Positions 1 through 64,000 of a stretch of DNA of 64,000 nt are shown piece by piece. Source of the stretch: Phycicoccus flavus (GTDB lineage Bacteria > Actinomycetota > Actinomycetes > Actinomycetales > Dermatophilaceae). The notes under the pieces were generated by a model that was not told the DNA's origin, did not search any database, and saw only the letters and a list, made by a program, of their open reading frames with translations. Where the stretch lies: positions 30,757 to 94,756 of the forward strand of contig NZ_SAYU02000005.1 of the NCBI RefSeq assembly GCF_004025965.2, read 5' to 3'. Numbering within the stretch: position 1 is the stretch's first letter; each line of letters opens with the position of its first letter. The translations under genes and the position numbers were made by a program.

Positions 1-854
1 ACGGCGTCGGGCAGGCCGAGGCCGGCGGCGATGGCCGGCTGGAACGGGCCCGACCCGACGAAGGTGAGGAACTGCTTGAGCGCCCGCGCGGCCGCGACGA
101 CCTCGGCCGGGCCCGTCATCCACCCGACCTTCCACCCGGTGGTCGAGAACGTCTTCCCGCCCGAGGAGATGGCGAGGGTCCGCTCCGCCATCCCCGGGAG
201 CGTCGCGAGCGGCACGTGCCGGCGGCCGTCGAAGGCGAGGTGCTCGTAGACCTCGTCGGTGACGACCCAGGCGTCGTGCTCCCGGGCCAGCTCCGCGACG
301 AGCTCGAGCTCCTCGCGGGTGAAGACCTTGCCCGTCGGGTTGTGCGGGGTGTTGAGCAGGACGACCCGGGTGCGGTCGGAGAACGCGGCCCGCAGCGACG
401 CCTCGTCGACGCCGAAGTCGGGGAAGCGCAGCAGCGAGGTGCGGCGCACCCCACCGGCGAGGGCGATCGTCGCCGCGTAGCTGTCGTAGTACGGCTCGAA
501 GGTGACGACCTCGTCGCCCGGCCGGACGAGCGCGAGCATCGCCGTGGCGATGGCCTCGGTGGCGCCGACGGTGACGAGCACCTCGGTGTCGGGGTCGGGG
601 CGCAGGCCGTAGAAGCGCTCCTGGTGCGCGGCGACCGCCCGGCGCAGCTCGGGGACCCCGGGACCGGGCGGGTACTGGTTGCGCCCGGAGCGGATGGCCT
701 CGACGGCGGCGTCCAGCACCTCGCCCGGCCCGTCGGTGTCCGGGAACCCCTGGCCGAGGTTGACCGCGTCCTTCTCCAGCGCCAGCTGGGTCATCGTCGC
801 GAAGATCGTCGTGCCGAAGGCGGCGAGGTCCGGGTGGCCGGGAGTGGAGGGCAT
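1..854 (-). CDS. PLP-dependent aminotransferase, class I/II, 3' part cut by window edge
   Basis: This gene reads leftward off the window edge, and 284 codons are visible from an ATG at 854. The protein opens with the NLGQGFPD signature (residues 32-39) typical of the kynurenine/methionine aminotransferase (YbdL-like) branch of fold-type I. NTPHNPTGKVF (168-178), the VTDEVYEHLAF block and the PLP lysine K234 in SSGGKTFSTTGWKVGW are intact. It should transfer an amino group from an amino acid to a 2-oxo acid in the cytosol; the exact substrate cannot be told. It lies nine bases downstream of the MFS gene on the same strand, so the two are probably co-transcribed. The C-terminal domain lies outside the window. 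Confidence 0.9.
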   Translation of the reverse strand, partial: MPSTPGHPDLAAFGTTIFATMTQLALEKDAVNLGQGFPDTDGPGEVLDAAVEAIRSGRNQYPPGPGVPELRRAVAAHQERFYGLRPDPDTEVLVTVGATEAIATAMLALVRPGDEVVTFEPYYDSYAATIALAGGVRRTSLLRFPDFGVDEASLRAAFSDRTRVVLLNTPHNPTGKVFTREELELVAELAREHDAWVVTDEVYEHLAFDGRRHVPLATLPGMAERTLAISSGGKTFSTTGWKVGWMTGPAEVVAAARALKQFLTFVGSGPFQPAIAAGLGLPDA

Positions 855-863
855 CCCGCCAGG

Positions 864-2114
864 CTAGGTGTCCTCGGCCCCCTCGTGCGCCGTGGCGTCG
901 GCGTGCGCGATCAGGTCCAGCCGCCGCCACAGGACGACGAGGGTGGCGCCGGACCCCGCGAAGGCGAACCAGAACGGCGCCGCGGGGCCGAGGTGCTCGG
1001 CGAGGACCCCGCCGAGCAGCTGGCCGACGAGGAGCCCGCCGACGAGCCCGACCCAGTAGACGCTGCCGACCCGCCCCTGGTAGCGCTCGGGCGTCGCGCG
1101 CTGCCGCACCGCCGAGGACAGCGACCCCCAGACGAAGGCGTAGCCGCCGAAGACGACCATGATCCCGAGCGCGAGCACCCACACGGTCGTCAGGGCGAGG
1201 GCCAGGTGGGTGAGCACCTCGAGGGTCAGGCACGCCTTCATGAGCGCGCCGAGCGGGACGCGTCGCTCCAGCCGGTCGTAGCCGAGCACGCCGGCCACGC
1301 CCCCCACGGCGGCGGCCGAGGTGAGCAGCCCGTACCCCACGGCGTCGACCCCGAGCCGCTCCTGCGCCCAGTACACGAGCACCCCCCACGGCGCGCCCCA
1401 CGTGACGTTGAAGAGCAGGATGACGACGGTGAGCGTGCGGACCGAGGCGTTGTGGCGCATCCACCGCAGGCCGTCGACGACGTCCCGGCCGACGTGCTGC
1501 ACCGGGCCGTCGCGCTCGACGGCGGGCAGGCGGATGCGGGCGAAGAGGACCACCGACAGGAGCAGGACGGCGGCCTGCACCCCGAAGGGCACGGCGCGGC
1601 CGAGGGCGAAGAGGGACGCCCCCACCGCCGGCCCCACGAGCTGGTTGGCCACGAGGAAGCCCGACATCATCCGGGCGTTCGCGATCCCGAGGTCGGCCGG
1701 CGGCACGACCATCGGGGTCACGGCCCGCCAGGCGCTGTCGGCGAAAACCTCCGCGACGCCGAGGAGGAGCAGCACGAGGAGCAGGACGCCGATCGACACG
1801 AGGCCGGTGACGACGGAGGCGACGAGGACCACGAGGACGAGCACCCGGGCGAGGTTCGCCGCGAGGACCACCCGGCGGCGGTCGACCCGGTCCGCGACGG
1901 CGCCCGCGTAGAGGCCGAGGACGAGGGCCGGGGCCTGCTGCACCATCGCCGCGGCCGCGATGAGGACGGGGGAGCGGGTCTGGGACGCGACGAGCAACGG
2001 CCCGGCCGCGAGGGCGACGCCGTCCCCGACCTGCGCGACCCACGACGACGAGAGCTGCCACCGGAACGCGGTCCCCAGGCGCGGCGGCACGACGACGTCC
2101 AGGAGCCTCCCCAC
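864..2114 (-). CDS. MFS transporter, drug/metabolite efflux type
   Basis: This 416-residue, 12-helix permease opens with a short basic segment and [25 protein letters not shown], typical of the DHA3/enterobactin-exporter-like MFS branch. The loop 2-3 motif [14 protein letters not shown] (about residues 70-83) is the MFS signature. The chosen GTG at 2114 lies nine bases downstream of a TAGCGT box, with GGGGAGG just inside the gene, so the transcript probably has almost no leader. It is followed by the aminotransferase. The substrate is unknown; efflux is inferred from the family. Confidence 0.85.
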
Positions 2115-2123
2115 GAGGATGGG

Positions 2124-2129
2124 ACGCTA
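2124..2129 (-). promoter_or_regulatory. -10 box of the MFS gene
   Basis: TAGCGT on the minus strand, nine bases before the GTG at 2114. It matches TANNNT; no clear -35 is seen. Confidence 0.4.
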
Positions 2130-2419
2130 CCCCGACGGCCGCCCGCGGCCGAGCGGATTTCCGCTGCGGACCGCTCGCCCCGTATCCTGTCCGATGGCCT
2201 CCGTGCGTCCGCGCACGGGGACCGACATTTCGCGCGTCACCCTCCGGCGACGAGGTCTCCTCGGACCCGGGGCGCACCACGGCAGTGACGGACACCGGCC
2301 CCCGGGCCGTCGTCCGTCCGGGGTGCGTCGCGACGCCAGGCAGGTGGGTCCACCCCGTCACCGGGGCTCGGACACCACCGACGCAACTGACAACCGCACC
2401 CACACCAAGGAGAACGACG
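2130..2419 (+). promoter_or_regulatory. rpsB promoter and long 5' leader
   Basis: About 290 bases without a convincing gene. A TATCCT box at 2183-2188 could be the rpsB -10, giving a leader of about 225 nt. A small hairpin (CCGTGCG/CGCACGG) lies near 2200-2218. Long leaders before rpsB are a known site of S2 autoregulation in other bacteria, but I cannot match a named structure here. AAGGAG (2407-2412) is the Shine-Dalgarno. Confidence 0.35.
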
Positions 2420-3469
2420 ATGGCCGTCGTCACCATGCGCCAGCTCCTCGAGAGCGGCGTCCACTTCGGGCACCAGACCCGTCGCTGGAACCCGAAGATG
2501 AAGCGCTTCATCATGACCGAGCGCAACGGGATCTACATCATCGACCTGCAGCAGTCGGTGACGTACATCAACAACGCGTTCGAGTTCGTCCGCGAGACCG
2601 TCGCCCACGGCGGCACGGTCCTCTTCGTCGGCACCAAGCGCCAGGCCCAGGAGCCCATCGCCGAGCAGGCGACCCGGGTGGGCATGCCGTACGTCAACCA
2701 CCGCTGGCTCGGTGGCATGCTCACGAACTTCCAGACGATCTCCAAGCGCCTCACGCGCCTCAAGGAGCTCGAGGAGATCGACTTCGACGACGTGGCCGGC
2801 AGCGGTCGCACGAAGAAGGAGCTCCTCATGATGAAGCGGGAGAAGGACAAGCTCGAGAAGACGCTCGGCGGCATCCGCTCCATGAGCAAGGTGCCCTCGG
2901 CGGTGTGGATCGTCGACACCAAGAAGGAGCACCTGGCCGTCGACGAGGCCCGCAAGCTCGGCCTGCCCGTCATCGCCATCCTCGACACCAACTGCGACCC
3001 CGACGAGGTCGACTACAAGATCCCCGGCAACGACGACGCGATCCGCTCGGTCACCCTCCTGACCCGGGTCATCGCCGACGCCGCCGCCGAGGGCCTCATC
3101 GCCCGCTCCGGGGGCCGCTCGGCCGGCGGTGAGCAGGCCGAGACCGAGGAGCCGCTGGCCGAGTGGGAGCGCGAGCTGCTCTCCGGCGAGGCCGAGCAGT
3201 CCGCCGAGCAGGTCGCCCCGATGGCCGGCGAGACCGCCGCCGCGTCCGCGCCGGAGGCCGAGCCGGCCGCCGACGCCGCCCCGGCCGAGGACGTCGCCGC
3301 CGCTGCGGAGGAGACCCCCGCCGAGGCGCAGGAGGCGGAGGTGGCCGCCGACCAGGGCGGGTCCACCGAGGCCGGCGACACCGCCGAGGCCACCGACACC
3401 GCCGACGCCACCGACACCGCCGACGCCACCGAGGCGGAGACCGCCGGGGCCGGGGCCGAGCAGGCCTGA
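2420..3469 (+). CDS. rpsB: 30S ribosomal protein S2
   Basis: S2 binds the head/body junction of the 30S subunit. The start [20 protein letters not shown] is the classic S2 N-terminus; the ATG at 2420 has AAGGAG eight bases upstream. Motifs [22 protein letters not shown] and [17 protein letters not shown] are intact. The protein is 349 residues, longer than the usual 230-300, because the last 80 or so residues form an acidic Ala/Glu/Asp/Thr tail with short repeats. An in-frame upstream GTG at 2285 is open but encodes nothing S2-like. tsf follows 78 bases downstream, the standard arrangement. Confidence 0.98.
3389..3433 (+). repeat. 18-bp tandem repeat in the rpsB tail
   Basis: Two perfect copies of an 18-bp unit (3389-3406 and 3407-3424) plus half a third encode repeated Ala-Thr-Asp-Thr-Ala-Asp in the acidic tail of S2. 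Such a run could vary in copy number between strains. Confidence 0.8.
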
Positions 3470-3547
3470 CCTCCACCGCGGGTGGCGGGCCCCTCGGCCC
3501 GCCGTCCGCGCTGCCCATCCACCACCGAACGAGCGAGATAGGAACCC

Positions 3548-4384
3548 ATGGCGAACTACACCGCCGCTGACATCAAGGCGCTCCGGGAGAAGACCGGGGC
3601 CGGGATGATGGACGTCAAGAAGGCGCTCGACGAGGCCGACGGCGACAGCGCGAAGGCCGAGGAGATCCTGCGGGTCAAGGGCCAGAAGGGCGTGACCAAG
3701 CGCGAGGGACGCACGACGTCCAACGGGCTCGTCACGGCCGAGGCCGGGGCCGGCGCGGGGACCCTCGTCGAGGTGCTCTGCGAGACCGACTTCGTCGCCA
3801 AGGGCGAGAAGTTCGGCGCGCTCGCCGACCAGGTGCTCGCCCAGGCCGTCGCGACCAAGGCCGGCGACGCCGACGCGCTGCTCGGCTCGACGCTCTCGGA
3901 CGGCAAGACCGTCCAGCAGCTGCTCGACGAGGCCAACGCGAGCATCGGCGAGAAGATCGAGATCAAGCGGGTCGCCCGCCTCGAGGGCGAGCACGTCGTC
4001 TCCTACCTGCACAAGACGAGCCCCGACCTGCCCGCGCAGATCGGCGTCCTCGTCTCGACCACCGGCGGCGACGACGTCGTGGCCCGGGACGTCGCGATGC
4101 ACGTCGCGGCGTTCAGCCCCAAGGTCCTCACCCGCGACGAGATCGACGCCGAGACCGTCGAGAACGAGCGCCGGGTCGCCGAGGCCACGGCCAAGGAGGA
4201 GGGCAAGCCCGAGGCCGCCCTCCCGCGGATCGTCGAGGGCCGGGTCAACGGGTTCTTCAAGGAGCAGGTGCTGCTGGAGCAGCCCTTCGCCAAGGAGCCG
4301 AAGAAGACGGTCGCCACGGTCCTCGACGAGGCCGGCGCCGAGGCCACCGGCTTCGCGCGCTTCCGCGTCGGCGCCGACGCCTGA
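3548..4384 (+). CDS. tsf: Translation elongation factor Ts
   Basis: EF-Ts is the nucleotide exchange factor for EF-Tu. The 278-residue product begins MANYTAADIKALREKTGAGM, the UBA-like N-terminal domain, with the DVKKALDEADGD helix. The core TDFVAKGEKFGAL, corresponding to the TDFVA block that contacts EF-Tu, follows near residue 80. The C-terminal dimerisation segment ends at the stop at 4384 and a strong terminator follows. The Shine-Dalgarno is weak (GATAGGAACCC). In most actinobacteria pyrH is the next gene; here it is about 19 kb away. Confidence 0.98.
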   Translation: MANYTAADIKALREKTGAGMMDVKKALDEADGDSAKAEEILRVKGQKGVTKREGRTTSNGLVTAEAGAGAGTLVEVLCETDFVAKGEKFGALADQVLAQAVATKAGDADALLGSTLSDGKTVQQLLDEANASIGEKIEIKRVARLEGEHVVSYLHKTSPDLPAQIGVLVSTTGGDDVVARDVAMHVAAFSPKVLTRDEIDAETVENERRVAEATAKEEGKPEAALPRIVEGRVNGFFKEQVLLEQPFAKEPKKTVATVLDEAGAEATGFARFRVGADA

Positions 4385-4413
4385 CCGCGGGCGCGCCCGC
4401 GAGGGCGCACCGC

Positions 4414-4449
4414 CGAGAGGCCCCCACCGGATCCGGTGGGGGCCTCTCG
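4414..4449 (+). terminator. rpsB-tsf terminator
   Basis: A perfect 36-nt palindrome with 16-bp arms around GATC, starting 30 bases after the tsf stop. Being symmetrical, it can also end the convergent gene at 4460. Confidence 0.85.
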
Positions 4450-4459
4450 CCGTCCCGGC

Positions 4460-4843
4460 TCAGTCCTGCAGCTCGGAGAGGTGCGCGCGGCCCGCCGGCC
4501 GCTCGTACGGCGCGGGCCACCAGTCCTCGACCGCGACGATCCGGCCCTCGGCGTCCATGCGGAAGAGGCACAGGCCCGTCATCTCCTCGCCGCCGACCGT
4601 GAACGTCGTCCGGCTCATCGCGCCCTCCTCGTCGCCGAGCACCCGGTCGATGTCCAGGTGCCAGTCGCCGGGGTACTCGCGGTTGAACCGGAGGTAGGCG
4701 TCGAGCCCCCGCACCACCTCACGGGTCTGCGGGCAGCGGTAGACGACGTCGGGGGAGAGGGTCGCCGCGAACGACTCCCAGTCGCGTGCCTCGGCGGCCG
4801 CCCAGTACCGGCGGACGGTCTCGCAGTGCTGGTCGCTGCTCAT
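4460..4843 (-). CDS. SnoaL/NTF2-like protein
   Basis: A 127-residue protein starting MSSDQHCETVRRYWAAAEARDWE. That is the first helix of the SnoaL-like/NTF2 cone fold, followed by SPDVVYRCPQTRE and a C-terminal strand FRMDAEGRIVAVEDWW. These small alpha+beta barrels bind or act on diverse small molecules; no catalytic residues can be assigned. The ATG at 4843 is preferred over an in-frame upstream start at 4954. A TAGCGT box lies seven bases before it and homology starts there, implying a leaderless transcript. It converges on the tsf terminator. Confidence 0.75.
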   Translation of the reverse strand: MSSDQHCETVRRYWAAAEARDWESFAATLSPDVVYRCPQTREVVRGLDAYLRFNREYPGDWHLDIDRVLGDEEGAMSRTTFTVGGEEMTGLCLFRMDAEGRIVAVEDWWPAPYERPAGRAHLSELQD

Positions 4844-4850
4844 GCTCGGC

Positions 4851-4856
4851 ACGCTA
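4851..4856 (-). promoter_or_regulatory. -10 box, leaderless start of the SnoaL-like gene
   Basis: TAGCGT followed by seven bases and the ATG at 4843 on the minus strand. Confidence 0.5.
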
Positions 4857-4926
4857 GTCCGGAGGACCGACACGCCCACCCCGGGCCACGGCGCCGTGCG
4901 ACGATGGTCCCACGGAGGTGGTCCCC

Positions 4927-5124
4927 ATGGCGCGACCCGACGGGCAGCGGGCACAGGCAGCCGACCGGAGCGAGCTCGAACGGCGGGTGCACGTCGACCT
5001 GCCGCGGCTGCGCCCCGAGGACCTCACGACGTCCCAGGCGAGCCGGCCCGCGCGCGACCCGTTCGGCGGGCGCGACCCCGAGACCGAGTTCATGCTGCGC
5101 CAGGCCGGCGCCTTCTGGCCCTGA
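4927..5124 (+). CDS. Small uncharacterised protein, 65 aa
   Basis: ATG at 4927 is preceded by GGAGGTG six bases upstream, a strong ribosome site and the reason for preferring it over the in-frame GTG at 4918. The product is charged and hydrophilic, with no signal peptide or membrane segment. It starts MARPDGQRAQAADRSELE and ends DPETEFMLRQAGAFWP. I do not recognise the family. It is divergent from the SnoaL-like gene and just outside the lanthipeptide operon, whose last gene converges on it. Third-position GC is as high as in its neighbours, consistent with real coding. Confidence 0.55.
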   Translation: MARPDGQRAQAADRSELERRVHVDLPRLRPEDLTTSQASRPARDPFGGRDPETEFMLRQAGAFWP

Positions 5125-5172
5125 GCGGGCCGGGGACGAGAGCGCCGGGACCCCGGCCGCCCCGACGCGACG

Positions 5173-6414
5173 TCACGCTCCGCGACGCCGGGTCCCGACC
5201 CCCACGGTCGCCGTCAGGGCCACCGCGACGGCCGCGAAAGCCACGAGCACACGGTGGTCGAGCGCCGTCACCACCGCGGCGGTCAGGGCGACCATGACCG
5301 TCTGCGGCACGTTGACGACGAGCATCGTGGCGGCGGCGACCCGGCCCTGGAGATGACCGGGGGTCAGCCGCTGCCGCAGCGTGACGAACGCGACCATCAT
5401 CCAGGTCACCGCCCAGCCGGCGAGGGCGAGCCCCACCAGGCCGGTCACGAGGTGCTCGACGAGCAGCAGGGCGATCCCCGTCGCCATGACCACCAGCCCG
5501 AGACGGCACACCCGCGCCTCGCCGAGGCGGGAGGTGACCCGGCCGGCGGTGAGGGCCCCGCACGCCGCGCCGACGCCGTTCGCGGCGACGAGCACGCCGA
5601 GCGTCCCCGGCGGGCTGTCGAGGCCCTGCTCCACGAACGGGAAGATCGCGACCTGGACGGTGCCGGTGGCACCGAGCCCGACCGCGAGGGTCAGGGTGAG
5701 GGTGCGCAGGGCGGGCACCGAGCGCAGGTGCCGGAAGCCGGCCACGGCCTGGACGAGCCACCGCTCGCCGGACACCGGGCGCACGCCGCTCGTCGGGGGC
5801 CGCCCGCGCAGGAGCAGCGCCCCCGCCAGGACGAAGCCGGCCGCGGCCACCACCGCGACCACGTGGGGCCCGAGGACGACGTAGGCCCCCGTCGCGACGA
5901 GGGGGACCACCAGGCGTGCCCCCTGGTCGATCCCGGCCAGCAGCCCGTTGCCCCGCGCCAGGAGGGCGTCGGGGAGGAGGTCACGGACGAGCCCGGACTG
6001 GGCCGCCGCCCCGAGCTGGGCGGCCCCGGCGTAGACGACGGTGACGACGTAGATCCACCCCACCCATCCGGGCCCGTCGACGAGCAGGAGCGTGGCGACG
6101 ACGACGCCGGCGACGAGGTTGGACCAGCCGAGGACCGATCGCCGGGGCCACCGGTCGGCGAGGCCCGCGAGCAGCGGCGAGAAGAGCGTCGCGGCGCCGA
6201 GCAGGGCGAAGGTGAGGGCGGCGGCGCCGTCGTTCCCGGTGAGCTCCTTGACCCAGATGGCGAGGACGAGCAGCAGGGCGCTGTCGGCCAGGTTGGCGAG
6301 GACCCACGAGACCGTGAGGCGCCCGAAACCCGGCGTGCGCCACCAACGGCGGCCCTCCACCGGCCGGTGACGGTCCTCGACGTCGCTCCCCTCCCGGGGG
6401 TGCGCCGTGCTCAC
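5173..6414 (-). CDS. MFS transporter, last gene of the lipolanthine-like operon
   Basis: A 413-residue, 12-helix MFS permease with a hydrophilic N-terminus of about 25 residues, then FGRLTVSWVLANLADSALLL. The loop motif LAGLADRWPRRSVLG marks helices 2-3. Its GTG start at 6414 overlaps the TGA of the LanD-like gene (GTGA), so translation is probably coupled. Position and family suggest export of, or self-protection against, the cluster product, in parallel with the ABC system encoded just upstream. The substrate is inferred from context only. Confidence 0.85.
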   Translation of the reverse strand: MSTAHPREGSDVEDRHRPVEGRRWWRTPGFGRLTVSWVLANLADSALLLVLAIWVKELTGNDGAAALTFALLGAATLFSPLLAGLADRWPRRSVLGWSNLVAGVVVATLLLVDGPGWVGWIYVVTVVYAGAAQLGAAAQSGLVRDLLPDALLARGNGLLAGIDQGARLVVPLVATGAYVVLGPHVVAVVAAAGFVLAGALLLRGRPPTSGVRPVSGERWLVQAVAGFRHLRSVPALRTLTLTLAVGLGATGTVQVAIFPFVEQGLDSPPGTLGVLVAANGVGAACGALTAGRVTSRLGEARVCRLGLVVMATGIALLLVEHLVTGLVGLALAGWAVTWMMVAFVTLRQRLTPGHLQGRVAAATMLVVNVPQTVMVALTAAVVTALDHRVLVAFAAVAVALTATVGVGTRRRGA

Positions 6415-7046
6415 CCCGGCGCCGCACCCGCGGCGAGGGCGTCGCCGGACGCCACCGACCGGGCGCGCACGCTGCGGGCCAGCGCCAGGAGCACGGTGTG
6501 GATCGGGGCGGGGGACCCCGGCTCGACGGTGCGCGAGCTCGCCGACCGGCCCTCGACGGAGTCCAGGACGACTCTCCCGCCGTCACGGAGCCGCTCGACG
6601 TTCGCGAGGTGGATCGGTGAGGTGGCCACCACCGGCGAGACCGCGGGGACGACGACCACGGGGCAGCGGGCGTTCTGGACGACGGTGAGGGCGAAGGTGT
6701 CCGCCAGACCCATGGCCAGCTTGGCGACGGTGTTCCCGCTGGCGGGGAGGACGAGCAGCCCGTCGGCCCAGTCGGCGAGGTCGCGGTGCGGGACCGGCAG
6801 GGCGTCGTCGGCGGGCCAGTCCGGACCGAGCAGGCGACCGCCCGTGGCCGCTCGCAGCGTCGTCGGGGTGACGAAGCGCAGCGCGTTCGGCGTGACGACG
6901 ACCCTGACCTCGACGCCCGGGTACCAGGCCCGCACCGTCTCGACCCAGCCCGGCAGCAGGGACACCGACAGCGCCCCGGTGCCGACGACGAGCAGGTGGC
7001 CCCGCGGCAGGTGCAGGTCGGCCGGCCGGAGCCCGACGGAGCTCAT
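6411..7046 (-). CDS. LanD/EpiD-like flavoprotein Cys decarboxylase
   Basis: A 211-residue member of the homo-oligomeric flavin-containing Cys decarboxylase (HFCD) family. Residues 18-24 (LLVVGTG) begin the Rossmann-like FMN fold. H87 in VPHRDLADWADG fits the active-site histidine of EpiD/MrsD, and 101-106 (PASGNT) is the family PASANT motif with A to G. Known relatives oxidatively decarboxylate a C-terminal peptide Cys to an aminoenethiol. Both precursor peptides in this operon end in Cys, so that role is expected here. CoaB-type synthetase sequence is absent, so it is not the CoA enzyme. ATGA and GTGA overlaps join it to the permease and MFS genes. Confidence 0.85.
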   Translation of the reverse strand: MSSVGLRPADLHLPRGHLLVVGTGALSVSLLPGWVETVRAWYPGVEVRVVVTPNALRFVTPTTLRAATGGRLLGPDWPADDALPVPHRDLADWADGLLVLPASGNTVAKLAMGLADTFALTVVQNARCPVVVVPAVSPVVATSPIHLANVERLRDGGRVVLDSVEGRSASSRTVEPGSPAPIHTVLLALARSVRARSVASGDALAAGAAPG

Positions 7047-8314
7047 CGGTTCTCCCGCAGGGCGTCCATGGGATCCATCCGCGCCGCGCGGAGAGCCGGC
7101 GGCAGGGCGGCGACGAGCGCGGCGACCGTGACGCCGAGCACGATGGCCACGAGGCTCGTGGCGTCGAAGGCGAAGAGCTCCAGACCCGGCAGGTCGAGCC
7201 CGGCGAGGTCGAGGGCCATCGGACCGAGCAGTCGCCCGGCCAGCACCCCGAGCGCCACGGCGACGACGCTGCCGATGACGCCCAGCAGCGCGGCCTCCAG
7301 GGCCACCGAGGAGAAGACGCGACGACGCCCCATCCCGAGGGCGCGGAACATCCCGATCTGCCGCGTGCGCTCCTGGATCGACATCATCAGCGTGTTGACG
7401 ATCCCGAACATGGCCGCGACGATCGCGACCCCCGCGAGCAGGTTGAGCAGCAGCAGGATGCCGTTCACGATGGACTTGTAGTCCCCGACCGTCTGCTCGG
7501 CGGTGGCGGTGGCGTAGCCCTGCGCGGCGACGTCCCGGCTGATCCGGTCCGGGTCCTCGCCGGTCACCAGGACGCTGGAGTACCACTGCGCGTCGTCCTC
7601 GGCCGAGCCCGCCCACGAGGCGTCCTGCAGCGCGTCGTCGAGGACCTGGTTGCCGAAGGGCAGGTTCCCGCCGATGAGCGACTTCTCCTGCACCCCGACC
7701 ACCGTCCCGGGCACGGTGCGCACCTCGCCGTCCTGCCCGAGCACACCGATCTCGACCGTCCGGCCGACGGCGTCCTGCGCGCTCGCGAAGCCGAGGGGCC
7801 GGGTGGCGTACGACGGGACGATCAGCTGGGCCTGGTCGGTGTCGTCGCGCAGCTGGTCGCCGGCGACGAGGTTGGCCGTCTTGCCCGGCCAGTAGCCGTT
7901 GTAGACGAACCGGTAGCGCTGGCCGCCGTCGTGGGAGTAGTAGAGGGCGCTCACCTGGCGGTTCGCCGAGTACTCGTCGTCCGGTCCGAGGGCCGAGGTG
8001 ATCCGCTGCAGGTCCTCCTCGCCGAGGATGCCGGAGCCGACGTCCATGCCGCGCGCGGTGTCCATGTCGTCGCGGTAGACCTCCATCCGCTCGTTGAGGA
8101 AGGACATGACGCTCGTCCCGGTGACCTGGACGGTCCGGCTCGCCCCGACCGCGCGGGTCTGGGAGTCGATGTAGGTGTTGATGCCCGTGCCGAGGCCGCT
8201 CGTGACGGTGAAGGTGAAGGCGCCGATGGCGATGGCGACGATGGTGAGGAAGGCCCGCAGCGGACGGCGGAAGGTGTTCCGGCCCGCCGACCTGAGCAGG
8301 TCGCGGGGGGTCAT
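7043..8314 (-). CDS. ABC transporter permease, MacB/FtsX type
   Basis: A 423-residue permease with one N-terminal helix (FLTIVAIAIGAFTFTVTSGL). A roughly 220-residue extracytoplasmic MacB-PCD-like domain follows, then the FtsX domain with three helices, including GIVNTLMMSIQERTRQIGMFRALG, the hallmark coupling segment. The start ATGA overlaps the ATPase stop. Unlike drug-type ABC exporters, MacB-type systems move peptides or lipopeptides by mechanotransmission, which suits a lipidated RiPP. Export of the cluster product or self-immunity is inferred from the operon. Confidence 0.9.
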   Translation of the reverse strand: MTPRDLLRSAGRNTFRRPLRAFLTIVAIAIGAFTFTVTSGLGTGINTYIDSQTRAVGASRTVQVTGTSVMSFLNERMEVYRDDMDTARGMDVGSGILGEEDLQRITSALGPDDEYSANRQVSALYYSHDGGQRYRFVYNGYWPGKTANLVAGDQLRDDTDQAQLIVPSYATRPLGFASAQDAVGRTVEIGVLGQDGEVRTVPGTVVGVQEKSLIGGNLPFGNQVLDDALQDASWAGSAEDDAQWYSSVLVTGEDPDRISRDVAAQGYATATAEQTVGDYKSIVNGILLLLNLLAGVAIVAAMFGIVNTLMMSIQERTRQIGMFRALGMGRRRVFSSVALEAALLGVIGSVVAVALGVLAGRLLGPMALDLAGLDLPGLELFAFDATSLVAIVLGVTVAALVAALPPALRAARMDPMDALRENR

Positions 8315-9018
8315 CGGACCGGCTCCGTCGCCGCCGGGTCGTCCGGGGCGAGCTCGCCGTCGACGATGGTCACCCGTCGCCCACAGCGCCGCGCCAGGTC
8401 GGTGCTGTGCGTGATGAGCACGAGGGTGATGCCGTCGTCCCGGTTGAGCTCGAAGAGCAGGTCGGCGACGGTGGCACCGTTCTCGACGTCGAGGGCGCCG
8501 GTCGGTTCGTCGGCGAAGATCACCCGCGGCCGGTTCGCGAGGGCCCGTGCCATGGCCACCCGCTGCCGCTGCCCGCCGGAGAGGTTCGCCGCGTTCTCGT
8601 CGGCCCGGTCGGCCAGGCCGAGCCGGTCGAGGACCTCCAGGGCACGCTCGCGCCGCTCCTTGGCCGGGACCTTGGCGATCATCATCGGCAGCGCCACGTT
8701 CTCCAGGACGCTGGCCCGCTCCTCCAGGTGGAACTGCTGGAAGACGAAGCCGAACTCCCGGTTGCGCATCCGGTCCTGGTCCCGGGTGCTCATGGTGTCG
8801 ACGGGTTCGCCCTCGTAGCGGACCCGGCCGCCGTCGGGACGGTCCAGCGCACCGAGCAGGTGCAGGAGCGTCGACTTGCCGGACCCGCTCCGGCCCACGA
8901 TCGCGAGGGAGTCCCCCGTGCGGGCCGAGAGCGAGACCCCCTTCAGGGCGCGGAACCGGTTCTCACCCGATCCGTAGACCTTCTCGAGGTCCTCGGCCTC
9001 CAGCTGTGGCGCGTTCAT
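8311..9018 (-). CDS. ABC transporter ATP-binding protein, MacB/LolD type
   Basis: A 235-residue ATPase with Walker A GRSGSGKST (42-50), a Q-loop in FVFQQFHL, signature LSGGQRQRV and Walker B VIFADEPTGALD followed by the H-loop LVITHSTDLA. It pairs with the FtsX-type permease (four-base overlap). GGAGG lies seven bases before the ATG at 9018. That start falls inside the 3' end of the S41 peptidase gene (56-nt overlap), a tight coupling that argues for stoichiometric expression. It energises export or removal of the peptide product. Confidence 0.93.
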   Translation of the reverse strand: MNAPQLEAEDLEKVYGSGENRFRALKGVSLSARTGDSLAIVGRSGSGKSTLLHLLGALDRPDGGRVRYEGEPVDTMSTRDQDRMRNREFGFVFQQFHLEERASVLENVALPMMIAKVPAKERRERALEVLDRLGLADRADENAANLSGGQRQRVAMARALANRPRVIFADEPTGALDVENGATVADLLFELNRDDGITLVLITHSTDLARRCGRRVTIVDGELAPDDPAATEPVR

Positions 9019-11632
9019 GGGTGCCTCCTTCGTCGGGTGCTGACGCAGCGGGTTCGGGGTGTCGGTGGGCGCCGTCGGGGGTGGCGGGCGGCGGCAGGGG
9101 CAGCAGGTCGAGCAGGGCGTCGTCGTGGGCGGGTCCCGCCGCGAGGTCCTGCTCGCTCCGGCGGTCGGGGTCGAGCCCGCGGTTCTCCAGACCGAGCGAT
9201 CGGCTGGTGCCCAGGCGGTACTGCGGCAGGACCAGCGACCGGCCGTCGCCGAGCGACCATCGCCGATGGAAGCCGGTGCCCGCCCCGGCGGTCCGTCGGC
9301 CGAGGACGAGGACGCGGGGGTGGCCGGCCAGGGCCGCCGCGAGGTGCTCGCCGCCGGACCCGGTGTGCTGGTCGACGAGGACGTCGACGTAGCGCGGGCC
9401 GCGCAGCAGGGCGTGCTCGCCGGTCCCCGGGGGGCGGGCCACGGCGTCGCGGGTCAGGAGGTGCAGCAGGAGGGCCGCCAGGTGGTCCGCGAACGGCCCT
9501 CCGCGGTTGTACCTGAGGTCGAGCACGAGCGGCTCGTCCCCGCGCCAGGACCGGCACAGGGCCTCGACGGCACGCAGGCCGGCGGCGGCCACGTCGGGGA
9601 CGGCGAGGTAGCGCGCCCGCCCGTGGAGCCGGCCCGCGGCTCGGGCGCGCGCCTCGTCCACTCTCGAGGGGCACGGCGACGGTCCGGCGACGGAGCCGGG
9701 GGCGGACGCGGCAGTCGACGTGAGGAGGGCTGCGTGCGAGGACCCGAGGTCGCGCAGCGCGCTGCGCAGGGCGGTGTCGAGCTCGTCGTCGCCGACGCAG
9801 CGGGCGGCCCAGCGCAGGAGGTCGAGCGAGCGGTCCAGGAACGCCGCGCCCTCGGCCCTGGGGAGCGACCGGCCGGCGAGCAGGTCCAGGCAGCGGCGCA
9901 TCGTCCGCTCGGCCCGGTCCGGCGGAGCGGGCACGTCGGTCGCGGCGGGCAGGTCCGGCGACGCTCGGTGCCGGGCCCGGGCCTCCCTCGGCCTGGGAGA
10001 GCCGGCCGCCCCGACGCCCGGCACCGGGACGAGGCCTGAGCGCTCGCGCACCCAGCACCCGGAGTCGTCCGTGACGACCTCGCGCACGTCGTGGAGCCCG
10101 CGGGCCAGCACCTGCACCGGAGGCGCCCCGGTCCTGCCGGCCTGCGCGCGCAGGACCGCGTGGGGGTCGACCGCGCACAGCACGCTGGGCTCGCGGACGG
10201 GCGCCGCGCTGCCGGTGAGCGGGCTCACCGGGGTGGAGACGAAGAGCAGCCGGTCGTCGGCCGCGAACACCGGCAGCCGGACGCCGGCCCCCGGCACGGT
10301 CACCGTCGCGCCCTCTCCCGAGGACGTCCGGGCGACCCGCAGGACGGCGCCGGCCAGCTCGGTCTCCTCCGTCCACGCGACGACGGAGCCGTCGGCCCTC
10401 ACCACGGGCGCTCCCCGCCGGTGGGCCGGGCGCGCCTCGAGGCCCCGGACCGGGCCGGTCCGCGGAACCCACACGACCCCGTCCGCGGCGCTCGCCAGCA
10501 CGACGCCGGTGGCGGCCACGGCCGCGTCGTCGGCCTGGAAGACGACGGCTGCGTCGGGCAGGGCGCGGGGACGGACGGTGGCGGTGGCCGGCTCGACCTC
10601 GAGGACGGCGGTGGCACCGCCGACCCGGACCACGGCCGTGAGCGCGCCGTCGCCGGTCCAGTCGGCGTGGGTCACCCACCCGTGCTCGGCGGGCAGTGCC
10701 CACACGTCGTCGTCAGTGGTCACGACGAGCCGTCCTGCGCCCACGCGGGCCACGGCCGGCGCCCACGGGCTGCGCGTCGTGGCCTCCGCCGTCCAGGGGC
10801 GCGGGCCACCGGCCGGTGCGGTCGCGGCGGCCCCACCGGGGCCGCGGACCTCCAGGACCGCGTCGTCGGCCGGCCGCAGGGTGAGGACGTCGCCGGACAC
10901 GCCGACGACGAGCCGGTCGCGGCCGCGGCGCAGCGAGGTGACGCGGCCGCGCCGCGCAAGGTGGTGACGGCGGACGGGACCGCCCCCGACCGGGACCGAG
11001 TACAGGTCCAGGGGGCCGTCGGGGTCGTCGAGCACGAAGACCCGGCCCCCGAGGAGGCAGGCGTCGGCGGGGTTGCCCCAGGGGTGGGGGTCCGGGGTCC
11101 ATCGGCCGCCGTCGTCGCGGAGCAGCCGGCGGCGGCTGCCGCCGCGCCACCCGCGCACGTGGGCCGGGTGGACCCCTGCCGTGACCGCGACCCGGTGGCC
11201 TGCGGAGTCCTCGTCGAGGGCGCTGAGATGGGAGAGGGCGGAGGGGTGCAGGTCGTGCGGGCCGTGGACGTCGAGCTCGACGAGGGTGACGGGCGCATCG
11301 TCACCGTCCTCCTCGGGGACGCCCAGGACGACGGTGCCGCGGCCGCGCCAGGTCAGTGGCACGGGACGGAGCGACCCGGACCAGGCCACGACGGGCTCGG
11401 CGTCGGGCCCGGCGAGGACGCGGATCTCCGTCGTGCCGTCGACCTCGACGACGGCGACGCAGCCGTCGCCGTCGGGGTCGCCCAGCAGGTGCCGGACCCG
11501 GCCGCCGCCGACGTCGAGGCGGGCCGGGTCGCCGGTGCCGAAGGGCACGCACCACGCCTCGCCGGCGCAGAGGTACAGCACGTGCTCGCCGGCCATCGAC
11601 GGGCTGCTCACGGCGGCGGTGGGTGTGGACAC
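8963..11632 (-). CDS. Tricorn-like S41 family peptidase, candidate leader protease
   Basis: An 889-residue protein. Its N-terminal 550 or so residues look like a repeated beta-propeller (short repeating strands, many VVxVDG/LDVHGP-type turns). The C-terminus is a C-terminal-processing (S41) domain with LVLDLRYNRGG, the nucleophile serine in HTGSGGEHLAAAL, and LGRRTAGAGTGF in the tricorn core position. No signal peptide is present, so it should be cytoplasmic. GTG at 11632 has AAAGGAGG just upstream. It is the first gene after the precursors, so it may remove the leader or degrade unmodified peptide. No S41 enzyme is an established class III leader protease to my knowledge, so this is inference. 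Confidence 0.8.
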   Translation of the reverse strand: MSTPTAAVSSPSMAGEHVLYLCAGEAWCVPFGTGDPARLDVGGGRVRHLLGDPDGDGCVAVVEVDGTTEIRVLAGPDAEPVVAWSGSLRPVPLTWRGRGTVVLGVPEEDGDDAPVTLVELDVHGPHDLHPSALSHLSALDEDSAGHRVAVTAGVHPAHVRGWRGGSRRRLLRDDGGRWTPDPHPWGNPADACLLGGRVFVLDDPDGPLDLYSVPVGGGPVRRHHLARRGRVTSLRRGRDRLVVGVSGDVLTLRPADDAVLEVRGPGGAAATAPAGGPRPWTAEATTRSPWAPAVARVGAGRLVVTTDDDVWALPAEHGWVTHADWTGDGALTAVVRVGGATAVLEVEPATATVRPRALPDAAVVFQADDAAVAATGVVLASAADGVVWVPRTGPVRGLEARPAHRRGAPVVRADGSVVAWTEETELAGAVLRVARTSSGEGATVTVPGAGVRLPVFAADDRLLFVSTPVSPLTGSAAPVREPSVLCAVDPHAVLRAQAGRTGAPPVQVLARGLHDVREVVTDDSGCWVRERSGLVPVPGVGAAGSPRPREARARHRASPDLPAATDVPAPPDRAERTMRRCLDLLAGRSLPRAEGAAFLDRSLDLLRWAARCVGDDELDTALRSALRDLGSSHAALLTSTAASAPGSVAGPSPCPSRVDEARARAAGRLHGRARYLAVPDVAAAGLRAVEALCRSWRGDEPLVLDLRYNRGGPFADHLAALLLHLLTRDAVARPPGTGEHALLRGPRYVDVLVDQHTGSGGEHLAAALAGHPRVLVLGRRTAGAGTGFHRRWSLGDGRSLVLPQYRLGTSRSLGLENRGLDPDRRSEQDLAAGPAHDDALLDLLPLPPPATPDGAHRHPEPAASAPDEGGTHERATAGGRGPREGLRIG

Positions 11633-11675
11633 GCTGTCCTCCTTTCCGAAGGGGCATGGGTCGGCGGGTGGTCGG

Positions 11676-11725
11676 GGACCGGTGGGGCGACGCCTCGGGC
11701 GTCCGGGGTGCCGCCCCACCGGTCC
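11676..11725 (-). terminator. Nested hairpin between precursor genes and operon rest
   Basis: A perfect 14-bp stem (11676-11689 with 11712-11725) encloses a second hairpin GACGCC/GGCGTC (11689-11703). It sits 10 bases after the second precursor stop and 43 bases before the peptidase GTG. There is no U-tract, so it is more likely a partial terminator or RNA-stability element. Either would raise precursor mRNA above that of the downstream genes. Confidence 0.6.
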
Positions 11726-11735
11726 TCCTGCCTGG

Positions 11736-11822
11736 TCAGCAGGACGTGCTCTGGAAGCTGGCGACGGTGACGTCGGCGGCCACCTCGACGACGTCGAGGT
11801 CGTGGATCTCGTCGATGGTCAT
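11736..11822 (-). CDS. Lipolanthine-like precursor peptide, copy 2
   Basis: A 28-codon gene with AAAGGAGGGG seven bases before its ATG at 11822. The peptide begins MTIDEIHDLD, continues with an acidic, hydrophobic leader (VVEVAADVTV) and ends ASFQSTSC. The last seven residues are S-x2-S-x2-C, the labionin/avionin motif of class III lanthipeptides, with the Cys at the very C-terminus. It differs from copy 1 only at residues 2, 9 and 10, and the last 18 residues are identical. It is too short for automatic gene callers. The substrate role (LanKC, then LanD) is inferred from motif and neighbourhood; the cleavage site is unknown. Confidence 0.88.
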   Translation of the reverse strand: MTIDEIHDLDVVEVAADVTVASFQSTSC

Positions 11823-11868
11823 GGGACACCCCTCCTTTCCTGTGGTCGACGTGACAGGGGCGCTGTGG

Positions 11869-11955
11869 TCAGCAGGACGTGCTCTGGAAGCTGGCGACGG
11901 TGACGTCAGCGGCCACCTCGACGACCTCGACGTCGTGGATCTCGTCGATGGACAT
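11869..11955 (-). CDS. Lipolanthine-like precursor peptide, copy 1
   Basis: A 28-codon gene with GAGGAGGA before the ATG at 11955. The peptide starts MSIDEIHDVE and ends with the same ASFQSTSC as copy 2. The DNA of the two copies is near identical over the whole coding region but not between genes, indicating tandem duplication under selection on the peptide. Only one Cys is present, so a single ring joining S22, S25 and C28 is the maximum. LanD action on the terminal Cys would give avionin rather than labionin. The leader is acidic, with an IDEIHDxxVVEV stretch likely to form the amphipathic helix that class III synthetases bind. Confidence 0.88.
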   Translation of the reverse strand: MSIDEIHDVEVVEVAADVTVASFQSTSC

Positions 11956-12017
11956 GGGCGTTCCTCCTCTCTCGGCTCGTCGGTCGCGACCCGGCGTCGC
12001 CGGGTGCGTCGTCTGGG

Positions 12018-12665
12018 TCAGGCCGACACGTCGGCCCGATCGCGGAGGGTGTCCCAGGAGCGGGACACCCGTGGCGAGCCGAGGGCGGCCCGCAGCGCAC
12101 GGGCGCCGCGGTCCAGGTCCTGCGGCTCGAAGTTGCGCGTGGGCGAGTAGATGCGCCCGGCCGCGACGTGCTCGCGGTACTCGCCCTCGAGCATGCTGGC
12201 GACGACCGTCGAGGCGTACCGGCCGTCGACGAAGATCGTGTCCCGCAGCACCCCCTCCAGCGTCATGAAGCCCGCGCGCAGCATCCCCATCACGTGGTGG
12301 TTGAAGGTCGCGGCCCGCAGCTCGATGCGGTGGGCCCGCAGCTGGTCGAAGAGGTGCCCGATGCCCTGCTCGACGATGAACATCCCGTAGCCGCTGCCGA
12401 CGAGGTGCGGCGCGACGGCGATACCGATGAAGTAGCTGCCCGAGCCCTGGTCCACCCAGTTGAAGACCCCGACGATGCCCTCGTCGTCCGTGACGGCGAC
12501 GCGCAGCCCGGTCCCGGGGCTCGTGGAGGTGAGGTCCTCGGCCTCCACCTGGCCGTGGACGCCGTGGGCCAGGCGGCCCACCTCGCCCTTGAACCAGCCG
12601 AGGATCTCGGGGAGGTCGTCGTCCTCCAGCGGCCGCAGTCGGACCGCGGGGTGGTTCTCAGACAT
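12018..12665 (-). CDS. GNAT acyltransferase, candidate peptide N-acylation enzyme
   Basis: A 215-residue GNAT-fold protein resembling the RimJ/RimL group: VRLRPLEDDDLPEILGWF at the N-terminus, acyl-CoA loop HLVGSGYGMFIVEQGI (motif A) and AATFNHHVMGMLRAGFMTLEGVL (motif B). Its ATG at 12665 overlaps the LanKC stop by eight bases. In the related goadvionin pathway a GNAT-family enzyme is known to condense an acyl chain with the RiPP N-terminus. By analogy this enzyme may attach the fatty acyl group here. Simple acetylation or self-protection remains possible. Confidence 0.85.
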   Translation of the reverse strand: MSENHPAVRLRPLEDDDLPEILGWFKGEVGRLAHGVHGQVEAEDLTSTSPGTGLRVAVTDDEGIVGVFNWVDQGSGSYFIGIAVAPHLVGSGYGMFIVEQGIGHLFDQLRAHRIELRAATFNHHVMGMLRAGFMTLEGVLRDTIFVDGRYASTVVASMLEGEYREHVAAGRIYSPTRNFEPQDLDRGARALRAALGSPRVSRSWDTLRDRADVSA

Positions 12666-15189
12666 GGCATGTCCTCTCGTCGTGGATGGGGGTCGGCACC
12701 GGGGCGGGCAGGGGTCCCAGCAGGGGCAGGAGGTGCTCGGCGGGGTCGGTGACGGCCCGCAGCGCGTGGACGGCGCCGGCGAGCCCGGACCCGAGGTCGC
12801 AGGAGAAGCGCAGGCCGAGCAGGCCCGGGAAGTGGACCTCCTCGCCGACGTGGCAGAAGTAGCGGCGCAGCGCGTCGGTCTGGCGGGCGACGGCGGTCGC
12901 CGCGCACTCGCCGTCGGTGGCCGCCGCGAACGCCAGTGCCCCGGAGCGTCCCTCGAGCAGCCCTTGGGTGGCCCAGCCGGTGACGAGGCACACCCGGAGG
13001 GCGGCAGCCCGGACGTCGGCTCCGTCCGCGACGGTGCGGTGCCGGCCGAGCTCGCGGGCGGCCACGGCGACGCCCAGGGTGCCGGACAGGACGTCGGGAA
13101 GCATCCGGCCGGTGCCGTGGTCGACGAGAGCCGTGCCGTCGGGCCGCGGGACGAGGTGGCGCAGGTCGCGGGCGAGGGCGCGGGTGGCCAGGTCGAGCCA
13201 CCGCTCGTCGCCGGTGGCCTCGAAGAGCCGGACGGCGAACAGCGCGATCCCGCTGCCTCCGGCGCCCAGCCCCCGGCCCAGCCGTGCGCCGGACTCCAGC
13301 AGGTCGGCGACCCGCCGGCCCAGCCGCTCGGCGCCGGACCCGTCGCCCAGGCGGAGGGCGGCCAGGCCGACGCCGGACAGCCCGCGCGCGAGGTCGGGGT
13401 TGGTCACGCGCTCCGACCAGCGGACCGCGCGGTCGAGTAGGGCGTGCGCGGTGGCCGGGTCGCCGCAGTCGTGCAGCACGGCGGCGGCGCCCGCGTAGCC
13501 GTCGAAGAGGCCCGGAACGGTGCGTGCCGACGCGCCGGCGGCCGCTCCGAGCCAGTCGACGAGCTCGCCGACGCGGGGGGAGGACGCGTGCCGGACGGTC
13601 CAGATCGCCCCCGCGGCGCCGTTCGCCAGGCTCCAGGGCACGGCGCCCGGTCCGACGGGCACCGGCGAGCACCGGGCGTCCCGGACCGGGAAGGACAGCA
13701 GGGTCCGCTCGGCGAGCCCGATCAGGTCCGTGGTCGGCAGGTCCGGCCGCACCGGGTCCACCCGACCCCAGTCCACGACGGGGGTCCGCGGGCCGGCCGC
13801 GGCTCGTAGGGCGGCGAACGTCCCGGGCGCCGGGGCGAACCGGTCCCGCGCCTCGTCGAGGCAGCGCTCCAGCACGCCGTCGGAGAACTCCCAGTAGGTG
13901 TTCTGCGGAGTGAGGAACCAGAGGTGGACCAGCTCCAGGCGCAGCAGGTCGGCGTGCTGCGGCGAGGAGGCCCGCACCCGGAACCCCGGGGCGACGGTGT
14001 AGCCGTCCTCGACCGGCGCCGAGGCCTGGTGGGCGGTCTCCAGGTCCACGAGGGTGACGGTGTCGTCTGCGCCGAGGAGCAGGTTGCCGGGATGCAGGTC
14101 GCCGACGGCGAGCCCGCGCCGGTGGATCTCGGTCACCGTGGCCCGGAGCGCCGCGACGATCCCGGCGACCCGCTCCGCGTACCGGGCGACCTCGGCCGCG
14201 GTGGCGTCGGCCCGCACCTCCGGGTGGAACTGCGCGACGAACTCGATGGCGCGGCAGCCGTCGACGAACTCCTGGGCCATGAAGACGCGGTCGTCGAACT
14301 CGTGCCACCCGAGGACCCGGGGGACCCCCCGGACGTCGGCGAGGGAGCGCAGGGTGTCGGCCTCGTGCCGCACCCGGCCGGCGGCATCCGAGCCGTCCAG
14401 CCCGATGCCCGCGTGCCGTCGCCCCTCCTTGAGGGCGACCTCGGTGCCGTCCGGGCTCGTGGCCTGGTAGACCCCGCCCCCGGCCGAGACGTGCAGGGCC
14501 TGGGACACCGAGTACGGCAGGGTGCGCTCCCGGGCGTTGGTCCGCCGGTGCTCCCGGGCCGCGGCGACGCACCGCGGCACCTCGACGCCGCCCGGGACCG
14601 CGAAGGCCAGCGAGCGCGGGTCCGGGACGGGCTCGCCGTCCGGACCGGCGTAGGCCAGCGCGTCGGCGCCCGTGGGCAGGACGGTCCACAGCTCGCGGTA
14701 GGCGCCGTGCCGCACGTGCACCGGGGCGCCGCCGACGGCGATGTCCGTGAGGATGGCGGGCCCGTGTCGGCCCCGCAGGAGCGCGCCGAGGCGCTCGACG
14801 ACGAGGTCGGTCTGCGCGGCGTCGACCGGGTAGACGGTGACGAACTTCCCGCTGCTGGCCCGGGGCGCGTACTTGCTGCTCAGGGCGTCGAAGGCCCGGG
14901 GCGAGGTGAGGTGCTTGAAGGAGACGCCCAGGTCGAAGCAGGCCGCCGCGACGAGCGCGAGCACCTCGGGGGCCTCGCGGCGCACCGTCGACACGTGCAC
15001 CTTCCAGCCCGCCGGCGGGAGCGTGGTGTCGCGGCCGACCGTCGTCCAGACGGCCGAGGACGAGGTCCGGTGCCAGCCGTCCGGCAGCTCGGCGTGGACG
15101 AACGCGTAGGGCTCGGCGGAGCGGAGGCCGTGGTCGGCGTCGGTGAAGAAGGGCACGCCGGGGGTGAGATGGAGGCCGAGGTCATGCAC
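12658..15189 (-). CDS. Class III lanthipeptide synthetase LanKC
   Basis: An 843-residue three-domain enzyme. Residues 1-210 are the phospho-Ser/Thr lyase domain with FKHLTSPRAF (91-100) and SSKYAPRASSGKFVTVYP, a hallmark of LanKC/LanL. The Ser/Thr kinase domain (about 225-470) has VALKEG (K254), the catalytic VGDLHPGNLL (D364) and metal-site VDLE (D382). The C-terminal 510-843 is a LanC-like alpha-toroid (FDGYAG, LSGVGLAALRL, CDLGSGLAG) lacking the canonical zinc Cys-Cys-His ligands, as expected for class III. It should phosphorylate and eliminate precursor serines, then cyclise onto Cys. GTG 15189 overlaps the ThDP gene by eight bases; no better in-frame start exists. Confidence 0.95.
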   Translation of the reverse strand: MHDLGLHLTPGVPFFTDADHGLRSAEPYAFVHAELPDGWHRTSSSAVWTTVGRDTTLPPAGWKVHVSTVRREAPEVLALVAAACFDLGVSFKHLTSPRAFDALSSKYAPRASSGKFVTVYPVDAAQTDLVVERLGALLRGRHGPAILTDIAVGGAPVHVRHGAYRELWTVLPTGADALAYAGPDGEPVPDPRSLAFAVPGGVEVPRCVAAAREHRRTNARERTLPYSVSQALHVSAGGGVYQATSPDGTEVALKEGRRHAGIGLDGSDAAGRVRHEADTLRSLADVRGVPRVLGWHEFDDRVFMAQEFVDGCRAIEFVAQFHPEVRADATAAEVARYAERVAGIVAALRATVTEIHRRGLAVGDLHPGNLLLGADDTVTLVDLETAHQASAPVEDGYTVAPGFRVRASSPQHADLLRLELVHLWFLTPQNTYWEFSDGVLERCLDEARDRFAPAPGTFAALRAAAGPRTPVVDWGRVDPVRPDLPTTDLIGLAERTLLSFPVRDARCSPVPVGPGAVPWSLANGAAGAIWTVRHASSPRVGELVDWLGAAAGASARTVPGLFDGYAGAAAVLHDCGDPATAHALLDRAVRWSERVTNPDLARGLSGVGLAALRLGDGSGAERLGRRVADLLESGARLGRGLGAGGSGIALFAVRLFEATGDERWLDLATRALARDLRHLVPRPDGTALVDHGTGRMLPDVLSGTLGVAVAARELGRHRTVADGADVRAAALRVCLVTGWATQGLLEGRSGALAFAAATDGECAATAVARQTDALRRYFCHVGEEVHFPGLLGLRFSCDLGSGLAGAVHALRAVTDPAEHLLPLLGPLPAPVPTPIHDERTCHV

Positions 15190-16816
15190 GATCGCCCACC
15201 CCCTCCCGCAGCATCGGGGCGACGTCGTCCCGGGCGACCACCACCCGGACCACCGTCGGCACGCCCGCCTGCGCGGCCGCGACCGCCTGCGCGAGCCGCG
15301 GACGGACCTGGGCGGGGCGCTCGACGACGAGGACGTCCCCGCGGTCGGCCGGGCCGAGGAGCCCGCCGGCGCGCTCGAAGCGCTGCGGGGACCCGGCGCC
15401 CTCGGCCTGCCGGGCGAGCCACCCCATCGCCCCGTCGTCGAGGACGACGTAGAGCAGCCGGCGACGCGACGCGAGGATCTCGTCGGCGTCGGGACGCAGG
15501 GTCGCGAGGGCCGCGTCCCCGGTGACGCACACGACGAGCGGCTGCTCGGTCACCGCCGCCCCGGCGGCCGCGGCGACCCCGAAGCCGAGCGTCGTCTGCT
15601 CCGACGGGGCGATCGAGCGGGCCCGGTCCGGCAGCGTGAGGTGCGGGAACGCGTAGCTCCACATGTCGTGCAGCCCGTTCTCGTGGACCACCACCGCGTC
15701 CTCGGGCAGCAGGTCCGAGAGGGCGTGCACGACGAGGGCGCCGAGCGTGCCCTCGTCGCCCCGCGACTCCAGGAGGCGCGCCCGGACCCCGGCGACCCGT
15801 GCGGCCCACGCCGTCCGCTCGAGGACCGGGCCCCGTGCGACGAGCGCGTCCGCCCAGTCGGCGGCGTCGCGCACCAGGTGCGCCCCGGGCAACCGGTGGT
15901 GCACGCCGGCGGGGGTGGCGGTGACCTGCAGCCACGCGGACTCCGTCGGCATGCCCGTCAGCGCGGTCTCCTCGAGCTGGCTGCCGACGGCCACGACGAG
16001 GTCGCTGGACGCGACGAGGTCCCGTACGGGACCGGCCATGTACAGGCCGGCGACGCCGAGGAAGCGCGGGTGGGACTCGGGGACGCAGCCCCGGCCGGAC
16101 GCGGTGACGAGGACGGCGGCGTCGGTCCGCGCGGCGAGGTCGAGGACCTGGGGCCGGGAGAGCGAGCGCGCACCGCTGCCGAGCAGCAGGCACGGCCGGC
16201 GCGCGGCGGTCAGGAGGTCGAGCGCCCCGTCGAGGCCCACCGGCACGCTCCGGCCGTCGGGACCGGCGTCGACGGGGGACGGAGCGGCGTCGGGCACCTC
16301 GAGGTAGACGGGTCCCGCGGGTGCCGCGACCGCACGGGCCAAGGCCTCGCGGAGCATCGACGCCGCGTGTCGCGGGGTCGGCACCCGTGCCGCCCAGCGC
16401 GTGACGGGGGCGACGAGCGCGAGCGTCGGGGCGTCCTGGAAGGCCCGGTCCTGTAGGCGCTCGGTGGCGGTCCCGGCGGCGAGGACGACGACGGGCGCGT
16501 GCCCGTGGTCGGCCTCGAGCAGGCCGGGGACGGCGGCGGCGACGGCCGGTCCTCGTCCGACGAGGACCACCGCCGGGCGCCCGGTGGCGAGGGCGGACCC
16601 GGCCGCCATGTGGACCGCCGTCCGCTGGGACCGGCACCACTCGACGGTCACGCCGTGGTCCTCCAGGGCCCGTAGCGCCCGCATGTCGTCGTCCGGCAGG
16701 CCGAACACGACCCGCACGCCCTGCTCCACGAGGGTGCTCGCCACCTGCGTCCACGGGTCATCGGGGGCGGGGGCCGGGAGGACCGGGGGCGCCGCCACCG
16801 CGGTCACGGCGCTCAC
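15182..16816 (-). CDS. ThDP-dependent enzyme with atypical active site
   Basis: A 544-residue acetolactate synthase/2-oxoacid decarboxylase-fold protein with PYR domain (about 20-190), central domain (LLLGSGARSLS onward) and PP domain. The PYR motif usually read as RHExxAxxMAxG is RSQRTAVHMAAG here, so the ThDP-activating Glu is Gln. The cofactor motif GDG-x24-NN is GDA-x24-DD. Either it uses ThDP unusually or it has lost decarboxylase chemistry. GTG at 16816 overlaps the ketosynthase stop (GTGA). In context it could decarboxylate a 2-oxo acid to an aldehyde used by the fused aldehyde dehydrogenase downstream of it in the pathway; that link is inference. Confidence 0.85.
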   Translation of the reverse strand: MSAVTAVAAPPVLPAPAPDDPWTQVASTLVEQGVRVVFGLPDDDMRALRALEDHGVTVEWCRSQRTAVHMAAGSALATGRPAVVLVGRGPAVAAAVPGLLEADHGHAPVVVLAAGTATERLQDRAFQDAPTLALVAPVTRWAARVPTPRHAASMLREALARAVAAPAGPVYLEVPDAAPSPVDAGPDGRSVPVGLDGALDLLTAARRPCLLLGSGARSLSRPQVLDLAARTDAAVLVTASGRGCVPESHPRFLGVAGLYMAGPVRDLVASSDLVVAVGSQLEETALTGMPTESAWLQVTATPAGVHHRLPGAHLVRDAADWADALVARGPVLERTAWAARVAGVRARLLESRGDEGTLGALVVHALSDLLPEDAVVVHENGLHDMWSYAFPHLTLPDRARSIAPSEQTTLGFGVAAAAGAAVTEQPLVVCVTGDAALATLRPDADEILASRRRLLYVVLDDGAMGWLARQAEGAGSPQRFERAGGLLGPADRGDVLVVERPAQVRPRLAQAVAAAQAGVPTVVRVVVARDDVAPMLREGVGDRA

Positions 16817-18075
16817 GACGCCACCCCTGCGAGGACGACCGTCGCGTTGTGGCCGCCGAACCCGAAGGAGTTCGACATGCACAGCTCCGGCGCCGCGGTC
16901 CGGGCCACGTGGGGGACCAGGTCGAACTCGGGGAACTCCGGGTCGTCCAGGTTGATCGTCGGCGGCAGCATCCGGTCCCGCATGGCCTGGATGCAGAAGA
17001 TCGCCTCCAGGGCGCCGGCGGCACCGATGAGGTGGCCGGTCGTCGACTTCGTCGAGCTGATCGGCACCCGGTGCGCGTGCTCCCCGAACACGGCGGCGAT
17101 GGCGGCCAGCTCGGTCGCGTCGTTGTACGGGGTGCTCGTTCCGTGGGCGTTGACGTACCCGACGTCCGCGGGCGTGCAGCCGGCGTCGGCGAGCGCCTGC
17201 CGCATCGCGAGCTGTGCCCCGACGCCCTCCGGGTGGGGGGCGGTCGCGTGGTGGGCGTCCGAGGAGCAGCCGTAGCCCCGGACCTCGGCCAGCACCCGGG
17301 CGCCGCGGTCGCGGGCGGATGCCTCGGACTCCAGGAGCAGGGCCGCCGCCCCGGCGGACATGACGAACCCGCTGCGGGACCGGTCGAACGGACGCGAGCC
17401 GCGCTCGGGGGCGTCGTTGGAGTCGGTCGCGAGGGCCCGGATGTTGGCCGTCGCGGCGATGTCCTGGACGTTGAGGGAGTGCTCGGCGGTGACGACGAGG
17501 ACGGCGTCGGCGTAGCCGTGGCGCACCATCCGCATGCCCTCGCCGACGCCGACCGTGCCGCTGGCGCAGGCCGCCGCGACGGCGTGGCTCGGGCCCTGGG
17601 CGTGCCACTCGACGCTGAGGTAGGAGCTGAGGCTGTCGTGCGCGCCGTAGACGGCACCGTTCGCCGACACGCCCCGCGGCCCCTTCGCCCCGAGCGACCG
17701 GGTGCCGAGATGGGTGACCTCGGTGGGCCCGTAGCCGCTGGCGGCCAGGACGGAGAACCGGTCGGACCGGAAGGGCGGCGCGCCCTCGTCGGTGACGTGG
17801 GCGGACATGGCCTCGCGGGCCGCGGCGACGCCGAGCTGCGCGTAGCGGCTCAACCGGCGCTGGTCGGGCCGGGACAGGTGCGCGGAGGGGTCGAACCCCG
17901 TCACCTCGCCGCCGATCGTCACCGTCAGCCCGTCCAGCTCGACGTCGGTGAGGGTCGCGATGCCGCTGCGCCCGGACGACGTGGCCGCCCACGCGCTCTC
18001 GGCGTCGAGGCCGTTGGGGGCGACCGCCCCGATGCCGGTGACGACGACCCGCGCCGGCTCGTGGTGTGTCCTCAT
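16813..18075 (-). CDS. Beta-ketoacyl-ACP synthase II (FabF-like) of the cluster
   Basis: A 420-residue thiolase-fold condensing enzyme. The Cys-His-His triad is complete: C170 in AAACASG, H311 in NAHGTSTPYND and H348 in STTGHLIGAAG; SNSFGFGGHN near the end is the second Gly loop. It should extend an acyl chain by decarboxylative condensation with malonyl-ACP. Being embedded in the lanthipeptide operon it is not the housekeeping FabF. Its likely task is building the lipid part, borrowing ACP, KR, DH and ER from primary fatty acid synthesis, since none is encoded here. One base separates it from the upstream ligase stop. Confidence 0.93.
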   Translation of the reverse strand: MRTHHEPARVVVTGIGAVAPNGLDAESAWAATSSGRSGIATLTDVELDGLTVTIGGEVTGFDPSAHLSRPDQRRLSRYAQLGVAAAREAMSAHVTDEGAPPFRSDRFSVLAASGYGPTEVTHLGTRSLGAKGPRGVSANGAVYGAHDSLSSYLSVEWHAQGPSHAVAAACASGTVGVGEGMRMVRHGYADAVLVVTAEHSLNVQDIAATANIRALATDSNDAPERGSRPFDRSRSGFVMSAGAAALLLESEASARDRGARVLAEVRGYGCSSDAHHATAPHPEGVGAQLAMRQALADAGCTPADVGYVNAHGTSTPYNDATELAAIAAVFGEHAHRVPISSTKSTTGHLIGAAGALEAIFCIQAMRDRMLPPTINLDDPEFPEFDLVPHVARTAAPELCMSNSFGFGGHNATVVLAGVAS

Positions 18076-18076
18076 G

Positions 18077-20749
18077 TCAGGCGTCCCCGATCGTCGAGCC
18101 GAACCGCACGGCGGTCTGCGTGATGTTGACGGGCCCGAGCACCCGTCCGCCCCGGTGGGCGACGAACCCGGACTCCACCCCGTGTCCGCCGAAGGGCTCG
18201 TACGGCGTCGCCGCGTCGGCGAGGCTCTGGTCCATGGCGACCATGTAGTGGTCGCAGAGGGTGCGGGCGGCGGTCTCCTCGACGGCGTACAGGGAGACCC
18301 CGAACCCGTTCTCCAGGTAGTACCGCGTGCGGAGCAGGTCGAGGACCTCGCCGACCGAGCCGAAGCCGGCCATCGTGACGATCGGGGCGAAGTGCTCCAC
18401 CGGCGCCGCCCGGCCCACGTCGTCCGTGCGCAGGACCGCGGGCGAGAAGGTCCGGCCGCGGTAGTCGACCTCGCCGCCGCTGACGATCGCCTCGGCGTGG
18501 GTGGTCAGGTGGCCCAGGGCGTGCAGCAGCGTCTCGTCCTTGAGCAGCGGGGCGAGGGCGCCGTCGTTCGCCCGGACGTACTCCGCGGCGGCCTCGACGA
18601 CGAGGGGCACGAGCGTGTCGACCACGTCGTCGTGGGCGAGCACCAGGTCGGGGGCGAGGCAGTCCTGCCCGCCGTTGAACAGCCGCGAGATGACGATGTC
18701 CTTGGCCGCGGCCCGCAGGTCGGCCCCGCGGTTCACGACGATGGGGTTGACGCCCCGCCCGAAGAACAGCAGGACGTGCCGCTCGCCGAGCGCCTGCAGG
18801 ATCTCCTCGGCGTTGGAGCGGCGACCCGTGAACAGCACGAGCGACGGCCGGCTCGCCACGGTCTCGACGAAGGCCGCCTGGGTCGAGGTGTCGAGGGCGA
18901 CGGGGCAGGGTGCCGCAGCGCCGAGCAGCTCGACGACCCGGGCCATGACCGTCTCCGTGCCGCGGGCGGGACGCAGGCGTACCTCGCTCGCCCACAGGGA
19001 CGGCACCAGGCAGTAGATGGCGAACGACTCCAACAGGGCGTTGCGCGGGAAGAACACGTCGACCGGCACGCGGGGCGGTCGGGTGTAGAGCCCGAGCTCC
19101 CCGTCGGCGTGGTTGAGCACGTTGACCAGGGACCAGTAGTCGCGGTGCGCCGTGGCCCGGTCGCTCGTCTCCTCGATCAGGGCGATGAGCTCCTGGCGGT
19201 TCTCGCGGACCGTGGCCCGCAGGCGGCCGGCGGGGGAGTCCGCGCGGCACTGGAGCGGGCCCTGGGCCTCGCCGAGTCCCTCGGCCAGGGCCCGCAGGCG
19301 GGCCCGGCTCACCTTGCCGCTGGAGTCCACCGGCAGGGTCCCGAGGACGCGGAGGTGGTCCGGCCGCTGGTCCTCGGCCAGCAGCCCGGCGACCCGGCGT
19401 CGCCAGACCTCGCGGGGCCGGTGGAGCGGGTCCTGGACGAACAGCCAGTAGCGGGCGGTCTCGCCGCTCTCGTCGGGCACGGCCACGGCCTCGACACCCT
19501 CGGCCGTCAGGGCCGCCTCGACCCAGGCGAGGGAGACGAGGCTGCCGCCCCGGCTGATCATCCCGCGGCGCCCGAGCACGACGAGCCCGTCGGCGGTCAG
19601 GCGGCCGACGTCCCCGGTGTCGAACCACGCCTGCGGGTCCGCCTCGACCGGGGGCCGCCCGTCGGTCCGTCCGACGAGCACGCGACCCAGCCGGCCGTCG
19701 GCGCAGGGCACCCCCGCGTCGTCGAGGACGGCGAGCCGGTAGGGCTCGACCGGGGTGAGCGCCCCGCGCCCCGGCGTCGACGCGAACGCCACGTTGCCCA
19801 GCTGGGTCAGACCGTAGCCGTCGGTCAGCGGCCGGTGGAGCCGCGCACGGGCGTCGTCCTGGAGGCGCGGTGACAGACCCTCGCCGCCGACCCCGAACAG
19901 GCGCACGGCGTCCAGCCGGGCGGTGCCCGCCGGCCGTTTGTCGAGCTCGTCGAGCAGGGCCCGGTACAGGACGGGCGTCGCGTCCAGGCAGGTGACCCCG
20001 TGCCGCTCGACGGTCCGCAGGACCTCGCCCAGCCGGGTGCGGGAGCAGGTGACGAGCCCGGCCCCGACGACGGCGGCGACGAGCACCGCGGAGGAGCCGT
20101 ACTGCCCGGCGAGGGGGAGCAGCGGGAGCAGGGTGTCGTCGTCGTGGTAGCCCAGCGCCGCCGCGGTGGCCCGGGCGTTCTCGAGGAGGCTCGTCCCCGA
20201 CTTCCACACCAGGGTGGGCTCGCCGGTCGTCGTGCCGGAGCTGAAGATCCCGAGGGCCCGGGACCGGGCGAACCACGCGCCGAGGTCGACGTCGGCGTCC
20301 GTCCGCTCCGTCCGGGCCGCCCACTGTGCCGGGTGCGGCCCCGATCCCTCCAGCGGCCCGAAGACCGCCCGCAGGTCGTGTGCGGTGCCGCCGGGGGCCG
20401 CCCGCAGCGTGACCCGGACCGCGTCCTGGGGGACCGTGCCCGGGTGGGCCAGGCGCAGGCGGGCCAGGTCGTCGACGAGGACGACGCCGGCGCCGACGGA
20501 GGCCGCGGCCAGCAGGGTCACGATGCCGCGGCCGGTGTCGTCGACCTCCAGGACGACCGTGCCGGAGGCGTCGACGCCGAGCTCCGCGAGGGCCGCGGCG
20601 GTGATCGCCACGGCATGCCGCAGCGCGTCGCCCTCGAGCGTCGTGCCGTGCCACGCGACCGAGCGGGGCAGGTGCCGCTTGTTCGGTCCGTCGCCGCGCG
20701 CCGGCCCCTCGACCGGCAGCCGCACCGGCCTCGTGGTGGTCGTCGTCAT
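18077..20749 (-). CDS. Acyl-AMP ligase/aldehyde dehydrogenase fusion
   Basis: An 890-residue two-domain protein. Residues 1-500 are an ANL adenylating enzyme: P-loop SSGTTTGEP (170-178), DGYGLTQ (310-316), FDTGD (376-380) and the C-terminal lysine K489 in SSGKVSR. Residues 520-890 are an aldehyde dehydrogenase fold with the catalytic C697 in FNGGQDCLA. The general-base ELGG block reads FFGRG, so the usual Glu is absent, as in CoA-acylating enzymes. It may make an acyl thioester from an aldehyde and/or activate a free acid for the ketosynthase. It is the first gene of the operon; AGGGGGA precedes the ATG. No carrier-protein domain is visible. Confidence 0.88.
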   Translation of the reverse strand: MTTTTTRPVRLPVEGPARGDGPNKRHLPRSVAWHGTTLEGDALRHAVAITAAALAELGVDASGTVVLEVDDTGRGIVTLLAAASVGAGVVLVDDLARLRLAHPGTVPQDAVRVTLRAAPGGTAHDLRAVFGPLEGSGPHPAQWAARTERTDADVDLGAWFARSRALGIFSSGTTTGEPTLVWKSGTSLLENARATAAALGYHDDDTLLPLLPLAGQYGSSAVLVAAVVGAGLVTCSRTRLGEVLRTVERHGVTCLDATPVLYRALLDELDKRPAGTARLDAVRLFGVGGEGLSPRLQDDARARLHRPLTDGYGLTQLGNVAFASTPGRGALTPVEPYRLAVLDDAGVPCADGRLGRVLVGRTDGRPPVEADPQAWFDTGDVGRLTADGLVVLGRRGMISRGGSLVSLAWVEAALTAEGVEAVAVPDESGETARYWLFVQDPLHRPREVWRRRVAGLLAEDQRPDHLRVLGTLPVDSSGKVSRARLRALAEGLGEAQGPLQCRADSPAGRLRATVRENRQELIALIEETSDRATAHRDYWSLVNVLNHADGELGLYTRPPRVPVDVFFPRNALLESFAIYCLVPSLWASEVRLRPARGTETVMARVVELLGAAAPCPVALDTSTQAAFVETVASRPSLVLFTGRRSNAEEILQALGERHVLLFFGRGVNPIVVNRGADLRAAAKDIVISRLFNGGQDCLAPDLVLAHDDVVDTLVPLVVEAAAEYVRANDGALAPLLKDETLLHALGHLTTHAEAIVSGGEVDYRGRTFSPAVLRTDDVGRAAPVEHFAPIVTMAGFGSVGEVLDLLRTRYYLENGFGVSLYAVEETAARTLCDHYMVAMDQSLADAATPYEPFGGHGVESGFVAHRGGRVLGPVNITQTAVRFGSTIGDA

Positions 20750-20818
20750 GGCGTGGTCCCCCTTGCTGGTCTCGTCTCCCGGGTGGGTGCTGCGACCCCT
20801 CGTCCCCGGCTGTTCTCG

Positions 20819-20847
20819 ACACTAGGAAGGCCGGACCGGCCGCTCCA
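20819..20847 (-). promoter_or_regulatory. Predicted promoter of the lipolanthine-like operon
   Basis: On the minus strand TGGAGC (20842-20847) and TAGTGT (20819-20824) are spaced 17 bases, giving a start near 20812 and a leader of about 63 nt. The -35 is poor, as expected for an activated promoter; a motif shared with the kinase promoter lies just upstream. Confidence 0.45.
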
Positions 20848-20867
20848 TCCGTCCTTGGTCGCAGCCC

Positions 20868-20879
20868 TACGACTTTGGT
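20868..20879 (+). promoter_or_regulatory. Candidate response-regulator site, operon copy
   Basis: TACGACTTTGGT, matching 21687-21698 at 11 of 12 positions. It is centred about 61 bases upstream of the predicted operon start and overlaps an inverted repeat GTCGTAG-GG-CTGCGAC on the minus strand. Suggested target of the adjacent NarL-type regulator. Confidence 0.4.
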
Positions 20880-21628
20880 CAGACGCCACCGAACAGCTCC
20901 ATCACCGCGGGCAGGTTGCGACCCATGAGGACGACCCCGACGATGCCGAGGATCCAGCCGAGGGCCTCGCCGCCGTGCGCGGCGAACCAGCGGTCCAGCC
21001 GGCGCAGCAGGGGGTCCAGGAGGGGGGCCGCCACGCGGCGGGCGACCACGAGGACCACCGCCGGCAGCACCATGACGACGCAGTAGCCGGCCAGCACGAG
21101 CGCCTTGACGGCGAACGGCCGGTCGGTGCCGGTCAGCAGGCCGATGGCCGCGAGGTAGGGCAGCATCGTGCCGACCTCGACGAGCCCGACCGCCAGGGCC
21201 AGTCCCACGAGCGCGCGAGGCCTCGAGGCCCGGCCGGTGTCGTCGGCCCCGGCGGCCGCGGCCCGCCAGCGTCGGAGCCGCGGGTTGCCGCCGCCGGGAC
21301 GCGTCGAACCGCCCGGCGGGTGGACGACGAAGCTCGCGCCGAGCAGGGCCGCACCAGCGAGGAACAGGACCCGCATGGCCGGCGGGCTCTGCCAGTCGAC
21401 GTCCAGGGTCGCCACGAGGGCGTCCGCGCCGGCCAGCAGGACCAGCCCGACCCCGACGTAGAAGAGCGCCAGGGCGGCCAGGTACGTGAGGATCCGCCCC
21501 GGCCGTGGCCGGCCCGGCGCCAGCAGCAGCCAGACCGGGACGGCGAGGGTGCCGACGCTCAAGGAGTCCACGAGCGCCAGCGCGACCAGCGCCGGACCGA
21601 GGGCGAGAAGCGTGGAGGCACCGTCCAT
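20879..21628 (-). CDS. GAP/SfLAP-family lipid-addressing membrane protein
   Basis: A 249-residue, six-helix membrane protein. The opening ALVALALVDSLSVGTLAVPVWLLLAPGRPR strongly resembles the Sap/GAP family (sulfolipid- or glycopeptidolipid-addressing proteins), known in mycobacteria for helping lipid conjugates reach the surface. A soluble Gly/Arg-rich loop (about 110-145) separates the two three-helix halves. The ATG at 21628 is chosen at the homology start; upstream in-frame sequence to 21724 is not conserved-looking. It points toward the biosynthetic operon, 130 bases away, so read-through is possible. A lipopeptide-addressing role is inferred. Confidence 0.75.
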   Translation of the reverse strand: MDGASTLLALGPALVALALVDSLSVGTLAVPVWLLLAPGRPRPGRILTYLAALALFYVGVGLVLLAGADALVATLDVDWQSPPAMRVLFLAGAALLGASFVVHPPGGSTRPGGGNPRLRRWRAAAAGADDTGRASRPRALVGLALAVGLVEVGTMLPYLAAIGLLTGTDRPFAVKALVLAGYCVVMVLPAVVLVVARRVAAPLLDPLLRRLDRWFAAHGGEALGWILGIVGVVLMGRNLPAVMELFGGV

Positions 21629-21686
21629 GCGGGCAGCCTCACCCGGGCCGCCGTGCCCGTCGTCCGCCGAAGGACCGGCGACGGAG

Positions 21687-21698
21687 TACCACTTTGGT
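21687..21698 (+). promoter_or_regulatory. Candidate response-regulator site, GAP/kinase divergent promoter
   Basis: TACCACTTTGGT, the second copy of the motif before the operon. It lies about 46 bases upstream of the kinase start and about 60 bases before the GAP start, where one regulator could control both directions. Confidence 0.4.
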
Positions 21699-21725
21699 GT
21701 GATGGCCCGCACGCACCGGGGCACC

Positions 21726-21731
21726 TACGGT
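21726..21731 (+). promoter_or_regulatory. -10 box, leaderless kinase start
   Basis: TACGGT, seven bases before the ATG at 21739; no Shine-Dalgarno is present. Confidence 0.5.
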
Positions 21732-21738
21732 GGACACC

Positions 21739-22980
21739 ATGCCGTCCCTGCGCGACCTCGTGAGCGGACCCCGTCCGCCCCGCCGCGCCCCGACCCGTCG
21801 GTCCGACGCCGTCATCGCGCTGTCGCTCTTCGCCGTCGGGCTGACGATCCTCTCCTCGGGCATCGGCCCGTTCGCGGAGATCCCGGCGCTGGTCCCGGCG
21901 ACCACCCCGATGTGGCATCTCGTGCCGCTGGCCGTGGGCTGCGCCGGCGTCACGGTGCAGTCGCGCACGCCGGTGGTCGCGTTCGTCCTCGCGACCGTCG
22001 CGCTGGTCGCGGACGTCGTCATCGGCCTGCACATGGCCGTGCTCGGCGTGTGGGTGAACGCGGTGTACGCCGCGGGACGGCACCTGTCCCTGAGCGCCCG
22101 GGGTGCGGTGCGGTGGGTCGTCGGCCTGGTCTGCGCCGCGGTGGCGGCCTGGGTCCTGGCCTCCGGGCGCGGCGCCGGGGACGCCGTCCTCGGGACCCTC
22201 CAGGTGGGGGTCTTCGCGGCCCTGGCGCTGTGGCTGAGCGGGGACGCCCGCAGCGGCGACGACCGCGCCGAGCGGGAGCGTCGCCGGTCCGCGGACGAGC
22301 GGCGGCGTGCCGTCGCGGAGCAGGCCGAGGTGCTGCAGCACGAACGGGCGCGCCTGGCGGCCCAGTTCCACGACACCATCTCCTCGAACCTGTCCTCGAT
22401 CGCCCTCTTCACGACGGCCGCCCTCGACCGCGACCCCGACACCGACCGCGACCGGTCCGTGCTGCACGAGGCCCGGCGGGCGGCCCTGGACGGCCTCACC
22501 GACATGCGCGCTCTCATCGACGTGCTCCGCAGCTACGACGTCGACGTCGACGACGCCCGCGACGTCGAGCAGCCCAGCCTCGAGGAGATCGTCGCCGGGC
22601 TCGAGCCGGCCGGGCTCGAGGTCGACGCCGACCTGGCCACGGTCGAGCTCGGGCCCGCGCAGGAGCAGGCCCTGGCCCAGGTCGTCAAGGAGTCACTGAC
22701 CAACGCCCTCAAGCACGGTGACGGCCGCGCGACGGTGCGGCTCGTGTCCACCGGGACGGGGGTCCGGCTCACCGTGAGCAACGGCCTCGCGGCCTGCGCG
22801 GACGGTGACCGCCGGCCGCCGGTCATCGCCGGCGGCATCGGCCTGGGGTCGATGGCGGCGCGGGTGTCGGCGGTCGGTGGCCGGTTCCGGTCGGGAGAGA
22901 CCGAGACCGGGCAGGAGCGCCGCTGGAGCGTCGACGCCGAGATCCCGCGGGTGCCCTCCCGCGACGGGGGACCGAGGTGA
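21739..22980 (+). CDS. Sensor histidine kinase, NarL/DesK type
   Basis: A 413-residue kinase. Residues 20-180 hold about five or six membrane helices with almost no extracellular domain, typical of sensors of membrane or cell-envelope state. After an Arg/Glu-rich coil comes HisKA_3 with the phospho-acceptor in LAAQFHDTISSNLSSIA. The HATPase N-box is VVKESLTNALKHG and the G-box GGIGLGSMAARV. ATG 21739 is favoured over GTG 21730 by the TACGGT box. It overlaps the regulator by GTGA. Its place beside the lanthipeptide operon suggests it senses the product or envelope stress and controls the cluster. Confidence 0.92.
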   Translation: MPSLRDLVSGPRPPRRAPTRRSDAVIALSLFAVGLTILSSGIGPFAEIPALVPATTPMWHLVPLAVGCAGVTVQSRTPVVAFVLATVALVADVVIGLHMAVLGVWVNAVYAAGRHLSLSARGAVRWVVGLVCAAVAAWVLASGRGAGDAVLGTLQVGVFAALALWLSGDARSGDDRAERERRRSADERRRAVAEQAEVLQHERARLAAQFHDTISSNLSSIALFTTAALDRDPDTDRDRSVLHEARRAALDGLTDMRALIDVLRSYDVDVDDARDVEQPSLEEIVAGLEPAGLEVDADLATVELGPAQEQALAQVVKESLTNALKHGDGRATVRLVSTGTGVRLTVSNGLAACADGDRRPPVIAGGIGLGSMAARVSAVGGRFRSGETETGQERRWSVDAEIPRVPSRDGGPR

Positions 22981-23648
22981 TCCGGGTCCTCATCGTCGAC
23001 GACCACTCGACGATCCGCGCCGGCCTGCGGCTCATCCTCAGCGACGCCCAGGACGTCGTGGTCGTGGGCGAGGCCGCGGACGGTGACGCCGCAGTGCACA
23101 ACGCCCGGGCCCTGTCGCCGGACGTCGTCCTCATGGACGTCCGGATGCCGCGGACGGACGGGGTCGAGGCGACCCGGCGGCTGCGTGCCGAGGGGTACCG
23201 CGTGCTCGTGCTCACCACCTACGACCACGACGAGGTCGTCTACGGCGCCATCCGCGCCGGAGCGGCCGGGTTCCTCCTCAAGACCGCGGAGTCCTCCGAG
23301 CTCGTCGCGGCCGTGCGACGGGTGGCGGCCGGCGACGGCGCCCTCGCGCCCGAGGTGACGGGGCGGGTGCTCGCCCGGCTCACCGAGACCGCCGACGCCG
23401 CGGCGCAGGGCCGGGCGGACCGCAGCGGGCTCGAGCGCCTCGAGCAGGCGGGCCTCACCAGCCGCGAGGTCGAGGTGCTCGCCCACATCGGCCACGGCCG
23501 CTCGAACATCGCGATCTCGCGGCGGCTCGACATCAGCCTGGGGACGACCAAGACGCACGTCTCGCGCATCCTCATGAAGCTGGGACTGGAGTCGCGGACC
23601 CAGGCCGCCCTCATCGCCCGGGACAGCGGCCTGGGCGCGGACGGGTAG
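22977..23648 (+). CDS. Response regulator, NarL/FixJ (LuxR-HTH) family
   Basis: A 223-residue regulator. The receiver has acidic pair DD near residues 8-9, the phospho-Asp in VVLMDVRMP, T/S switch LTTYDHDEVV and the conserved Lys in FLLKTAE. The C-terminal LuxR-type HTH reads LTSREVEVLAHIGHGRSNIAIS followed by the recognition helix SLGTTKTHVSRIL. The GTG start lies in the kinase stop (GTGA). Partner of the adjacent kinase; likely binds the TACSACTTTGGT motif found before the GAP gene, the kinase and the biosynthetic operon (inference). Confidence 0.95.
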   Translation: MIRVLIVDDHSTIRAGLRLILSDAQDVVVVGEAADGDAAVHNARALSPDVVLMDVRMPRTDGVEATRRLRAEGYRVLVLTTYDHDEVVYGAIRAGAAGFLLKTAESSELVAAVRRVAAGDGALAPEVTGRVLARLTETADAAAQGRADRSGLERLEQAGLTSREVEVLAHIGHGRSNIAISRRLDISLGTTKTHVSRILMKLGLESRTQAALIARDSGLGADG

Positions 23649-23750
23649 GTCCGGTCGCGCTCGTCACCGACGGATCGTCCGCGTTGGGTGGGTGTCGTCC
23701 CGGTGTGACAGGATTCGGTGACCGCCCTGATCCCCGCCGAGGAGGCTCTT

Positions 23751-24509
23751 GTGACGACGCCTGCCACCGCCGTGGCCCCCCGAGCCGAGAGCACCGGTGA
23801 CCGTCCGCGCCGGGTCCTGCTCAAGCTGTCCGGCGAGATGTTCGGCGGCGGCAAGCTCGGCGTCGACCCCGAGGTCGTGCGCGGCGTCGCCCGGCAGATC
23901 GCCGAGGCCGTCCGCGAGGGCGTCCAGGTGGCGATCGTCGTCGGCGGCGGCAACTTCTTCCGCGGCGCCGAGCTGCAGCAGAAGGGCATGGAGCGGGCGC
24001 GGGCCGACTACATCGGCATGCTCGGCACGGTGATGAACTGCCTCGCCCTCCAGGACTTCCTCGAGAAGGAGGGCGTCCAGACCCGGGTGCAGACCGCGAT
24101 CACGATGGGACAGGTCGCCGAGCCGTACATCCCGCGGCGGGCCATGCGCCACCTCGAGAAGGGCAGGGTCGTCATCTTCGGCGCCGGCGCCGGCATGCCC
24201 TACTTCTCCACCGACACCGTGAGCGCGCAGCGCGCGCTGGAGTGCAAGTGCGACGCGGTCCTCATGAGCAAGAACGGCGTCGACGGCGTCTACGACGCCG
24301 ACCCGCGGACCAACCCGGACGCGACCAAGCTCGAGGAGGTCACCTTCGCCGAGGCCCTGCGCACCGGGCTGCGGGTCGTCGACGCCGCCGCGTTCAGCCT
24401 GTGCATGGACAACGAGCTGCCGATGGTCGTCTTCGGCATGGACGGCGAGGGCAACGTCACCCGAGCCCTGCGCGGCGAGCCCATCGGCACGCTGGTCCAC
24501 GCCGGCTGA
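23751..24509 (+). CDS. pyrH: UMP kinase
   Basis: Phosphorylates UMP to UDP in pyrimidine nucleotide synthesis; hexameric amino-acid-kinase fold. Motifs [39 protein letters not shown] and [14 protein letters not shown] are intact. GTG at 23751 is chosen because GAGGAGG lies seven bases upstream. An in-frame GTG at 23718 would add 11 residues without a ribosome site. The resulting 252 residues fit actinobacterial PyrH. A weak TTGGGT/CAGGAT promoter precedes it. It resumes the housekeeping block broken by the lanthipeptide island. Confidence 0.97.
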
Positions 24510-24525
24510 GGCGCCTCGGGGCGCC
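24510..24525 (+). other. Small hairpin in the pyrH-frr gap
   Basis: GGCGCC-TCGG-GGCGCC directly overlapping the end of pyrH, followed by GTCCCGTTT. A TTGACA at 24538-24543 could be a -35, but no good -10 follows. It may attenuate or process the pyrH-frr transcript. Confidence 0.35.
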
Positions 24526-24597
24526 GGGGCGTCCCGTTTGACACACTAGGCACGCAGCGCCGCAGCACCGCGGCGTCCACCGAAGGAGAGCGCCGCG

Positions 24598-25155
24598 ATG
24601 ATCGACGAGACCTTGTTCGAGGCCGAGGAGAAGATGGAGAAGGCCGTCGAGGTCGCGAAGGAGAACTTCTCCGGGATCCGCACCGGCCGTGCGCACCCGG
24701 GCATGTTCCAGAAGCTCCTCGTCGACTACTACGGCGCCCCGACCCCGCTGCAGCAGCTCGCGTCCTTCCAGACGCCCGAGGCGCGCACCATCATCATCAG
24801 CCCGTTCGACAAGTCCTCGATGCACGCCATCGAGAAGGCGATCTCGCAGGCCGACCTCGGGGTCAACCCGAGCAACGACGGCAACATCATCCGCTGCACG
24901 ATGCCGCAGCTCACCGAGGAGCGCCGCCGGGAGTACGTGCGGATGGCCAACTCCGAGGCCGAGGAGGCCCGGGTGTCGGTGCGCAACATCCGCCGCTCGG
25001 CCAAGACGACGCTCGAGAAGCTCGTCAAGGACGGCGAGGTCGGCGAGGACGAGGGGACCCGCGCCGAGAAGGAGCTGGAGTCGGTGACCAAGCGGCACGT
25101 CGACCAGATCGACGACCTCCTCAAGCACAAGGAAGCCGAGCTCCTCGAGGTCTGA
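24598..25155 (+). CDS. frr: Ribosome recycling factor
   Basis: Splits post-termination ribosomes together with EF-G. The 185-residue product shows the RRF three-helix bundle signatures: [22 protein letters not shown] at the N-terminus, [38 protein letters not shown] and the closing helix [27 protein letters not shown] lies ten bases upstream of the ATG. cdsA follows after eight bases, the standard frr-cdsA pairing. Confidence 0.98.
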
Positions 25156-25162
25156 CCTGCCC

Positions 25163-26116
25163 ATGCCCGACCCCGACACCGACGCCGGACCCGCCGACGG
25201 CGTGCCCGCCCCGGACCGCACCCACTCCGGGGAGGTCCTCACCGAGGCGGGGGACGCCGGGCGGGGTCCCGGCGACGAGCGGTCAGCGGGGGCGGAGCCG
25301 CGCCGGGTCCCGAGCGCCGGCCGCGACCTGCGCGCCGCGATCGGCGTGGGGCTCATGCTCGGCGCGCTCGTCATCGCGACCCTCGTCCTGGACGCCCGCG
25401 CCTTCCTCGTCGTCCTCGCCCTGGCCATCGCCACCGGGTCCTGGGAGGTCCGCCGGGCGGTCGCCGCGAAGTCGATGCGGGTGCCCCTGGCGCCGCTGCT
25501 GCTCGGCACGGTCGGCATGGTCGTGTCCGCGTACCTGCGCGGGGCGGAGGCACTCGTCCTCACCTTCGGGCTCACGGTCGTCGGGCTGCTCGTGTGGCGG
25601 GTGGCCGACGGCCTCGACGGCGCGGCCCGCGACCTCGCCGCCTCCTGCCTCGCGGCGTTCTACCCCGCCTTCCTCGGCGGCTTCGCCTCGCTCATGCTCG
25701 CCGAGCCCGACGGCCGGCAGCGCATCATCACCTTCGTCCTCGTCACCGTGGCCTCGGACGTCGGCGGCTACGCGGCCGGGGTGTTCCTCGGCCGGCACCC
25801 CATGGCACCCTCGCTGTCGCCGAAGAAGTCCTGGGAGGGGTTCGCGGGCTCGGTGCTCACCTGCGCCGTCGTCGGCGCCGCCGCGGTGCCGCCCCTGCTC
25901 GGCGGGCCCTGGTGGGCCGGCGCCGCGCTCGGGCTCGTGACCGCCGCGGCCGCGACCTCCGGGGACCTCATCGAGTCCAGCATCAAGCGCGACCTCGGCA
26001 TCAAGGACATGGGCAACCTGCTGCCGGGGCACGGGGGCCTCATGGACCGCCTCGACTCGCTCGTCGTCGTCGCTCCGGTGGCCTGGGCGCTGCTCCTCTG
26101 GCTCGTCCCCGCCTGA
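25163..26116 (+). CDS. cdsA: Phosphatidate cytidylyltransferase
   Basis: Makes CDP-diacylglycerol from phosphatidate and CTP at the membrane. The 317-residue protein has a long acidic N-terminal extension (about 55 residues, no homology expected) and eight predicted helices. The CTP-transferase signature SPKKSWEGFAGS and, near the C-terminus, DLIESSIKRDLGIKDMGNLLPGHGG are both intact. It ends in a terminator hairpin before a convergent gene. Confidence 0.97.
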   Translation: MPDPDTDAGPADGVPAPDRTHSGEVLTEAGDAGRGPGDERSAGAEPRRVPSAGRDLRAAIGVGLMLGALVIATLVLDARAFLVVLALAIATGSWEVRRAVAAKSMRVPLAPLLLGTVGMVVSAYLRGAEALVLTFGLTVVGLLVWRVADGLDGAARDLAASCLAAFYPAFLGGFASLMLAEPDGRQRIITFVLVTVASDVGGYAAGVFLGRHPMAPSLSPKKSWEGFAGSVLTCAVVGAAAVPPLLGGPWWAGAALGLVTAAAATSGDLIESSIKRDLGIKDMGNLLPGHGGLMDRLDSLVVVAPVAWALLLWLVPA

Positions 26117-26159
26117 GCGGGGCGACCGCTCGGCGGCGCGCCGCCACGAGAGCCTCGCA

Positions 26160-26196
26160 CGACCGGCCCCACCCCTCCGGAAGGAGGGGCCGGTCG
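26160..26196 (+). terminator. Terminator after cdsA (bidirectional)
   Basis: CGACCGGCCCC (26160-26170) pairs with GGGGCCGGTCG (26186-26196) around an inner CCTCC/GGAGG stem. It lies between the convergent cdsA and the 26234 gene. Confidence 0.75.
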
Positions 26197-26233
26197 CGCC
26201 CGGGACCAGGGGTCGCCGGGCGCGACCGGGGTC

Positions 26234-27067
26234 TCAGCCGACGTGGCGTCGGGGCTCGACGAGGGACTCCAGCAGCGGCGTCGGCCGCAGCGCCAGGGTG
26301 CCCTCGGGTGTGAGGTGCGTGAGCGTCGTCACGTGCCGGTCGTGCCAGTGGTAGGTGTGCGGCGACACCGGCCCGACGCCCTCGCCCCACAGCTGCGCCG
26401 CGTGCCAGGGCACGAGGTCCAGCGCGGCGCGGGTCTCGGCGGCGGTCGAGCACGTCTGCAGCACCACCGCGTGACGGTGCGGCATGGCGAACACGACCCC
26501 GTTCGTCGCGTCCGCCCCGGGCACCCACCGCGCGACCGCGTCGAGCAGGAACCGGGCGAAGGACGCCGTGTACGGGGAGTCGCCGTGGACGAGGATGCAC
26601 GACTGGTCGCCGGCGCTCAGCCGCTCGACGTCGACCTCGGTGGCGTCCAGCAGACGGCGGAGGTTGGCCCGCCCGAGCTCGAGGAGGGTCGGCACGTACC
26701 GGCCCAGGCCCTCGACGCGGGAGTCCGGCAGGGTGACGACCGAGGTGGGGAGGTCGAGGGTGAGGACCTCGTCGACCCCGTCCGCGAACGGCACGGCGTA
26801 CGAGAAGCCCAGCCCGGTGTCGTGGAGGCGCTCGGCCCCGGCGAGCCGTGAGGTCAGCGCCTCGTCGAGCTCCTCGGGCGCCAGCGCGTCGATGTCGGTC
26901 TCGGCGGCCTCGGTGAGCCGTGTGAGGTGGTCGCGGATCCAGTCCTCGAAGGGCGCCGAGAAGTCGTCGACGTCCGGGACGGGACTCACGGTCTTGAGTG
27001 GTGGCGGAGCCTGCTGGCCCCGGTCCTGGGCACCGGAGGGTGCGCGAAATCTGTCGAACAGGCCCAT
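26234..27067 (-). CDS. Uncharacterised protein, first of three tandem paralogues
   Basis: A 277-residue soluble protein starting MGLFDRFRAPSG. I do not recognise the family with confidence; a distant DUF1444/YtpQ-like relation is possible. Features shared with the 27173 gene include LTSRL, VLTLDLP, GDSPYTASFARFL (about 165-177), NGVVFAMPHRHA and [13 protein letters not shown] near the C-terminus. No membrane segment or signal peptide is seen. Its leader carries the same hairpin as its neighbour, so the pair are probably co-regulated products of a recent duplication. Ends against the cdsA terminator. Confidence 0.75.
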   Translation of the reverse strand: MGLFDRFRAPSGAQDRGQQAPPPLKTVSPVPDVDDFSAPFEDWIRDHLTRLTEAAETDIDALAPEELDEALTSRLAGAERLHDTGLGFSYAVPFADGVDEVLTLDLPTSVVTLPDSRVEGLGRYVPTLLELGRANLRRLLDATEVDVERLSAGDQSCILVHGDSPYTASFARFLLDAVARWVPGADATNGVVFAMPHRHAVVLQTCSTAAETRAALDLVPWHAAQLWGEGVGPVSPHTYHWHDRHVTTLTHLTPEGTLALRPTPLLESLVEPRRHVG

Positions 27068-27088
27068 CGGCCGTCCTTTCCCTGCATC

Positions 27089-27109
27089 CCCGTTCCCCTG
27101 CTGAACGGG
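27089..27109 (-). promoter_or_regulatory. Leader inverted repeat, paralogue 1
   Basis: CCCGTTC/GAACGGG with a 7-base loop, 21 bases upstream of the ATG and followed by GGGAAAGGA. The same layout recurs at 28028-28047; a likely operator or mRNA element. Confidence 0.5.
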
Positions 27110-27172
27110 AGTACCGCGCCATCGTAGGCCGTGGCCGACGGGCGCGGCGGCGGTTCGGAGGTTTTGCCGGGC

Positions 27173-28006
27173 TCAGCCGACGCGGGCGCCCGGACGCCGG
27201 GTGGCGCCGAGCACGGTGTCGAGGACCGGCGTCGTCGTCAGCGACAACGAGCCGTCCGGCTCCTCGGTGGTGAGGCACGTCAGCCGGCGGTGGTACCAGT
27301 GGTAGACGTGCGGCGAGACCGGCCCGCTGCCGGTGTCGAAGAGCAGCCGGGCCTGGGCGGGCACGTGCTCCAACGCGGCCGCGGTCACCGGGGCGGTCGT
27401 GCACGGGGAGAGCACGAGCGCGTGCCGGTCGGGGACCGCGAACACCACGCCGTTGCCGGTGTCGGCCCCCGGGAGGAAGCGCGCCGCGGCCTCGGAGAGG
27501 AACCGGGCGAAGGACCCGGTGTACGGCGAGTCGCCGACGACGGTGCGGCAGGCCGAGCGGCGGTCACCGACGGCCCGCACCTCGACCTCCGCGGTGCGCA
27601 GGGTCCGCTCCAGGTTCTGGCGTCCGATGCTCACCAGGGCCGAGAACGACCGCTGGCCGACGGCCACCCGCTCCTGGGGCAGCGTGACGACGGCCATCGG
27701 CAGGTCGAGGGTGAGCACCTCCGCGACGTGCGGCGCGAACGGGGTGACGTACTGGTAGCGCCGGTCGCCCGGCGGCAGGTCGCGCTGGGCGACGAGCCGG
27801 CTGGTGAGCGCGGCCTCGAACTCCCGCGGCCCGAGGGTGTCCGGACTGTTCTCGGCCGCGGCCGTGAGCCGCTCGAGGTGGGCCCGGACGACGTCGTCGA
27901 GCGCGGCGTCGTCGGTGTCGTGGACCTCGGCGACGGTGCGCCGCGGGGTGGACGACGACGGGGTGGTCGTGCCGGCGGAGGCACGCCAACGGTCGAACAG
28001 GCGCAT
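27173..28006 (-). CDS. Uncharacterised protein, second tandem paralogue
   Basis: A 277-residue protein, the same length as its left neighbour, starting MRLFDRWRASAG after GGGAAAGG. It shares VLTLDLPMAVVTLPQERV, GDSPYTGSFARFLSEA, GADTGNGVVFAVPDRHALVL and GPVSPHVYHWYHRR with the 26234 protein, and more weakly with the 28120 protein. A Ser/Thr-Pro-rich linker (residues 10-25) follows the basic N-terminus. Function unknown. The tandem arrangement and duplicated leader suggest copies diverged for different partners or conditions. Confidence 0.75.
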   Translation of the reverse strand: MRLFDRWRASAGTTTPSSSTPRRTVAEVHDTDDAALDDVVRAHLERLTAAAENSPDTLGPREFEAALTSRLVAQRDLPPGDRRYQYVTPFAPHVAEVLTLDLPMAVVTLPQERVAVGQRSFSALVSIGRQNLERTLRTAEVEVRAVGDRRSACRTVVGDSPYTGSFARFLSEAAARFLPGADTGNGVVFAVPDRHALVLSPCTTAPVTAAALEHVPAQARLLFDTGSGPVSPHVYHWYHRRLTCLTTEEPDGSLSLTTTPVLDTVLGATRRPGARVG

Positions 28007-28027
28007 GGCCCATCCCTTTCCCTGCGT

Positions 28028-28047
28028 CCCGTTCCCCTGCGAACGGG
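28028..28047 (-). promoter_or_regulatory. Leader inverted repeat, paralogue 2
   Basis: CCCGTTC/GAACGGG with a 6-base loop, 21 bases upstream of the ATG at 28006. The loop and the following GGGAAAGG closely match 27089-27109. Confidence 0.5.
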
Positions 28048-28119
28048 ATCTGGCAGGAGGGTAGGGCCCGGCGCGGTCCGGGCGTCGCGGAATCGGGCGC
28101 GACACCGTTGCGCCGCAGG

Positions 28120-29094
28120 TCAGGACGGTGCGCCGTCGTCCTCTGCGGAAAGTGCCGACAGCAGCTCCTCGAGGTACGGGCCGGGCGTGACCGACAGGGT
28201 CCCGTCCTCGACGGAGGTCAGCGTCGTCACCTCGCCGTCGCGCCACAGGTAGGTGTGCGGGCTCACCGGCCCGGGGGAGTCGGCGTAGGCCCCGGCGGCG
28301 AACCTCGGCAGGAGCAGCAGCGCGCCGAGCGCGGCCCCGGGGGAGTCGAGCACGCGGTAGGCGAGCAGGTGGCGGTGCGGGACGGCGAGGACGACGCCGC
28401 CGGAGAGGTCGGCCGCGGGCTCGAACCGCCGCACGAGGTCCGGGAGGACGAGGGCGAGCGAGGCGGTGTAGAACGAGTCGCCGAGGACGCACCAGATGTC
28501 GTGTCCCTCGTGCTCGACGTGCTCGCGCTCCAGGTCCTCGGTGGCGACGAGCGCCGCCGTGTTCGCCCAGGCGCGGTCCAGGAGTCTCGCGAGGTCGCCC
28601 CGTCCCCGCAGCTCCTCGCCCGAGGGGGTGGCCACCGACTCCGGGAGGTCGAGCGTCGGCAGCCGGACGACCCCGTCGGCCCACGGCAGCGCGTGCTCGA
28701 AGCTGCCGAGCAGGGCGCGGGTCGTCTGCTCGTCGACGAGGCGCATCCGCAGCGCGGCGAGGTACTCCTCGTCCGACAGTGCGTCCAGGTCGGCGTCGAC
28801 GACCCGGAAGGTCTTCTCGAAGTGCTCGCGGACGACGTCGGGCCAGCCGGCGGGACCGCGCTCGTCGCCGTGGGCGTTCGCGGCGACGTTCCACAGGCCC
28901 CACTCGCGGCCGTCGTCGGTGACGACCGACTGCGGCCGCAGCTCGACCTCGCGGCCCATGCCGGCGAGGACCTCGCGGACGACGGCACGGAAGCGGGCGG
29001 CCTCGGCGACGGTGAGGAAGGTCAGCTCCGGGTCGGTCTCCCGGTCCGCCCCGGTCTCCGGCTGCTCCCGCCGGCGGCGTCCGAACAGTCCCAT
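28120..29094 (-). CDS. Uncharacterised protein, divergent third paralogue
   Basis: A 324-residue protein beginning [13 protein letters not shown]. It keeps the family marks [31 protein letters not shown] and [18 protein letters not shown]. An insert of about 60 residues ([19 protein letters not shown] ... [15 protein letters not shown]) replaces the linker seen in the other two. It lacks the duplicated leader hairpin; instead a TACGCT box lies about 26 bases before GGGGGGAG-ATG. Probably the oldest member of the trio. Function unknown, cytosolic by composition. Confidence 0.72.
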
Positions 29095-29192
29095 GGCTCC
29101 CCCCGTCGTCGGCTGGCGGCAGCGTACGCGCTCGGCGGGCCCGGGGCGGGGGATCGGGACACCGGCGCCGGACCTGCGAGAATCGGCCGGTC

Positions 29193-30398
29193 ATGTCCGA
29201 TGCCCCGCCCCCCCGCCGCCCCCGTCCCGTCCCCGGCCGGCTGACCCTCAGCGCGCCCCGGCGCGGCAAGCCGCCACGCCACCTCGCCGACCTCGACCTC
29301 GCCGGACGGCGCGAGGCCGTGAGCGCGCTCGGGCACCCGGCCTTCCGGGCGAGCCAGCTCTCGACGCACTACTTCGAGCGGCTCGTCGACACCCCCGAGG
29401 ACATGACCGACCTGCCGAAGGCGGTCCGCGAGGACCTGGTCCGCGACCTGCTCCCGCCGCTGCTCACGCCGGTGCGCTCGATCACCGCCGACGCCGGCGC
29501 CACCGTCAAGCAGGTGTGGCGCCTCTTCGACGGGGCGCTCGTGGAGTCGGTGCTCATGCGCTACCCGAACCGGGTCACCGTGTGCATCTCCAGCCAGGCC
29601 GGCTGCGGCATGAACTGCCCGTTCTGCGCCACGGGCCAGGAGGGGCTCACCCGCAACATGTCGGCGGGGGAGATCGTCGAGCAGGTCGTCGCGGCCGCGC
29701 GGATGCTCCGGCACGGCGGGCTGCCCGAGGCCACCGGCGTCGTCGACGGCGCCGGTCTCGGGGAGGAGGCGGGCGGCTCCGAGGCGCCGGCCGGCCCGAC
29801 CCGGGTCAGCAACGTCGTCTTCATGGGGATGGGCGAGGCCCTGGCCAACTACAAGGCCGCCGTCGGCGCCATCCGGCGGCTCGTCGAGGCGCCGCCCTCC
29901 GGGCTCGGCATCTCGGCCCGCGGCGTGACGATGTCGACGGTGGGCCTCGTCCCCGGCATCGACCGCCTCGCGGCCGAGGGGATCCCGGTGACCCTGGCCC
30001 TGTCGCTGCACGCCCCGGACGACGAGCTGCGCGACGAGCTGGTCCCCATCAACACCCGGTTCAAGGTCGACGAGGCCATCGACGCCGCCCACCGCTACTA
30101 CGAGGCCACCGGCCGCCGGGTGAGCATCGAGTACGCCCTCATCCGCGACATCAACGACCAGGCCTGGCGCGCGGACCTCCTCGGCGAGAAGCTCGCCGCC
30201 CGCGGCCGGGGCTGGGTGCACGTCAACCCCATCCCGCTCAACCCGACGCCCGGGTCGAGGTGGACCGCGTCCCGCCGGGGCGTCGAGCAGCAGTTCGTCG
30301 AGCGGCTGCGGGCGCACGGCATCCCGACGACCGTGCGCGACACCCGCGGATCGGACATCGACGGCGCCTGCGGCCAGCTCGCCGCGTCGACCGCCTGA
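29193..30398 (+). CDS. rlmN: 23S rRNA/tRNA adenine-C2 methyltransferase
   Basis: A radical-SAM enzyme that methylates A2503 of 23S rRNA and A37 of some tRNAs. The 401-residue protein carries the Fe-S motif [11 protein letters not shown] (CxxxCxxC), a GMGE SAM motif in [12 protein letters not shown] and the resolving Cys in [11 protein letters not shown] near the C-terminus. An insert of about 25 Gly/Ala/Glu residues lies between the first two motifs, common in actinobacteria. It normally follows cdsA; here three paralogues intervene. A GAGAAT box lies nine bases before the ATG. Confidence 0.97.
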
Positions 30399-30426
30399 GG
30401 CCGCGCGCCGCGTCGCGAGCGGCCTC
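30397..30426 (+). terminator. Terminator between convergent rlmN and LOG-family gene
   Basis: GAGGCCGC (30397-30404) pairs with GCGGCCTC (30419-30426); the stem overlaps the rlmN stop. Confidence 0.55.
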
Positions 30427-30431
30427 CTGGG

Positions 30432-31526
30432 TCAGGGCTGCAGCAGGCGCACCGCGTCGGCGGGGTCGTCGACGAGGTGGACGTGGTCGGCCATCGCCCG
30501 CCCGGCGCCCAGCGCCGCGAGGGCGGGCCACACCGGCACCGTCTCGCTCCAGTAGCGCCGGCCGACGAGCACGAGCCGCGGCAGCGGCCGGTCGGGCCCG
30601 CCGTAGTACAGCCCGGTGGCGGCCTGGAACACCTCCTGGACGGTGCCGGCCGCGCCCTCGAGGACGACGACGCCGGCGGTGGACCGGGTGAGCAGGCCGT
30701 CCTCGCGGATCGCGTTGGAGAAGTACTTGGCCACACCGTCGCAGAAGACGTTGGGCGGCTCGTGCCCGTAGAACCACGTGGGGATGCCGACGCTGCGCAC
30801 GGGGTCGCCCGGCGTGCGCAGCGCCGCGAGGTCGGCGCGCACGTCGAGGGCCGCCGCCGCCCACGGCCGGACGTCCTCGATGCCCGGGTGCTCGCGCAGC
30901 CGGGCCACGGCGTCGGCGAGCGCGTCGGGGCCTGCGGCGAAGGCCCCGAGGTTGGCCGCCTCCATGGCGCCGGGCCCGCCCCCGGTGGCGACGACGAGCC
31001 CGGTCCCGGCCAGGGCGTGCCCGAGGGCCGCCGCCCGGGCGTAGGCCTCCTCGTCCCGGCGCAGCGCGTGGCCGCCCATGACCCCGACGACGGGCCGGTC
31101 CGCGAGGAGGTCGGTGAGCGCGTCGCTCATCGAGTCGTCGTGGACGGCCCGCAGCAGCGTGACGAAGGCGTCGTGGGCGACCGCGGCGTCGCGCGACCAG
31201 CGGTAGGTGCGGGCGTCCGGCGTCGACTCGTAGCCGACCTCGCGCAGGCCGTCGTAGAGCTCGGCGGGGGAGTAGAGGGTGGCCCGGTAGGGGTCCACCG
31301 GCGCCCGCGGGTCGGTCGGGAAGACGAGCGCGCCGTGGGTGCGCAGGTGGTGGGCCAGGTCGTCCGGCAGCCGCCCGCCGAGGACGACGAGCCCCTCGAC
31401 GTCGTCGCGGGCCCGGAGCCGCTCGACGCGGCCGGTGAGGTCGAGGTCCTGCAGGCGCAGCCCGCGCAGCGGTGTCCCGGCGTCCAGCGCGGCGTCGAGG
31501 GCCGCGAGCGTCTCGATCTCCCGCAC
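30432..31526 (-). CDS. LOG-family nucleotide-binding protein (PpnN-like)
   Basis: A 364-residue Rossmann protein related to LOG/PpnN nucleosidases, which hydrolyse nucleoside monophosphates. ADRPVVGVMGGHALRRDEEAY opens the fold, ATGGGPGAMEAAN is the phosphate loop, and EGAAGTVQEVF stands where LOG enzymes have PGGxGTxxE, so the first part of that motif is altered. The first 130 residues form an extra domain, as in long PpnN-type proteins. GTG at 31526 is preceded by TAGGTT at seven bases, pointing to a leaderless transcript. Substrate unproven. Confidence 0.82.
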   Translation of the reverse strand: MREIETLAALDAALDAGTPLRGLRLQDLDLTGRVERLRARDDVEGLVVLGGRLPDDLAHHLRTHGALVFPTDPRAPVDPYRATLYSPAELYDGLREVGYESTPDARTYRWSRDAAVAHDAFVTLLRAVHDDSMSDALTDLLADRPVVGVMGGHALRRDEEAYARAAALGHALAGTGLVVATGGGPGAMEAANLGAFAAGPDALADAVARLREHPGIEDVRPWAAAALDVRADLAALRTPGDPVRSVGIPTWFYGHEPPNVFCDGVAKYFSNAIREDGLLTRSTAGVVVLEGAAGTVQEVFQAATGLYYGGPDRPLPRLVLVGRRYWSETVPVWPALAALGAGRAMADHVHLVDDPADAVRLLQP

Positions 31527-31533
31527 ACCGGCG

Positions 31534-31539
31534 AACCTA
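31534..31539 (-). promoter_or_regulatory. -10 box, leaderless start of the LOG-family gene
   Basis: TAGGTT on the minus strand, seven bases before GTG 31526. Confidence 0.5.
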
Positions 31540-31599
31540 CTGCCTGCCGGGTCGGGCCCTCACCGGCCGGGGCCCACCCACGCCGGGGCTCGACGGGGG

Positions 31600-32970
31600 T
31601 CAGTGGCCGCCGGTGAGGCGGGCGAGGAGGGGCGCCAGCCGGCTCGGGCGGCCGGTGCGGTCCTCCTCGCGGTCGGCCAGCCGGGCCAGCCGCAGCCCGG
31701 CGTTGACCCCCAGCCAGCGCAGCGGCTCGGGCTCCCACGACGGCGAGCGGTGGCCCACCCACGGCAGGTCCAGCAGCGGCGTCGACCGGTCGAGTACGAG
31801 GTCGGCCAGCGTCCGCCCGGCGAGGTTCGTCGCCGCCACCCCGTCCCCGACGTACCCACCGGCGCGGCCGGTACGGGTGGCGGGGTCCCAGACGACCGAC
31901 GGGTGCCAGTCGCGGGGGATGGCCAGCGGCCCACCCCACGCGTGGGTGAAGGCCACGCCGTCCAGCGCCGGCAGCATGCGGGTGAGCGTGGTCCGCAGCG
32001 AGGCGAACACGGCCTCCTCGTGGTCGAACTCCGGCCGGACCGCCGAGCCCAGGTGGTACGGCGCGCCGCGTCCACCGAAGGCGATGCGGTCGTCGACGGT
32101 GCGCTGGCCGTAGACGACGAGGTGGCCGTGGTCGGTGAAGACCTCGCGTCCGGCGAGCCCGACGGCGTCCCACTGCGCGGCGGTCAGCGGCTCGGTGGCG
32201 ACCATGAGCGAGTAGACGGGGACGACGGCCCGCTCGTGCCCCGGCAGCCGCGGGGTCCAGCCCTCGGTGGCGAGGACGACCGACCGGGCCGTCACCCGCC
32301 GGCCGTCGGCGAGCACGACGACGCCGTCCCCGGCCCGCCCCACCCGTACGCCCTCGGCGACGACCCCGCCGCGCCGGCGGACCGCCGCGGCCAGCCCGTC
32401 GGCGAGGTCCCGCGGCTGCACCCGGGCGCAGTGCGGCGTGAACGTCGCCCCCCGCGTCCCGGTGGCGGCCAGGCGCTCGCGGGCCTGCGCGGCGTCCAGC
32501 CAGACCGTGCCCTCGTCCCAGCGCTCGCCGGCGGCGACGGCCGCCCGGGCCCGGGCCTCCTGGGCCTCGCTGCGCGCCACGGCGAGCGTGCCGCCCTTGA
32601 CGAACCCGCTGCCGAGGGACTCGGTCTCCTCGACCCGGCCGACCTCGTCGACGGTGTCCCGCAGCGCGGCCAGGTGCGCCCGGGTGGCCGCCGCGCCCGA
32701 CCGGGCGGCGAGGACGTCCGGGGCCACCGGCCACAGGGCCGAGACCCAGCCGCCGTTGCGGCCGCTGGCGCCGAACCCGACGTGCTCGGCCTCGAGGACG
32801 AGCACGCGGGCGTCCGGTCGTTCGCGCAGGACGTAGTACGCGGTCCAGAGCCCGGTGAACCCGCCCCCGACGACGGCGACGTCGACCGCCGCGGGCAGGT
32901 CCGGCGCGTCGCCGGGCCCGGGCGTCGCCCGGTCCTCCCACCACAGCGGGGCGGTGCCGGTGGCGGCCAC
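31600..32970 (-). CDS. FAD-dependent amine oxidase/oxidoreductase (PuuB-like)
   Basis: A 456-residue DAO-family flavoprotein. VAVVGGGFTGLWTAYYVLRE (about 30-49) is the GxGxxG dinucleotide fold. GASGRNGGWVSALWP is the second FAD contact, typical of gamma-glutamylputrescine oxidase and related enzymes, and GGYVGDGVAATNLAGRTLADLV is the C-terminal FAD motif. It sits three bases downstream of a class III aminotransferase and within a putrescine/GABA gene set, so oxidation of putrescine or a derivative to an aldehyde is likely; the exact amine is uncertain. Confidence 0.85.
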   Translation of the reverse strand: MAATGTAPLWWEDRATPGPGDAPDLPAAVDVAVVGGGFTGLWTAYYVLRERPDARVLVLEAEHVGFGASGRNGGWVSALWPVAPDVLAARSGAAATRAHLAALRDTVDEVGRVEETESLGSGFVKGGTLAVARSEAQEARARAAVAAGERWDEGTVWLDAAQARERLAATGTRGATFTPHCARVQPRDLADGLAAAVRRRGGVVAEGVRVGRAGDGVVVLADGRRVTARSVVLATEGWTPRLPGHERAVVPVYSLMVATEPLTAAQWDAVGLAGREVFTDHGHLVVYGQRTVDDRIAFGGRGAPYHLGSAVRPEFDHEEAVFASLRTTLTRMLPALDGVAFTHAWGGPLAIPRDWHPSVVWDPATRTGRAGGYVGDGVAATNLAGRTLADLVLDRSTPLLDLPWVGHRSPSWEPEPLRWLGVNAGLRLARLADREEDRTGRPSRLAPLLARLTGGH

Positions 32971-32973
32971 GCG

Positions 32974-34416
32974 TCAGAGGCGCTTCTCGGCCTCGACGAT
33001 GACGCCGCGCAGCCGGGACTCGATGTCGTCGAACTGCTCCGGGCCCATCGTCAGCGGCGGGGCGAGCTGGATGACCGGGTCGCCGCGGTCGTCGGCGCGA
33101 CAGTACAGCCCGGCCTCGAACAGGGCGCGGGAGAGGAAGCCGCGCAGCAGCCGCTCGCTCTCGTCCTCGTCGAACGTCTCGCGGGTGGCCTTGTCCTTGA
33201 CGAGCTCGATCCCGTAGAAGTAGCCGGCCCCGCGGACGTCGCCGACGAGCGGCAGGTCGAGCAGCCGGTCCAGGGCGGCGCGGAAGTGCGGGGCGTTCTC
33301 CCGGACCCGGTCGTTGAGCCCCTCGCGCTCGAAGATGTCGAGGTTGGCCATCGCCGCCGCGCAGGACACCGGGTGCCCGCCGAAGGTGTAGCCGTGCAGG
33401 AAGGTCGTCGTCCCCGTTCGGAACGGCTCGAACAGCCGCTCGCTCGCGAGGACGACGCCGAGCGGCGCGTACCCGGAGGTCACGCCCTTGGCCGTCGTGA
33501 TGATGTCCGGCACGTAGCCGAAGTCCTCGCACGCGAACATCGACCCGATCCGGCCGAAGGCGCAGATCGTCTCGTCCGAGACGAGGAGGACGTCGTAGGT
33601 GTCGCAGATCTCGCGCACCCGCTCGAAGTAGCCGGCGGGCGGCGGGAAGCAGCCGCCGGAGTTCTGCACCGGCTCGAGGAACACGGCGGCGACGGTCTCG
33701 GGCCCCTCGAACTCGATGGCCTCGGCGATCCGGTCGGCGGCCCAGCGCCCGAAGGCCTTCTCGTCCTCGCGCAGGTGCTCCGGCGCCCGGTACATGTTCG
33801 TGTTCGGCACCTTGTGCGCGCCGGGCACGAGCGGCTCGAAGTCGGCCTTGGCCGCGGGGATGCCGGTGATGGACAGCGCCCCGGCCGGCGTGCCGTGGTA
33901 GGCGACCGCCCGGGAGATCACCTTGTGCTTCGTCGGCTTGCCGGTGAGCTTGAAGTACTGCTTCGCGAGCTTCCACGCCGTCTCGACCGCGTCGCCGCCG
34001 CCGGTCGTGAAGAACACCCGGTCGAGGTCGCCGGGGGCGTGCGCGGCCAGCCGCTCGGCGAGCTCGACCGCCCGCGGGTGGGCGTAGGACCACAGCGGGA
34101 AGAACGCGAGCTCCCGGGCCTGCCTGGCCATGGCGTCGGCGATCTCGGTGCGGCCGTGACCGGCGTTGTTGACGAAGAGCCCGGCCAGGCCGTCGATGTA
34201 CTCCCGGCCGTGCTCGTCCCACACCGTCCAGCCCTCCCCGCGGACGATGACCGGCACGTGCTGGCCGAGGCCGCCGCGGCCGGTGTCCTCGAACACCGAG
34301 TGCCGGGTGAAGTGCATCCACAGGTGGTCCCGGGCGGCGTCGCCGTAGGGCGTGCCGCGCGGGGTGCGCCCGCTCGACGCGGAGGTGTCGGGGACGGGCT
34401 GGCTGGTCGTCGTCAT
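32974..34416 (-). CDS. Class III aminotransferase, putrescine/diamine type
   Basis: A 480-residue PLP enzyme of the omega-aminotransferase (SpuC-like) family. Landmarks are DGLAGLFVNNAGHGR, FFTTGGGDAVETAWKLAKQY, VFLEPVQNSGGCFPP, the Asp/aldimine region LLVSDETICAFGR and the PLP lysine in TTAKGVTSGYAPLG. It would transfer the amino group of putrescine to pyruvate, giving 4-aminobutanal for the dehydrogenase at 35082. ATG at 34416 overlaps the Lrp regulator stop (ATGA), so both are translated from one message. Confidence 0.9.
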   Translation of the reverse strand: MTTTSQPVPDTSASSGRTPRGTPYGDAARDHLWMHFTRHSVFEDTGRGGLGQHVPVIVRGEGWTVWDEHGREYIDGLAGLFVNNAGHGRTEIADAMARQARELAFFPLWSYAHPRAVELAERLAAHAPGDLDRVFFTTGGGDAVETAWKLAKQYFKLTGKPTKHKVISRAVAYHGTPAGALSITGIPAAKADFEPLVPGAHKVPNTNMYRAPEHLREDEKAFGRWAADRIAEAIEFEGPETVAAVFLEPVQNSGGCFPPPAGYFERVREICDTYDVLLVSDETICAFGRIGSMFACEDFGYVPDIITTAKGVTSGYAPLGVVLASERLFEPFRTGTTTFLHGYTFGGHPVSCAAAMANLDIFEREGLNDRVRENAPHFRAALDRLLDLPLVGDVRGAGYFYGIELVKDKATRETFDEDESERLLRGFLSRALFEAGLYCRADDRGDPVIQLAPPLTMGPEQFDDIESRLRGVIVEAEKRL

Positions 34417-34901
34417 CGGGTGCCCCAGTTGTAGTGCTGCTTGTTGAGCTTGAGGTAGACGAAGGTCTCGGTCGTCGTGACGCCCGGCAGCGGGCGGATG
34501 CGCTGCGAGAGCAGCTCCAGGAGGTGCTGGTCGTCCTCGCACACGACCTCGACGAGGAGGTCGAAGGAGCCCGCCGTGGTGACGACGTAGTCGACCTCCG
34601 GCATGTCCGACAGGGCCCGGCCGAGGTCGACGAGGTCGCCGGCGGCCTTGATGCCGATCATCGCCTGCCGGTGGAAGCCCACCTGGAGCGGGTCGGTGAC
34701 GGCGACGATCTGCATGACCTCGGAGTCCAGCAGGCGCTGCACCCGCTGACGGACCGCGGCCTCGGACAGCCCGACCTCCTTGGCGATGGCGGCGTAGGAC
34801 TGCCGGCCGTCCTCCTGGAGCAGCTCGATGATCCGCTTGGCGACGTCGTCGAGCCGGAGGTCGGGCGCACGGTCCCGGGGTCGGCGAGAGGGGGTCGTCA
34901 C
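34413..34901 (-). CDS. Lrp/AsnC-family regulator
   Basis: A 162-residue transcription factor. The N-terminal winged HTH reads RIIELLQEDGRQSYAAIAKEVGLSEAAVRQRVQRL. The C-terminal RAM domain (IGIKAAGDLVDLGRALSDMPEVDYVVTTAGSFDLLVEV) binds amino-acid-like ligands. It is co-translated with the aminotransferase and divergent from the aminobutyraldehyde dehydrogenase, so it most likely controls both arms of the putrescine pathway from the 180-base shared region. The GTG at 34901 has a CACCAT box six bases upstream. Confidence 0.95.
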   Translation of the reverse strand: MTTPSRRPRDRAPDLRLDDVAKRIIELLQEDGRQSYAAIAKEVGLSEAAVRQRVQRLLDSEVMQIVAVTDPLQVGFHRQAMIGIKAAGDLVDLGRALSDMPEVDYVVTTAGSFDLLVEVVCEDDQHLLELLSQRIRPLPGVTTTETFVYLKLNKQHYNWGTR

Positions 34902-35081
34902 GAGGCCATGGTGTCGGTCCGGGCCCTGCGACGCAAGTGACTCGCAGACGGATTCCGCATGTTTCGGCCCGTCCGACGAGCGCTTCTCGTGCTCCGGAGC
35001 CCCTCAGGCTGGTGATTTCGTGCCTCGCGGCGATACTCTCCCGCCACGAGACCGCACCCCTCGACCCCGGGAGACGTCCCC
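34902..35081 (+). promoter_or_regulatory. Divergent promoter region of the putrescine regulon
   Basis: 180 bases between the Lrp gene and the aldehyde dehydrogenase. Rightward -10 TACTCT at 35034-35039 leaves a leader of about 37 nt; leftward CACCAT lies at 34908-34913. The stretch is richer in A/T than its surroundings, as expected for Lrp binding. No perfect inverted repeat is evident. Confidence 0.45.
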
Positions 35082-36527
35082 ATGAGCAGCCCCCGCGCCC
35101 TGCGCAACTTCGTCGGCGGGACCTCCGTCGACGCCGCCACCGACACCACGAGCGAGGTCGTCGACCCCTCGACCGGGCAGGTGGTCGCGCACGCGCCGGT
35201 GAGCGGCGCCGAGGACGTCGACGCCGCCTACGCCGCCGCGTCGGCCGCCTTCGCCGAGTGGGGCCGCACGACCCCGAGCGAGCGGCAGCAGGCGCTGCTG
35301 CGGATCGCCGACGCCGTCGAGTCCCGCGCCGAGGAGATCGTCCGGCTGGAGTCGGAGAACACCGGCAAGATCCACGCGCTCACCGCGAGCGAGGAGATCC
35401 CGCCGATGGTCGACCAGCTGCGCTTCTTCGCCGGCGCGGCCCGGGTGCTCGAGGGGCGGGCGGCGGGGGAGTACCTGGCCGGGCACACCTCGTGGGTGCG
35501 GCGCGAGCCGATCGGTGTCGTCGGCCAGGTGACGCCGTGGAACTACCCGCTGCTCATGGCCGTGTGGAAGATCGCCCCCGCCCTGGCCGCCGGCAACACC
35601 GTCGTCCTCAAGCCGAGCGACACGACACCGGAGTCGACCCTCCTGCTCGCCGAGATCGCCGCCGAGCACCTGCCGCCGGGCACGCTCAACGTCGTCACCG
35701 GCGACCGGGACACCGGCCGGCTCGTCGTCGAGCACCCGACCCCCTCGCTCGTCGCCATCACCGGCTCGGTCCGGGCCGGCGCCGAGGTCGCCGCGAGCGC
35801 GGCGCCGCACCTCAAGCGCGTCCACCTCGAGCTCGGGGGCAAGGCGCCGGTCGTCGTCTTCGACGACGCCGACCTCGAGGCCGCGGTCGAGGGCATCGCC
35901 GTGGCCGGCTACTTCAACGCCGGCCAGGACTGCACCGCCGCCACCCGGGTGCTCGCCGCCCCCGGCATCCACGACGACTTCGTCGCCGCGCTCGCCGACT
36001 ACGCGAAGGGCTCGGCGCCGGTCGGGCGGCCCGACGACGCCGACGCCCTCTTCGGGCCGGTGAACAACGCGACCCAGCTCGAGCGGGTCACCGGCTTCCT
36101 CGAGCGGCTGCCCGACCACGCCGACGTCGCCGCCGGCGGTCACCGGGTGTCGGCGCTCGGCGACGGCTTCTTCCTCGAGCCCACCGTCGTCAGCGGCCTG
36201 CGCCAGGACGACGAGGCCGTGCAGAACGAGATCTTCGGGCCGGTCATCACCGTCCAGCGCTTCACCGACGAGGACGAGGCGCTGCGCTGGGCCAACGGCG
36301 TCGACTACGGGCTCGCGTCGTCGGTGTGGACGAAGGACTTCGGCCGCGCGATGCGGATGAGCAGGGCGCTGGACTTCGGCTGCGTGTGGATCAACACCCA
36401 CATCCCGCTCGTCGCCGAGATGCCGCACGGCGGCTACAAGAAGTCCGGGTACGGCAAGGACCTGTCGATGTACGGGTTCGAGGACTACACCCGGGTCAAG
36501 CACGTCATGGCGAACATCGAGAGCTGA
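35082..36527 (+). CDS. Gamma-aminobutyraldehyde dehydrogenase
   Basis: A 481-residue ALDH. NAD-site [23 protein letters not shown], catalytic Glu in [11 protein letters not shown] and catalytic Cys in [12 protein letters not shown] are intact. It resembles PatD/PuuC-type enzymes that oxidise 4-aminobutanal to GABA. Divergent from the Lrp regulator and upstream of a saccharopine dehydrogenase-like gene and succinate-semialdehyde dehydrogenase, which together form a putrescine-to-succinate route. The GABA transaminase step may be done by the class III aminotransferase or a gene elsewhere. Confidence 0.9.
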
Positions 36528-36558
36528 CCCACCCCCCACCGACAGAGAGGCCGTCATC

Positions 36559-37824
36559 GTGCGCGTGCTCGTCATCGGCGCCGGCGGGGTGGGCGACGCC
36601 GCCGCCCGGATCGCCGCCGAACGCCGGTTCTTCGACGCCTGGGTCGTCGCCGACCGCGACCCCGCCCGGGCCGAGCGGACCGTCGCGGCGGTCACCGCCC
36701 GCCACCCGGGGGAGGACCGCTTCTCCGCCGCCTCGGTCGACGCCTCCGACGAGGCGGCCGTCGAGGCCCTGGTCCGCGAGACCGGCGCCACGCACGTGCT
36801 CAACGCCGTCGACCCGCGGTTCGTCACCTCGGTGTTCGCCGGCGCCCTCGCGGCCGGCGCCGACTACCTCGACATGGCGATGAGCCTCTCTCGCCCGCAC
36901 CCGGAGCAGCCGTACGCGCGCGTCGGCGTCAAGCTCGGCGACGAGCAGTTCGCCCGGGCGGGGGAGTGGGAGTCCGCCGGGCGGCTGGCGCTCGTCGGCA
37001 TCGGGGTCGAGCCCGGGCTCTCGGACGTCTTCGCCCGGTACGCCGCCGACCACCTGTTCTCCGAGATCGACGAGCTCGGGGTCCGCGACGGCGCGAACCT
37101 CGTCGTGCGCGACGAGGACGGGACCGAGGTGTTCGCCCCGGGCTTCTCGATGTGGACGACGATCGAGGAGTGCCTCAACCCTCCGGTGGTGTGGGAGGCC
37201 GACCGCGCCGGCGAGCCGGACGGCGGCTGGTCCACCCTGCCCCCGTTCGCCGAGCCCGAGGTCTTCGACTTCCCCGAGGGGATCGGCCCGGTCGAGTGCG
37301 TCCACGTCGAGCACGAGGAGGTCCTCCTCATGCCGCGCTGGGTCGACGCGCGGCGGGTGACCTTCAAGTACGGGCTCGGCGAGGAGATGATCTCGGTCCT
37401 GCGGACCCTGCACACCCTCGGCCTGGACCGCACCGAGCCGGTGGACGTCGGGGGTGTCCGCGTGAGCCCGCGGGACGTCGTCGCCGCGGTGCTGCCCGAC
37501 CCGCTGACCATCGGCCCGCGGATGGAGGGCCGGACGTGCGCGGGCCTCTGGGTGACGGGGACGGGCACGGACGGCGCACCCCGGCGGACCTACCTCTACC
37601 ACGTAGTCGACAACGCCGACTCGATGCGCGACTACGACAGCCAGTGCGTCGTGTGGCAGACCGCCCTCAACCCCGTCGTCGCCCTCGAGCTGCTCGCGAC
37701 AGGGACGTGGGCCGGGACCGGCGTGCTCGGTCCCGAGGCCTTCGACGCCGTGCCCTTCCTCGACCTGCTCGCCGCCCCGAAGCCCGAGGGCTACGGCTCC
37801 CCGTGGGGGCTCGAGGACCGCTGA
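36559..37824 (+). CDS. Saccharopine dehydrogenase-family oxidoreductase
   Basis: A 421-residue NAD(P)-binding protein starting with GTG at 36559 after GAGAGG. The N-terminus MRVLVIGAGGVGDAAARIA is a Rossmann GxGxxG motif. THVLNAVDPRF, ADYLDMAMS and a long C-terminal dimer domain follow, as in saccharopine/carboxynorspermidine dehydrogenases. In actinobacteria this family recurs in putrescine catabolic loci. A role in polyamine or lysine-type secondary amine oxidoreduction is probable; the substrate is not known. Confidence 0.82.
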   Translation: MRVLVIGAGGVGDAAARIAAERRFFDAWVVADRDPARAERTVAAVTARHPGEDRFSAASVDASDEAAVEALVRETGATHVLNAVDPRFVTSVFAGALAAGADYLDMAMSLSRPHPEQPYARVGVKLGDEQFARAGEWESAGRLALVGIGVEPGLSDVFARYAADHLFSEIDELGVRDGANLVVRDEDGTEVFAPGFSMWTTIEECLNPPVVWEADRAGEPDGGWSTLPPFAEPEVFDFPEGIGPVECVHVEHEEVLLMPRWVDARRVTFKYGLGEEMISVLRTLHTLGLDRTEPVDVGGVRVSPRDVVAAVLPDPLTIGPRMEGRTCAGLWVTGTGTDGAPRRTYLYHVVDNADSMRDYDSQCVVWQTALNPVVALELLATGTWAGTGVLGPEAFDAVPFLDLLAAPKPEGYGSPWGLEDR

Positions 37825-37873
37825 CCCGCGCCGGCCGCGGCCCCCGTGGCCCCGGACCGTCCGACCCGGGACC

Positions 37874-37879
37874 TACGAT
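37874..37879 (+). promoter_or_regulatory. -10 box for succinate-semialdehyde dehydrogenase
   Basis: TACGAT about 48 bases before the ATG, leaving a short leader with GGAGGAG. Confidence 0.4.
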
Positions 37880-37927
37880 CGGGCGGAGGGGCGCACCGCC
37901 GCGTCCCCGACCACCCCGGAGGAGCCC

Positions 37928-39388
37928 ATGGCCGTCACCCAGAAGGCACTGATCGACGCGGTCCCCACCGCGCTGCTCATCGGCGGACGCTGGCGCGAGG
38001 CCAGCGGCGGCGGCCGCTTCGCCGTCGACGACCCCGCCACCGGGGCCACCCTCACCACGTGCGCCGACGCCACCGCCGAGGACGGCCTGGCCGCGCTCGC
38101 CGCGGCCCACGAGGCGCAGCCGGGCTGGGCCGCCACCCCGCCGCGGGAGCGCGCCGAGATCCTGCGCGCCGCCTTCGAGTCCGTCACCGCCCACGCCGAC
38201 GAGCTCGCGCTCCTCATGACCCTGGAGATGGGCAAGTCCCTCACCGAGTCCCGCGGGGAGGTCACCTACGGCGCCGAGTTCCTCCGCTGGTTCTCCGAGG
38301 AGGCCGTGCGGGTCCGCGGGTCGTACTCGGTGGCGCCGAACGGCGCGACCCGCCTGCTCACGATGCGCCAGCCGGTCGGGCCGGTGCTCATGATCACGCC
38401 CTGGAACTTCCCGCTCGCGATGGGGACCCGCAAGATCGGCCCCGCCCTGGCCGCCGGCTGCACGATGGTGGTCAAGCCGGCCGCCGAGACCCCGCTGACC
38501 ATGCTCCACCTGGCCCGGCTGCTCCAGGAGGCCGGTGTCCCGGCCGGGGTGCTCAACGTCGTGACGACGACCGACAGCGGCGGCGTCTGCGAGCCGCTGA
38601 TCCGCGACCCCCGTCTGCGCAAGCTCACCTTCACCGGCTCGACCGCCGTCGGCCGCACCCTCGTCGCCCAGTCCGCCGAGCAGCTGCTGCGGGTCTCGAT
38701 GGAGCTCGGCGGCAACGCGCCGTTCCTCGTGTTCGAGGACGCCGACGTCGACGCCGCCGTCGACGGCGCGATGCTCGCCAAGATGCGCAACATCGGCGAG
38801 GCCTGCACCTCGGCCAACCGGTTCTTCGTCCACGAGTCCGTCGCCGCGGAGTTCACCGACAAGCTCGCCGCCCGGATGGCGGCCCAGACCGTCGGCAAGG
38901 GTACGAAGAAGGGCGTCGAGGTCGGTCCGCTCATCACCGCCGAGGCGCGGGAGAAGGTGCACGCCCTCGTCACCGACGCGATCGAGCGGGGCGCGCGCCT
39001 CGTCACCGGGGGCGGTCCGGTCGAGGGCCGCGGCCACTTCTACACGCCCACCGTCCTCGCCGACGTCCCCGAGGACAGCCGCTGCCTGGCCGAGGAGATC
39101 TTCGGCCCGGTGGCGCCGGTCAGCACCTTCGCCGACGAGGACGAGGCGGTCCGCCGGGCCAACGCGACGGAGTACGGCCTCGTCGGGTACGTCTACACCC
39201 GGGACCAGGCGCGCGTGCTCCGCGTCGCCGAGGCCATGGAGTTCGGGATGGTCGGGGTCAACACCGGCGTCGTGTCGAACCCGGCCGCGCCGTTCGGCGG
39301 GGTCAAGGCCTCCGGGTTCGGGCGCGAGGGCGGCGCCGAGGGCATCGAGGAGTACCTCGAGGTCAAGTACGTCGGCCTCGCCACCTGA
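37928..39388 (+). CDS. gabD: NAD(P)-dependent succinate-semialdehyde dehydrogenase
   Basis: A 486-residue ALDH. ITPWNFPLAMGTRKIGPALAAGCT, the catalytic Glu in MELGGNAPFLVFEDADVDAAVDG and the catalytic Cys in NIGEACTSANRFFV are typical of the SSADH group (GEACTxANR). The C-terminal PFGGVKASGFGREGG motif agrees. It would finish GABA breakdown by making succinate. GGAGGAG lies six bases upstream of the ATG; a strong terminator follows, closing the putrescine region on the right. Confidence 0.93.
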   Translation: MAVTQKALIDAVPTALLIGGRWREASGGGRFAVDDPATGATLTTCADATAEDGLAALAAAHEAQPGWAATPPRERAEILRAAFESVTAHADELALLMTLEMGKSLTESRGEVTYGAEFLRWFSEEAVRVRGSYSVAPNGATRLLTMRQPVGPVLMITPWNFPLAMGTRKIGPALAAGCTMVVKPAAETPLTMLHLARLLQEAGVPAGVLNVVTTTDSGGVCEPLIRDPRLRKLTFTGSTAVGRTLVAQSAEQLLRVSMELGGNAPFLVFEDADVDAAVDGAMLAKMRNIGEACTSANRFFVHESVAAEFTDKLAARMAAQTVGKGTKKGVEVGPLITAEAREKVHALVTDAIERGARLVTGGGPVEGRGHFYTPTVLADVPEDSRCLAEEIFGPVAPVSTFADEDEAVRRANATEYGLVGYVYTRDQARVLRVAEAMEFGMVGVNTGVVSNPAAPFGGVKASGFGREGGAEGIEEYLEVKYVGLAT

Positions 39389-39390
39389 GA

Positions 39391-39412
39391 CCCGCCGCCC
39401 GCGGGCGGCGGG
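39391..39412 (+). terminator. Terminator after gabD
   Basis: A perfect 22-nt palindrome made only of C and G, three bases after the stop. Confidence 0.75.
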
Positions 39413-39486
39413 CACCAGGGCGGGAGCGACACGGGCGCGGGAATCACCGCGATCGGTCCCCCCGCGGCGTCCCGCGGTGGTCAACT

Positions 39487-40536
39487 ATGCGCATGAGCGA
39501 GTCCCGCATCACCTCGCACCGGCCCCAGCGACGCCACTCCGTGCGCCACCTCCTCGACGACACCGACGAGGCGCTGCGCCGCGGCGCCCGCCCCGGGGCG
39601 GTCGTCTGGCCCACCGGGTTCGACCTGCTGGACTCCACCCTCAACGGCGGCCTGCGCTCCGGCGAGCTCGTCCTCCTCGGCGGGACGGAGGGCTCGGGCA
39701 AGACGACCCTGGCCGTCCAGATGATCCGCAACGCCGTCGCGGCCGGCCGCACCGCCGTCATCTTCTCGTTCGAGCACGAGGCGCAGACCGTCGTCCAGCG
39801 CCTGCTCGGGCTCGAGGCCGCCCACGCCGCCGAGGCCTCGGACCAGCCGGTGTCCACCGCCGCCGACGTGCACGCCTTCCGCTCGGTCTTCGAGGCCGAG
39901 GACCCGCACCGCGCCGGGCTGGGGGAGGCCCTCGGCCGGCTCGCCTACGGGCGGGCGGCGCTGAGCATGATGGACGCCTACGCCGAGCGGCTGCACATCC
40001 ACTCCTCCAACAGCCAGACGACGATCGAGGAGATCGCCGGCACCGTCGCGCAGATCGCGGAGGAGGCCGGCGAGCCGCCGGTCGTCCTCGTCGACTACCT
40101 CCAGAAGGTGCCCCGCCCCGGGGTGCAGGAGGACGAGATCACCCGGGTCACCATCGTCACCGAGAGCCTCAAGGACCTGGCGATGGAGCTGCAGTGCCCG
40201 GTCGTCGCCATCACCGCGGCCGACCGGGACAGCCTGGGCAGCGGGCACCGGATGCGGACCAAGGACCTGCGCGGCTCCTCGGCGCTGGCCTACGAGGCCG
40301 ACGTCGTGCTCATCCTCTCCAGCAAGGAGCACATCGTCAGCCGCGAGCACCTCGTCTACGACCTCGGCGCGGTGAAGATCTACCGCCGGTGGTCGGTCAT
40401 CACCGTCGAGAAGAACCGGCACGGCACCGGCTCCATGGAGCTCGAGGTGCAGAAGAACTTCGAGCACGGCCGCTTCTACCCCAAGGTGCGCGTCGTCGCC
40501 GAGCGCCTCATCGAGGAGCGCGTCTTCACCACGTGA
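39487..40536 (+). CDS. Stand-alone DnaB-like RecA-fold ATPase
   Basis: A 349-residue protein corresponding to the helicase C-terminal (RecA-like) domain of DnaB only. Walker A is [15 protein letters not shown], Walker [11 protein letters not shown], and the DnaB H4-like block [18 protein letters not shown] contains the Gln/Ser sensor region. The N-terminal DnaB dimerisation domain and primase-contact linker are missing. It could be an accessory helicase or a KaiC/RadA-like regulator rather than the replicative helicase. Two in-frame ATGs (39487, 39493) are possible. Neighbouring genes give no functional clue. Confidence 0.8.
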
Positions 40537-40594
40537 CCGGCGACCGCCGCGCCGCCACGGGCGGGGCGGTGGCCGCCGGGCGCGGTGGGGCGCG

Positions 40595-40600
40595 GACAAT
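40595..40600 (+). promoter_or_regulatory. -10 box, leaderless dxr start
   Basis: GACAAT six bases before the GTG at 40607; no Shine-Dalgarno. Confidence 0.5.
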
Positions 40601-40606
40601 GGACCG

Positions 40607-41809
40607 GTGAGTCCTCGCAGCGTCGCCGTCCTCGGGTCGACCGGGTCCATCGGCACCCAGGCCCTCGAGGTGGTCGCCGCCCACCCCGACCGCTTCACCG
40701 TGACGGCGCTGGCCGCCGGGGGCAACCTCGACCTGCTGGCCGCCCAGGCCGCCGCCACCCGCGCCCCGCTGGTCGCCGCCGCCCGCGGCGCCGCCGACGA
40801 GGTGCGCGCGGCCGTCGCCGCGGCGGCGGGCGACCCCGGGTACCGCCCGGACGTCCTCGTCGGCGAGGAGGCCGCCACGACCGTCGCCGGGTGCGGCGCC
40901 GACGTCGTCCTCAACGGCGTCACCGGCGCCATCGGGCTGCGGCCCACCCTCGCGGCGCTCGCCGCCGGCTCGACCCTGGCGCTGGCGAACAAGGAGTCGC
41001 TCATCGTCGGCGGCCCGCTGGTCACGGCCGCCGCGGCGCCCGGGCAGGTCGTCCCCGTCGACTCCGAGCACAGCGCCATCGCCCAGTGCCTGCGGGGCGG
41101 GCGCGCCGCCGAGGTGCGGCGGCTCGTCGTCACCGCCTCCGGGGGGCCGTTCCGCGGACGCACCCGCGCCGAGCTCGCCGACGTCACGCCCGAGCAGGCC
41201 CTGGCCCACCCGAACTTCGCCATGGGCCGGGTCATCACGACGAACTCCGCGACCCTGGTCAACAAGGGGCTGGAGGTCATCGAGGCACACCTGCTCTTCG
41301 ACGTGCCCTTCGAGCGCATCGACGTCGTCGTGCACCCGCAGCAGTGGATCCACTCGATGGTCGAGTTCCACGACGGCTCGACCATCGCCCAGTGCGGCCC
41401 GCCGCGGATGCTCGTGCCCATCGCGCTCGGGCTCTCCTGGCCCGAGCGGCTCACCGACGTCGACGAGCCGTGCGACTGGTCGGCTCCGCAGTCCTGGGAC
41501 TTCGAGCCCCTCGACGACGACGCCTTCCCCGCCGTGCGCCTGGCGCGGCAGGTGGGGGAGGCCGGGGGCACCTACCCCGCCGTCTACAACGCCGCCAACG
41601 AGGTCGCCGTCGAGGCCTTCCACGACGGCCGGATCCCGTTCACGTCGATCGTCGACACCGTGGCGGCCGTCGTCGAGGCGCACAATGGGAACGAAGCCGA
41701 GGTCTCGCACGTCGACCAGGTGCTCACCGCCGACCGGTGGGCGCGGGGTCGCGCCGGCGAGGTCGTCGGCGGCACCACCACCCGCCACACCCCGGGAGCC
41801 CGTCAGTGA
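40607..41809 (+). CDS. dxr: 1-deoxy-D-xylulose 5-phosphate reductoisomerase
   Basis: The second step of the MEP isoprenoid pathway, making MEP from DXP with NADPH. The 400-residue product opens [18 protein letters not shown] (NADPH fold). [25 protein letters not shown] and TASGGPFRG are active-site and metal-binding blocks, and [14 protein letters not shown] completes the set. GTG 40607 gives a leaderless start. Its stop overlaps the rseP GTG (GTGA). ispG, another MEP enzyme, follows two genes on. Confidence 0.98.
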
Positions 41810-43170
41810 CCACCCTCGCCTTCGTCGTCGGCGTCCTCGCCGTGGCCGTCGGCATCGCCCTGTCCATCGCGCTGCACGAGATCGGCCACCTCGTGCCGGC
41901 CAAGCGCTTCGGGCTGCGCGTGCCGCAGTACATGGTCGGGTTCGGCCCCACCATCTGGTCGCGCCGACGCGGCGAGACCGAGTACGGCGTCAAGGCCATC
42001 CCGCTCGGCGGGTACATCCGGATGATCGGCATGTTCCCGCCCCGGCCCGGTGACCCCGAAGGCGTGCTGCGCGCCTCGAGCACCGGCCGGTTCAGCCAGC
42101 TCGTCGACGAGGCCCGCGCCGCGAGCCTGGAGGAGATCAGGCCCGGCGACGAGGACCGCGTCTTCTACAAGCTGTCGGTGCCGAAGAAGGTCGTCATCAT
42201 GCTCGGCGGCCCGACGATGAACCTCGTCATCGGGACGGTCCTGCTCACCCTCCTCATCACCGTGCACGGCCTGCCGACCCCGCAGCCCGGCGCCGTCGTG
42301 CAGTCGATGAACCAGTGCGTCGTCCCGGTCACCGACGCCGCGACGACGACCTCGTGCGAGGGCAAGCCCCCGACCCCGGCCCTCGCGGCCGGCCTGCGTC
42401 CCGGCGACACCATCCTGTCGATCGACGGCACCCCGGTCGAGAACGTCCAGCAGGTCACCGAGACCATCCGGCCGGCGGCCGGACGCCCGGTCGACATCGT
42501 CGTCGAGCGCGACGGGCAGCGCCTCACCCTCACGGCGACGCCGATCCGCAACCTCCTGCCGGTCCTGGACTCCTCGGGCAACCCGGTCCTCGGCCCGGAC
42601 GGCACACCACAGACCGTCGAGGCCGGCTTCCTCGGCGTCGCGACGAGCCAGAACTCCGCCTGGGTCGCCCAGCCGTTGAGCGCCGTCCCGGCCTTCCTCT
42701 GGCAGGGCGTGAGCCGCACCGCGCTCGCCCTCGTCGACATCCCGAACCGGATGGTCGGGGTCTGGAACGCCGCGTTCGGCGGGGCCGAGCGCGAGGTCGA
42801 CGGACCGATGTCGGTCGTCGGCGTCGGCCGGGTCGCCGGCGAGGCCTCCTCGGGCCGCCTGGAGTCGCTCACCGGCGGGTCCGTGGCGGACCGGTTCTGG
42901 TTCCTCGTCAGCCTCATCGCGACGCTGAACCTCTTCCTCTTCCTGTTCAACCTCATCCCGCTGCTCCCGCTCGACGGCGGGCACGTCGCCGGAGCCCTCT
43001 GGGAGGGGACCAAGCGGCGGGTCGCCAGGCTGCGGGGTGCCCCCGACCCCGGCTACGTCGACGTCGCCAAGGCGCTGCCCATCGCGTACACCGTCGGCCT
43101 CGTGCTCGTCGGCATGTCCGCGCTGCTCATCTACGCCGACGTCGTCAACCCCGTGAACCTCGGCGGCTGA
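41806..43170 (+). CDS. rseP: Site-2 (RIP) zinc metalloprotease, M50
   Basis: A 454-residue intramembrane protease. The zinc motif HEIGH (24-28) lies in the first helix. A PDZ domain (about 180-280: [16 protein letters not shown]) follows, and [13 protein letters not shown] in the penultimate helix supplies the third ligand. It cleaves transmembrane substrates such as anti-sigma factors or signal-peptide remnants. GTG 41806 is inside the dxr stop. A large periplasmic loop with two Cys ([14 protein letters not shown]) is a lineage-specific feature. Confidence 0.95.
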
Positions 43171-43193
43171 CCCACCCCCGGGGTTCCCCGGAG

Positions 43194-43229
43194 CTCTGCC
43201 AGCGGGGGTTGGAAGCCCTGGGAGCAGAG
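43194..43229 (+). terminator. Imperfect hairpin after rseP
   Basis: CTCTGC (43194-43199) pairs with GCAGAG (43224-43229), with inner CAG/CTG and a three-base bulge. It lies in the 138-base gap before ispG and could end the dxr-rseP transcript. Confidence 0.35.
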
Positions 43230-43296
43230 GTGCGCAGGCCCTCTGTCGGTCGCCGGCGGTGTCGAGGGCGTTCATGCTCCTCCGAGGAACCGGTCG

Positions 43297-43302
43297 TACG
43301 CT
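43297..43302 (+). promoter_or_regulatory. -10 box, leaderless ispG start
   Basis: TACGCT six bases before the ATG at 43309. Confidence 0.5.
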
Positions 43303-43308
43303 GGAGGC

Positions 43309-44469
43309 ATGTCCGTCTCCCTCGGTATGCCCGCCGCGCCCCCGCCCGTCCTCGCCCCGCGCCGGGCGAGCCGGAAGATCAAGGTCGGCTCGGTCGAGGT
43401 CGGCGGCGACGCGCCGGTCTCCGTGCAGTCGATGACGACGACCCAGACCAGCGACATCAACGCGACCCTCCAGCAGATCGCCGAGCTCACCGCCGCCGGC
43501 TGCGACATCGTCCGGGTGGCCTGTCCGACCCAGGACGACGCCGACGCCCTCCCCGCCATCGCGCAGAAGTCGCAGATCCCGGTCATCGCCGACATCCACT
43601 TCCAGCCCAAGTACGTCTACGCCGCGATCGACGCCGGCTGCGCCGCGGTGCGCGTCAACCCCGGCAACATCCGCAAGTTCGACGACCAGGTCAAGGAGAT
43701 CGCGGCGGCCGCCAAGGACGCCGGCGTCTCGCTGCGGATCGGCGTCAACGCCGGCTCCCTGGACAAGCGGGTGCTGGAGAAGTACGGCAAGGCGACGCCC
43801 GAGGCCCTCGTCGAGTCGGCCGTGTGGGAGGCGGGCCTGTTCGAGGAGCACGACTTCCACGACTTCAAGATCTCGGTCAAGCACAACGACCCCGTCGTCA
43901 TGGTCCGCGCCTACGAGCTGCTCGCCGAGCGCGGCGACTGGCCCCTGCACCTCGGCGTCACCGAGGCCGGGCCGGCCTTCCAGGGCACGATCAAGTCGGC
44001 GACCGCGTTCGGCGCCCTGCTCTCGAAGGGCATCGGCGACACCATCCGGGTCTCCTTGTCGGCGCCGCCGGTCGAGGAGGTCAAGGTCGGCATCCAGATC
44101 CTCCAGAGCCTCAACCTGCGGCCCCGCAAGCTCGAGATCGTCTCCTGCCCGTCCTGCGGCCGGGCCCAGGTCGACGTCTACAGCCTCGCCGACAAGGTGA
44201 CCGCCGGCCTCGAAGGCATGACCGTGCCGCTGCGCGTCGCCGTCATGGGCTGCGTCGTCAACGGTCCCGGCGAGGCCCGGGAGGCCGACCTCGGCGTCGC
44301 GTCCGGCAACGGCAAGGGCCAGATCTTCGTCAAGGGCGAGGTCGTCAAGACCGTCCCCGAGGCCGACATCGTCGAGACCCTCATCGAGGAGGCCATGCGG
44401 ATCGCCGAGGAGATGGGCGAGCCCGAGGACGAGGCCGCCGCGGGCTCGCCGAGCGTCACCGTCTCCTGA
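43309..44469 (+). CDS. ispG: 4-hydroxy-3-methylbut-2-enyl-diphosphate synthase
   Basis: An iron-sulfur enzyme of the MEP pathway (formerly gcpE). The TIM-barrel half has [14 protein letters not shown] and [14 protein letters not shown]. The Fe-S half has [11 protein letters not shown] and [17 protein letters not shown] with the cluster cysteines. It is 386 residues, the usual size. The ATG at 43309 has a -10 at six bases; the GGAGG in that gap may also be used. It shares the region with dxr, as in other actinobacteria. Confidence 0.98.
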
Positions 44470-44600
44470 CCTCCCGGTCACCGCACCCGACGTCCGTCGA
44501 CCACCCGCCGGGGGCAGGGTCCTCCCGCCCGGCACTCCGTCGACGAGCCGGGGCCGAGGACCGACATCCCCGACCCGTCGTCGCAACCCCGTCCGACCCC

Positions 44601-44606
44601 TAGGCT
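44601..44606 (+). promoter_or_regulatory. -10 box, leaderless GNAT start
   Basis: TAGGCT six bases before the GTG at 44613. Confidence 0.55.
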
Positions 44607-44612
44607 GGGGCT

Positions 44613-45458
44613 GTGCTCCGCACGAGATCCCCGGTCCGGCCGCTGTCGCTCGACGACCGCGACGCCGCGCTGGAGGTGTGCGCCCGGGACCTGGCGCGCG
44701 GGGTGTTCGTCGCCGCCCGCATCCTCGAGGGGGCCCGCACGGGGTCCCTGTCGGCGGTGCTGGGCCACCGCGACGAGGGCGCGCTGACGTCCGTCGTCTG
44801 GGCCAGCGCGAACGTCGTCCCGGTCGGCACGACCGAGGAGGACCGGCCGCTCTACGCCGAGCGGCTGCGCCGCTGGCGCGGCCGGTGCGCGTCGGTGTTC
44901 GGGGACCGCGAGGAGGTCGTCGGGCTCTGGCAGCACCTCGGCCCGGCCTGGGGTCCGTCGCGCGCGGTGCGGTCCCACCAGCCGCTGCTCGTCGCCGACC
45001 GGCCGCCGTCCGCGCTCGGCGTCGACCCCGACCCGCGGGTGCGCCCGGCCCGGCCCGACGAGGTCGACCTCGTCCTCCCGGCCGCCGAGCACATGTTCAC
45101 CGCCGAGATCGGCTACCCCCCGTACACCGGGTCCAGCCGGGGCTACCGCGCCTCGCTCGCCTCGCTCATCGCGCGCGGGCACACCTTCGTCGTCGTCGAG
45201 GACGGGGAGGTCGTCTTCAAGACCGACGTCGGCAGCCTCGCCCTCGGCTGCGCCCAGCTGCAGGGGGTCTGGGTGACCCCACGCCTGCGCGGGCAGGGGC
45301 TGGCGGTGCCGATGCTCGCGGCGGTGCTCGAGCAGCTCATGGTCGGCCAGGCGCCGGTCGTCTCGCTCTACGTCAACGACTTCAACCGGGCCGCGCGCGC
45401 GACGTACACCTCGCTCGGCTTCCGCTCGGTGGGCGAGTTCAGCACCGTCCTGCTCTGA
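44613..45458 (+). CDS. DUF4081-type GNAT acetyltransferase
   Basis: A 281-residue protein with an N-terminal DUF4081-like half (VRPLSLDDRDAALEVCARDL, WASANVVPVG) and a C-terminal GNAT half. The acetyl-CoA loop is LQGVWVTPRLRGQGLAVPMLAAVL, followed by VSLYVNDFNRAARATYTSLGF. This two-domain family regularly follows ispG in actinobacteria, supporting the call. It presumably acetylates an amine or protein; the target is unknown. No ribosome site: the start is leaderless. Confidence 0.88.
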   Translation: MLRTRSPVRPLSLDDRDAALEVCARDLARGVFVAARILEGARTGSLSAVLGHRDEGALTSVVWASANVVPVGTTEEDRPLYAERLRRWRGRCASVFGDREEVVGLWQHLGPAWGPSRAVRSHQPLLVADRPPSALGVDPDPRVRPARPDEVDLVLPAAEHMFTAEIGYPPYTGSSRGYRASLASLIARGHTFVVVEDGEVVFKTDVGSLALGCAQLQGVWVTPRLRGQGLAVPMLAAVLEQLMVGQAPVVSLYVNDFNRAARATYTSLGFRSVGEFSTVLL

Positions 45459-45471
45459 GGGCGACCCGTCG

Positions 45472-46035
45472 TCACCCCTCCGGGGGGTCGGCCGGCGACA
45501 GCCCTCCCGAGAACCGGCGGAGGCCGGCGACGACGACCGGGGACGGCTCCGCCCCCTCCTCGACGGGGGAGAGGTCCGGGCCGGTCAGGAGGAAGGCCCG
45601 GCGGTCCGAGGCGACGAGGACGACCGACGGGAAGGGCTCGTACTCGCTCCTGGCCCAGGCGTAGACGCCCTCCCGGTCGCTCAGCGTCGCGAGCCAGACC
45701 AGCGCCGTGATGCCGTCGTGGTGGAGGTGGTCGTCACCGAGCTCGAGGTGCGCCGAGACCGACCAGCGCACGGCGGCGTCGGTGGTGCGGCGCGCGTACC
45801 GCAGCGACACGTGCTGACCACCGGCGACGCCGGCCCACTCCTCGCCGTGCAGCGTGCCCTCGACGGGGCCGCCGGACGGCACGAGAGGTGCGTCCAGCGC
45901 GGGCAGGCCGTCGGGCTCCGGGACGACCGCGGGCCGCGGGCCCTCACCGACCAGCCACCGCAGGACGGCGAGGTCGTCGTCGGCGAGGTCGGTGCGGCAG
46001 TCGAGCGTGACGACGACCTCGTAGCGGGTTCCCAC
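45472..46035 (-). CDS. Uncharacterised protein, 187 aa
   Basis: A soluble protein starting GTG at 46035 ([21 protein letters not shown]). It has mixed alpha/beta composition with a run of strands ([25 protein letters not shown]) and a His-rich turn GDDHLHHDG. No signal peptide or membrane segment is seen. I do not recognise the family. Convergent with the GNAT gene (13 bases apart) and divergent from proS. Codon usage is typical of the window. Confidence 0.7.
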
Positions 46036-46124
46036 GGGAGCCAGCCTGCCACGCGCGCCGGCGCGCGCCGGCCGGCCCCGAGCGCGCGGCCGGGAACGCG
46101 TGCGACGCCGCCCGCGGCCGTCGT

Positions 46125-46130
46125 TATCCT
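46125..46130 (+). promoter_or_regulatory. -10 box of proS
   Basis: TATCCT, about 40 bases before the GTG at 46170, with AGGAG in the short leader. Confidence 0.45.
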
Positions 46131-46169
46131 TGCCGGGTTCCGACCCTCGACCCTCCCCAGGAGCCCCCG

Positions 46170-47939
46170 GTGGCCATGCGCATGTCGTCCCTGTTCCTCC
46201 GCACCCTTCGCGAGGACCCGGCGGACGCGGAGGTGCCGAGCCACCGGCTGCTCGTCCGGGCGGGGTACGTGCGCCGGGTGAGCCCCGGCATCTACACCTG
46301 GCTGCCGCTGGGCCTGAAGGTGCTGCGCAAGGTCGAGAGGATCGTGCGCGAGGAGATGGACGCCATCGGCTCCCAGGAGGTGCTCTTCCCGGCGCTGCTG
46401 CCCCGCGCGCCCTACGAGGCGTCCGGCCGCTGGGGCGAGTACGGCCCCAACGTCTTCCGGCTCCAGGACCGCAGGGGCGACGACTACCTCCTCGGCCCGA
46501 CGCACGAGGAGATGTTCACCCTCGCCGTCAAGGACATGTACTCCTCGTACAAGGACCTGCCGCTGGCGCTCTACCAGATCCAGACGAAGTACCGCGACGA
46601 GGCCCGGCCCCGGGCCGGCATCCTGCGGGGGCGCGAGTTCGTCATGAAGGACAGCTACTCCTTCGACATCGACGAGGCCGGCCTCGACAAGAGCTACCAG
46701 CTGCACCGTGACGCCTACGTCCGGCTCTTCGACCGGCTCGGCTTCCACTACGTCATCGTCCAGGCGATGGCCGGCGCGATGGGCGGGTCGAAGTCCGAGG
46801 AGTTCCTCGCCACCGCCGAGAACGGCGAGGACACCTACGTGCACTGCCCGAGCTGCGGGTACGCCGCCAACGTCGAGGCCGTGCAGGTGCCCGCGCCGGA
46901 CCCGGTCGACGCCTCCGGGGTGCCGGCCGCGCACGTCGAGGACACCCCCGACACCCCGACCATCGACACCCTCGTCGCGCACCTGGAGTCGGCCTTCCCG
47001 CGCAGCGACGGCCGGTCCTGGACGGCGGCCGACACCCTGAAGAACGTCGTCGTCGTCCTGCGCCACCCCGACGGCACCCGCGAGCCGCTGGCCATCGGGC
47101 TGCCCGGTGACCGCGACGTCGACGAGAAGCGCCTCGGGGCGCAGGTCGAGCCCGCCGTCGTCGAGGCGTTCGACGAGAAGGACTTCGCCGCGAACGGCGC
47201 GCTGGCCAAGGGCTACATCGGCCCCGGCGTGCTGGGGTCGGAGAAGGCCTCGGGGATCCGGTACCTGCTGGACCCCCGCGTCGTCGAGGGCACGGCGTGG
47301 GTCACCGGCGCCGACGAGCCCGGCCGCCACGTCCTCGACCTCGTCGCCGGCCGCGACTTCACCGCCGACGGGACGATCGAGGCGGCCGAGGTCCGGCCGG
47401 GCGACGCCTGCCCCTCGTGCGGGCACGCGCTGGAGTCCGCGCGCGGCATCGAGATGGGGCACGTCTTCCAGCTCGGGACGAAGTACGCCGAGGCGCTCGA
47501 CCTCAAGGTGCTCGACGAGAACGGCAAGCTGCGGACCGTCGTCATGGGGTCCTACGGCGTCGGGGTCTCGCGGGCCGTCGCCTGCGTCGCCGAGGGCAAC
47601 CACGACGAGCTGGGCCTCGTCTGGCCGCGCGAGCTCGCCCCGGCCGACGTCCACGTCGTCGCCACCGGCAAGGACCCCGCCGTCCTCGTCTACGGCGAGG
47701 AGCTGACCCGCGGGCTGGAGGCCGCCGGCGTCGAGGTGCTCTTCGACGACCGTCGGCAGGCCAGCCCGGGCGTGAAGTTCAAGGACGCCGAGCTCATCGG
47801 CGTGCCGACCATCGTCGTCGTCGGCCGCGGGCTCGCCGACGGCACCGTCGAGGTCCGCGACCGGCGCTCGGGCGAGCGCCGCGAGGTGTCCAGCGACGAC
47901 TGCGTCGGCGAGGTGCTCCGCGAGATCGGCCGGGCGTGA
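46170..47939 (+). CDS. proS: Prolyl-tRNA synthetase, bacterial type
   Basis: Charges tRNA-Pro. The 589-residue class II enzyme has [23 protein letters not shown] (motif 1 region), [11 protein letters not shown] and [32 protein letters not shown] (motif 2). An inserted editing domain lies at about 220-400, followed by motif 3 ([17 protein letters not shown]) and the anticodon-binding domain. The insertion domain marks the ProS type 1 (bacterial) form. GTGA overlap with the HAD gene. An internal Cys pair (HCPSCGY) is common in actinobacterial ProS. Confidence 0.98.
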
Positions 47940-48694
47940 GCCGCCGCGTCGAGGCCGTCGTCTTCGACTGGGGCGGCACGCTCACCCCGTGGCACGAGGT
48001 CGACCTGCCCGAGCAGTGGCGGGTGTTCGCGCGCGAGGTCCACGGCGTCCCGGTGGACTCCGACGACGTCGCGCCGGAGGACCTCGAGGAGGCGCAGCGG
48101 CTCGCGGAGCGGATCCACGCCACCGAGGCCGCCGCGTGGAGGCGGGGCCAGGACTCCCACGCGTCCGCCGCGCTCGAGACCATCCTCGCCGAGGCCGGGG
48201 TCGACGCCGAGCACGACCGGCACCACCTCGCGCTCGCGGCCTACCGCGGGTTCTGGGAGCCGCACACGCACACCGACCCGCAGGTCCGGCCCCTCTGGGA
48301 GGGCCTGCACGAGCGCGGGATCAAGGTCGGGGTGCTGTCGAACACGATCTGGAGCCGCGACTACCACCGGGGGATCTTCGAGCGCGACGGCGTCCTCGAC
48401 CTCGTCGACGCCGACCTGTACTCCAGCGAGCTGGACCACGTGAAGCCGCACCCGGCGGTGTTCCTGGCGGCGTGCGAGGCCGTCGGCGTCGAGCCCGAGC
48501 ACGCGGTGTACGTCGGCGACCGGATGTTCGAGGACGTGCACGGCCCGCAGCAGGTCGGGATGCGCGCCATCTGGATCCCGCACTCGGACATCCCGGCCAC
48601 CCAGCGCGTCGAGGTCGACGCCGTCCCCGACGCCCGGGCGCACGAGCTGCTCGACGTCCTCACCGTCGTCGACGGCTGGAACGCCACGGACTGA
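47936..48694 (+). CDS. HAD-superfamily phosphohydrolase
   Basis: A 252-residue HAD hydrolase. Motif I is [12 protein letters not shown] (here the second Asp position is Gly, as in several HAD-IA members), motif [11 protein letters not shown], motif III lysine in [10 protein letters not shown] and motif [17 protein letters not shown]. It probably dephosphorylates a small metabolite. The GTG overlaps the proS stop; a repeat-hairpin-repeat unit follows immediately. Confidence 0.9.
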
Positions 48695-48704
48695 GCAGTC
48701 CCGT

Positions 48705-48741
48705 GGGCGTCCGGTCCGGAGGCCGGCCCGACATCGGGCGG
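48705..48741 (+). repeat. 37-bp direct repeat, copy 1
   Basis: Identical to 48819-48855. Begins GGGCGTCCGGTCCGGAGGCC, itself partly palindromic. Located 11 bases after the HAD stop. Confidence 0.8.
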
Positions 48742-48756
48742 CAGACCTGAGCACCC

Positions 48757-48801
48757 CTCCCGCCGGTGCCGGTCGGCGGATGGGCCGGCACCGAGCGGGA
48801 G
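48757..48801 (+). terminator. Strong hairpin between the direct repeats
   Basis: CTCCCGCCGGTGCCGG (48757-48772) pairs with 48785-48801 through one bulged base, a 16-bp stem. Likely the proS-HAD terminator. Confidence 0.6.
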
Positions 48802-48818
48802 AGCAGGGCGCCGTCCGC

Positions 48819-48855
48819 GGGCGTCCGGTCCGGAGGCCGGCCCGACATCGGGCGG
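48819..48855 (+). repeat. 37-bp direct repeat, copy 2
   Basis: Second exact copy, 114 bases from the first and ending 15 bases before the TauE promoter. Confidence 0.8.
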
Positions 48856-48870
48856 GGGCCGGTGCGCACC

Positions 48871-48876
48871 TAGGGT
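48871..48876 (+). promoter_or_regulatory. -10 box, leaderless TauE start
   Basis: TAGGGT six bases before the GTG at 48883. Confidence 0.55.
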
Positions 48877-48882
48877 GTCGCC

Positions 48883-49662
48883 GTGGACGACCTGGCCCTG
48901 CACACCGTCGCCCTGCTCGGGGTCGCCGGGTTCGTCGCCGGCTGGGTCGACGCGGTGGTCGGCGGCGGCGGGCTGGTGCAGCTCCCCGCGCTCCTCGTCG
49001 GGCTGCCCGGTGCGACGCCCGCCCAGGTGCTCGCGACGAACAAGGCGAGCGCGGTGTGGGGCACCGGGGCGGCCGCGGTCACCTACGCGCGCCGGGTGCC
49101 GCTGGACCTCAGGACGGCGCTGCCGATGGCGGCCGTCGCCTACCTGGGGGCGGCGGGCGGCGCGGTCATCGGCCTGCACATCCCGAAGTCCCTGTTCAAC
49201 CCCATCATCCTCGTCATGCTCGTCGTCGTCGGCGCCTACACGCTGCTCAAGCCGTCGGTCGGCGAGCTGACCCGGCTGCGGTGGGCGGGGCACCGACACA
49301 CCGTCGCCGCCGTGCTCACCGGGTTCGTCATCGGCGTCTACGACGGGGCGCTCGGCCCCGGCACCGGCAGCTTCCTCGTCTTCGCGCTCGTCGGGCTGCT
49401 CGGCTACGCCTTCCTCGAGGCGAGCGCGACGGCCAAGGTCACGAACCTCGCGACGAACCTCGGCGCCCTGACGGTCTTCGCGCCGGGCGGGCACGTCGTC
49501 TGGGCGGTCGCGGTGGTCATGGCCGTCACCAACCTGCTCGGCGGCTACGTCGGAGCCCGCACCGCCGTCGCCCGGGGCAGCCGCTTCATCCGCGTCGTCT
49601 TCGTCCTCGTCGTCGTCGCCTTCGTCGTCCGCATCGGCGGCGACCTCCTCGGCGCCTGGTGA
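48883..49662 (+). CDS. TauE/SafE-family anion exporter
   Basis: A 259-residue membrane protein with eight helices in two repeats. GFVAGWVDAVVGGGGLVQLPALL opens the first half and GFVIGVYDGALGPGTGSFLVFALV the second, the paired Gly-rich signatures of the sulfite/organosulfonate exporter family. Substrate is likely an anion such as sulfite, not provable here. Start at GTG 48883 by the leaderless -10. Confidence 0.92.
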   Translation: MDDLALHTVALLGVAGFVAGWVDAVVGGGGLVQLPALLVGLPGATPAQVLATNKASAVWGTGAAAVTYARRVPLDLRTALPMAAVAYLGAAGGAVIGLHIPKSLFNPIILVMLVVVGAYTLLKPSVGELTRLRWAGHRHTVAAVLTGFVIGVYDGALGPGTGSFLVFALVGLLGYAFLEASATAKVTNLATNLGALTVFAPGGHVVWAVAVVMAVTNLLGGYVGARTAVARGSRFIRVVFVLVVVAFVVRIGGDLLGAW

Positions 49663-49699
49663 CCCGCCCCACCCACCCCACCCACCCGCCTCCTCCCCG

Positions 49700-49747
49700 G
49701 AACGTGTGTGAACACGCCGGGAGATCCCGGCGAGTTCACACACGTTC
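49700..49747 (+). repeat. 48-nt palindrome, GTGTGAACAC family, copy 1
   Basis: Two 23-nt arms (49700-49722 and 49725-49747) pair with one mismatch around a two-base centre. The first 22 bases match the left arm of the palindrome at 50716-50769. Sits between the TauE gene and the DUF559-type gene; terminator or repeat element. Confidence 0.75.
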
Positions 49748-49802
49748 GCGGAGCTGTGGATGACGGCAGCGGGCTCTCGCGGCGAGTCGGCATCCTGCGG
49801 CG

Positions 49803-50705
49803 ATGGACCGGGGGACGAGACATGCCGTGGACGCCGCGGCAGAAGAGCACGGCGGGGTTCTCTCGCGGGGGCTGCTGCGCGGCCTCGGCGTCGACCGTGA
49901 CGCGGTGGCGCGCGAGGTCTCGGGCAGGAGGTGGGCGGTCGCCGGGGAGCACACCGTGGCGCTGCACCGAGGGCCGTTGCCCGTCGAGGCCCTGCGTTGG
50001 CGGGCGCTGTGGGAGACCGGACCAAGAGTGGCCGTGCTCGACGGGGTCAGCAGCCTCGTCTCGGCCGGCCTCACCGGCTTCGACGAGCCGGTCGTGCACG
50101 TGTCCGTGACACGCAACTCACGCTGCCCCGACGTCGACGGCGTGCACCCCCACCGGGTCCGTCGCCTGGACGGGGAGCGCCATCCGGCCGCGACGATGCC
50201 ACGGACACGGACCGACGTGGCGACGATCCGCGCGGCGGGGTGGGCCGTCTCGGACCGCCAGGCGGCCCTCGTCGTCGCCATGTCGGTGCAGCAGCGCCTC
50301 GTCACCGGCCCGCGGCTGCTGCACGCCGTCGCCTCGGTCCGCATCCGAGGTCGGCGCCCGTTCGTGCGACAGGTGGTCCGGGACGTCGCGGCCGGAGCCC
50401 AGTCCCTGGGCGAGCTGGACTTCGCCCGGATGTGCCGCGCGCACGGGTTGCCGGAGCCGAGCAGGCAGGTCGTCCGTCGCGGCCGCCATGGTCGCGTCTA
50501 CCTCGACGTCCGGTGGGACGAGGCCCGGCTCGTCGTCGAGATCGACGGGTCGGGGCACCGAGCCGGACTCGCGCTGTCGTCGGACAACCTGCGGCAGAAC
50601 GCCGTGACCCTCGAGGGCGACCGGGTGCTGAGGTTCGACCTCCTGGCGCTGCGGCTGCACGAGAGGGAGGTCATGGCCCAGGTCCGCCGAGGCCTGTTCC
50701 CCTGA
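49803..50705 (+). CDS. AbiEi-like/DUF559 (Vsr-fold) protein
   Basis: A 300-residue protein. The N-terminus (VDAAAEEHGGVLSRGLLRGLGVDRDAVAREV) looks like the winged-helix domain of AbiEi-type antitoxins. The C-terminus has YLDVRWDEARLVVEIDGSGHR followed by RQNAVTLEGDRVLRF, the D-x-E-x-D-G nuclease-like core of DUF559/very-short-patch-repair proteins. Such proteins are abundant in actinobacteria without a proven role; no partner toxin is visible. It has a CATCCT box six bases before the ATG and is bracketed by two matching palindromes. Confidence 0.8.
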   Translation: MDRGTRHAVDAAAEEHGGVLSRGLLRGLGVDRDAVAREVSGRRWAVAGEHTVALHRGPLPVEALRWRALWETGPRVAVLDGVSSLVSAGLTGFDEPVVHVSVTRNSRCPDVDGVHPHRVRRLDGERHPAATMPRTRTDVATIRAAGWAVSDRQAALVVAMSVQQRLVTGPRLLHAVASVRIRGRRPFVRQVVRDVAAGAQSLGELDFARMCRAHGLPEPSRQVVRRGRHGRVYLDVRWDEARLVVEIDGSGHRAGLALSSDNLRQNAVTLEGDRVLRFDLLALRLHEREVMAQVRRGLFP

Positions 50706-50715
50706 CCTCCGTCAG

Positions 50716-50769
50716 CCCGAACGTGTGTGAACACGCCGGGATTTGCCGGCGTGTTCACACACGTTCGGG
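50716..50769 (+). repeat. 54-nt perfect palindrome, GTGTGAACAC family, copy 2
   Basis: Two perfect 24-nt arms (50716-50739, 50746-50769) around a 6-base loop. It covers the stop codon of the convergent amylosucrase-like gene and follows the DUF559-type gene by 11 bases, so it can terminate both. Confidence 0.85.
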
Positions 50770-52683
50770 GGAGGGGAGGGTGAGCCAGAGGGCGGCGTGG
50801 GGCGGGAGGTGGACGTCGCCGTCGTCGGACCAGGGGAGGGCGTCGCCGGTGAGGGCGTCGACGGTGTCGGCCAGCCCGAGCTCCTGCACCCGCCACCCCG
50901 GCCAGACCCGGGTCTCGGGCGTGACGTTGTAGACGCCGGCGAAGCGGCCGAGCGGGTGGTCGCGCAGGGTGACGAGCACGCCGGGGTCGTCGACCGGTCC
51001 GATGGTCGAGTCGACCGACCCGTGCAGCTGCGGCAGCGTCCCCCGCACCCGGATCAGCGACGCCAGCGTCCCGAAGACGCGTCCGGCGACGGTCGTGTCG
51101 TCGTGCCGCTGGCCGACCCGGGCGGCGTCCAGTCGGGGCCGGTGCGCCCAGCGGTTGTCGTCGGCGTGCCCGGGCTCGCACGCCCAGTCGGGGTCGTTGG
51201 GCTGGCCGAGCTCGTCGCCGCTCCACAGCACCGGAACCCCGCCCCACCCGAGCACGACGGCGTGCGCCAGCCGCAGGGCCGCCAGCGCCTCGTCGACCTC
51301 CTCGGGCGTCTCGGCGGCCTCCAGCCCGACGAGCGACGCCGCGCTGCCGGAGGTCCGCCGGTCGCCAGTGTCCGGGTTGAACTGGAAGACGAGGCCGCGC
51401 GCCGGCGAGCCCCAGAAGTCGCCGGAGTACCAGTCGGCGAGGAAGTGCCGGTGCCCCGGGCCGGTCAGCCCGACGGCGGCGGCGTCCTCGTCCATGACCG
51501 CCCACCCGATGTCGTCGTGGCAGCGCAGGTAGGTGAGCCAGGTGGCGGTCGTCGGCTTCGGCGGCAATGACCCCAGCGCGTGGGCGGCGAGCCGGACGTC
51601 GCGCGCGGCGAGCATCGACCAGACCTGCACCATGAGGCTGTTGTGGTAGGCGAGGTCGCTGACCTTGCCGGTGAACCGGCCCTCCCCGAGGTAGGGCAGC
51701 AGCTTGGTCGGCGCGACGATGGCCTCGGCCTTGAACACGACCGCCGGGCAGGCGATCCGGGCGACGGCGCGCAGCACCTGGGTGATGGCGTGGACCTCCG
51801 GCTGGCCCTGGCAGTCGGTGCCGAGGCGCTTCCACATGAAGGCGATGGCGTCCAGCCGCAGCACGTCGACGCCGCGGTTCGCGAGGTCCAGGACAACCTG
51901 TGCGTACTCGACGAGGACGTCGGGGTTGCCCCAGTTGACGTCCCACTGCCAGGAGTTGAACGTCGTCCAGACCCAGCCGCGCACCTCCTCGTCCCACGTG
52001 AAGCTGCCGGGTGCGAAGTCGGGGAAGACCTCGGGCAGCGTGCGCTCGTAGGCGTCCGGCAGGCGCCGGTCGGGGAAGACGTGGAAGTAGGAGCGGTAGC
52101 GCAGCAGTCCCTCGCGGGCCTTGCGCGCCCACTCGTGCTCGCGGGCGACGTGGTTGAGCACGAGGTCGAGGACGAGGCTGATGCCGCGCTCGTGCAGCGC
52201 GTCGGCGAGCGACTCCAGGTCCGCCATGGTGCCGAGGTCCGGGCGCACCTGCCGGTAGTCGGCCACGGCGTACCCGCCGTCGTTGTCGCCCTCGCGCGGC
52301 TGGAGCAGCGGCATGAGGTGCAGGTAGCGCACCCCGAGCTCCTCGAGGTAGGGGATCCGATCGGCGACCCCGCGCAGGTCGCCGGCGAAGCGCTCGGTGT
52401 ACGCCGCGTACCCGACGGTCGAGGGGTCCTGCAGCCAGTCCGGGCGGAGCATCCGGTCCAGGTCACGCCGGTGCAGGGCGTCCCGGCGCCGGGCGAAGGC
52501 GCGGGCGGCCTGGGTGACGAGCGCGGCCCCGGTGCGGGCGGCCCGCTCGGGGCCGTAGAGCATGACGAGGCCCTCGTACAGGTCGGGCCACCAGCGCTCG
52601 AGACGGGCCCGGAACATCTCGGCCCGTTCCGGGGAGAGCCCGAGGTCCGGCGGCGAGGGGGGCGGGGGCTCGGCGAGAGTCAC
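50755..52683 (-). CDS. GH13 amylosucrase-like alpha-glucan enzyme
   Basis: A 642-residue GH13 protein. An N-terminal helical domain ([21 protein letters not shown]) is characteristic of amylosucrase. [21 protein letters not shown] is conserved region I-like, [13 protein letters not shown] holds the nucleophile Asp, VVFKAEAIV the acid/base Glu and LRCHDDIGW the third Asp. The enzyme would transfer glucose from sucrose to alpha-glucan or hydrolyse/isomerise sucrose. GTG 52683 is preferred because CAGAAT lies six bases upstream. An in-frame ATG at 52740 is possible but less supported. The last codons lie within a palindrome. Confidence 0.9.
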
Positions 52684-52689
52684 GGGCGC

Positions 52690-52695
52690 ATTCTG
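52690..52695 (-). promoter_or_regulatory. -10 box, leaderless amylosucrase-like start
   Basis: CAGAAT on the minus strand, six bases before GTG 52683. Confidence 0.4.
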
Positions 52696-52838
52696 TCGGA
52701 CGCCGCCGGAGCGCTCCACCGTCCGCCCGGCCGGGCGCATCCACGCCCCCGGGCCGACCGCGCGGGATCGTCCCGCTCACGGTGGGCGCCGACGCCCGTC
52801 ACAGCGGAGCCATAGGGAACGCCACCAGGGTTCCGGCC

Positions 52839-54269
52839 ATGACGACGAGCACCCTCCCCCCCGACGCGGCTCGCGAGGCGTCCGGTCGCCGGTCCTCCCG
52901 CCGCGTCGCCGCCCTCGGGCCGGTGCCGCGCTGGTGGCGCGACGCGACCGGAGCGGCCGGCTGGGCGGTCGTCCTCGGCGTCGTCGCGCTCTGGGTGGCC
53001 GGCGGGGGAGTGCAGGAGCTCGCGACGTGGTCCGGCTTCTTCCTCTCGACCGGGCGGCTCACCGGGCTCGTCGCCTCGGCCCTGCTGCTGCTCCAGGTGA
53101 TCCTCATGGCCCGCGTGCCCTGGGTCGAGCAGGCATGGGGCCAGGACGAGCTGGTGCGTACCCACCGGCTGGTCGGCTTCACCTCCTTCACCCTCCTGGT
53201 CTCGCACGTCGTGCTCATCACCCTCGGCTACGCGGCGTCGACGTCGCTCGGCATCTGGGGAACGACGTGGGACCTCGTCGTCGGCTACCCGGGGATGCTG
53301 CTGGCGTGGGCCGGGACGCTGGCACTCGTCATGGTCGTCGTCACCTCGGTCAGGCGGGCCCGGCGGCGGCTGCGCTACGAGTCGTGGCACCTCGTCCACC
53401 TCTACGGCTACCTCGGCGCGGGCCTCGTCCTGCCCCACCAGCTGTGGACCGGTGCCGAGTTCCTCGACTCCGCCGTCGCCACCGCCTTCTGGTGGGGCCT
53501 CTGGGCGGTCACGGCGGCGGCCGTCCTGGTCTTCCGGCTCGGTCTGCCGGCGTGGCGGTCGCTGCGCTCGCCGATCCGGGTCCTCGAGGTCCGAACCGAG
53601 GGGCCGGGCGTGACGACGGTGACCGTGGGCGGCGACGGCGTCCGTCACCTGCCCGCCCGGGCCGGCCAGTTCTTCCAGTGGCGCTTCCTCGACGGTCCCG
53701 GCTGGAGCCGGGCCAACCCGTACTCGGTCTCGGCCGCCCCGGACGGGCGCACGCTGCGCTTCACTGCCTCCCACGTCGGCGACGGCTCGGCCCGGCTCGC
53801 GACCCTGCGCCCGGGCACCCGGGTCCTGCTCGAGGGCCCCTACGGCCGGCTGCACGGCGGCATCCGGACCCGCCGCAAGGTCCTCCTCATGGGCTCGGGC
53901 ATCGGCATCACCCCGATGCGCGCACTGCTGGAGGAGCTGCCACAGGCGCCGGGCGACGTCACCGTCGTCCACCGCGTCCGTTCCGCCCGCGAGGCCGTCC
54001 TCGCCGACGAGCTGCGCGTGCTGGCCACCGCCCGCGGCGCCCGCTACCTCCAGGTCGAGGGCCGGCGCATCGACGGTCGCGAGTCCTGGCTGCCGCGGCA
54101 GGCCGCCCACCTCACCGACACCCGGGCGCTGCTCGAGATCGTCCCCGACCTCGCCGAGCACGAGGTCTACGTCTGCGGCGGAGACGGCTGGATGACCGCC
54201 GTCCGGACCGCCGCCCTCGAGGCGGGGGTGCCGTCCACCGCCGTGCACCTCGAGCGCTTCGCCTCCTGA
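52839..54269 (+). CDS. Ferric reductase-like flavocytochrome
   Basis: A 476-residue membrane oxidoreductase. Residues 40-235 form six helices with paired haem histidines (RTHRLVGFTSFTLLVSHVV and YESWHLVHLYGYLGAGLVLPHQ). The C-terminal half is an FNR-like module with RANPYSVSAAPDGRT (flavin) and MGSGIGITPMRALLEEL (NAD(P)H), ending YVCGGDGWMTAV. It passes electrons from cytosolic NAD(P)H across the membrane, here probably to the FMN-binding protein encoded next. ATG 52839 is favoured by homology over an upstream ATG at 52782. Confidence 0.92.
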   Translation: MTTSTLPPDAAREASGRRSSRRVAALGPVPRWWRDATGAAGWAVVLGVVALWVAGGGVQELATWSGFFLSTGRLTGLVASALLLLQVILMARVPWVEQAWGQDELVRTHRLVGFTSFTLLVSHVVLITLGYAASTSLGIWGTTWDLVVGYPGMLLAWAGTLALVMVVVTSVRRARRRLRYESWHLVHLYGYLGAGLVLPHQLWTGAEFLDSAVATAFWWGLWAVTAAAVLVFRLGLPAWRSLRSPIRVLEVRTEGPGVTTVTVGGDGVRHLPARAGQFFQWRFLDGPGWSRANPYSVSAAPDGRTLRFTASHVGDGSARLATLRPGTRVLLEGPYGRLHGGIRTRRKVLLMGSGIGITPMRALLEELPQAPGDVTVVHRVRSAREAVLADELRVLATARGARYLQVEGRRIDGRESWLPRQAAHLTDTRALLEIVPDLAEHEVYVCGGDGWMTAVRTAALEAGVPSTAVHLERFAS

Positions 54270-54296
54270 CCCCACGACCCCTGCGAAGGACCCGCC

Positions 54297-54884
54297 ATGC
54301 GACGCATCACGACCTGGCTGCTGAGCACCGTCTCGGTGCTGGTGCTCCTCTTCAGCTACCACACCTCGACGAACTCGGCCGGCGCGGGCGTGGTCGCCGT
54401 CGGGGAGAGCGGGGTGGGTGGCACCGACGCCAGCACCGACGACACCGGCTCCGTGGACGGCGACGCGTCGACCGGGTCCGGCACGACCGACGGCGGACCG
54501 TCGGGCTCCGGGTCCTCGTCGGGTTCCGGCTCGTCCACCGACCCGGGGAGCGGGTCCTCGTCGGCGGACGGCGGGTCCTCGGACTCCGGCTCGTCGTCGT
54601 CCGCCCCGAGCGGCACCTTCACCGGCGACGCCGTCCAGACCCGGTTCGGCCCGGTGCAGGTCGAGATCACGGTGCGGAACGGCAGGATCACGAAGTCCGT
54701 CGTCACCCAGGTGCCGTGGAGCAACGGCCGGGACCAGGAGATCAACTCCGTCGCCGTGCCCGTCCTCAACGACGAGGCCGTGCAGAGCCAGAGCGCCGAC
54801 ATCGACATGGTGTCGGGGGCGACGTACACCTCGGACGGGTACCGGCAGTCGCTGCAGTCCGCGATCGACCGGGCGAACCTGTGA
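54297..54884 (+). CDS. Exported FMN-binding protein
   Basis: A 195-residue protein with an N-terminal signal/anchor (TWLLSTVSVLVLLFSYHTST) and a Gly/Ser/Thr/Asp-rich linker of about 75 residues. The FMN-bind domain carries DMVSGATYTSDGY, the S-G-A-T site where ApbE attaches FMN to Thr. The linker should tether the flavin domain at the surface. It takes electrons from the ferric reductase-like protein upstream and is flavinylated by the ApbE encoded downstream. Confidence 0.92.
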   Translation: MRRITTWLLSTVSVLVLLFSYHTSTNSAGAGVVAVGESGVGGTDASTDDTGSVDGDASTGSGTTDGGPSGSGSSSGSGSSTDPGSGSSSADGGSSDSGSSSSAPSGTFTGDAVQTRFGPVQVEITVRNGRITKSVVTQVPWSNGRDQEINSVAVPVLNDEAVQSQSADIDMVSGATYTSDGYRQSLQSAIDRANL

Positions 54885-55660
54885 CCACCGCCGAGATCCC
54901 CGTGGCACCGGCGGCGCCGACGCCTCCGGTGCTGGGCCGCCGCGCCTGGGTGGAGCACGTCATGGGGACCGCGGTCAGCGTCCACGTCCGTGCCGTCGAG
55001 CCCACCCGCCCCGACATCGAGGCGGCGGTCGGCCGCGTGTACGCGCACCTGCGTCGCGCGGAAGCCGTCCTCTCGACCTGGCGGCCCGACAGTGACCTCC
55101 TGCGTCTCCAGCACGGCGAGACCGACGACGTGCACGCCTGGGTCGCCGACGTCACCGAGCTCTGCCTCGAGGCCGAGGACCGCACCGACGGCCTGTTCCG
55201 GGCCTGGCGCGCGCGGCCGGGAGGGCGGACCGTGCTCGACCCCACGGGCCTGGTCAAGGGCTGGGCGGTGGCAGCGGCGGCCGAGCACCTGGCCGTCGTG
55301 CCGGAGGTGGCCTTCGCCGTCGGCGCCGGAGGGGACGTCGTCGTCGGCGCGGGTCGGGGCCCGGTGGCCGCGGCGCCGGCCTGGCGCATCGGCCTCGAGG
55401 ACCCCAGGCGGGCCGGCGCGGTGGCCGACGTCGTCACGGTGCGCCGCGGGGCGGTCGCGACCTCCGGTGCCGCCGCACGCGGCGGGCACGTCATCGACCC
55501 CCGGACCGGGGGCCCCGTCACACGTGCGGGGTCGGCCACCGTCGTCGGCCCGGACCTGACCTGGGCGGACGTGTGGGCGACCGCCGCCTGGGTCGACCCG
55601 GAGCACGCCGGACGCCTGCTCGGGGAGCGTGACCCGTCCTATCGCCTGGTGCTGTTGTGA
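54881..55660 (+). CDS. apbE: FAD:protein FMN transferase
   Basis: Transfers FMN from FAD to a Thr/Ser on extracytoplasmic flavoproteins. The 259-residue protein starts GTG at 54881, overlapping the previous stop. EHVMGTAVSVHV, STWRPDSDLLRL, LDPTGLVKGWAVAAAAEHL, AVGAGGDVVVGA and VATSGAAARGGHVIDPRTG are all ApbE blocks. No clear signal peptide is seen. Completes the three-gene flavin electron-transfer operon. Confidence 0.95.
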   Translation: MTTAEIPVAPAAPTPPVLGRRAWVEHVMGTAVSVHVRAVEPTRPDIEAAVGRVYAHLRRAEAVLSTWRPDSDLLRLQHGETDDVHAWVADVTELCLEAEDRTDGLFRAWRARPGGRTVLDPTGLVKGWAVAAAAEHLAVVPEVAFAVGAGGDVVVGAGRGPVAAAPAWRIGLEDPRRAGAVADVVTVRRGAVATSGAAARGGHVIDPRTGGPVTRAGSATVVGPDLTWADVWATAAWVDPEHAGRLLGERDPSYRLVLL

Positions 55661-55753
55661 CCAATGAGGCTGAACAGCACTGGTGTGACCAAAGTTTCTC
55701 AAATGGCCGGCCGAAACGGTGACCCGGAGGTGGTGACTTCGTGACCTGACCTT

Positions 55754-55759
55754 TACCAT
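55754..55759 (+). promoter_or_regulatory. Promoter and leader hairpin of the secreted-protein gene
   Basis: TACCAT box, then a leader of about 42 nt with GCCGACC/GGTCGGC (55770-55790) before the ATG at 55808. The 147-base gap is richer in A/T than the window. Confidence 0.4.
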
Positions 55760-55807
55760 CGGAGTACTCGCCGACCAGCAGGGGGTCGGCCGGTAGCAGG
55801 GGTCCAC

Positions 55808-56287
55808 ATGCACATCTCGCCATCCAGCCGGCCCAGCCGGCGTTCCGTCACCACCGCGGCCGCATGGGCCGTGCCCGTCATCGCCGTGGGGGCCGCCGCG
55901 CCCGCCATGGCGGCGTCGCCGGGGGTCGTCATCACCTTCGAGGGCGCGGGCTGCAAGTACCCGGGCCGCTCGGTGGCCAACAAGGAGTACGGGTACCGGC
56001 TCGAGTTCACGGTCAACAGCTCGGAGGCGACCACGGTCACCTTCGAGTCGGTCGTGGCTCCCAACTACCCGGACGCCCAGATCATCGAGGTCGGCCCGAA
56101 CCCGGTCGACTCGACGACGACCTCGATCCCCGAGGGCGAGAGCACGGTGTTCGTGGTCATCGCCGCGGACATCCAGGTCTCGAACGGCAACAGCGCGAAC
56201 GGCACGGCGACGTTCACCTACACGACGGGCACCGGCGAGTCCGGCACCGTCGTCGGTGACATCACCGGCTTCAAGCCCTGCAAGTAA
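55808..56287 (+). CDS. Secreted protein with Tat-like signal, 159 aa
   Basis: The first 35 residues form a signal peptide with RRSVTTAAAWAVPVIAVGAAAP and an AMA-AS cleavage site near residue 35. The mature part of about 125 residues is rich in Thr, Ser, Val and Gly and reads like an all-beta Ig-type domain (FEGAGCKYPGRS ... ATFTYTTGTGESG). Two Cys, near the start and the end (FKPCK), could form a disulfide. No known family recognised; a surface or cell-wall role is likely. Confidence 0.8.
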   Translation: MHISPSSRPSRRSVTTAAAWAVPVIAVGAAAPAMAASPGVVITFEGAGCKYPGRSVANKEYGYRLEFTVNSSEATTVTFESVVAPNYPDAQIIEVGPNPVDSTTTSIPEGESTVFVVIAADIQVSNGNSANGTATFTYTTGTGESGTVVGDITGFKPCK

Positions 56288-56314
56288 CCGACCGCCGGGT
56301 CCGCACGTGGTTCG

Positions 56315-57163
56315 ATGAGCCGCGTGCGTGACCTGCGGATCGTCGACGTCTTCTCCTCCTCGCCCTACCGGGGCAACCCGGTCGCCGTCGTGCACGACGC
56401 CGACGGGCTCGGCGACGACGAGATGGCGTCGGTCGCGCGCTGGACCAACCTCTCCGAGACGACGTTCCTCTGCGCGCCCACCGAGCCCGGTGCCGACTAC
56501 CGCGTGCGCATCTGGACCACCGGGGGAGAGCTGCCCTTCGCGGGGCACCCCACACTCGGGTCGGCCCACGCCTGGCTCGAGGCGGGCGGTGCCCCTGCGC
56601 AGCCGGAGGTCGTCGTGCAGCAGTGCGCCGCCGGTCTCGTCCGGGTGCACCGGGGGGAGGGCCTCGCCTTCGAGGCGCCACCCCTGCTGCGGTCCGGCCC
56701 GGTGGACGCGAGCACCCGCGCGCGGGTCCTCGCCGCCTGCGACCTCGAGGAGCAGGAGGTCCTCGACCTCGCCTGGGTCGACAACGGTCCCGGATGGATC
56801 GGTGTGCTCCTCGACGACGCCGCCGGCCTGCGGGCCCGGCGCCTGCAACCCGACCGGCTCGACGGCCTGTCCGTCGGCCTCGCCGCGCTGTGGGGGGAGG
56901 ACCACCCCGACGGCTGTGCCCTCGAGGTGCGCGCACTCTTCTCCGACGGCCGGGACGCCACCGAGGACCCGGTCACCGGCAGCCTCAACGCGGGACTCGC
57001 CCAGTGGCTGGTCCCCGCGGGACGGCTGCCCCGCCGGTACACCGCGGCCCAGGGCTCGGCACTCGGGCGAGCGGGCCGGATCGAGGTCGAGGTGACCGAC
57101 GACGGACGCTTCCTCGTCGGAGGCGCGACGCGCACCCTCGTCGAGGGTCGGATCGACCTGTGA
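56315..57163 (+). CDS. PhzF-family isomerase/epimerase
   Basis: A 282-residue two-lobed protein of the PhzF/diaminopimelate-epimerase fold. IVDVFSSSPYRGNPVAVVHDA and ARWTNLSETTFLC hold the catalytic Glu; TTGGELPFAGHPTLGSAHAWL and EDPVTGSLNAGLAQWL are the two conserved Gly-rich loops. The reaction is usually an isomerisation; the substrate is unknown. Starts 28 bases after the secreted protein gene; an alternative GTG lies at 56324. Confidence 0.9.
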   Translation: MSRVRDLRIVDVFSSSPYRGNPVAVVHDADGLGDDEMASVARWTNLSETTFLCAPTEPGADYRVRIWTTGGELPFAGHPTLGSAHAWLEAGGAPAQPEVVVQQCAAGLVRVHRGEGLAFEAPPLLRSGPVDASTRARVLAACDLEEQEVLDLAWVDNGPGWIGVLLDDAAGLRARRLQPDRLDGLSVGLAALWGEDHPDGCALEVRALFSDGRDATEDPVTGSLNAGLAQWLVPAGRLPRRYTAAQGSALGRAGRIEVEVTDDGRFLVGGATRTLVEGRIDL

Positions 57164-57214
57164 GCCGCTGCGGATAGCCCGGTCCGGCTCTGTCCAACCG
57201 GCCACGGGCGCTGC

Positions 57215-57501
57215 TAGCCTGCGACCGTTCAGCCGAGATTCAGCAGGGGACCTCGGCAGGATCACCAGGCTGTGACATGTCGCGATCTCCCAGGCTCGGA
57301 GGCGTCGGGAACCCCGTCGCCCGGGACACGTCCCCGACGCGTCCCACCGGGCCCGGCGTCCCCACCGGGCGCGCCGGCAGCGCGGAGCCCGCGGCCCCCC
57401 GGACGACGCCCGCGCGCGGCCCGTGGGCCCCGTCACGGCGGCGCGAACCCGTGCCGCACTCGTCGTCCCTGCGGCCTCACCCGGTCCGTCACCGGGTGAG
57501 G
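57215..57501 (+). ncRNA. Candidate small RNA
   Basis: TAGCCT (57215-57220) with TGTCCA 18 bases upstream could start a transcript near 57227. It would end at the 10-bp hairpin CCTCACCCGG/CCGGGTGAGG (57475-57501). An early CCGAG/CTCGG stem follows the start. No known RNA family recognised; a short protein cannot be excluded. Confidence 0.25.
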
Positions 57502-57521
57502 TGACACCACCCCTCTGACCC

Positions 57522-57553
57522 AGTGGACGGCATGGCCCGCCATGCCGTCCACT
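57522..57553 (+). terminator. Perfect 14-bp hairpin terminator
   Basis: AGTGGACGGCATGG pairs with CCATGCCGTCCACT around CCCG. Suited to stop transcription from both sides of the convergent region. Confidence 0.7.
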
Positions 57554-57724
57554 CGGCCCGCCCGACCACCCTCCGGGGAGTCGCGTGGGCCGGCGGACGC
57601 CGGGACGGCGGCGGTCGGCGGCCACGGCCGCCGGTCGTCTTCCCTCTGTGCCTCCCGGCGTCCGTAGGGCCGCCCCGCGCGTGACGCACCACCGCGCGGG
57701 GCCGGCCCTGCACCGGCAGGTCCG

Positions 57725-59731
<2,007 letters not shown>

Positions 59732-59738
59732 GCGCCCC

Positions 59739-59744
59739 ACCGTA
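59739..59744 (-). promoter_or_regulatory. -10 box, leaderless YyaL-family start
   Basis: TACGGT on the minus strand, seven bases before ATG 59731. Confidence 0.5.
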
Positions 59745-59758
59745 GGCGCCGGGACGGC

Positions 59759-60652
59759 TCAGTCGTCCAGGGCCTTGTGCAGCGCGACGCAGGTGGTCAG
59801 GGCCTCGGGCCCCTCGGTCGTGGCCCAGCTGACCTGGACGCCGGCCCGCAGCAGGGTCCAGGCGCGGGCCTCCTCGACGTCGACGCCGGCGGCGTCGGCG
59901 ACGAGCCCCAGCCGGTGGCGCACCGACCACCGCAGGGCCGCACCGGTCCCCAGCTCGTCGACGCGGTTGCCGAGCAGCGGCCAGACCTCGAACCCCGGAT
60001 GTCCCGCCACCGGCTTGGGGTCGATGGCGAGCCACTCGCCGTCGCGCCCGCGCAGCACGTTGGCGTAGTGCAGGTCGGTGTGCAGGAGCAGCCCCGGGTC
60101 GTCGGGGAGCAGGTCGCGGGCCAGGCCGTGCGTGCGCTCGACGACGCGCCGGGGCACGGCCGCGCGCCGGGCCATCCGCTCCAGGTGCGGCGCCAGGTGC
60201 TCGGCCAGCCCGGGCACCCGCGGCGGGGCGGCGACGTGCAGCCGGGCGAGGAGGCCGCCGACGACCTCGCAGGCCTCGTCGGTCCAGACCTCGACGAGGT
60301 CGGTGTCCGCGTCCAGCCGCTCGAGCAGCAGCACCCCCCGGGACGGCAGCGCGGCGACGAGCCGCACCGCCCCGACGCCGCCCCAGGTCCGCAGCGCGAG
60401 CGCCTCGTGGGTCGCCTCCGGGTGCGGCCACACGACCTTGAGCGCCAGGGCCTCCTCGCCGCGGCGGACGGGCACGACGACCGCGGTGGCACCGGTGCGC
60501 GCGGGCCCGTCGACGACGAGGTCCCACCGCTGCAGCGCCTCCTCGAGCAGGCGGGGGACCTCGCGGAGCCACTCGGCACCGGACGGCCCGCCCTCGGCGG
60601 GGCGCTGCGCGAGGTCCTGCACCCAGGCCGCCGGCAGCGCGACGTCGCTCAC
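59759..60652 (-). CDS. Aminoglycoside/hydroxyurea phosphotransferase-like kinase
   Basis: A 297-residue APH(6)-type kinase-fold protein. ATAVVVPVRRGEEALALKVVWP carries the ATP lysine, LLLERLDADTDL the hinge, LLLHTDLHYANVLRG the catalytic HxDLHxxN and AIDPKPVAGHPGFEVW the metal Asp of the streptomycin 6-kinase branch. It may phosphorylate an aminoglycoside-like or sugar substrate; a resistance role is not proven. Its GTG overlaps the upstream lipoprotein stop (GTGA). Confidence 0.88.
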   Translation of the reverse strand: MSDVALPAAWVQDLAQRPAEGGPSGAEWLREVPRLLEEALQRWDLVVDGPARTGATAVVVPVRRGEEALALKVVWPHPEATHEALALRTWGGVGAVRLVAALPSRGVLLLERLDADTDLVEVWTDEACEVVGGLLARLHVAAPPRVPGLAEHLAPHLERMARRAAVPRRVVERTHGLARDLLPDDPGLLLHTDLHYANVLRGRDGEWLAIDPKPVAGHPGFEVWPLLGNRVDELGTGAALRWSVRHRLGLVADAAGVDVEEARAWTLLRAGVQVSWATTEGPEALTTCVALHKALDD

Positions 60653-61584
60653 GTCAGGCCCGGGAAGGGACGCAGCGCCAGGTCCCACCCGTGCGCCCTC
60701 ACCTCGACGGTCCCGAGCCAGCGGGCGGCCGCGACGAACCGGTCGGGACGGGGTCGTTCCGGCAGCCGCTGCGCCACCGGCTCGCCGAGTCCTCGGCGCA
60801 GGTCCTCCAGCGCGGTCCGGGCCAGCCGTCGGGCGTCGGCGGGCGAGCGGACCGCGAAGGGCAACGGATGGCCGACGGCGGGCGGGAGGGTGTCGCCGCC
60901 GGTGACCTCGGCGCGCAGCCGCTGCAGGGACTCCCGGTCGGCCAGCGCCCGCGTCCGGTCGGCCTCGGACCCGCGGGCGGCGGCGACCTCGAGCAGGTAG
61001 ACCGCGCCGTCGAGGAGGGCGGCGACGTCCTCGGCGACATCGTCCGGCGCCGCGGGGGAGGCCCCGGCCCGGTCCGGGACGCCGAGCAGGCGGGCGGCGG
61101 CCCAGCGCTGGGCGTGCAGGGCGGCGACCGGCGCACGGAACGGGTCGGCGACGCCGGCGAACCGTCCGGCGGCCGCGGCCGCGGCGTCCTCCGCCCGGGC
61201 CAGGGCGCTCGTCGCGGCCGTGCCGGTGGGCGTCGGGGAGGGGGAGGTCGCGGCGCTCGCCGACGGGTCGACCTCGTCGGCCGGGACGCGCTCGTCCAGC
61301 AGGGCGGTCCGCAGCACCGTGTGCTGGCGGCGGTGCAGGGCCGCGAGCCGGCGGGGCAGGGTGCCGGGCAGGGAGGTGGCGAGGGCGGCGAGGAGGGCGG
61401 TGTCGCGGGTCAGCGCGGTGAGCCGGTCCTCGGCGGGGAGCCGGCGCCGGACCGGGCCGACGGGCAGCGGCGGGACGTCGTCCTCGAGCCGGACCCCACA
61501 CCCGCCGAGGCCGGTGAGCCCGGTGCCGAGGGCCGCGGCGAGGAGGGTCCGCCGGCCCGCGACGGAGGGGTCCTCGGGCCGCAT
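60649..61584 (-). CDS. Ferritin-like DUF4439-type lipoprotein
   Basis: A 311-residue protein with [19 protein letters not shown], a twin-arginine signal ending in a lipobox (LGGC), so it should be exported and lipid-anchored. The rest is mostly helical and Ala/Arg-rich. The end, [26 protein letters not shown], recalls the DUF4439 ferritin-like domain found beside rimP in actinobacteria. No metal ligands can be assigned. ATG 61584 has GACGAT six bases upstream, implying a leaderless message. Confidence 0.75.
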
Positions 61585-61590
61585 GGGCCC

Positions 61591-61596
61591 ATCGTC
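61591..61596 (-). promoter_or_regulatory. -10 box, leaderless lipoprotein start
   Basis: GACGAT on the minus strand, six bases before ATG 61584. Confidence 0.45.
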
Positions 61597-61626
61597 GCAC
61601 GGTGCGGCGCACCCCGCGGGGTGGCC

Positions 61627-61632
61627 TAGAGT
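61627..61632 (+). promoter_or_regulatory. -10 box of the rimP-nusA-infB operon
   Basis: TAGAGT, 56 bases before the rimP ATG; divergent from the lipoprotein promoter. Confidence 0.5.
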
Positions 61633-61688
61633 GGAGGGTCCCGGTGACCGCCGGGGCACGAGAACTGCACAGGGAGGAGCGAGCCCGC

Positions 61689-62210
61689 ATGGCCGCCGCG
61701 GACCGACTCCGACCCGTCGTCGACACCGCCCTGGACGGCACGGGCCTCGTCCTCGAGGACGTGTCCGTCACGCCCGCGGGCAAGCGCCGCGTCGTCCGGG
61801 TTCTCCTGGACCGCGACCTCCCCGCCGGCGACGAGGACGTGACGACCGCCACCGAGCCGCTGTCGCTCGACGAGGTCGCCGACGCCACCCGCACGGTCGA
61901 GCAGGCCCTCGACGCCAGCGACGCCCTCGGCGAGCAGCCCTACACCCTCGAGGTCTCCTCGCCCGGTGTCGGCCGGCCGCTCACCGAGGCGCGGCACTTC
62001 CGCCGCAACGTCGGCCGGCTCGTCACGGTGCACCGGGAGTCCGGCGAGCTCACCGGGCGGCTCGTCGCCGCCGGCCCGGAGCGCGTCCTCCTCGAGGTCC
62101 CCGCGACGAAGAAGGTGCCCGCGCGCACCGAGACCGTCCCCCTGCGCGAGGTCGACCGGGCCGTGGTCCAGGTCGAGTTCGCGCGTCCCGACCCGCCGAA
62201 GGAGAGCTGA
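61689..62210 (+). CDS. rimP: Ribosome maturation factor RimP
   Basis: Needed for 30S assembly. The 173-residue product contains [43 protein letters not shown] and a C-terminal SH3-like barrel. ATG 61689 has GGGAGGAG upstream; an in-frame GTG at 61644, just behind GGAGGG, would add 15 residues and cannot be excluded. Two bases separate it from nusA. Confidence 0.93.
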
Positions 62211-62212
62211 CC

Positions 62213-63277
62213 GTGGACATCGACCTCGCCGCCCTGCGCGCGCTGGAGCGCGAACGGGGCATCGACCTCGGCGTCATCGTGCCCGCCATCGAGCAGGCCC
62301 TCCTCCTCGCCTACCAGCGCACCGACGGCCACTACCGCTCCGCCCGCGCCGAGCTGGACCGCAAGACCGGCAAGGTCGTCATCTGGGCCCGCGAGGAGCA
62401 CGAGCTGCCGCCGGCCGAGGGCGAGACCGACGAGGACGGCGAGCCCGCCCGTCCCCGCCGCGAGCTCGGGCCCGAGTTCGACGACACGCCGAGCGGCTTC
62501 GGGCGGGTCGCCGCCGCCACCGCCCGCCAGGTGATCATCCAGCGGATGCGCGACATCGAGGACGAGGCGATCCTCGGCGACTTCAAGGGCCGCGAGGGCG
62601 ACATCGTCGCCGGCGTCGTCCAGCAGAGCCCGGACCCGCGGCACGTCACCGTCGACTTCGGCACCGTCGAGGGCATCCTCCCCGCGGCCGAGCAGGTGCC
62701 GGGGGAGTCCTACCCGCACGGCGCCCGGCTGCGGACCTTCGTCGTCTCGGTGCGCCGTGGCCCGCGCGGCCCGCAGATCGGTCTCTCCCGGACCCACCCG
62801 AACCTCGTCCGCAAGCTGTTCGCGCTCGAGGTGCCCGAGATCGCCGACGGCAGCGTCGAGATCGCCGCGCTGGCCCGCGAGGCCGGACACCGCACGAAGA
62901 TCGCGGTGCACTCCACGGTCGCGGGCCTCAACGCCAAGGGGGCGTGCATCGGTCCGATGGGCCAGCGGGTGCGCGCGGTCATGGCCGAGCTCCAGGGCGA
63001 GAAGATCGACATCGTCGACTGGTCGCCCGAGCCCACGACCTTCATCGCCTCGGCCCTCTCGCCGGCCCGGGTCGCCTCCGTCACGGTCGTCGACCCGCAG
63101 CTGCGCTCGGCCCGGGTCGTCGTCCCCGACTACCAGCTGTCGCTGGCCATCGGCCGCGAGGGCCAGAACGCCCGGCTGGCCGCCAAGCTCACGGGGTGGC
63201 GGATCGACATCCGGCCCGACACCGAGGCCGCCGGGAGCAGCCCCACGCGGCCCGGGGACACGCCCGACCCCGCGTAG
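62213..63277 (+). CDS. nusA: Transcription termination/antitermination factor NusA
   Basis: Binds RNA polymerase and nascent RNA. The 354-residue protein has the N-terminal domain ([20 protein letters not shown]), an S1 region (about 115-200), and KH1/KH2 domains including [31 protein letters not shown] and [21 protein letters not shown]. The acidic repeats of proteobacterial NusA are absent, as usual in actinobacteria. GTG start two bases after rimP. Confidence 0.97.
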
Positions 63278-63288
63278 GCGGTAGACTC

Positions 63289-63621
63289 GTGGTCACCGAC
63301 CGGACTGGACTCCGGCCCCGGGGCCCCGCACGGACGTGCATCGGGTGCCGCGGAACGGATAGCCGGTCGGTCCTCCTGCGAGTGGTTCTCGAGGCGGGGG
63401 AGCGCGGCCCGGCCGTCGTCCCCGACCCCGGGCGCCGTCGCCCGGGACGCGGCGCCTGGCTGCACCCGAGCGTCTCGTGTCTCGACCTCGCCGTCCGCCG
63501 ACGGGCGTTCGGGCGGGCGCTGAGGAGCGCCGTCGCCCCGGACACCGCCGACGTGGTCCGGTGGGTCGAGGGCCTCGAGCGGGAGGAACCGTCAGATGAA
63601 GCGAACCGGAAGCGGGTTTGA
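63289..63621 (+). CDS. YlxR-family RNA-binding protein
   Basis: A 110-residue basic protein of the YlxR/DUF448 family located, as usual, between nusA and infB. ARTCIGCRGTDSRSVLLRVV near residue 10 is the family Cys-x2-Cys motif, then GRGAWLHPSVSCLDLAVRRRAFGRALR. GTG 63289 starts 11 bases after nusA. Thought to act in rRNA or nucleoid-associated processes. Confidence 0.9.
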   Translation: MVTDRTGLRPRGPARTCIGCRGTDSRSVLLRVVLEAGERGPAVVPDPGRRRPGRGAWLHPSVSCLDLAVRRRAFGRALRSAVAPDTADVVRWVEGLEREEPSDEANRKRV

Positions 63622-63714
63622 ACGCGATGAGCACCCGATGAGTCCTCAGCGATGAGCACCCCCCAGCTGTAACGACGGTCCGCGCCGAGCGGCACGGACC
63701 GAGACAGGAGAATT

Positions 63715-64000
63715 GTGTCGAAAGTCCGTGTGAGCGCACTCGCGAAGGAGCGCGGGGAGACCAGCAAGGTCGTCCTCGAGCGCCTCAACGCGATGGGTGA
63801 GTACGTCAAGACCGCGAGCTCGACCATCGAGGCCCCCGTGGTCCGGCGGTACAACGAGAAGTACCCGGCGTCCAAGCCCGCAGAGAAGCAGTCCGAGAAG
63901 CCGGCCGCAGCACCGAAGGCACCGGCCCCCAAGGCCCCCGCCGCCGCGGCTCCGGCCGCACCGGCGCCCGCGGCCCCCGCCGCGCCGTCGGCCCCGGCCC
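63715..64000 (+). CDS. infB: Translation initiation factor IF-2, N-terminal part
   Basis: 95 codons visible, running off the right edge. GTG 63715 is preceded by AGGAG four bases upstream. The protein opens [20 protein letters not shown], the IF-2 N-terminal domain. It continues into the long Ala/Pro/Lys-rich linker ([18 protein letters not shown]) typical of actinobacterial IF-2. The GTPase domain lies outside the window. Confidence 0.97.

What the first reader, a model, noticed from the sequence alone, without database searches (positions are those of the whole stretch)
5173..23648. A complete lipolanthine-like (class III lanthipeptide plus fatty-acyl) cluster
Seen: LanKC, a LanD-like decarboxylase, two precursors ending in S-x2-S-x2-C, a GNAT, a ketosynthase, a ligase-ALDH fusion, a ThDP enzyme, an S41 peptidase, an ABC and an MFS exporter, almost all with overlapping start/stop codons on one strand. 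Known: class III LanKC plus LanD on such a C-terminus makes avionin, and a GNAT joins acyl chain and peptide in goadvionin; microvionin is the lipolanthine archetype. Inferred: this operon makes an acylated avionin peptide. The gene set (tricorn-like peptidase, ligase-ALDH fusion, altered ThDP enzyme) is not one I can match to a described cluster.
Basis: partly seen in the sequence, partly recalled or inferred. Interest (0 to 1): 0.95.

Follow-up and report, generated by a model that had tools for sequence, protein, structure and literature searches.

The report
Gene island for lipid-capped ring peptide
An 18.5-kb gene island in a likely actinobacterium, absent from the same spot in the relatives compared, is predicted to make a small ring-shaped peptide with a fatty tail, and its likely tail-making enzymes belong to a set that recurs in other bacteria and for which our paper searches found no description.

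Summary
A 12-gene minus-strand operon (5173-20749) encodes a ligase-ALDH fusion, ketosynthase (KS), ThDP enzyme, LanKC, GNAT, two 28-residue precursors ending SFQSTSC (S-x2-S-x2-C), an S41 peptidase, an ABC pair, a LanD-type flavoprotein and an MFS exporter. With a lipid-transporter-like gene and a two-component pair it forms an island absent beside pyrH in 9 of 9 informative congeners. Lipolanthine-type architecture is supported: of 47 LanKC loci scanned, 7 have a GNAT beside LanKC, all with S-x2-S-x2-C precursors. In every relative aligned, the ThDP enzyme has Gln for the catalytic Glu and the ALDH lacks its hydrolytic Glu but keeps Cys and Asn. I infer an aldehyde relay making an unusual acyl tail that GNAT puts on the avionin peptide. 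The direction of that chemistry, the tail and the product are not shown. LanKC phylogeny neither confirms nor rejects a lipolanthine clade. New variant of a known kind.

The parts
18077..20749 (-). ligase-ALDH fusion (890 aa): adenylate-forming domain about 1-490, ALDH domain about 505-890, no carrier domain found between
   Evidence: PF00501 and PF00171; 10 relatives at 49-73% identity; motifs SSGTT, TGD, GK kept
16813..18075 (-). FabF-like ketosynthase (420 aa)
   Evidence: PRK07314 subfamily model 429 bits over cut-off 387; fabF equivalog 441 bits, under its cut-off 494; PF00109/PF02801
15182..16816 (-). ThDP-dependent enzyme of the acetolactate-synthase superfamily (544 aa), Gln in place of the catalytic Glu
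   Evidence: TPP_enzyme N, M, C; alignments
12658..15189 (-). LanKC class III lanthipeptide synthetase (843 aa)
   Evidence: NF038151 611.4 bits, cut-off 575; solved LanKC chains
12018..12665 (-). GNAT acyltransferase (215 aa), predicted to acylate the peptide N-terminus
   Evidence: PF13302/PF00583; 31-36% identical to GNATs beside LanKC in three other genomes
11869..11955 (-). precursor peptide 1, 28 aa, ends SFQSTSC
11736..11822 (-). precursor peptide 2, 28 aa, ends SFQSTSC
8963..11632 (-). S41 peptidase (889 aa), predicted leader peptidase
   Evidence: PF03572; 5 relatives, invariant TGSGGEH
8311..9018 (-). ABC exporter ATPase
   Evidence: LolD/MacB-type models, below their cut-offs
7043..8314 (-). 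ABC exporter permease (FtsX/MacB type)
   Evidence: PF02687, PF12704
6411..7046 (-). LanD-type flavin cysteine decarboxylase (211 aa), motif PASGNT
   Evidence: PF02441 78 bits; CoaBC model 85 and CypD model 63 bits, both far below cut-off; PDB 6jls, 7cfu, 6jdd; 34% to the LanD of G1126
5173..6414 (-). MFS transporter
   Evidence: PF07690
20879..21724 (-). SfLAP (Sap, sulfolipid-1-addressing) membrane protein; island member, role in lipopeptide transport is a guess
   Evidence: PF11139 93.5 bits; not found at this site in congeners
21730..22980 (+). sensor histidine kinase, island member
   Evidence: own reading of the sequence; no close relative in 11 congeners, best 56 bits
22977..23648 (+). 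NarL-type response regulator, island member
   Evidence: own reading of the sequence; not found at this site in congeners

Best explanation
The island encodes a class III lanthipeptide synthetase, a LanD-type flavoprotein, two 28-residue precursors ending in S-x2-S-x2-C, a GNAT, and a ligase-ALDH / ThDP / ketosynthase set, and is predicted to make an N-acylated avionin peptide whose acyl tail is likely built through an aldehyde intermediate. Inferred steps: LanKC dehydrates Ser22 and Ser25 and closes the ring; LanD oxidatively decarboxylates Cys28, giving avionin; the S41 peptidase removes the leader, perhaps near Asp17, leaving a peptide such as VTVASFQSTSC; GNAT transfers an acyl thioester to the new N-terminus; ABC and MFS proteins export it; the two-component pair regulates. 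For the tail: the ligase domain adenylates a carboxylic acid, the fused ALDH takes the acyl group on Cys697 and, lacking the hydrolytic base, reduces it to an aldehyde; the Gln-type ThDP enzyme joins this aldehyde to the acyl anion from a 2-oxo acid; the product is re-activated and the KS, with ACP and reducing enzymes of primary metabolism, elongates or couples it before GNAT uses it. Shown: gene content, order, motifs, recurrence and insertion site. Not shown: every reaction, the substrates and the product.
For: Gene content and overlaps. LanKC over its equivalog cut-off; the LanD-type protein's best solved matches are flavin decarboxylases incl. cypemycin's, and it is 34% identical to the LanD-type protein of G1126, another LanKC+GNAT locus. 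All 7 LanKC+GNAT loci carry S-x2-S-x2-C precursors. The two loci with a clear adjacent LanD (window, G1126) have Cys as the last residue, while G609 and G1717, without one, have residues after it; G613, G506 and G438 also end in Cys with no LanD adjacent. ALDH+ThDP occur in 4 of 7 GNAT-linked and 0 of 40 other LanKC loci; without the window and G1126, 3 of 5 against 0 of 40, Fisher p = 7e-4. Longest-contig lengths 11504, 10735 and 13751 are shared by fusion relatives P0002, P0003, P0005 and LanKC relatives P0019, P0020, P0022. Gln at the catalytic Glu in 25 of 25 ThDP rows (window included) plus G1717; no Glu at the ALDH general-base site in 26 of 26 rows (window included) plus G1717, with Cys kept in all. 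Glu51 is present in 94% of the ThDP decarboxylase superfamily and Val in glyoxylate carboligases (PMC3534367 passages); acylating ALDHs lack the Glu base (PMC4762007 passages). Within 8 kb of ALDH, the ThDP gene lies in 23 and a ligase in 23 of 25 locus files outside the window; one ThDP miss, L047, has its ThDP gene on the adjoining file L046.
Against: The LanKC tree does not give the GNAT-linked enzymes significant unity (52/29) and scatters the others in a larger tree. The best NCBIfam model for the LanD-type protein is CoaBC (85 bits) ahead of CypD (63 bits), both far below cut-off. The island has one KS only: I saw no ACP, AT, KR or ER in it, so tail building needs genes elsewhere. The window's ThDP enzyme is more derived than its relatives (SQR for DQR, GDA for GDG, DD for xN) and may differ in function. 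ALDH loss of Glu fits an acylating (oxidative) direction as well as a reductive one. Two ALDH-ThDP loci have no ligase within 8 kb (L091, L108) and L103 has ligase and ALDH without ThDP. The leader-helix motif is met, but shuffled leaders reach it in 21-34%. No metabolite or expression data.
Confidence: 0.42

Rival explanations
1. Oxidative starter supply: the ThDP enzyme decarboxylates an amino-acid-derived 2-oxo acid to an aldehyde, the ALDH oxidises it to an acyl thioester (or the acid is then activated by the ligase), the KS elongates it with primary-metabolism enzymes, and GNAT puts the chain on the avionin peptide. Lipolanthine tails with a guanidino or trimethylammonium end (recalled) would be the model.
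For: Ligase and KS also sit in the LanKC+GNAT locus G1126 without ALDH and ThDP, so these two may act before the ligase. An aminotransferase lies near the cassette in L092. Among models the ThDP enzyme matches is a 5-guanidino-2-oxopentanoate decarboxylase, 113 bits, below its cut-off of 500 and behind acetolactate synthases (161 bits).
Against: Both residues that plain decarboxylation and acid release rely on are replaced in all rows read; an acylating ALDH would make the fused ligase redundant; I saw no aminotransferase in the island.
Confidence: 0.3
2. Plain acylated lanthipeptide: LanKC, LanD and GNAT act as in known lipolanthines, but the ligase-ALDH, ThDP and KS genes make a separate small molecule or signal that is only co-regulated.
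For: The ALDH-ThDP-ligase set also occurs in stretches where no lanthipeptide gene was seen, e.g. beside NRPS or ATP-grasp genes.
Against: Overlapping reading frames run KS-ThDP-LanKC-GNAT, and the set is linked to GNAT among LanKC loci.
Confidence: 0.12
3. The ring is a labionin or lanthionine and the GNAT is a self-protection acetyltransferase; no lipopeptide is made.
For: S-x2-S-x2-C cores also occur without a clear adjacent LanD (G613, G506, G438, G609, G1717). GNATs can serve self-resistance (PMC13060382 passage).
Against: A LanD-type gene with a 4-nt overlap lies in the operon and Cys is the last residue; GNAT genes sit beside LanKC together with PKS-like or fatty-acid-type genes in other loci.
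Confidence: 0.1

Closest known systems
Lipolanthines (microvionin, nocavionin, goadvionin, nocaviogua)
   Same: LanKC, LanD-type decarboxylase, S-x2-S-x2-C core at the C-terminus, GNAT for N-acylation, fatty-acyl genes in the cluster (known systems partly from passages or sections of PMC10435860, PMC9415263, PMC13060382, PMC10885120, partly recalled)
   Different: Known tails are described as polyketide or fatty-acid chains; here a ligase-ALDH fusion, Gln-type ThDP enzyme and one KS, and an S41 peptidase in the operon, whereas microvionin uses M1 proteases encoded outside its cluster (PMC10885120 passage)
Lipoavitides (Ren et al. 2024, abstract recalled; paper not held)
   Same: Ribosomal peptide N-acylated by an acyltransferase with acyl groups from non-modular fatty-acid enzymes
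   Different: Their acyl group is recalled to start with a KAS III enzyme; no KAS III in this island. Locus G064 (L012/L013), with KAS III, ACP-like gene, LanD-like gene and the same ligase/ALDH/ThDP set, may be closer to them
Carbazole pathway (CqsB3/NzsH ThDP enzyme with ketosynthase-like CqsB1; PMC7466098 passages)
   Same: A ThDP enzyme ligates two 2-oxo acids and a ketosynthase-like enzyme couples the product to an acyl-ACP
   Different: Its ketosynthase-like partner is KAS III-like rather than FabF-like, and the product is an aromatic alkaloid; no ligase-ALDH in the passages seen
P5CS (kinase-ALDH fusion) and LuxE/LuxC acid reductases (recalled)
   Same: Activating domain followed by an ALDH-fold domain that reduces the activated acid
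   Different: Here activation is by an AMP-forming ligase domain; no sequence test of kinship was made

Membership tests
lipolanthine | class III synthetase LanKC | tested here: met
   NF038151 611.4 bits over cut-off 575
lipolanthine | flavin cysteine decarboxylase (LanD) in the cluster | tested here: met
   PF02441 and flavin-decarboxylase structures; 34% to the G1126 protein. Caveat: CoaBC is the best NCBIfam model, below cut-off
lipolanthine | precursor ending in S-x2-S-x2-C | tested here: met
   both precursors
lipolanthine | leader helix motif with four L/I/V/M/T at three-residue steps (PMC10885120) | tested here: met
   I3, I6, V9 or L9, V12; weak test: shuffled leaders reach it in 21% and 34%, and 8 of the 10 comparison precursors show only three steps
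lipolanthine | GNAT joining acyl chain and peptide | tested here: inconclusive
   GNAT gene present and related to others beside LanKC; activity not testable here
lipolanthine | polyketide or fatty-acid genes for a long acyl chain | tested here: inconclusive
   one KS and a ligase domain; no ACP, AT, KR, DH or ER seen among the island's genes
lipolanthine | LanKC inside a lipolanthine clade | tested here: inconclusive
   52/29 support; not one group in a wider tree; no characterised lipolanthine LanKC was in hand
lipolanthine | acylated avionin product | not testable with these tools
   needs mass spectrometry and NMR
lipoavitide | KAS III that starts the acyl group (recalled) | tested here: not met
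   the only ketosynthase in the island is FabF-like
CoA-acylating ALDH | no Glu general base (PMC4762007) | tested here: met
   Glu absent in 26 of 26 aligned rows and in G1717
CoA-acylating ALDH | conserved active-site His in place of the base (PMC4762007) | not tested
glyoxylate carboligase | Val at the catalytic Glu51 position (PMC3534367) | tested here: not met
   Gln in all 25 rows
tricorn protease | beta-propeller domains in front of an S41 domain | not testable with these tools
   S41 domain met; N-terminal fold not predicted

The most novel reading that the evidence does not exclude
The ligase-ALDH fusion is a carrier-free carboxylic acid reductase that passes its aldehyde to a Gln-type ThDP carboligase: an undescribed, widespread carbon-carbon bond-forming cassette that caps ribosomal peptides of at least two classes, and nonribosomal products, with hydroxyketone-type lipid tails.
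Probability: 0.3. Interest if true: 0.82.

Novelty: new variant of a known kind. Interest (0 to 1): 0.62.

Why it matters
Few lipolanthines are known: PMC10435860 (introduction) counts 12 in three groups and reports antibacterial activity for microvionin and goadvionins. This island points to a branch of lipo-lanthipeptide clusters with a different, cluster-encoded tail chemistry and its own peptidase. The ALDH-ThDP pair has two catalytic residues replaced in the same way in all relatives aligned, which suggests selected new chemistry rather than decay, and it is directly testable with purified enzymes.

Tried and rejected
Plasmid origin: no plasmid record holds a close LanKC (60 records, all below 60% identity), fusion (18 records, all below 60%, none over 80% coverage), GNAT (8 records, all below 60%) or the M. 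luteus S41 protein (no match). Phage and viral collections were not searched. A named-genome scan with the fusion profile found one distant ALDH locus (L008). An order-wide LanKC profile search gave no closer cluster (396 genomes; seven of the 18 genomes with matches fetched). I took locus L200 (G1717) for a possible microvionin cluster and dropped that: its precursors end in CF and CVR, and its decarboxylase hit lies 5.6 kb away past unrelated genes and looks like CoaBC (my reading). The idea that the ThDP enzymes BbmA and CsmA (PDB titles) explain the module could not be pursued (the ten papers listed do not concern them). Paper searches whose listings showed no description of the ALDH-ThDP-ligase set with lanthipeptides: (20 of 859 papers listed); lipolanthine literature: 30 of 47 listed; 36 of 37; 15 of 28. 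Note 4 says tsf and pyrH are adjacent in 9 of 10 congeners; on re-reading tsf lies within 8 kb of pyrH in 7 of 10, two more have other flanking genes 4.7-5.0 kb from pyrH, and one contig ends too early. None of the nine informative loci has cluster genes beyond 28-30% ABC-ATPase matches in two.


Full report
1. What is there. On the minus strand of 5173-20749 lie twelve reading frames in one direction: ligase-ALDH fusion (890 aa), ketosynthase (420), ThDP enzyme (544), LanKC (843), GNAT (215), two precursors (28 each), S41 peptidase (889), ABC ATPase (235), ABC permease (423), LanD-type flavoprotein (211), MFS (413). Seven of eleven junctions overlap, one is a 1-nt gap, and the three longer gaps flank the precursors. 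Families were assigned by Pfam and NCBIfam. LanKC passes its NCBIfam equivalog cut-off (611.4 over 575), though its kinase and LanC Pfam matches are below their cut-offs. The LanD-type protein passes PF02441; its NCBIfam matches, CoaBC first and CypD second, are far below cut-off. The precursors end in Ser22-Phe-Gln-Ser25-Thr-Ser-Cys28-stop.

2. Boundaries. In congeners the window's left-flank genes (one I recognise as tsf; names recalled, not from a call) lie close to pyrH (recognised likewise). I fetched regions from ten of the eleven congeners. In seven, tsf is within 8 kb of pyrH; in two, other flank genes lie 4.7-5.0 kb from it; one contig ends too early. No cluster gene, SfLAP, histidine kinase or response regulator gene was found there, apart from 28-30% matches of the ABC ATPase in two. 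In the window the tsf-pyrH distance is 19.3 kb. The histidine kinase has no close relative in the 11 congeners (best 56 bits against 879 for itself), and LanKC only 34-36% relatives in 3 of 11. So 5173-23648 is an island and the two-component pair and SfLAP gene belong to it. G+C does not mark it.

3. Relatives of the island's proteins. The fusion has ten relatives of 49-73% identity in a database of 5.8 billion proteins, all listed under the sources 'lgn' or 'ena' only. LanKC has nine relatives of 43-71%, among them a Micrococcus luteus protein at 44%. The S41 peptidase has five (35-61%), among them an M. luteus protein at 38%. In these searches only about 8,000 candidates each were scored. 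Fusion and LanKC relatives share the longest-contig lengths 11504, 10735 and 13751, which suggests that they lie on the same contigs. I could not read those contigs.

4. LanKC survey. Together with the window and L110 I scanned 47 loci with one protocol. Seven have a GNAT beside LanKC: window, G613, G506, G438 (locus L057, at a contig edge), G609, G1717, G1126. All seven have short precursors with S-x2-S-x2-C at or near the end. ALDH plus ThDP enzyme are present in four of the seven (window, G613, G506, G1717) and in none of the 40 others. The window was given and G1126 (L110) was found through its ligase, so I removed both for the test: 3 of 5 against 0 of 40, p = 7e-4. GNAT detection by phmmer may miss distant ones. 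G609 has polyketide-synthase-like genes instead; G1126 has ligase, a second AMP-binding enzyme and a desaturase and an ACP-like protein (own reading). A clear LanD lies near LanKC in the window and G1126 only. A weak match in G1717 (43 bits, 5.6 kb away) I set aside as CoaBC-like. G613, G506 and G438 have further flavoprotein genes elsewhere in their genomes (weak LanD matches on four other contig stretches of G438 and G506), so an unclustered LanD is not excluded there.

5. The cassette outside lanthipeptides. A search of 392 genomes of G613's genus with the fusion profile gave 67 genomes with a match at E <= 1e-50; in 12 (G613 included) one frame covers both parts, and in one more it is interrupted. 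An earlier search of 396 phylum genomes with a narrower profile and E <= 1e-60 found only the window's genome and G064. In the surroundings fetched (20 loci, plus earlier ones), 25 locus files other than the window hold an ALDH of this kind; 23 have the ThDP enzyme and 23 a ligase within 8 kb. The misses are L047 (its ThDP gene is on the adjoining file L046), L103 (no ThDP gene found), and L091 and L108 (no ligase near). Neighbours include condensation-domain, AurF-type N-oxygenase, MaoC-type dehydratase, desaturase and aminotransferase genes, and on named Streptomyces plasmids ATP-grasp and GNAT genes. Locus G064, of another family in the phylum, has split ligase and ALDH, ThDP enzyme, KAS III and ACP-like genes together with a LanD-like gene and a short ORF ending ACSPYVTC.

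6. Active sites. In all 25 ThDP rows aligned, the window included, the catalytic Glu position holds Gln (motif DQR, SQR in the window); G1717 has it too. A published survey gives Glu at this position in 94% of the superfamily and Val as the mark of glyoxylate carboligases (PMC3534367, passages). In 26 ALDH rows and in G1717 the general-base Glu is absent while the catalytic Cys is kept; the oxyanion Asn is kept in the 26 rows, and the NAD-site Glu in the 25 rows that reach it (residue roles recalled, except the Glu base, PMC4762007 passages). The ligase keeps its phosphate-loop and catalytic Lys motifs in the rows that reach them (roles recalled). So the ALDH can probably still do hydride transfer but not hydrolysis. 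The window's ThDP enzyme is the odd one in two further motifs (GDA, DD), so its activity may differ.

7. Mechanism. Most likely: LanKC and LanD make avionin on the C-terminal heptapeptide, the S41 peptidase frees the N-terminus, and GNAT acylates it. The domain order activating domain-ALDH, the lost hydrolytic base and the lost Glu in the ThDP enzyme favour acid to aldehyde to carboligation over plain oxidation; P5CS is the recalled analogue, and the carbazole pathway shows a ThDP enzyme working with a ketosynthase-like enzyme (PMC7466098, passages). The oxidative direction stays a strong rival. The M1 proteases of microvionin are encoded outside its cluster (PMC10885120, passage). A term search of that review for S41 gave 15 occurrences; the 12 shown are all inside reference identifiers, so an S41 leader peptidase would probably be new there; this is an inference.

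8. Phylogeny. In a 36-row LanKC tree the window met other long branches. Without those, the five GNAT-linked LanKCs then in hand fall on one side of a branch with support 52/29, which is not significant; a supported set of eight (99/96) holds all five and three without GNAT. In a 37-row tree with the window's close relatives, these ten form one group (100/100) but the other five GNAT-linked LanKCs do not form one group, and the clade test did not finish. G1717 was not in the trees, nor was any characterised lipolanthine LanKC that I know of. This neither confirms nor refutes membership.

9. Verdict. Lipolanthine-like in architecture; a new variant because of the tail-making set and the peptidase; a bold but testable reading is a new carbon-carbon bond-forming cassette. 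I did not find the cassette in print (listings), but two key lipolanthine and lipoavitide papers are not in the library, so it may be part of a cluster described there.

Noticed in passing
L012/L013 (G064:C3:1-36000): A cluster in another family of the phylum combines ligase, ALDH, Gln-type ThDP enzyme, KAS III, ACP-like protein, GNAT and FabF with a LanD-like gene and an ORF ending ACSPYVTC; possibly an aminovinyl-cysteine peptide with an acyl tail.
   Followed up: partly
L200 (G1717:C1:176800-196700): LanKC+GNAT+KS+ALDH+ThDP+AT-like+ligase with a ferritin/R2-like 340-aa protein (own reading) beside the precursors, whose cores carry residues after the Cys.
   Followed up: partly
L094, L095, L096, L100: Fused ligase-ALDH, ThDP enzyme, KS and enoyl reductase; in L094 beside an AurF N-oxygenase, a YqcI/YcgG-MaoC protein and a condensation-domain protein.
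   Followed up: partly
L088, L089, L090 (Streptomyces plasmid records): ALDH-ThDP-ligase triad next to a GNAT and ATP-grasp ligases, in L089 also KS and a HAD-IIIC (FkbH-like) protein; product unknown to me.
   Followed up: no
P0025, P0136: Records named Micrococcus luteus hold a LanKC (44%) and an S41 peptidase (38%) of this island's kind, so a related cluster may exist in that species; synteny not read.
   Followed up: no
window 4384-23718 and L125-L134: The tsf-pyrH interval varies from about 0.3 kb to several kb among congeners with different genes in it, so it may be a favoured insertion site.
   Followed up: partly
window 4415-4448: A strong hairpin-like inverted repeat (GAGAGGCCCCCACCGGATCCGGTGGGGGCCTCTC) between the SnoaL-like gene and tsf.
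   Followed up: no
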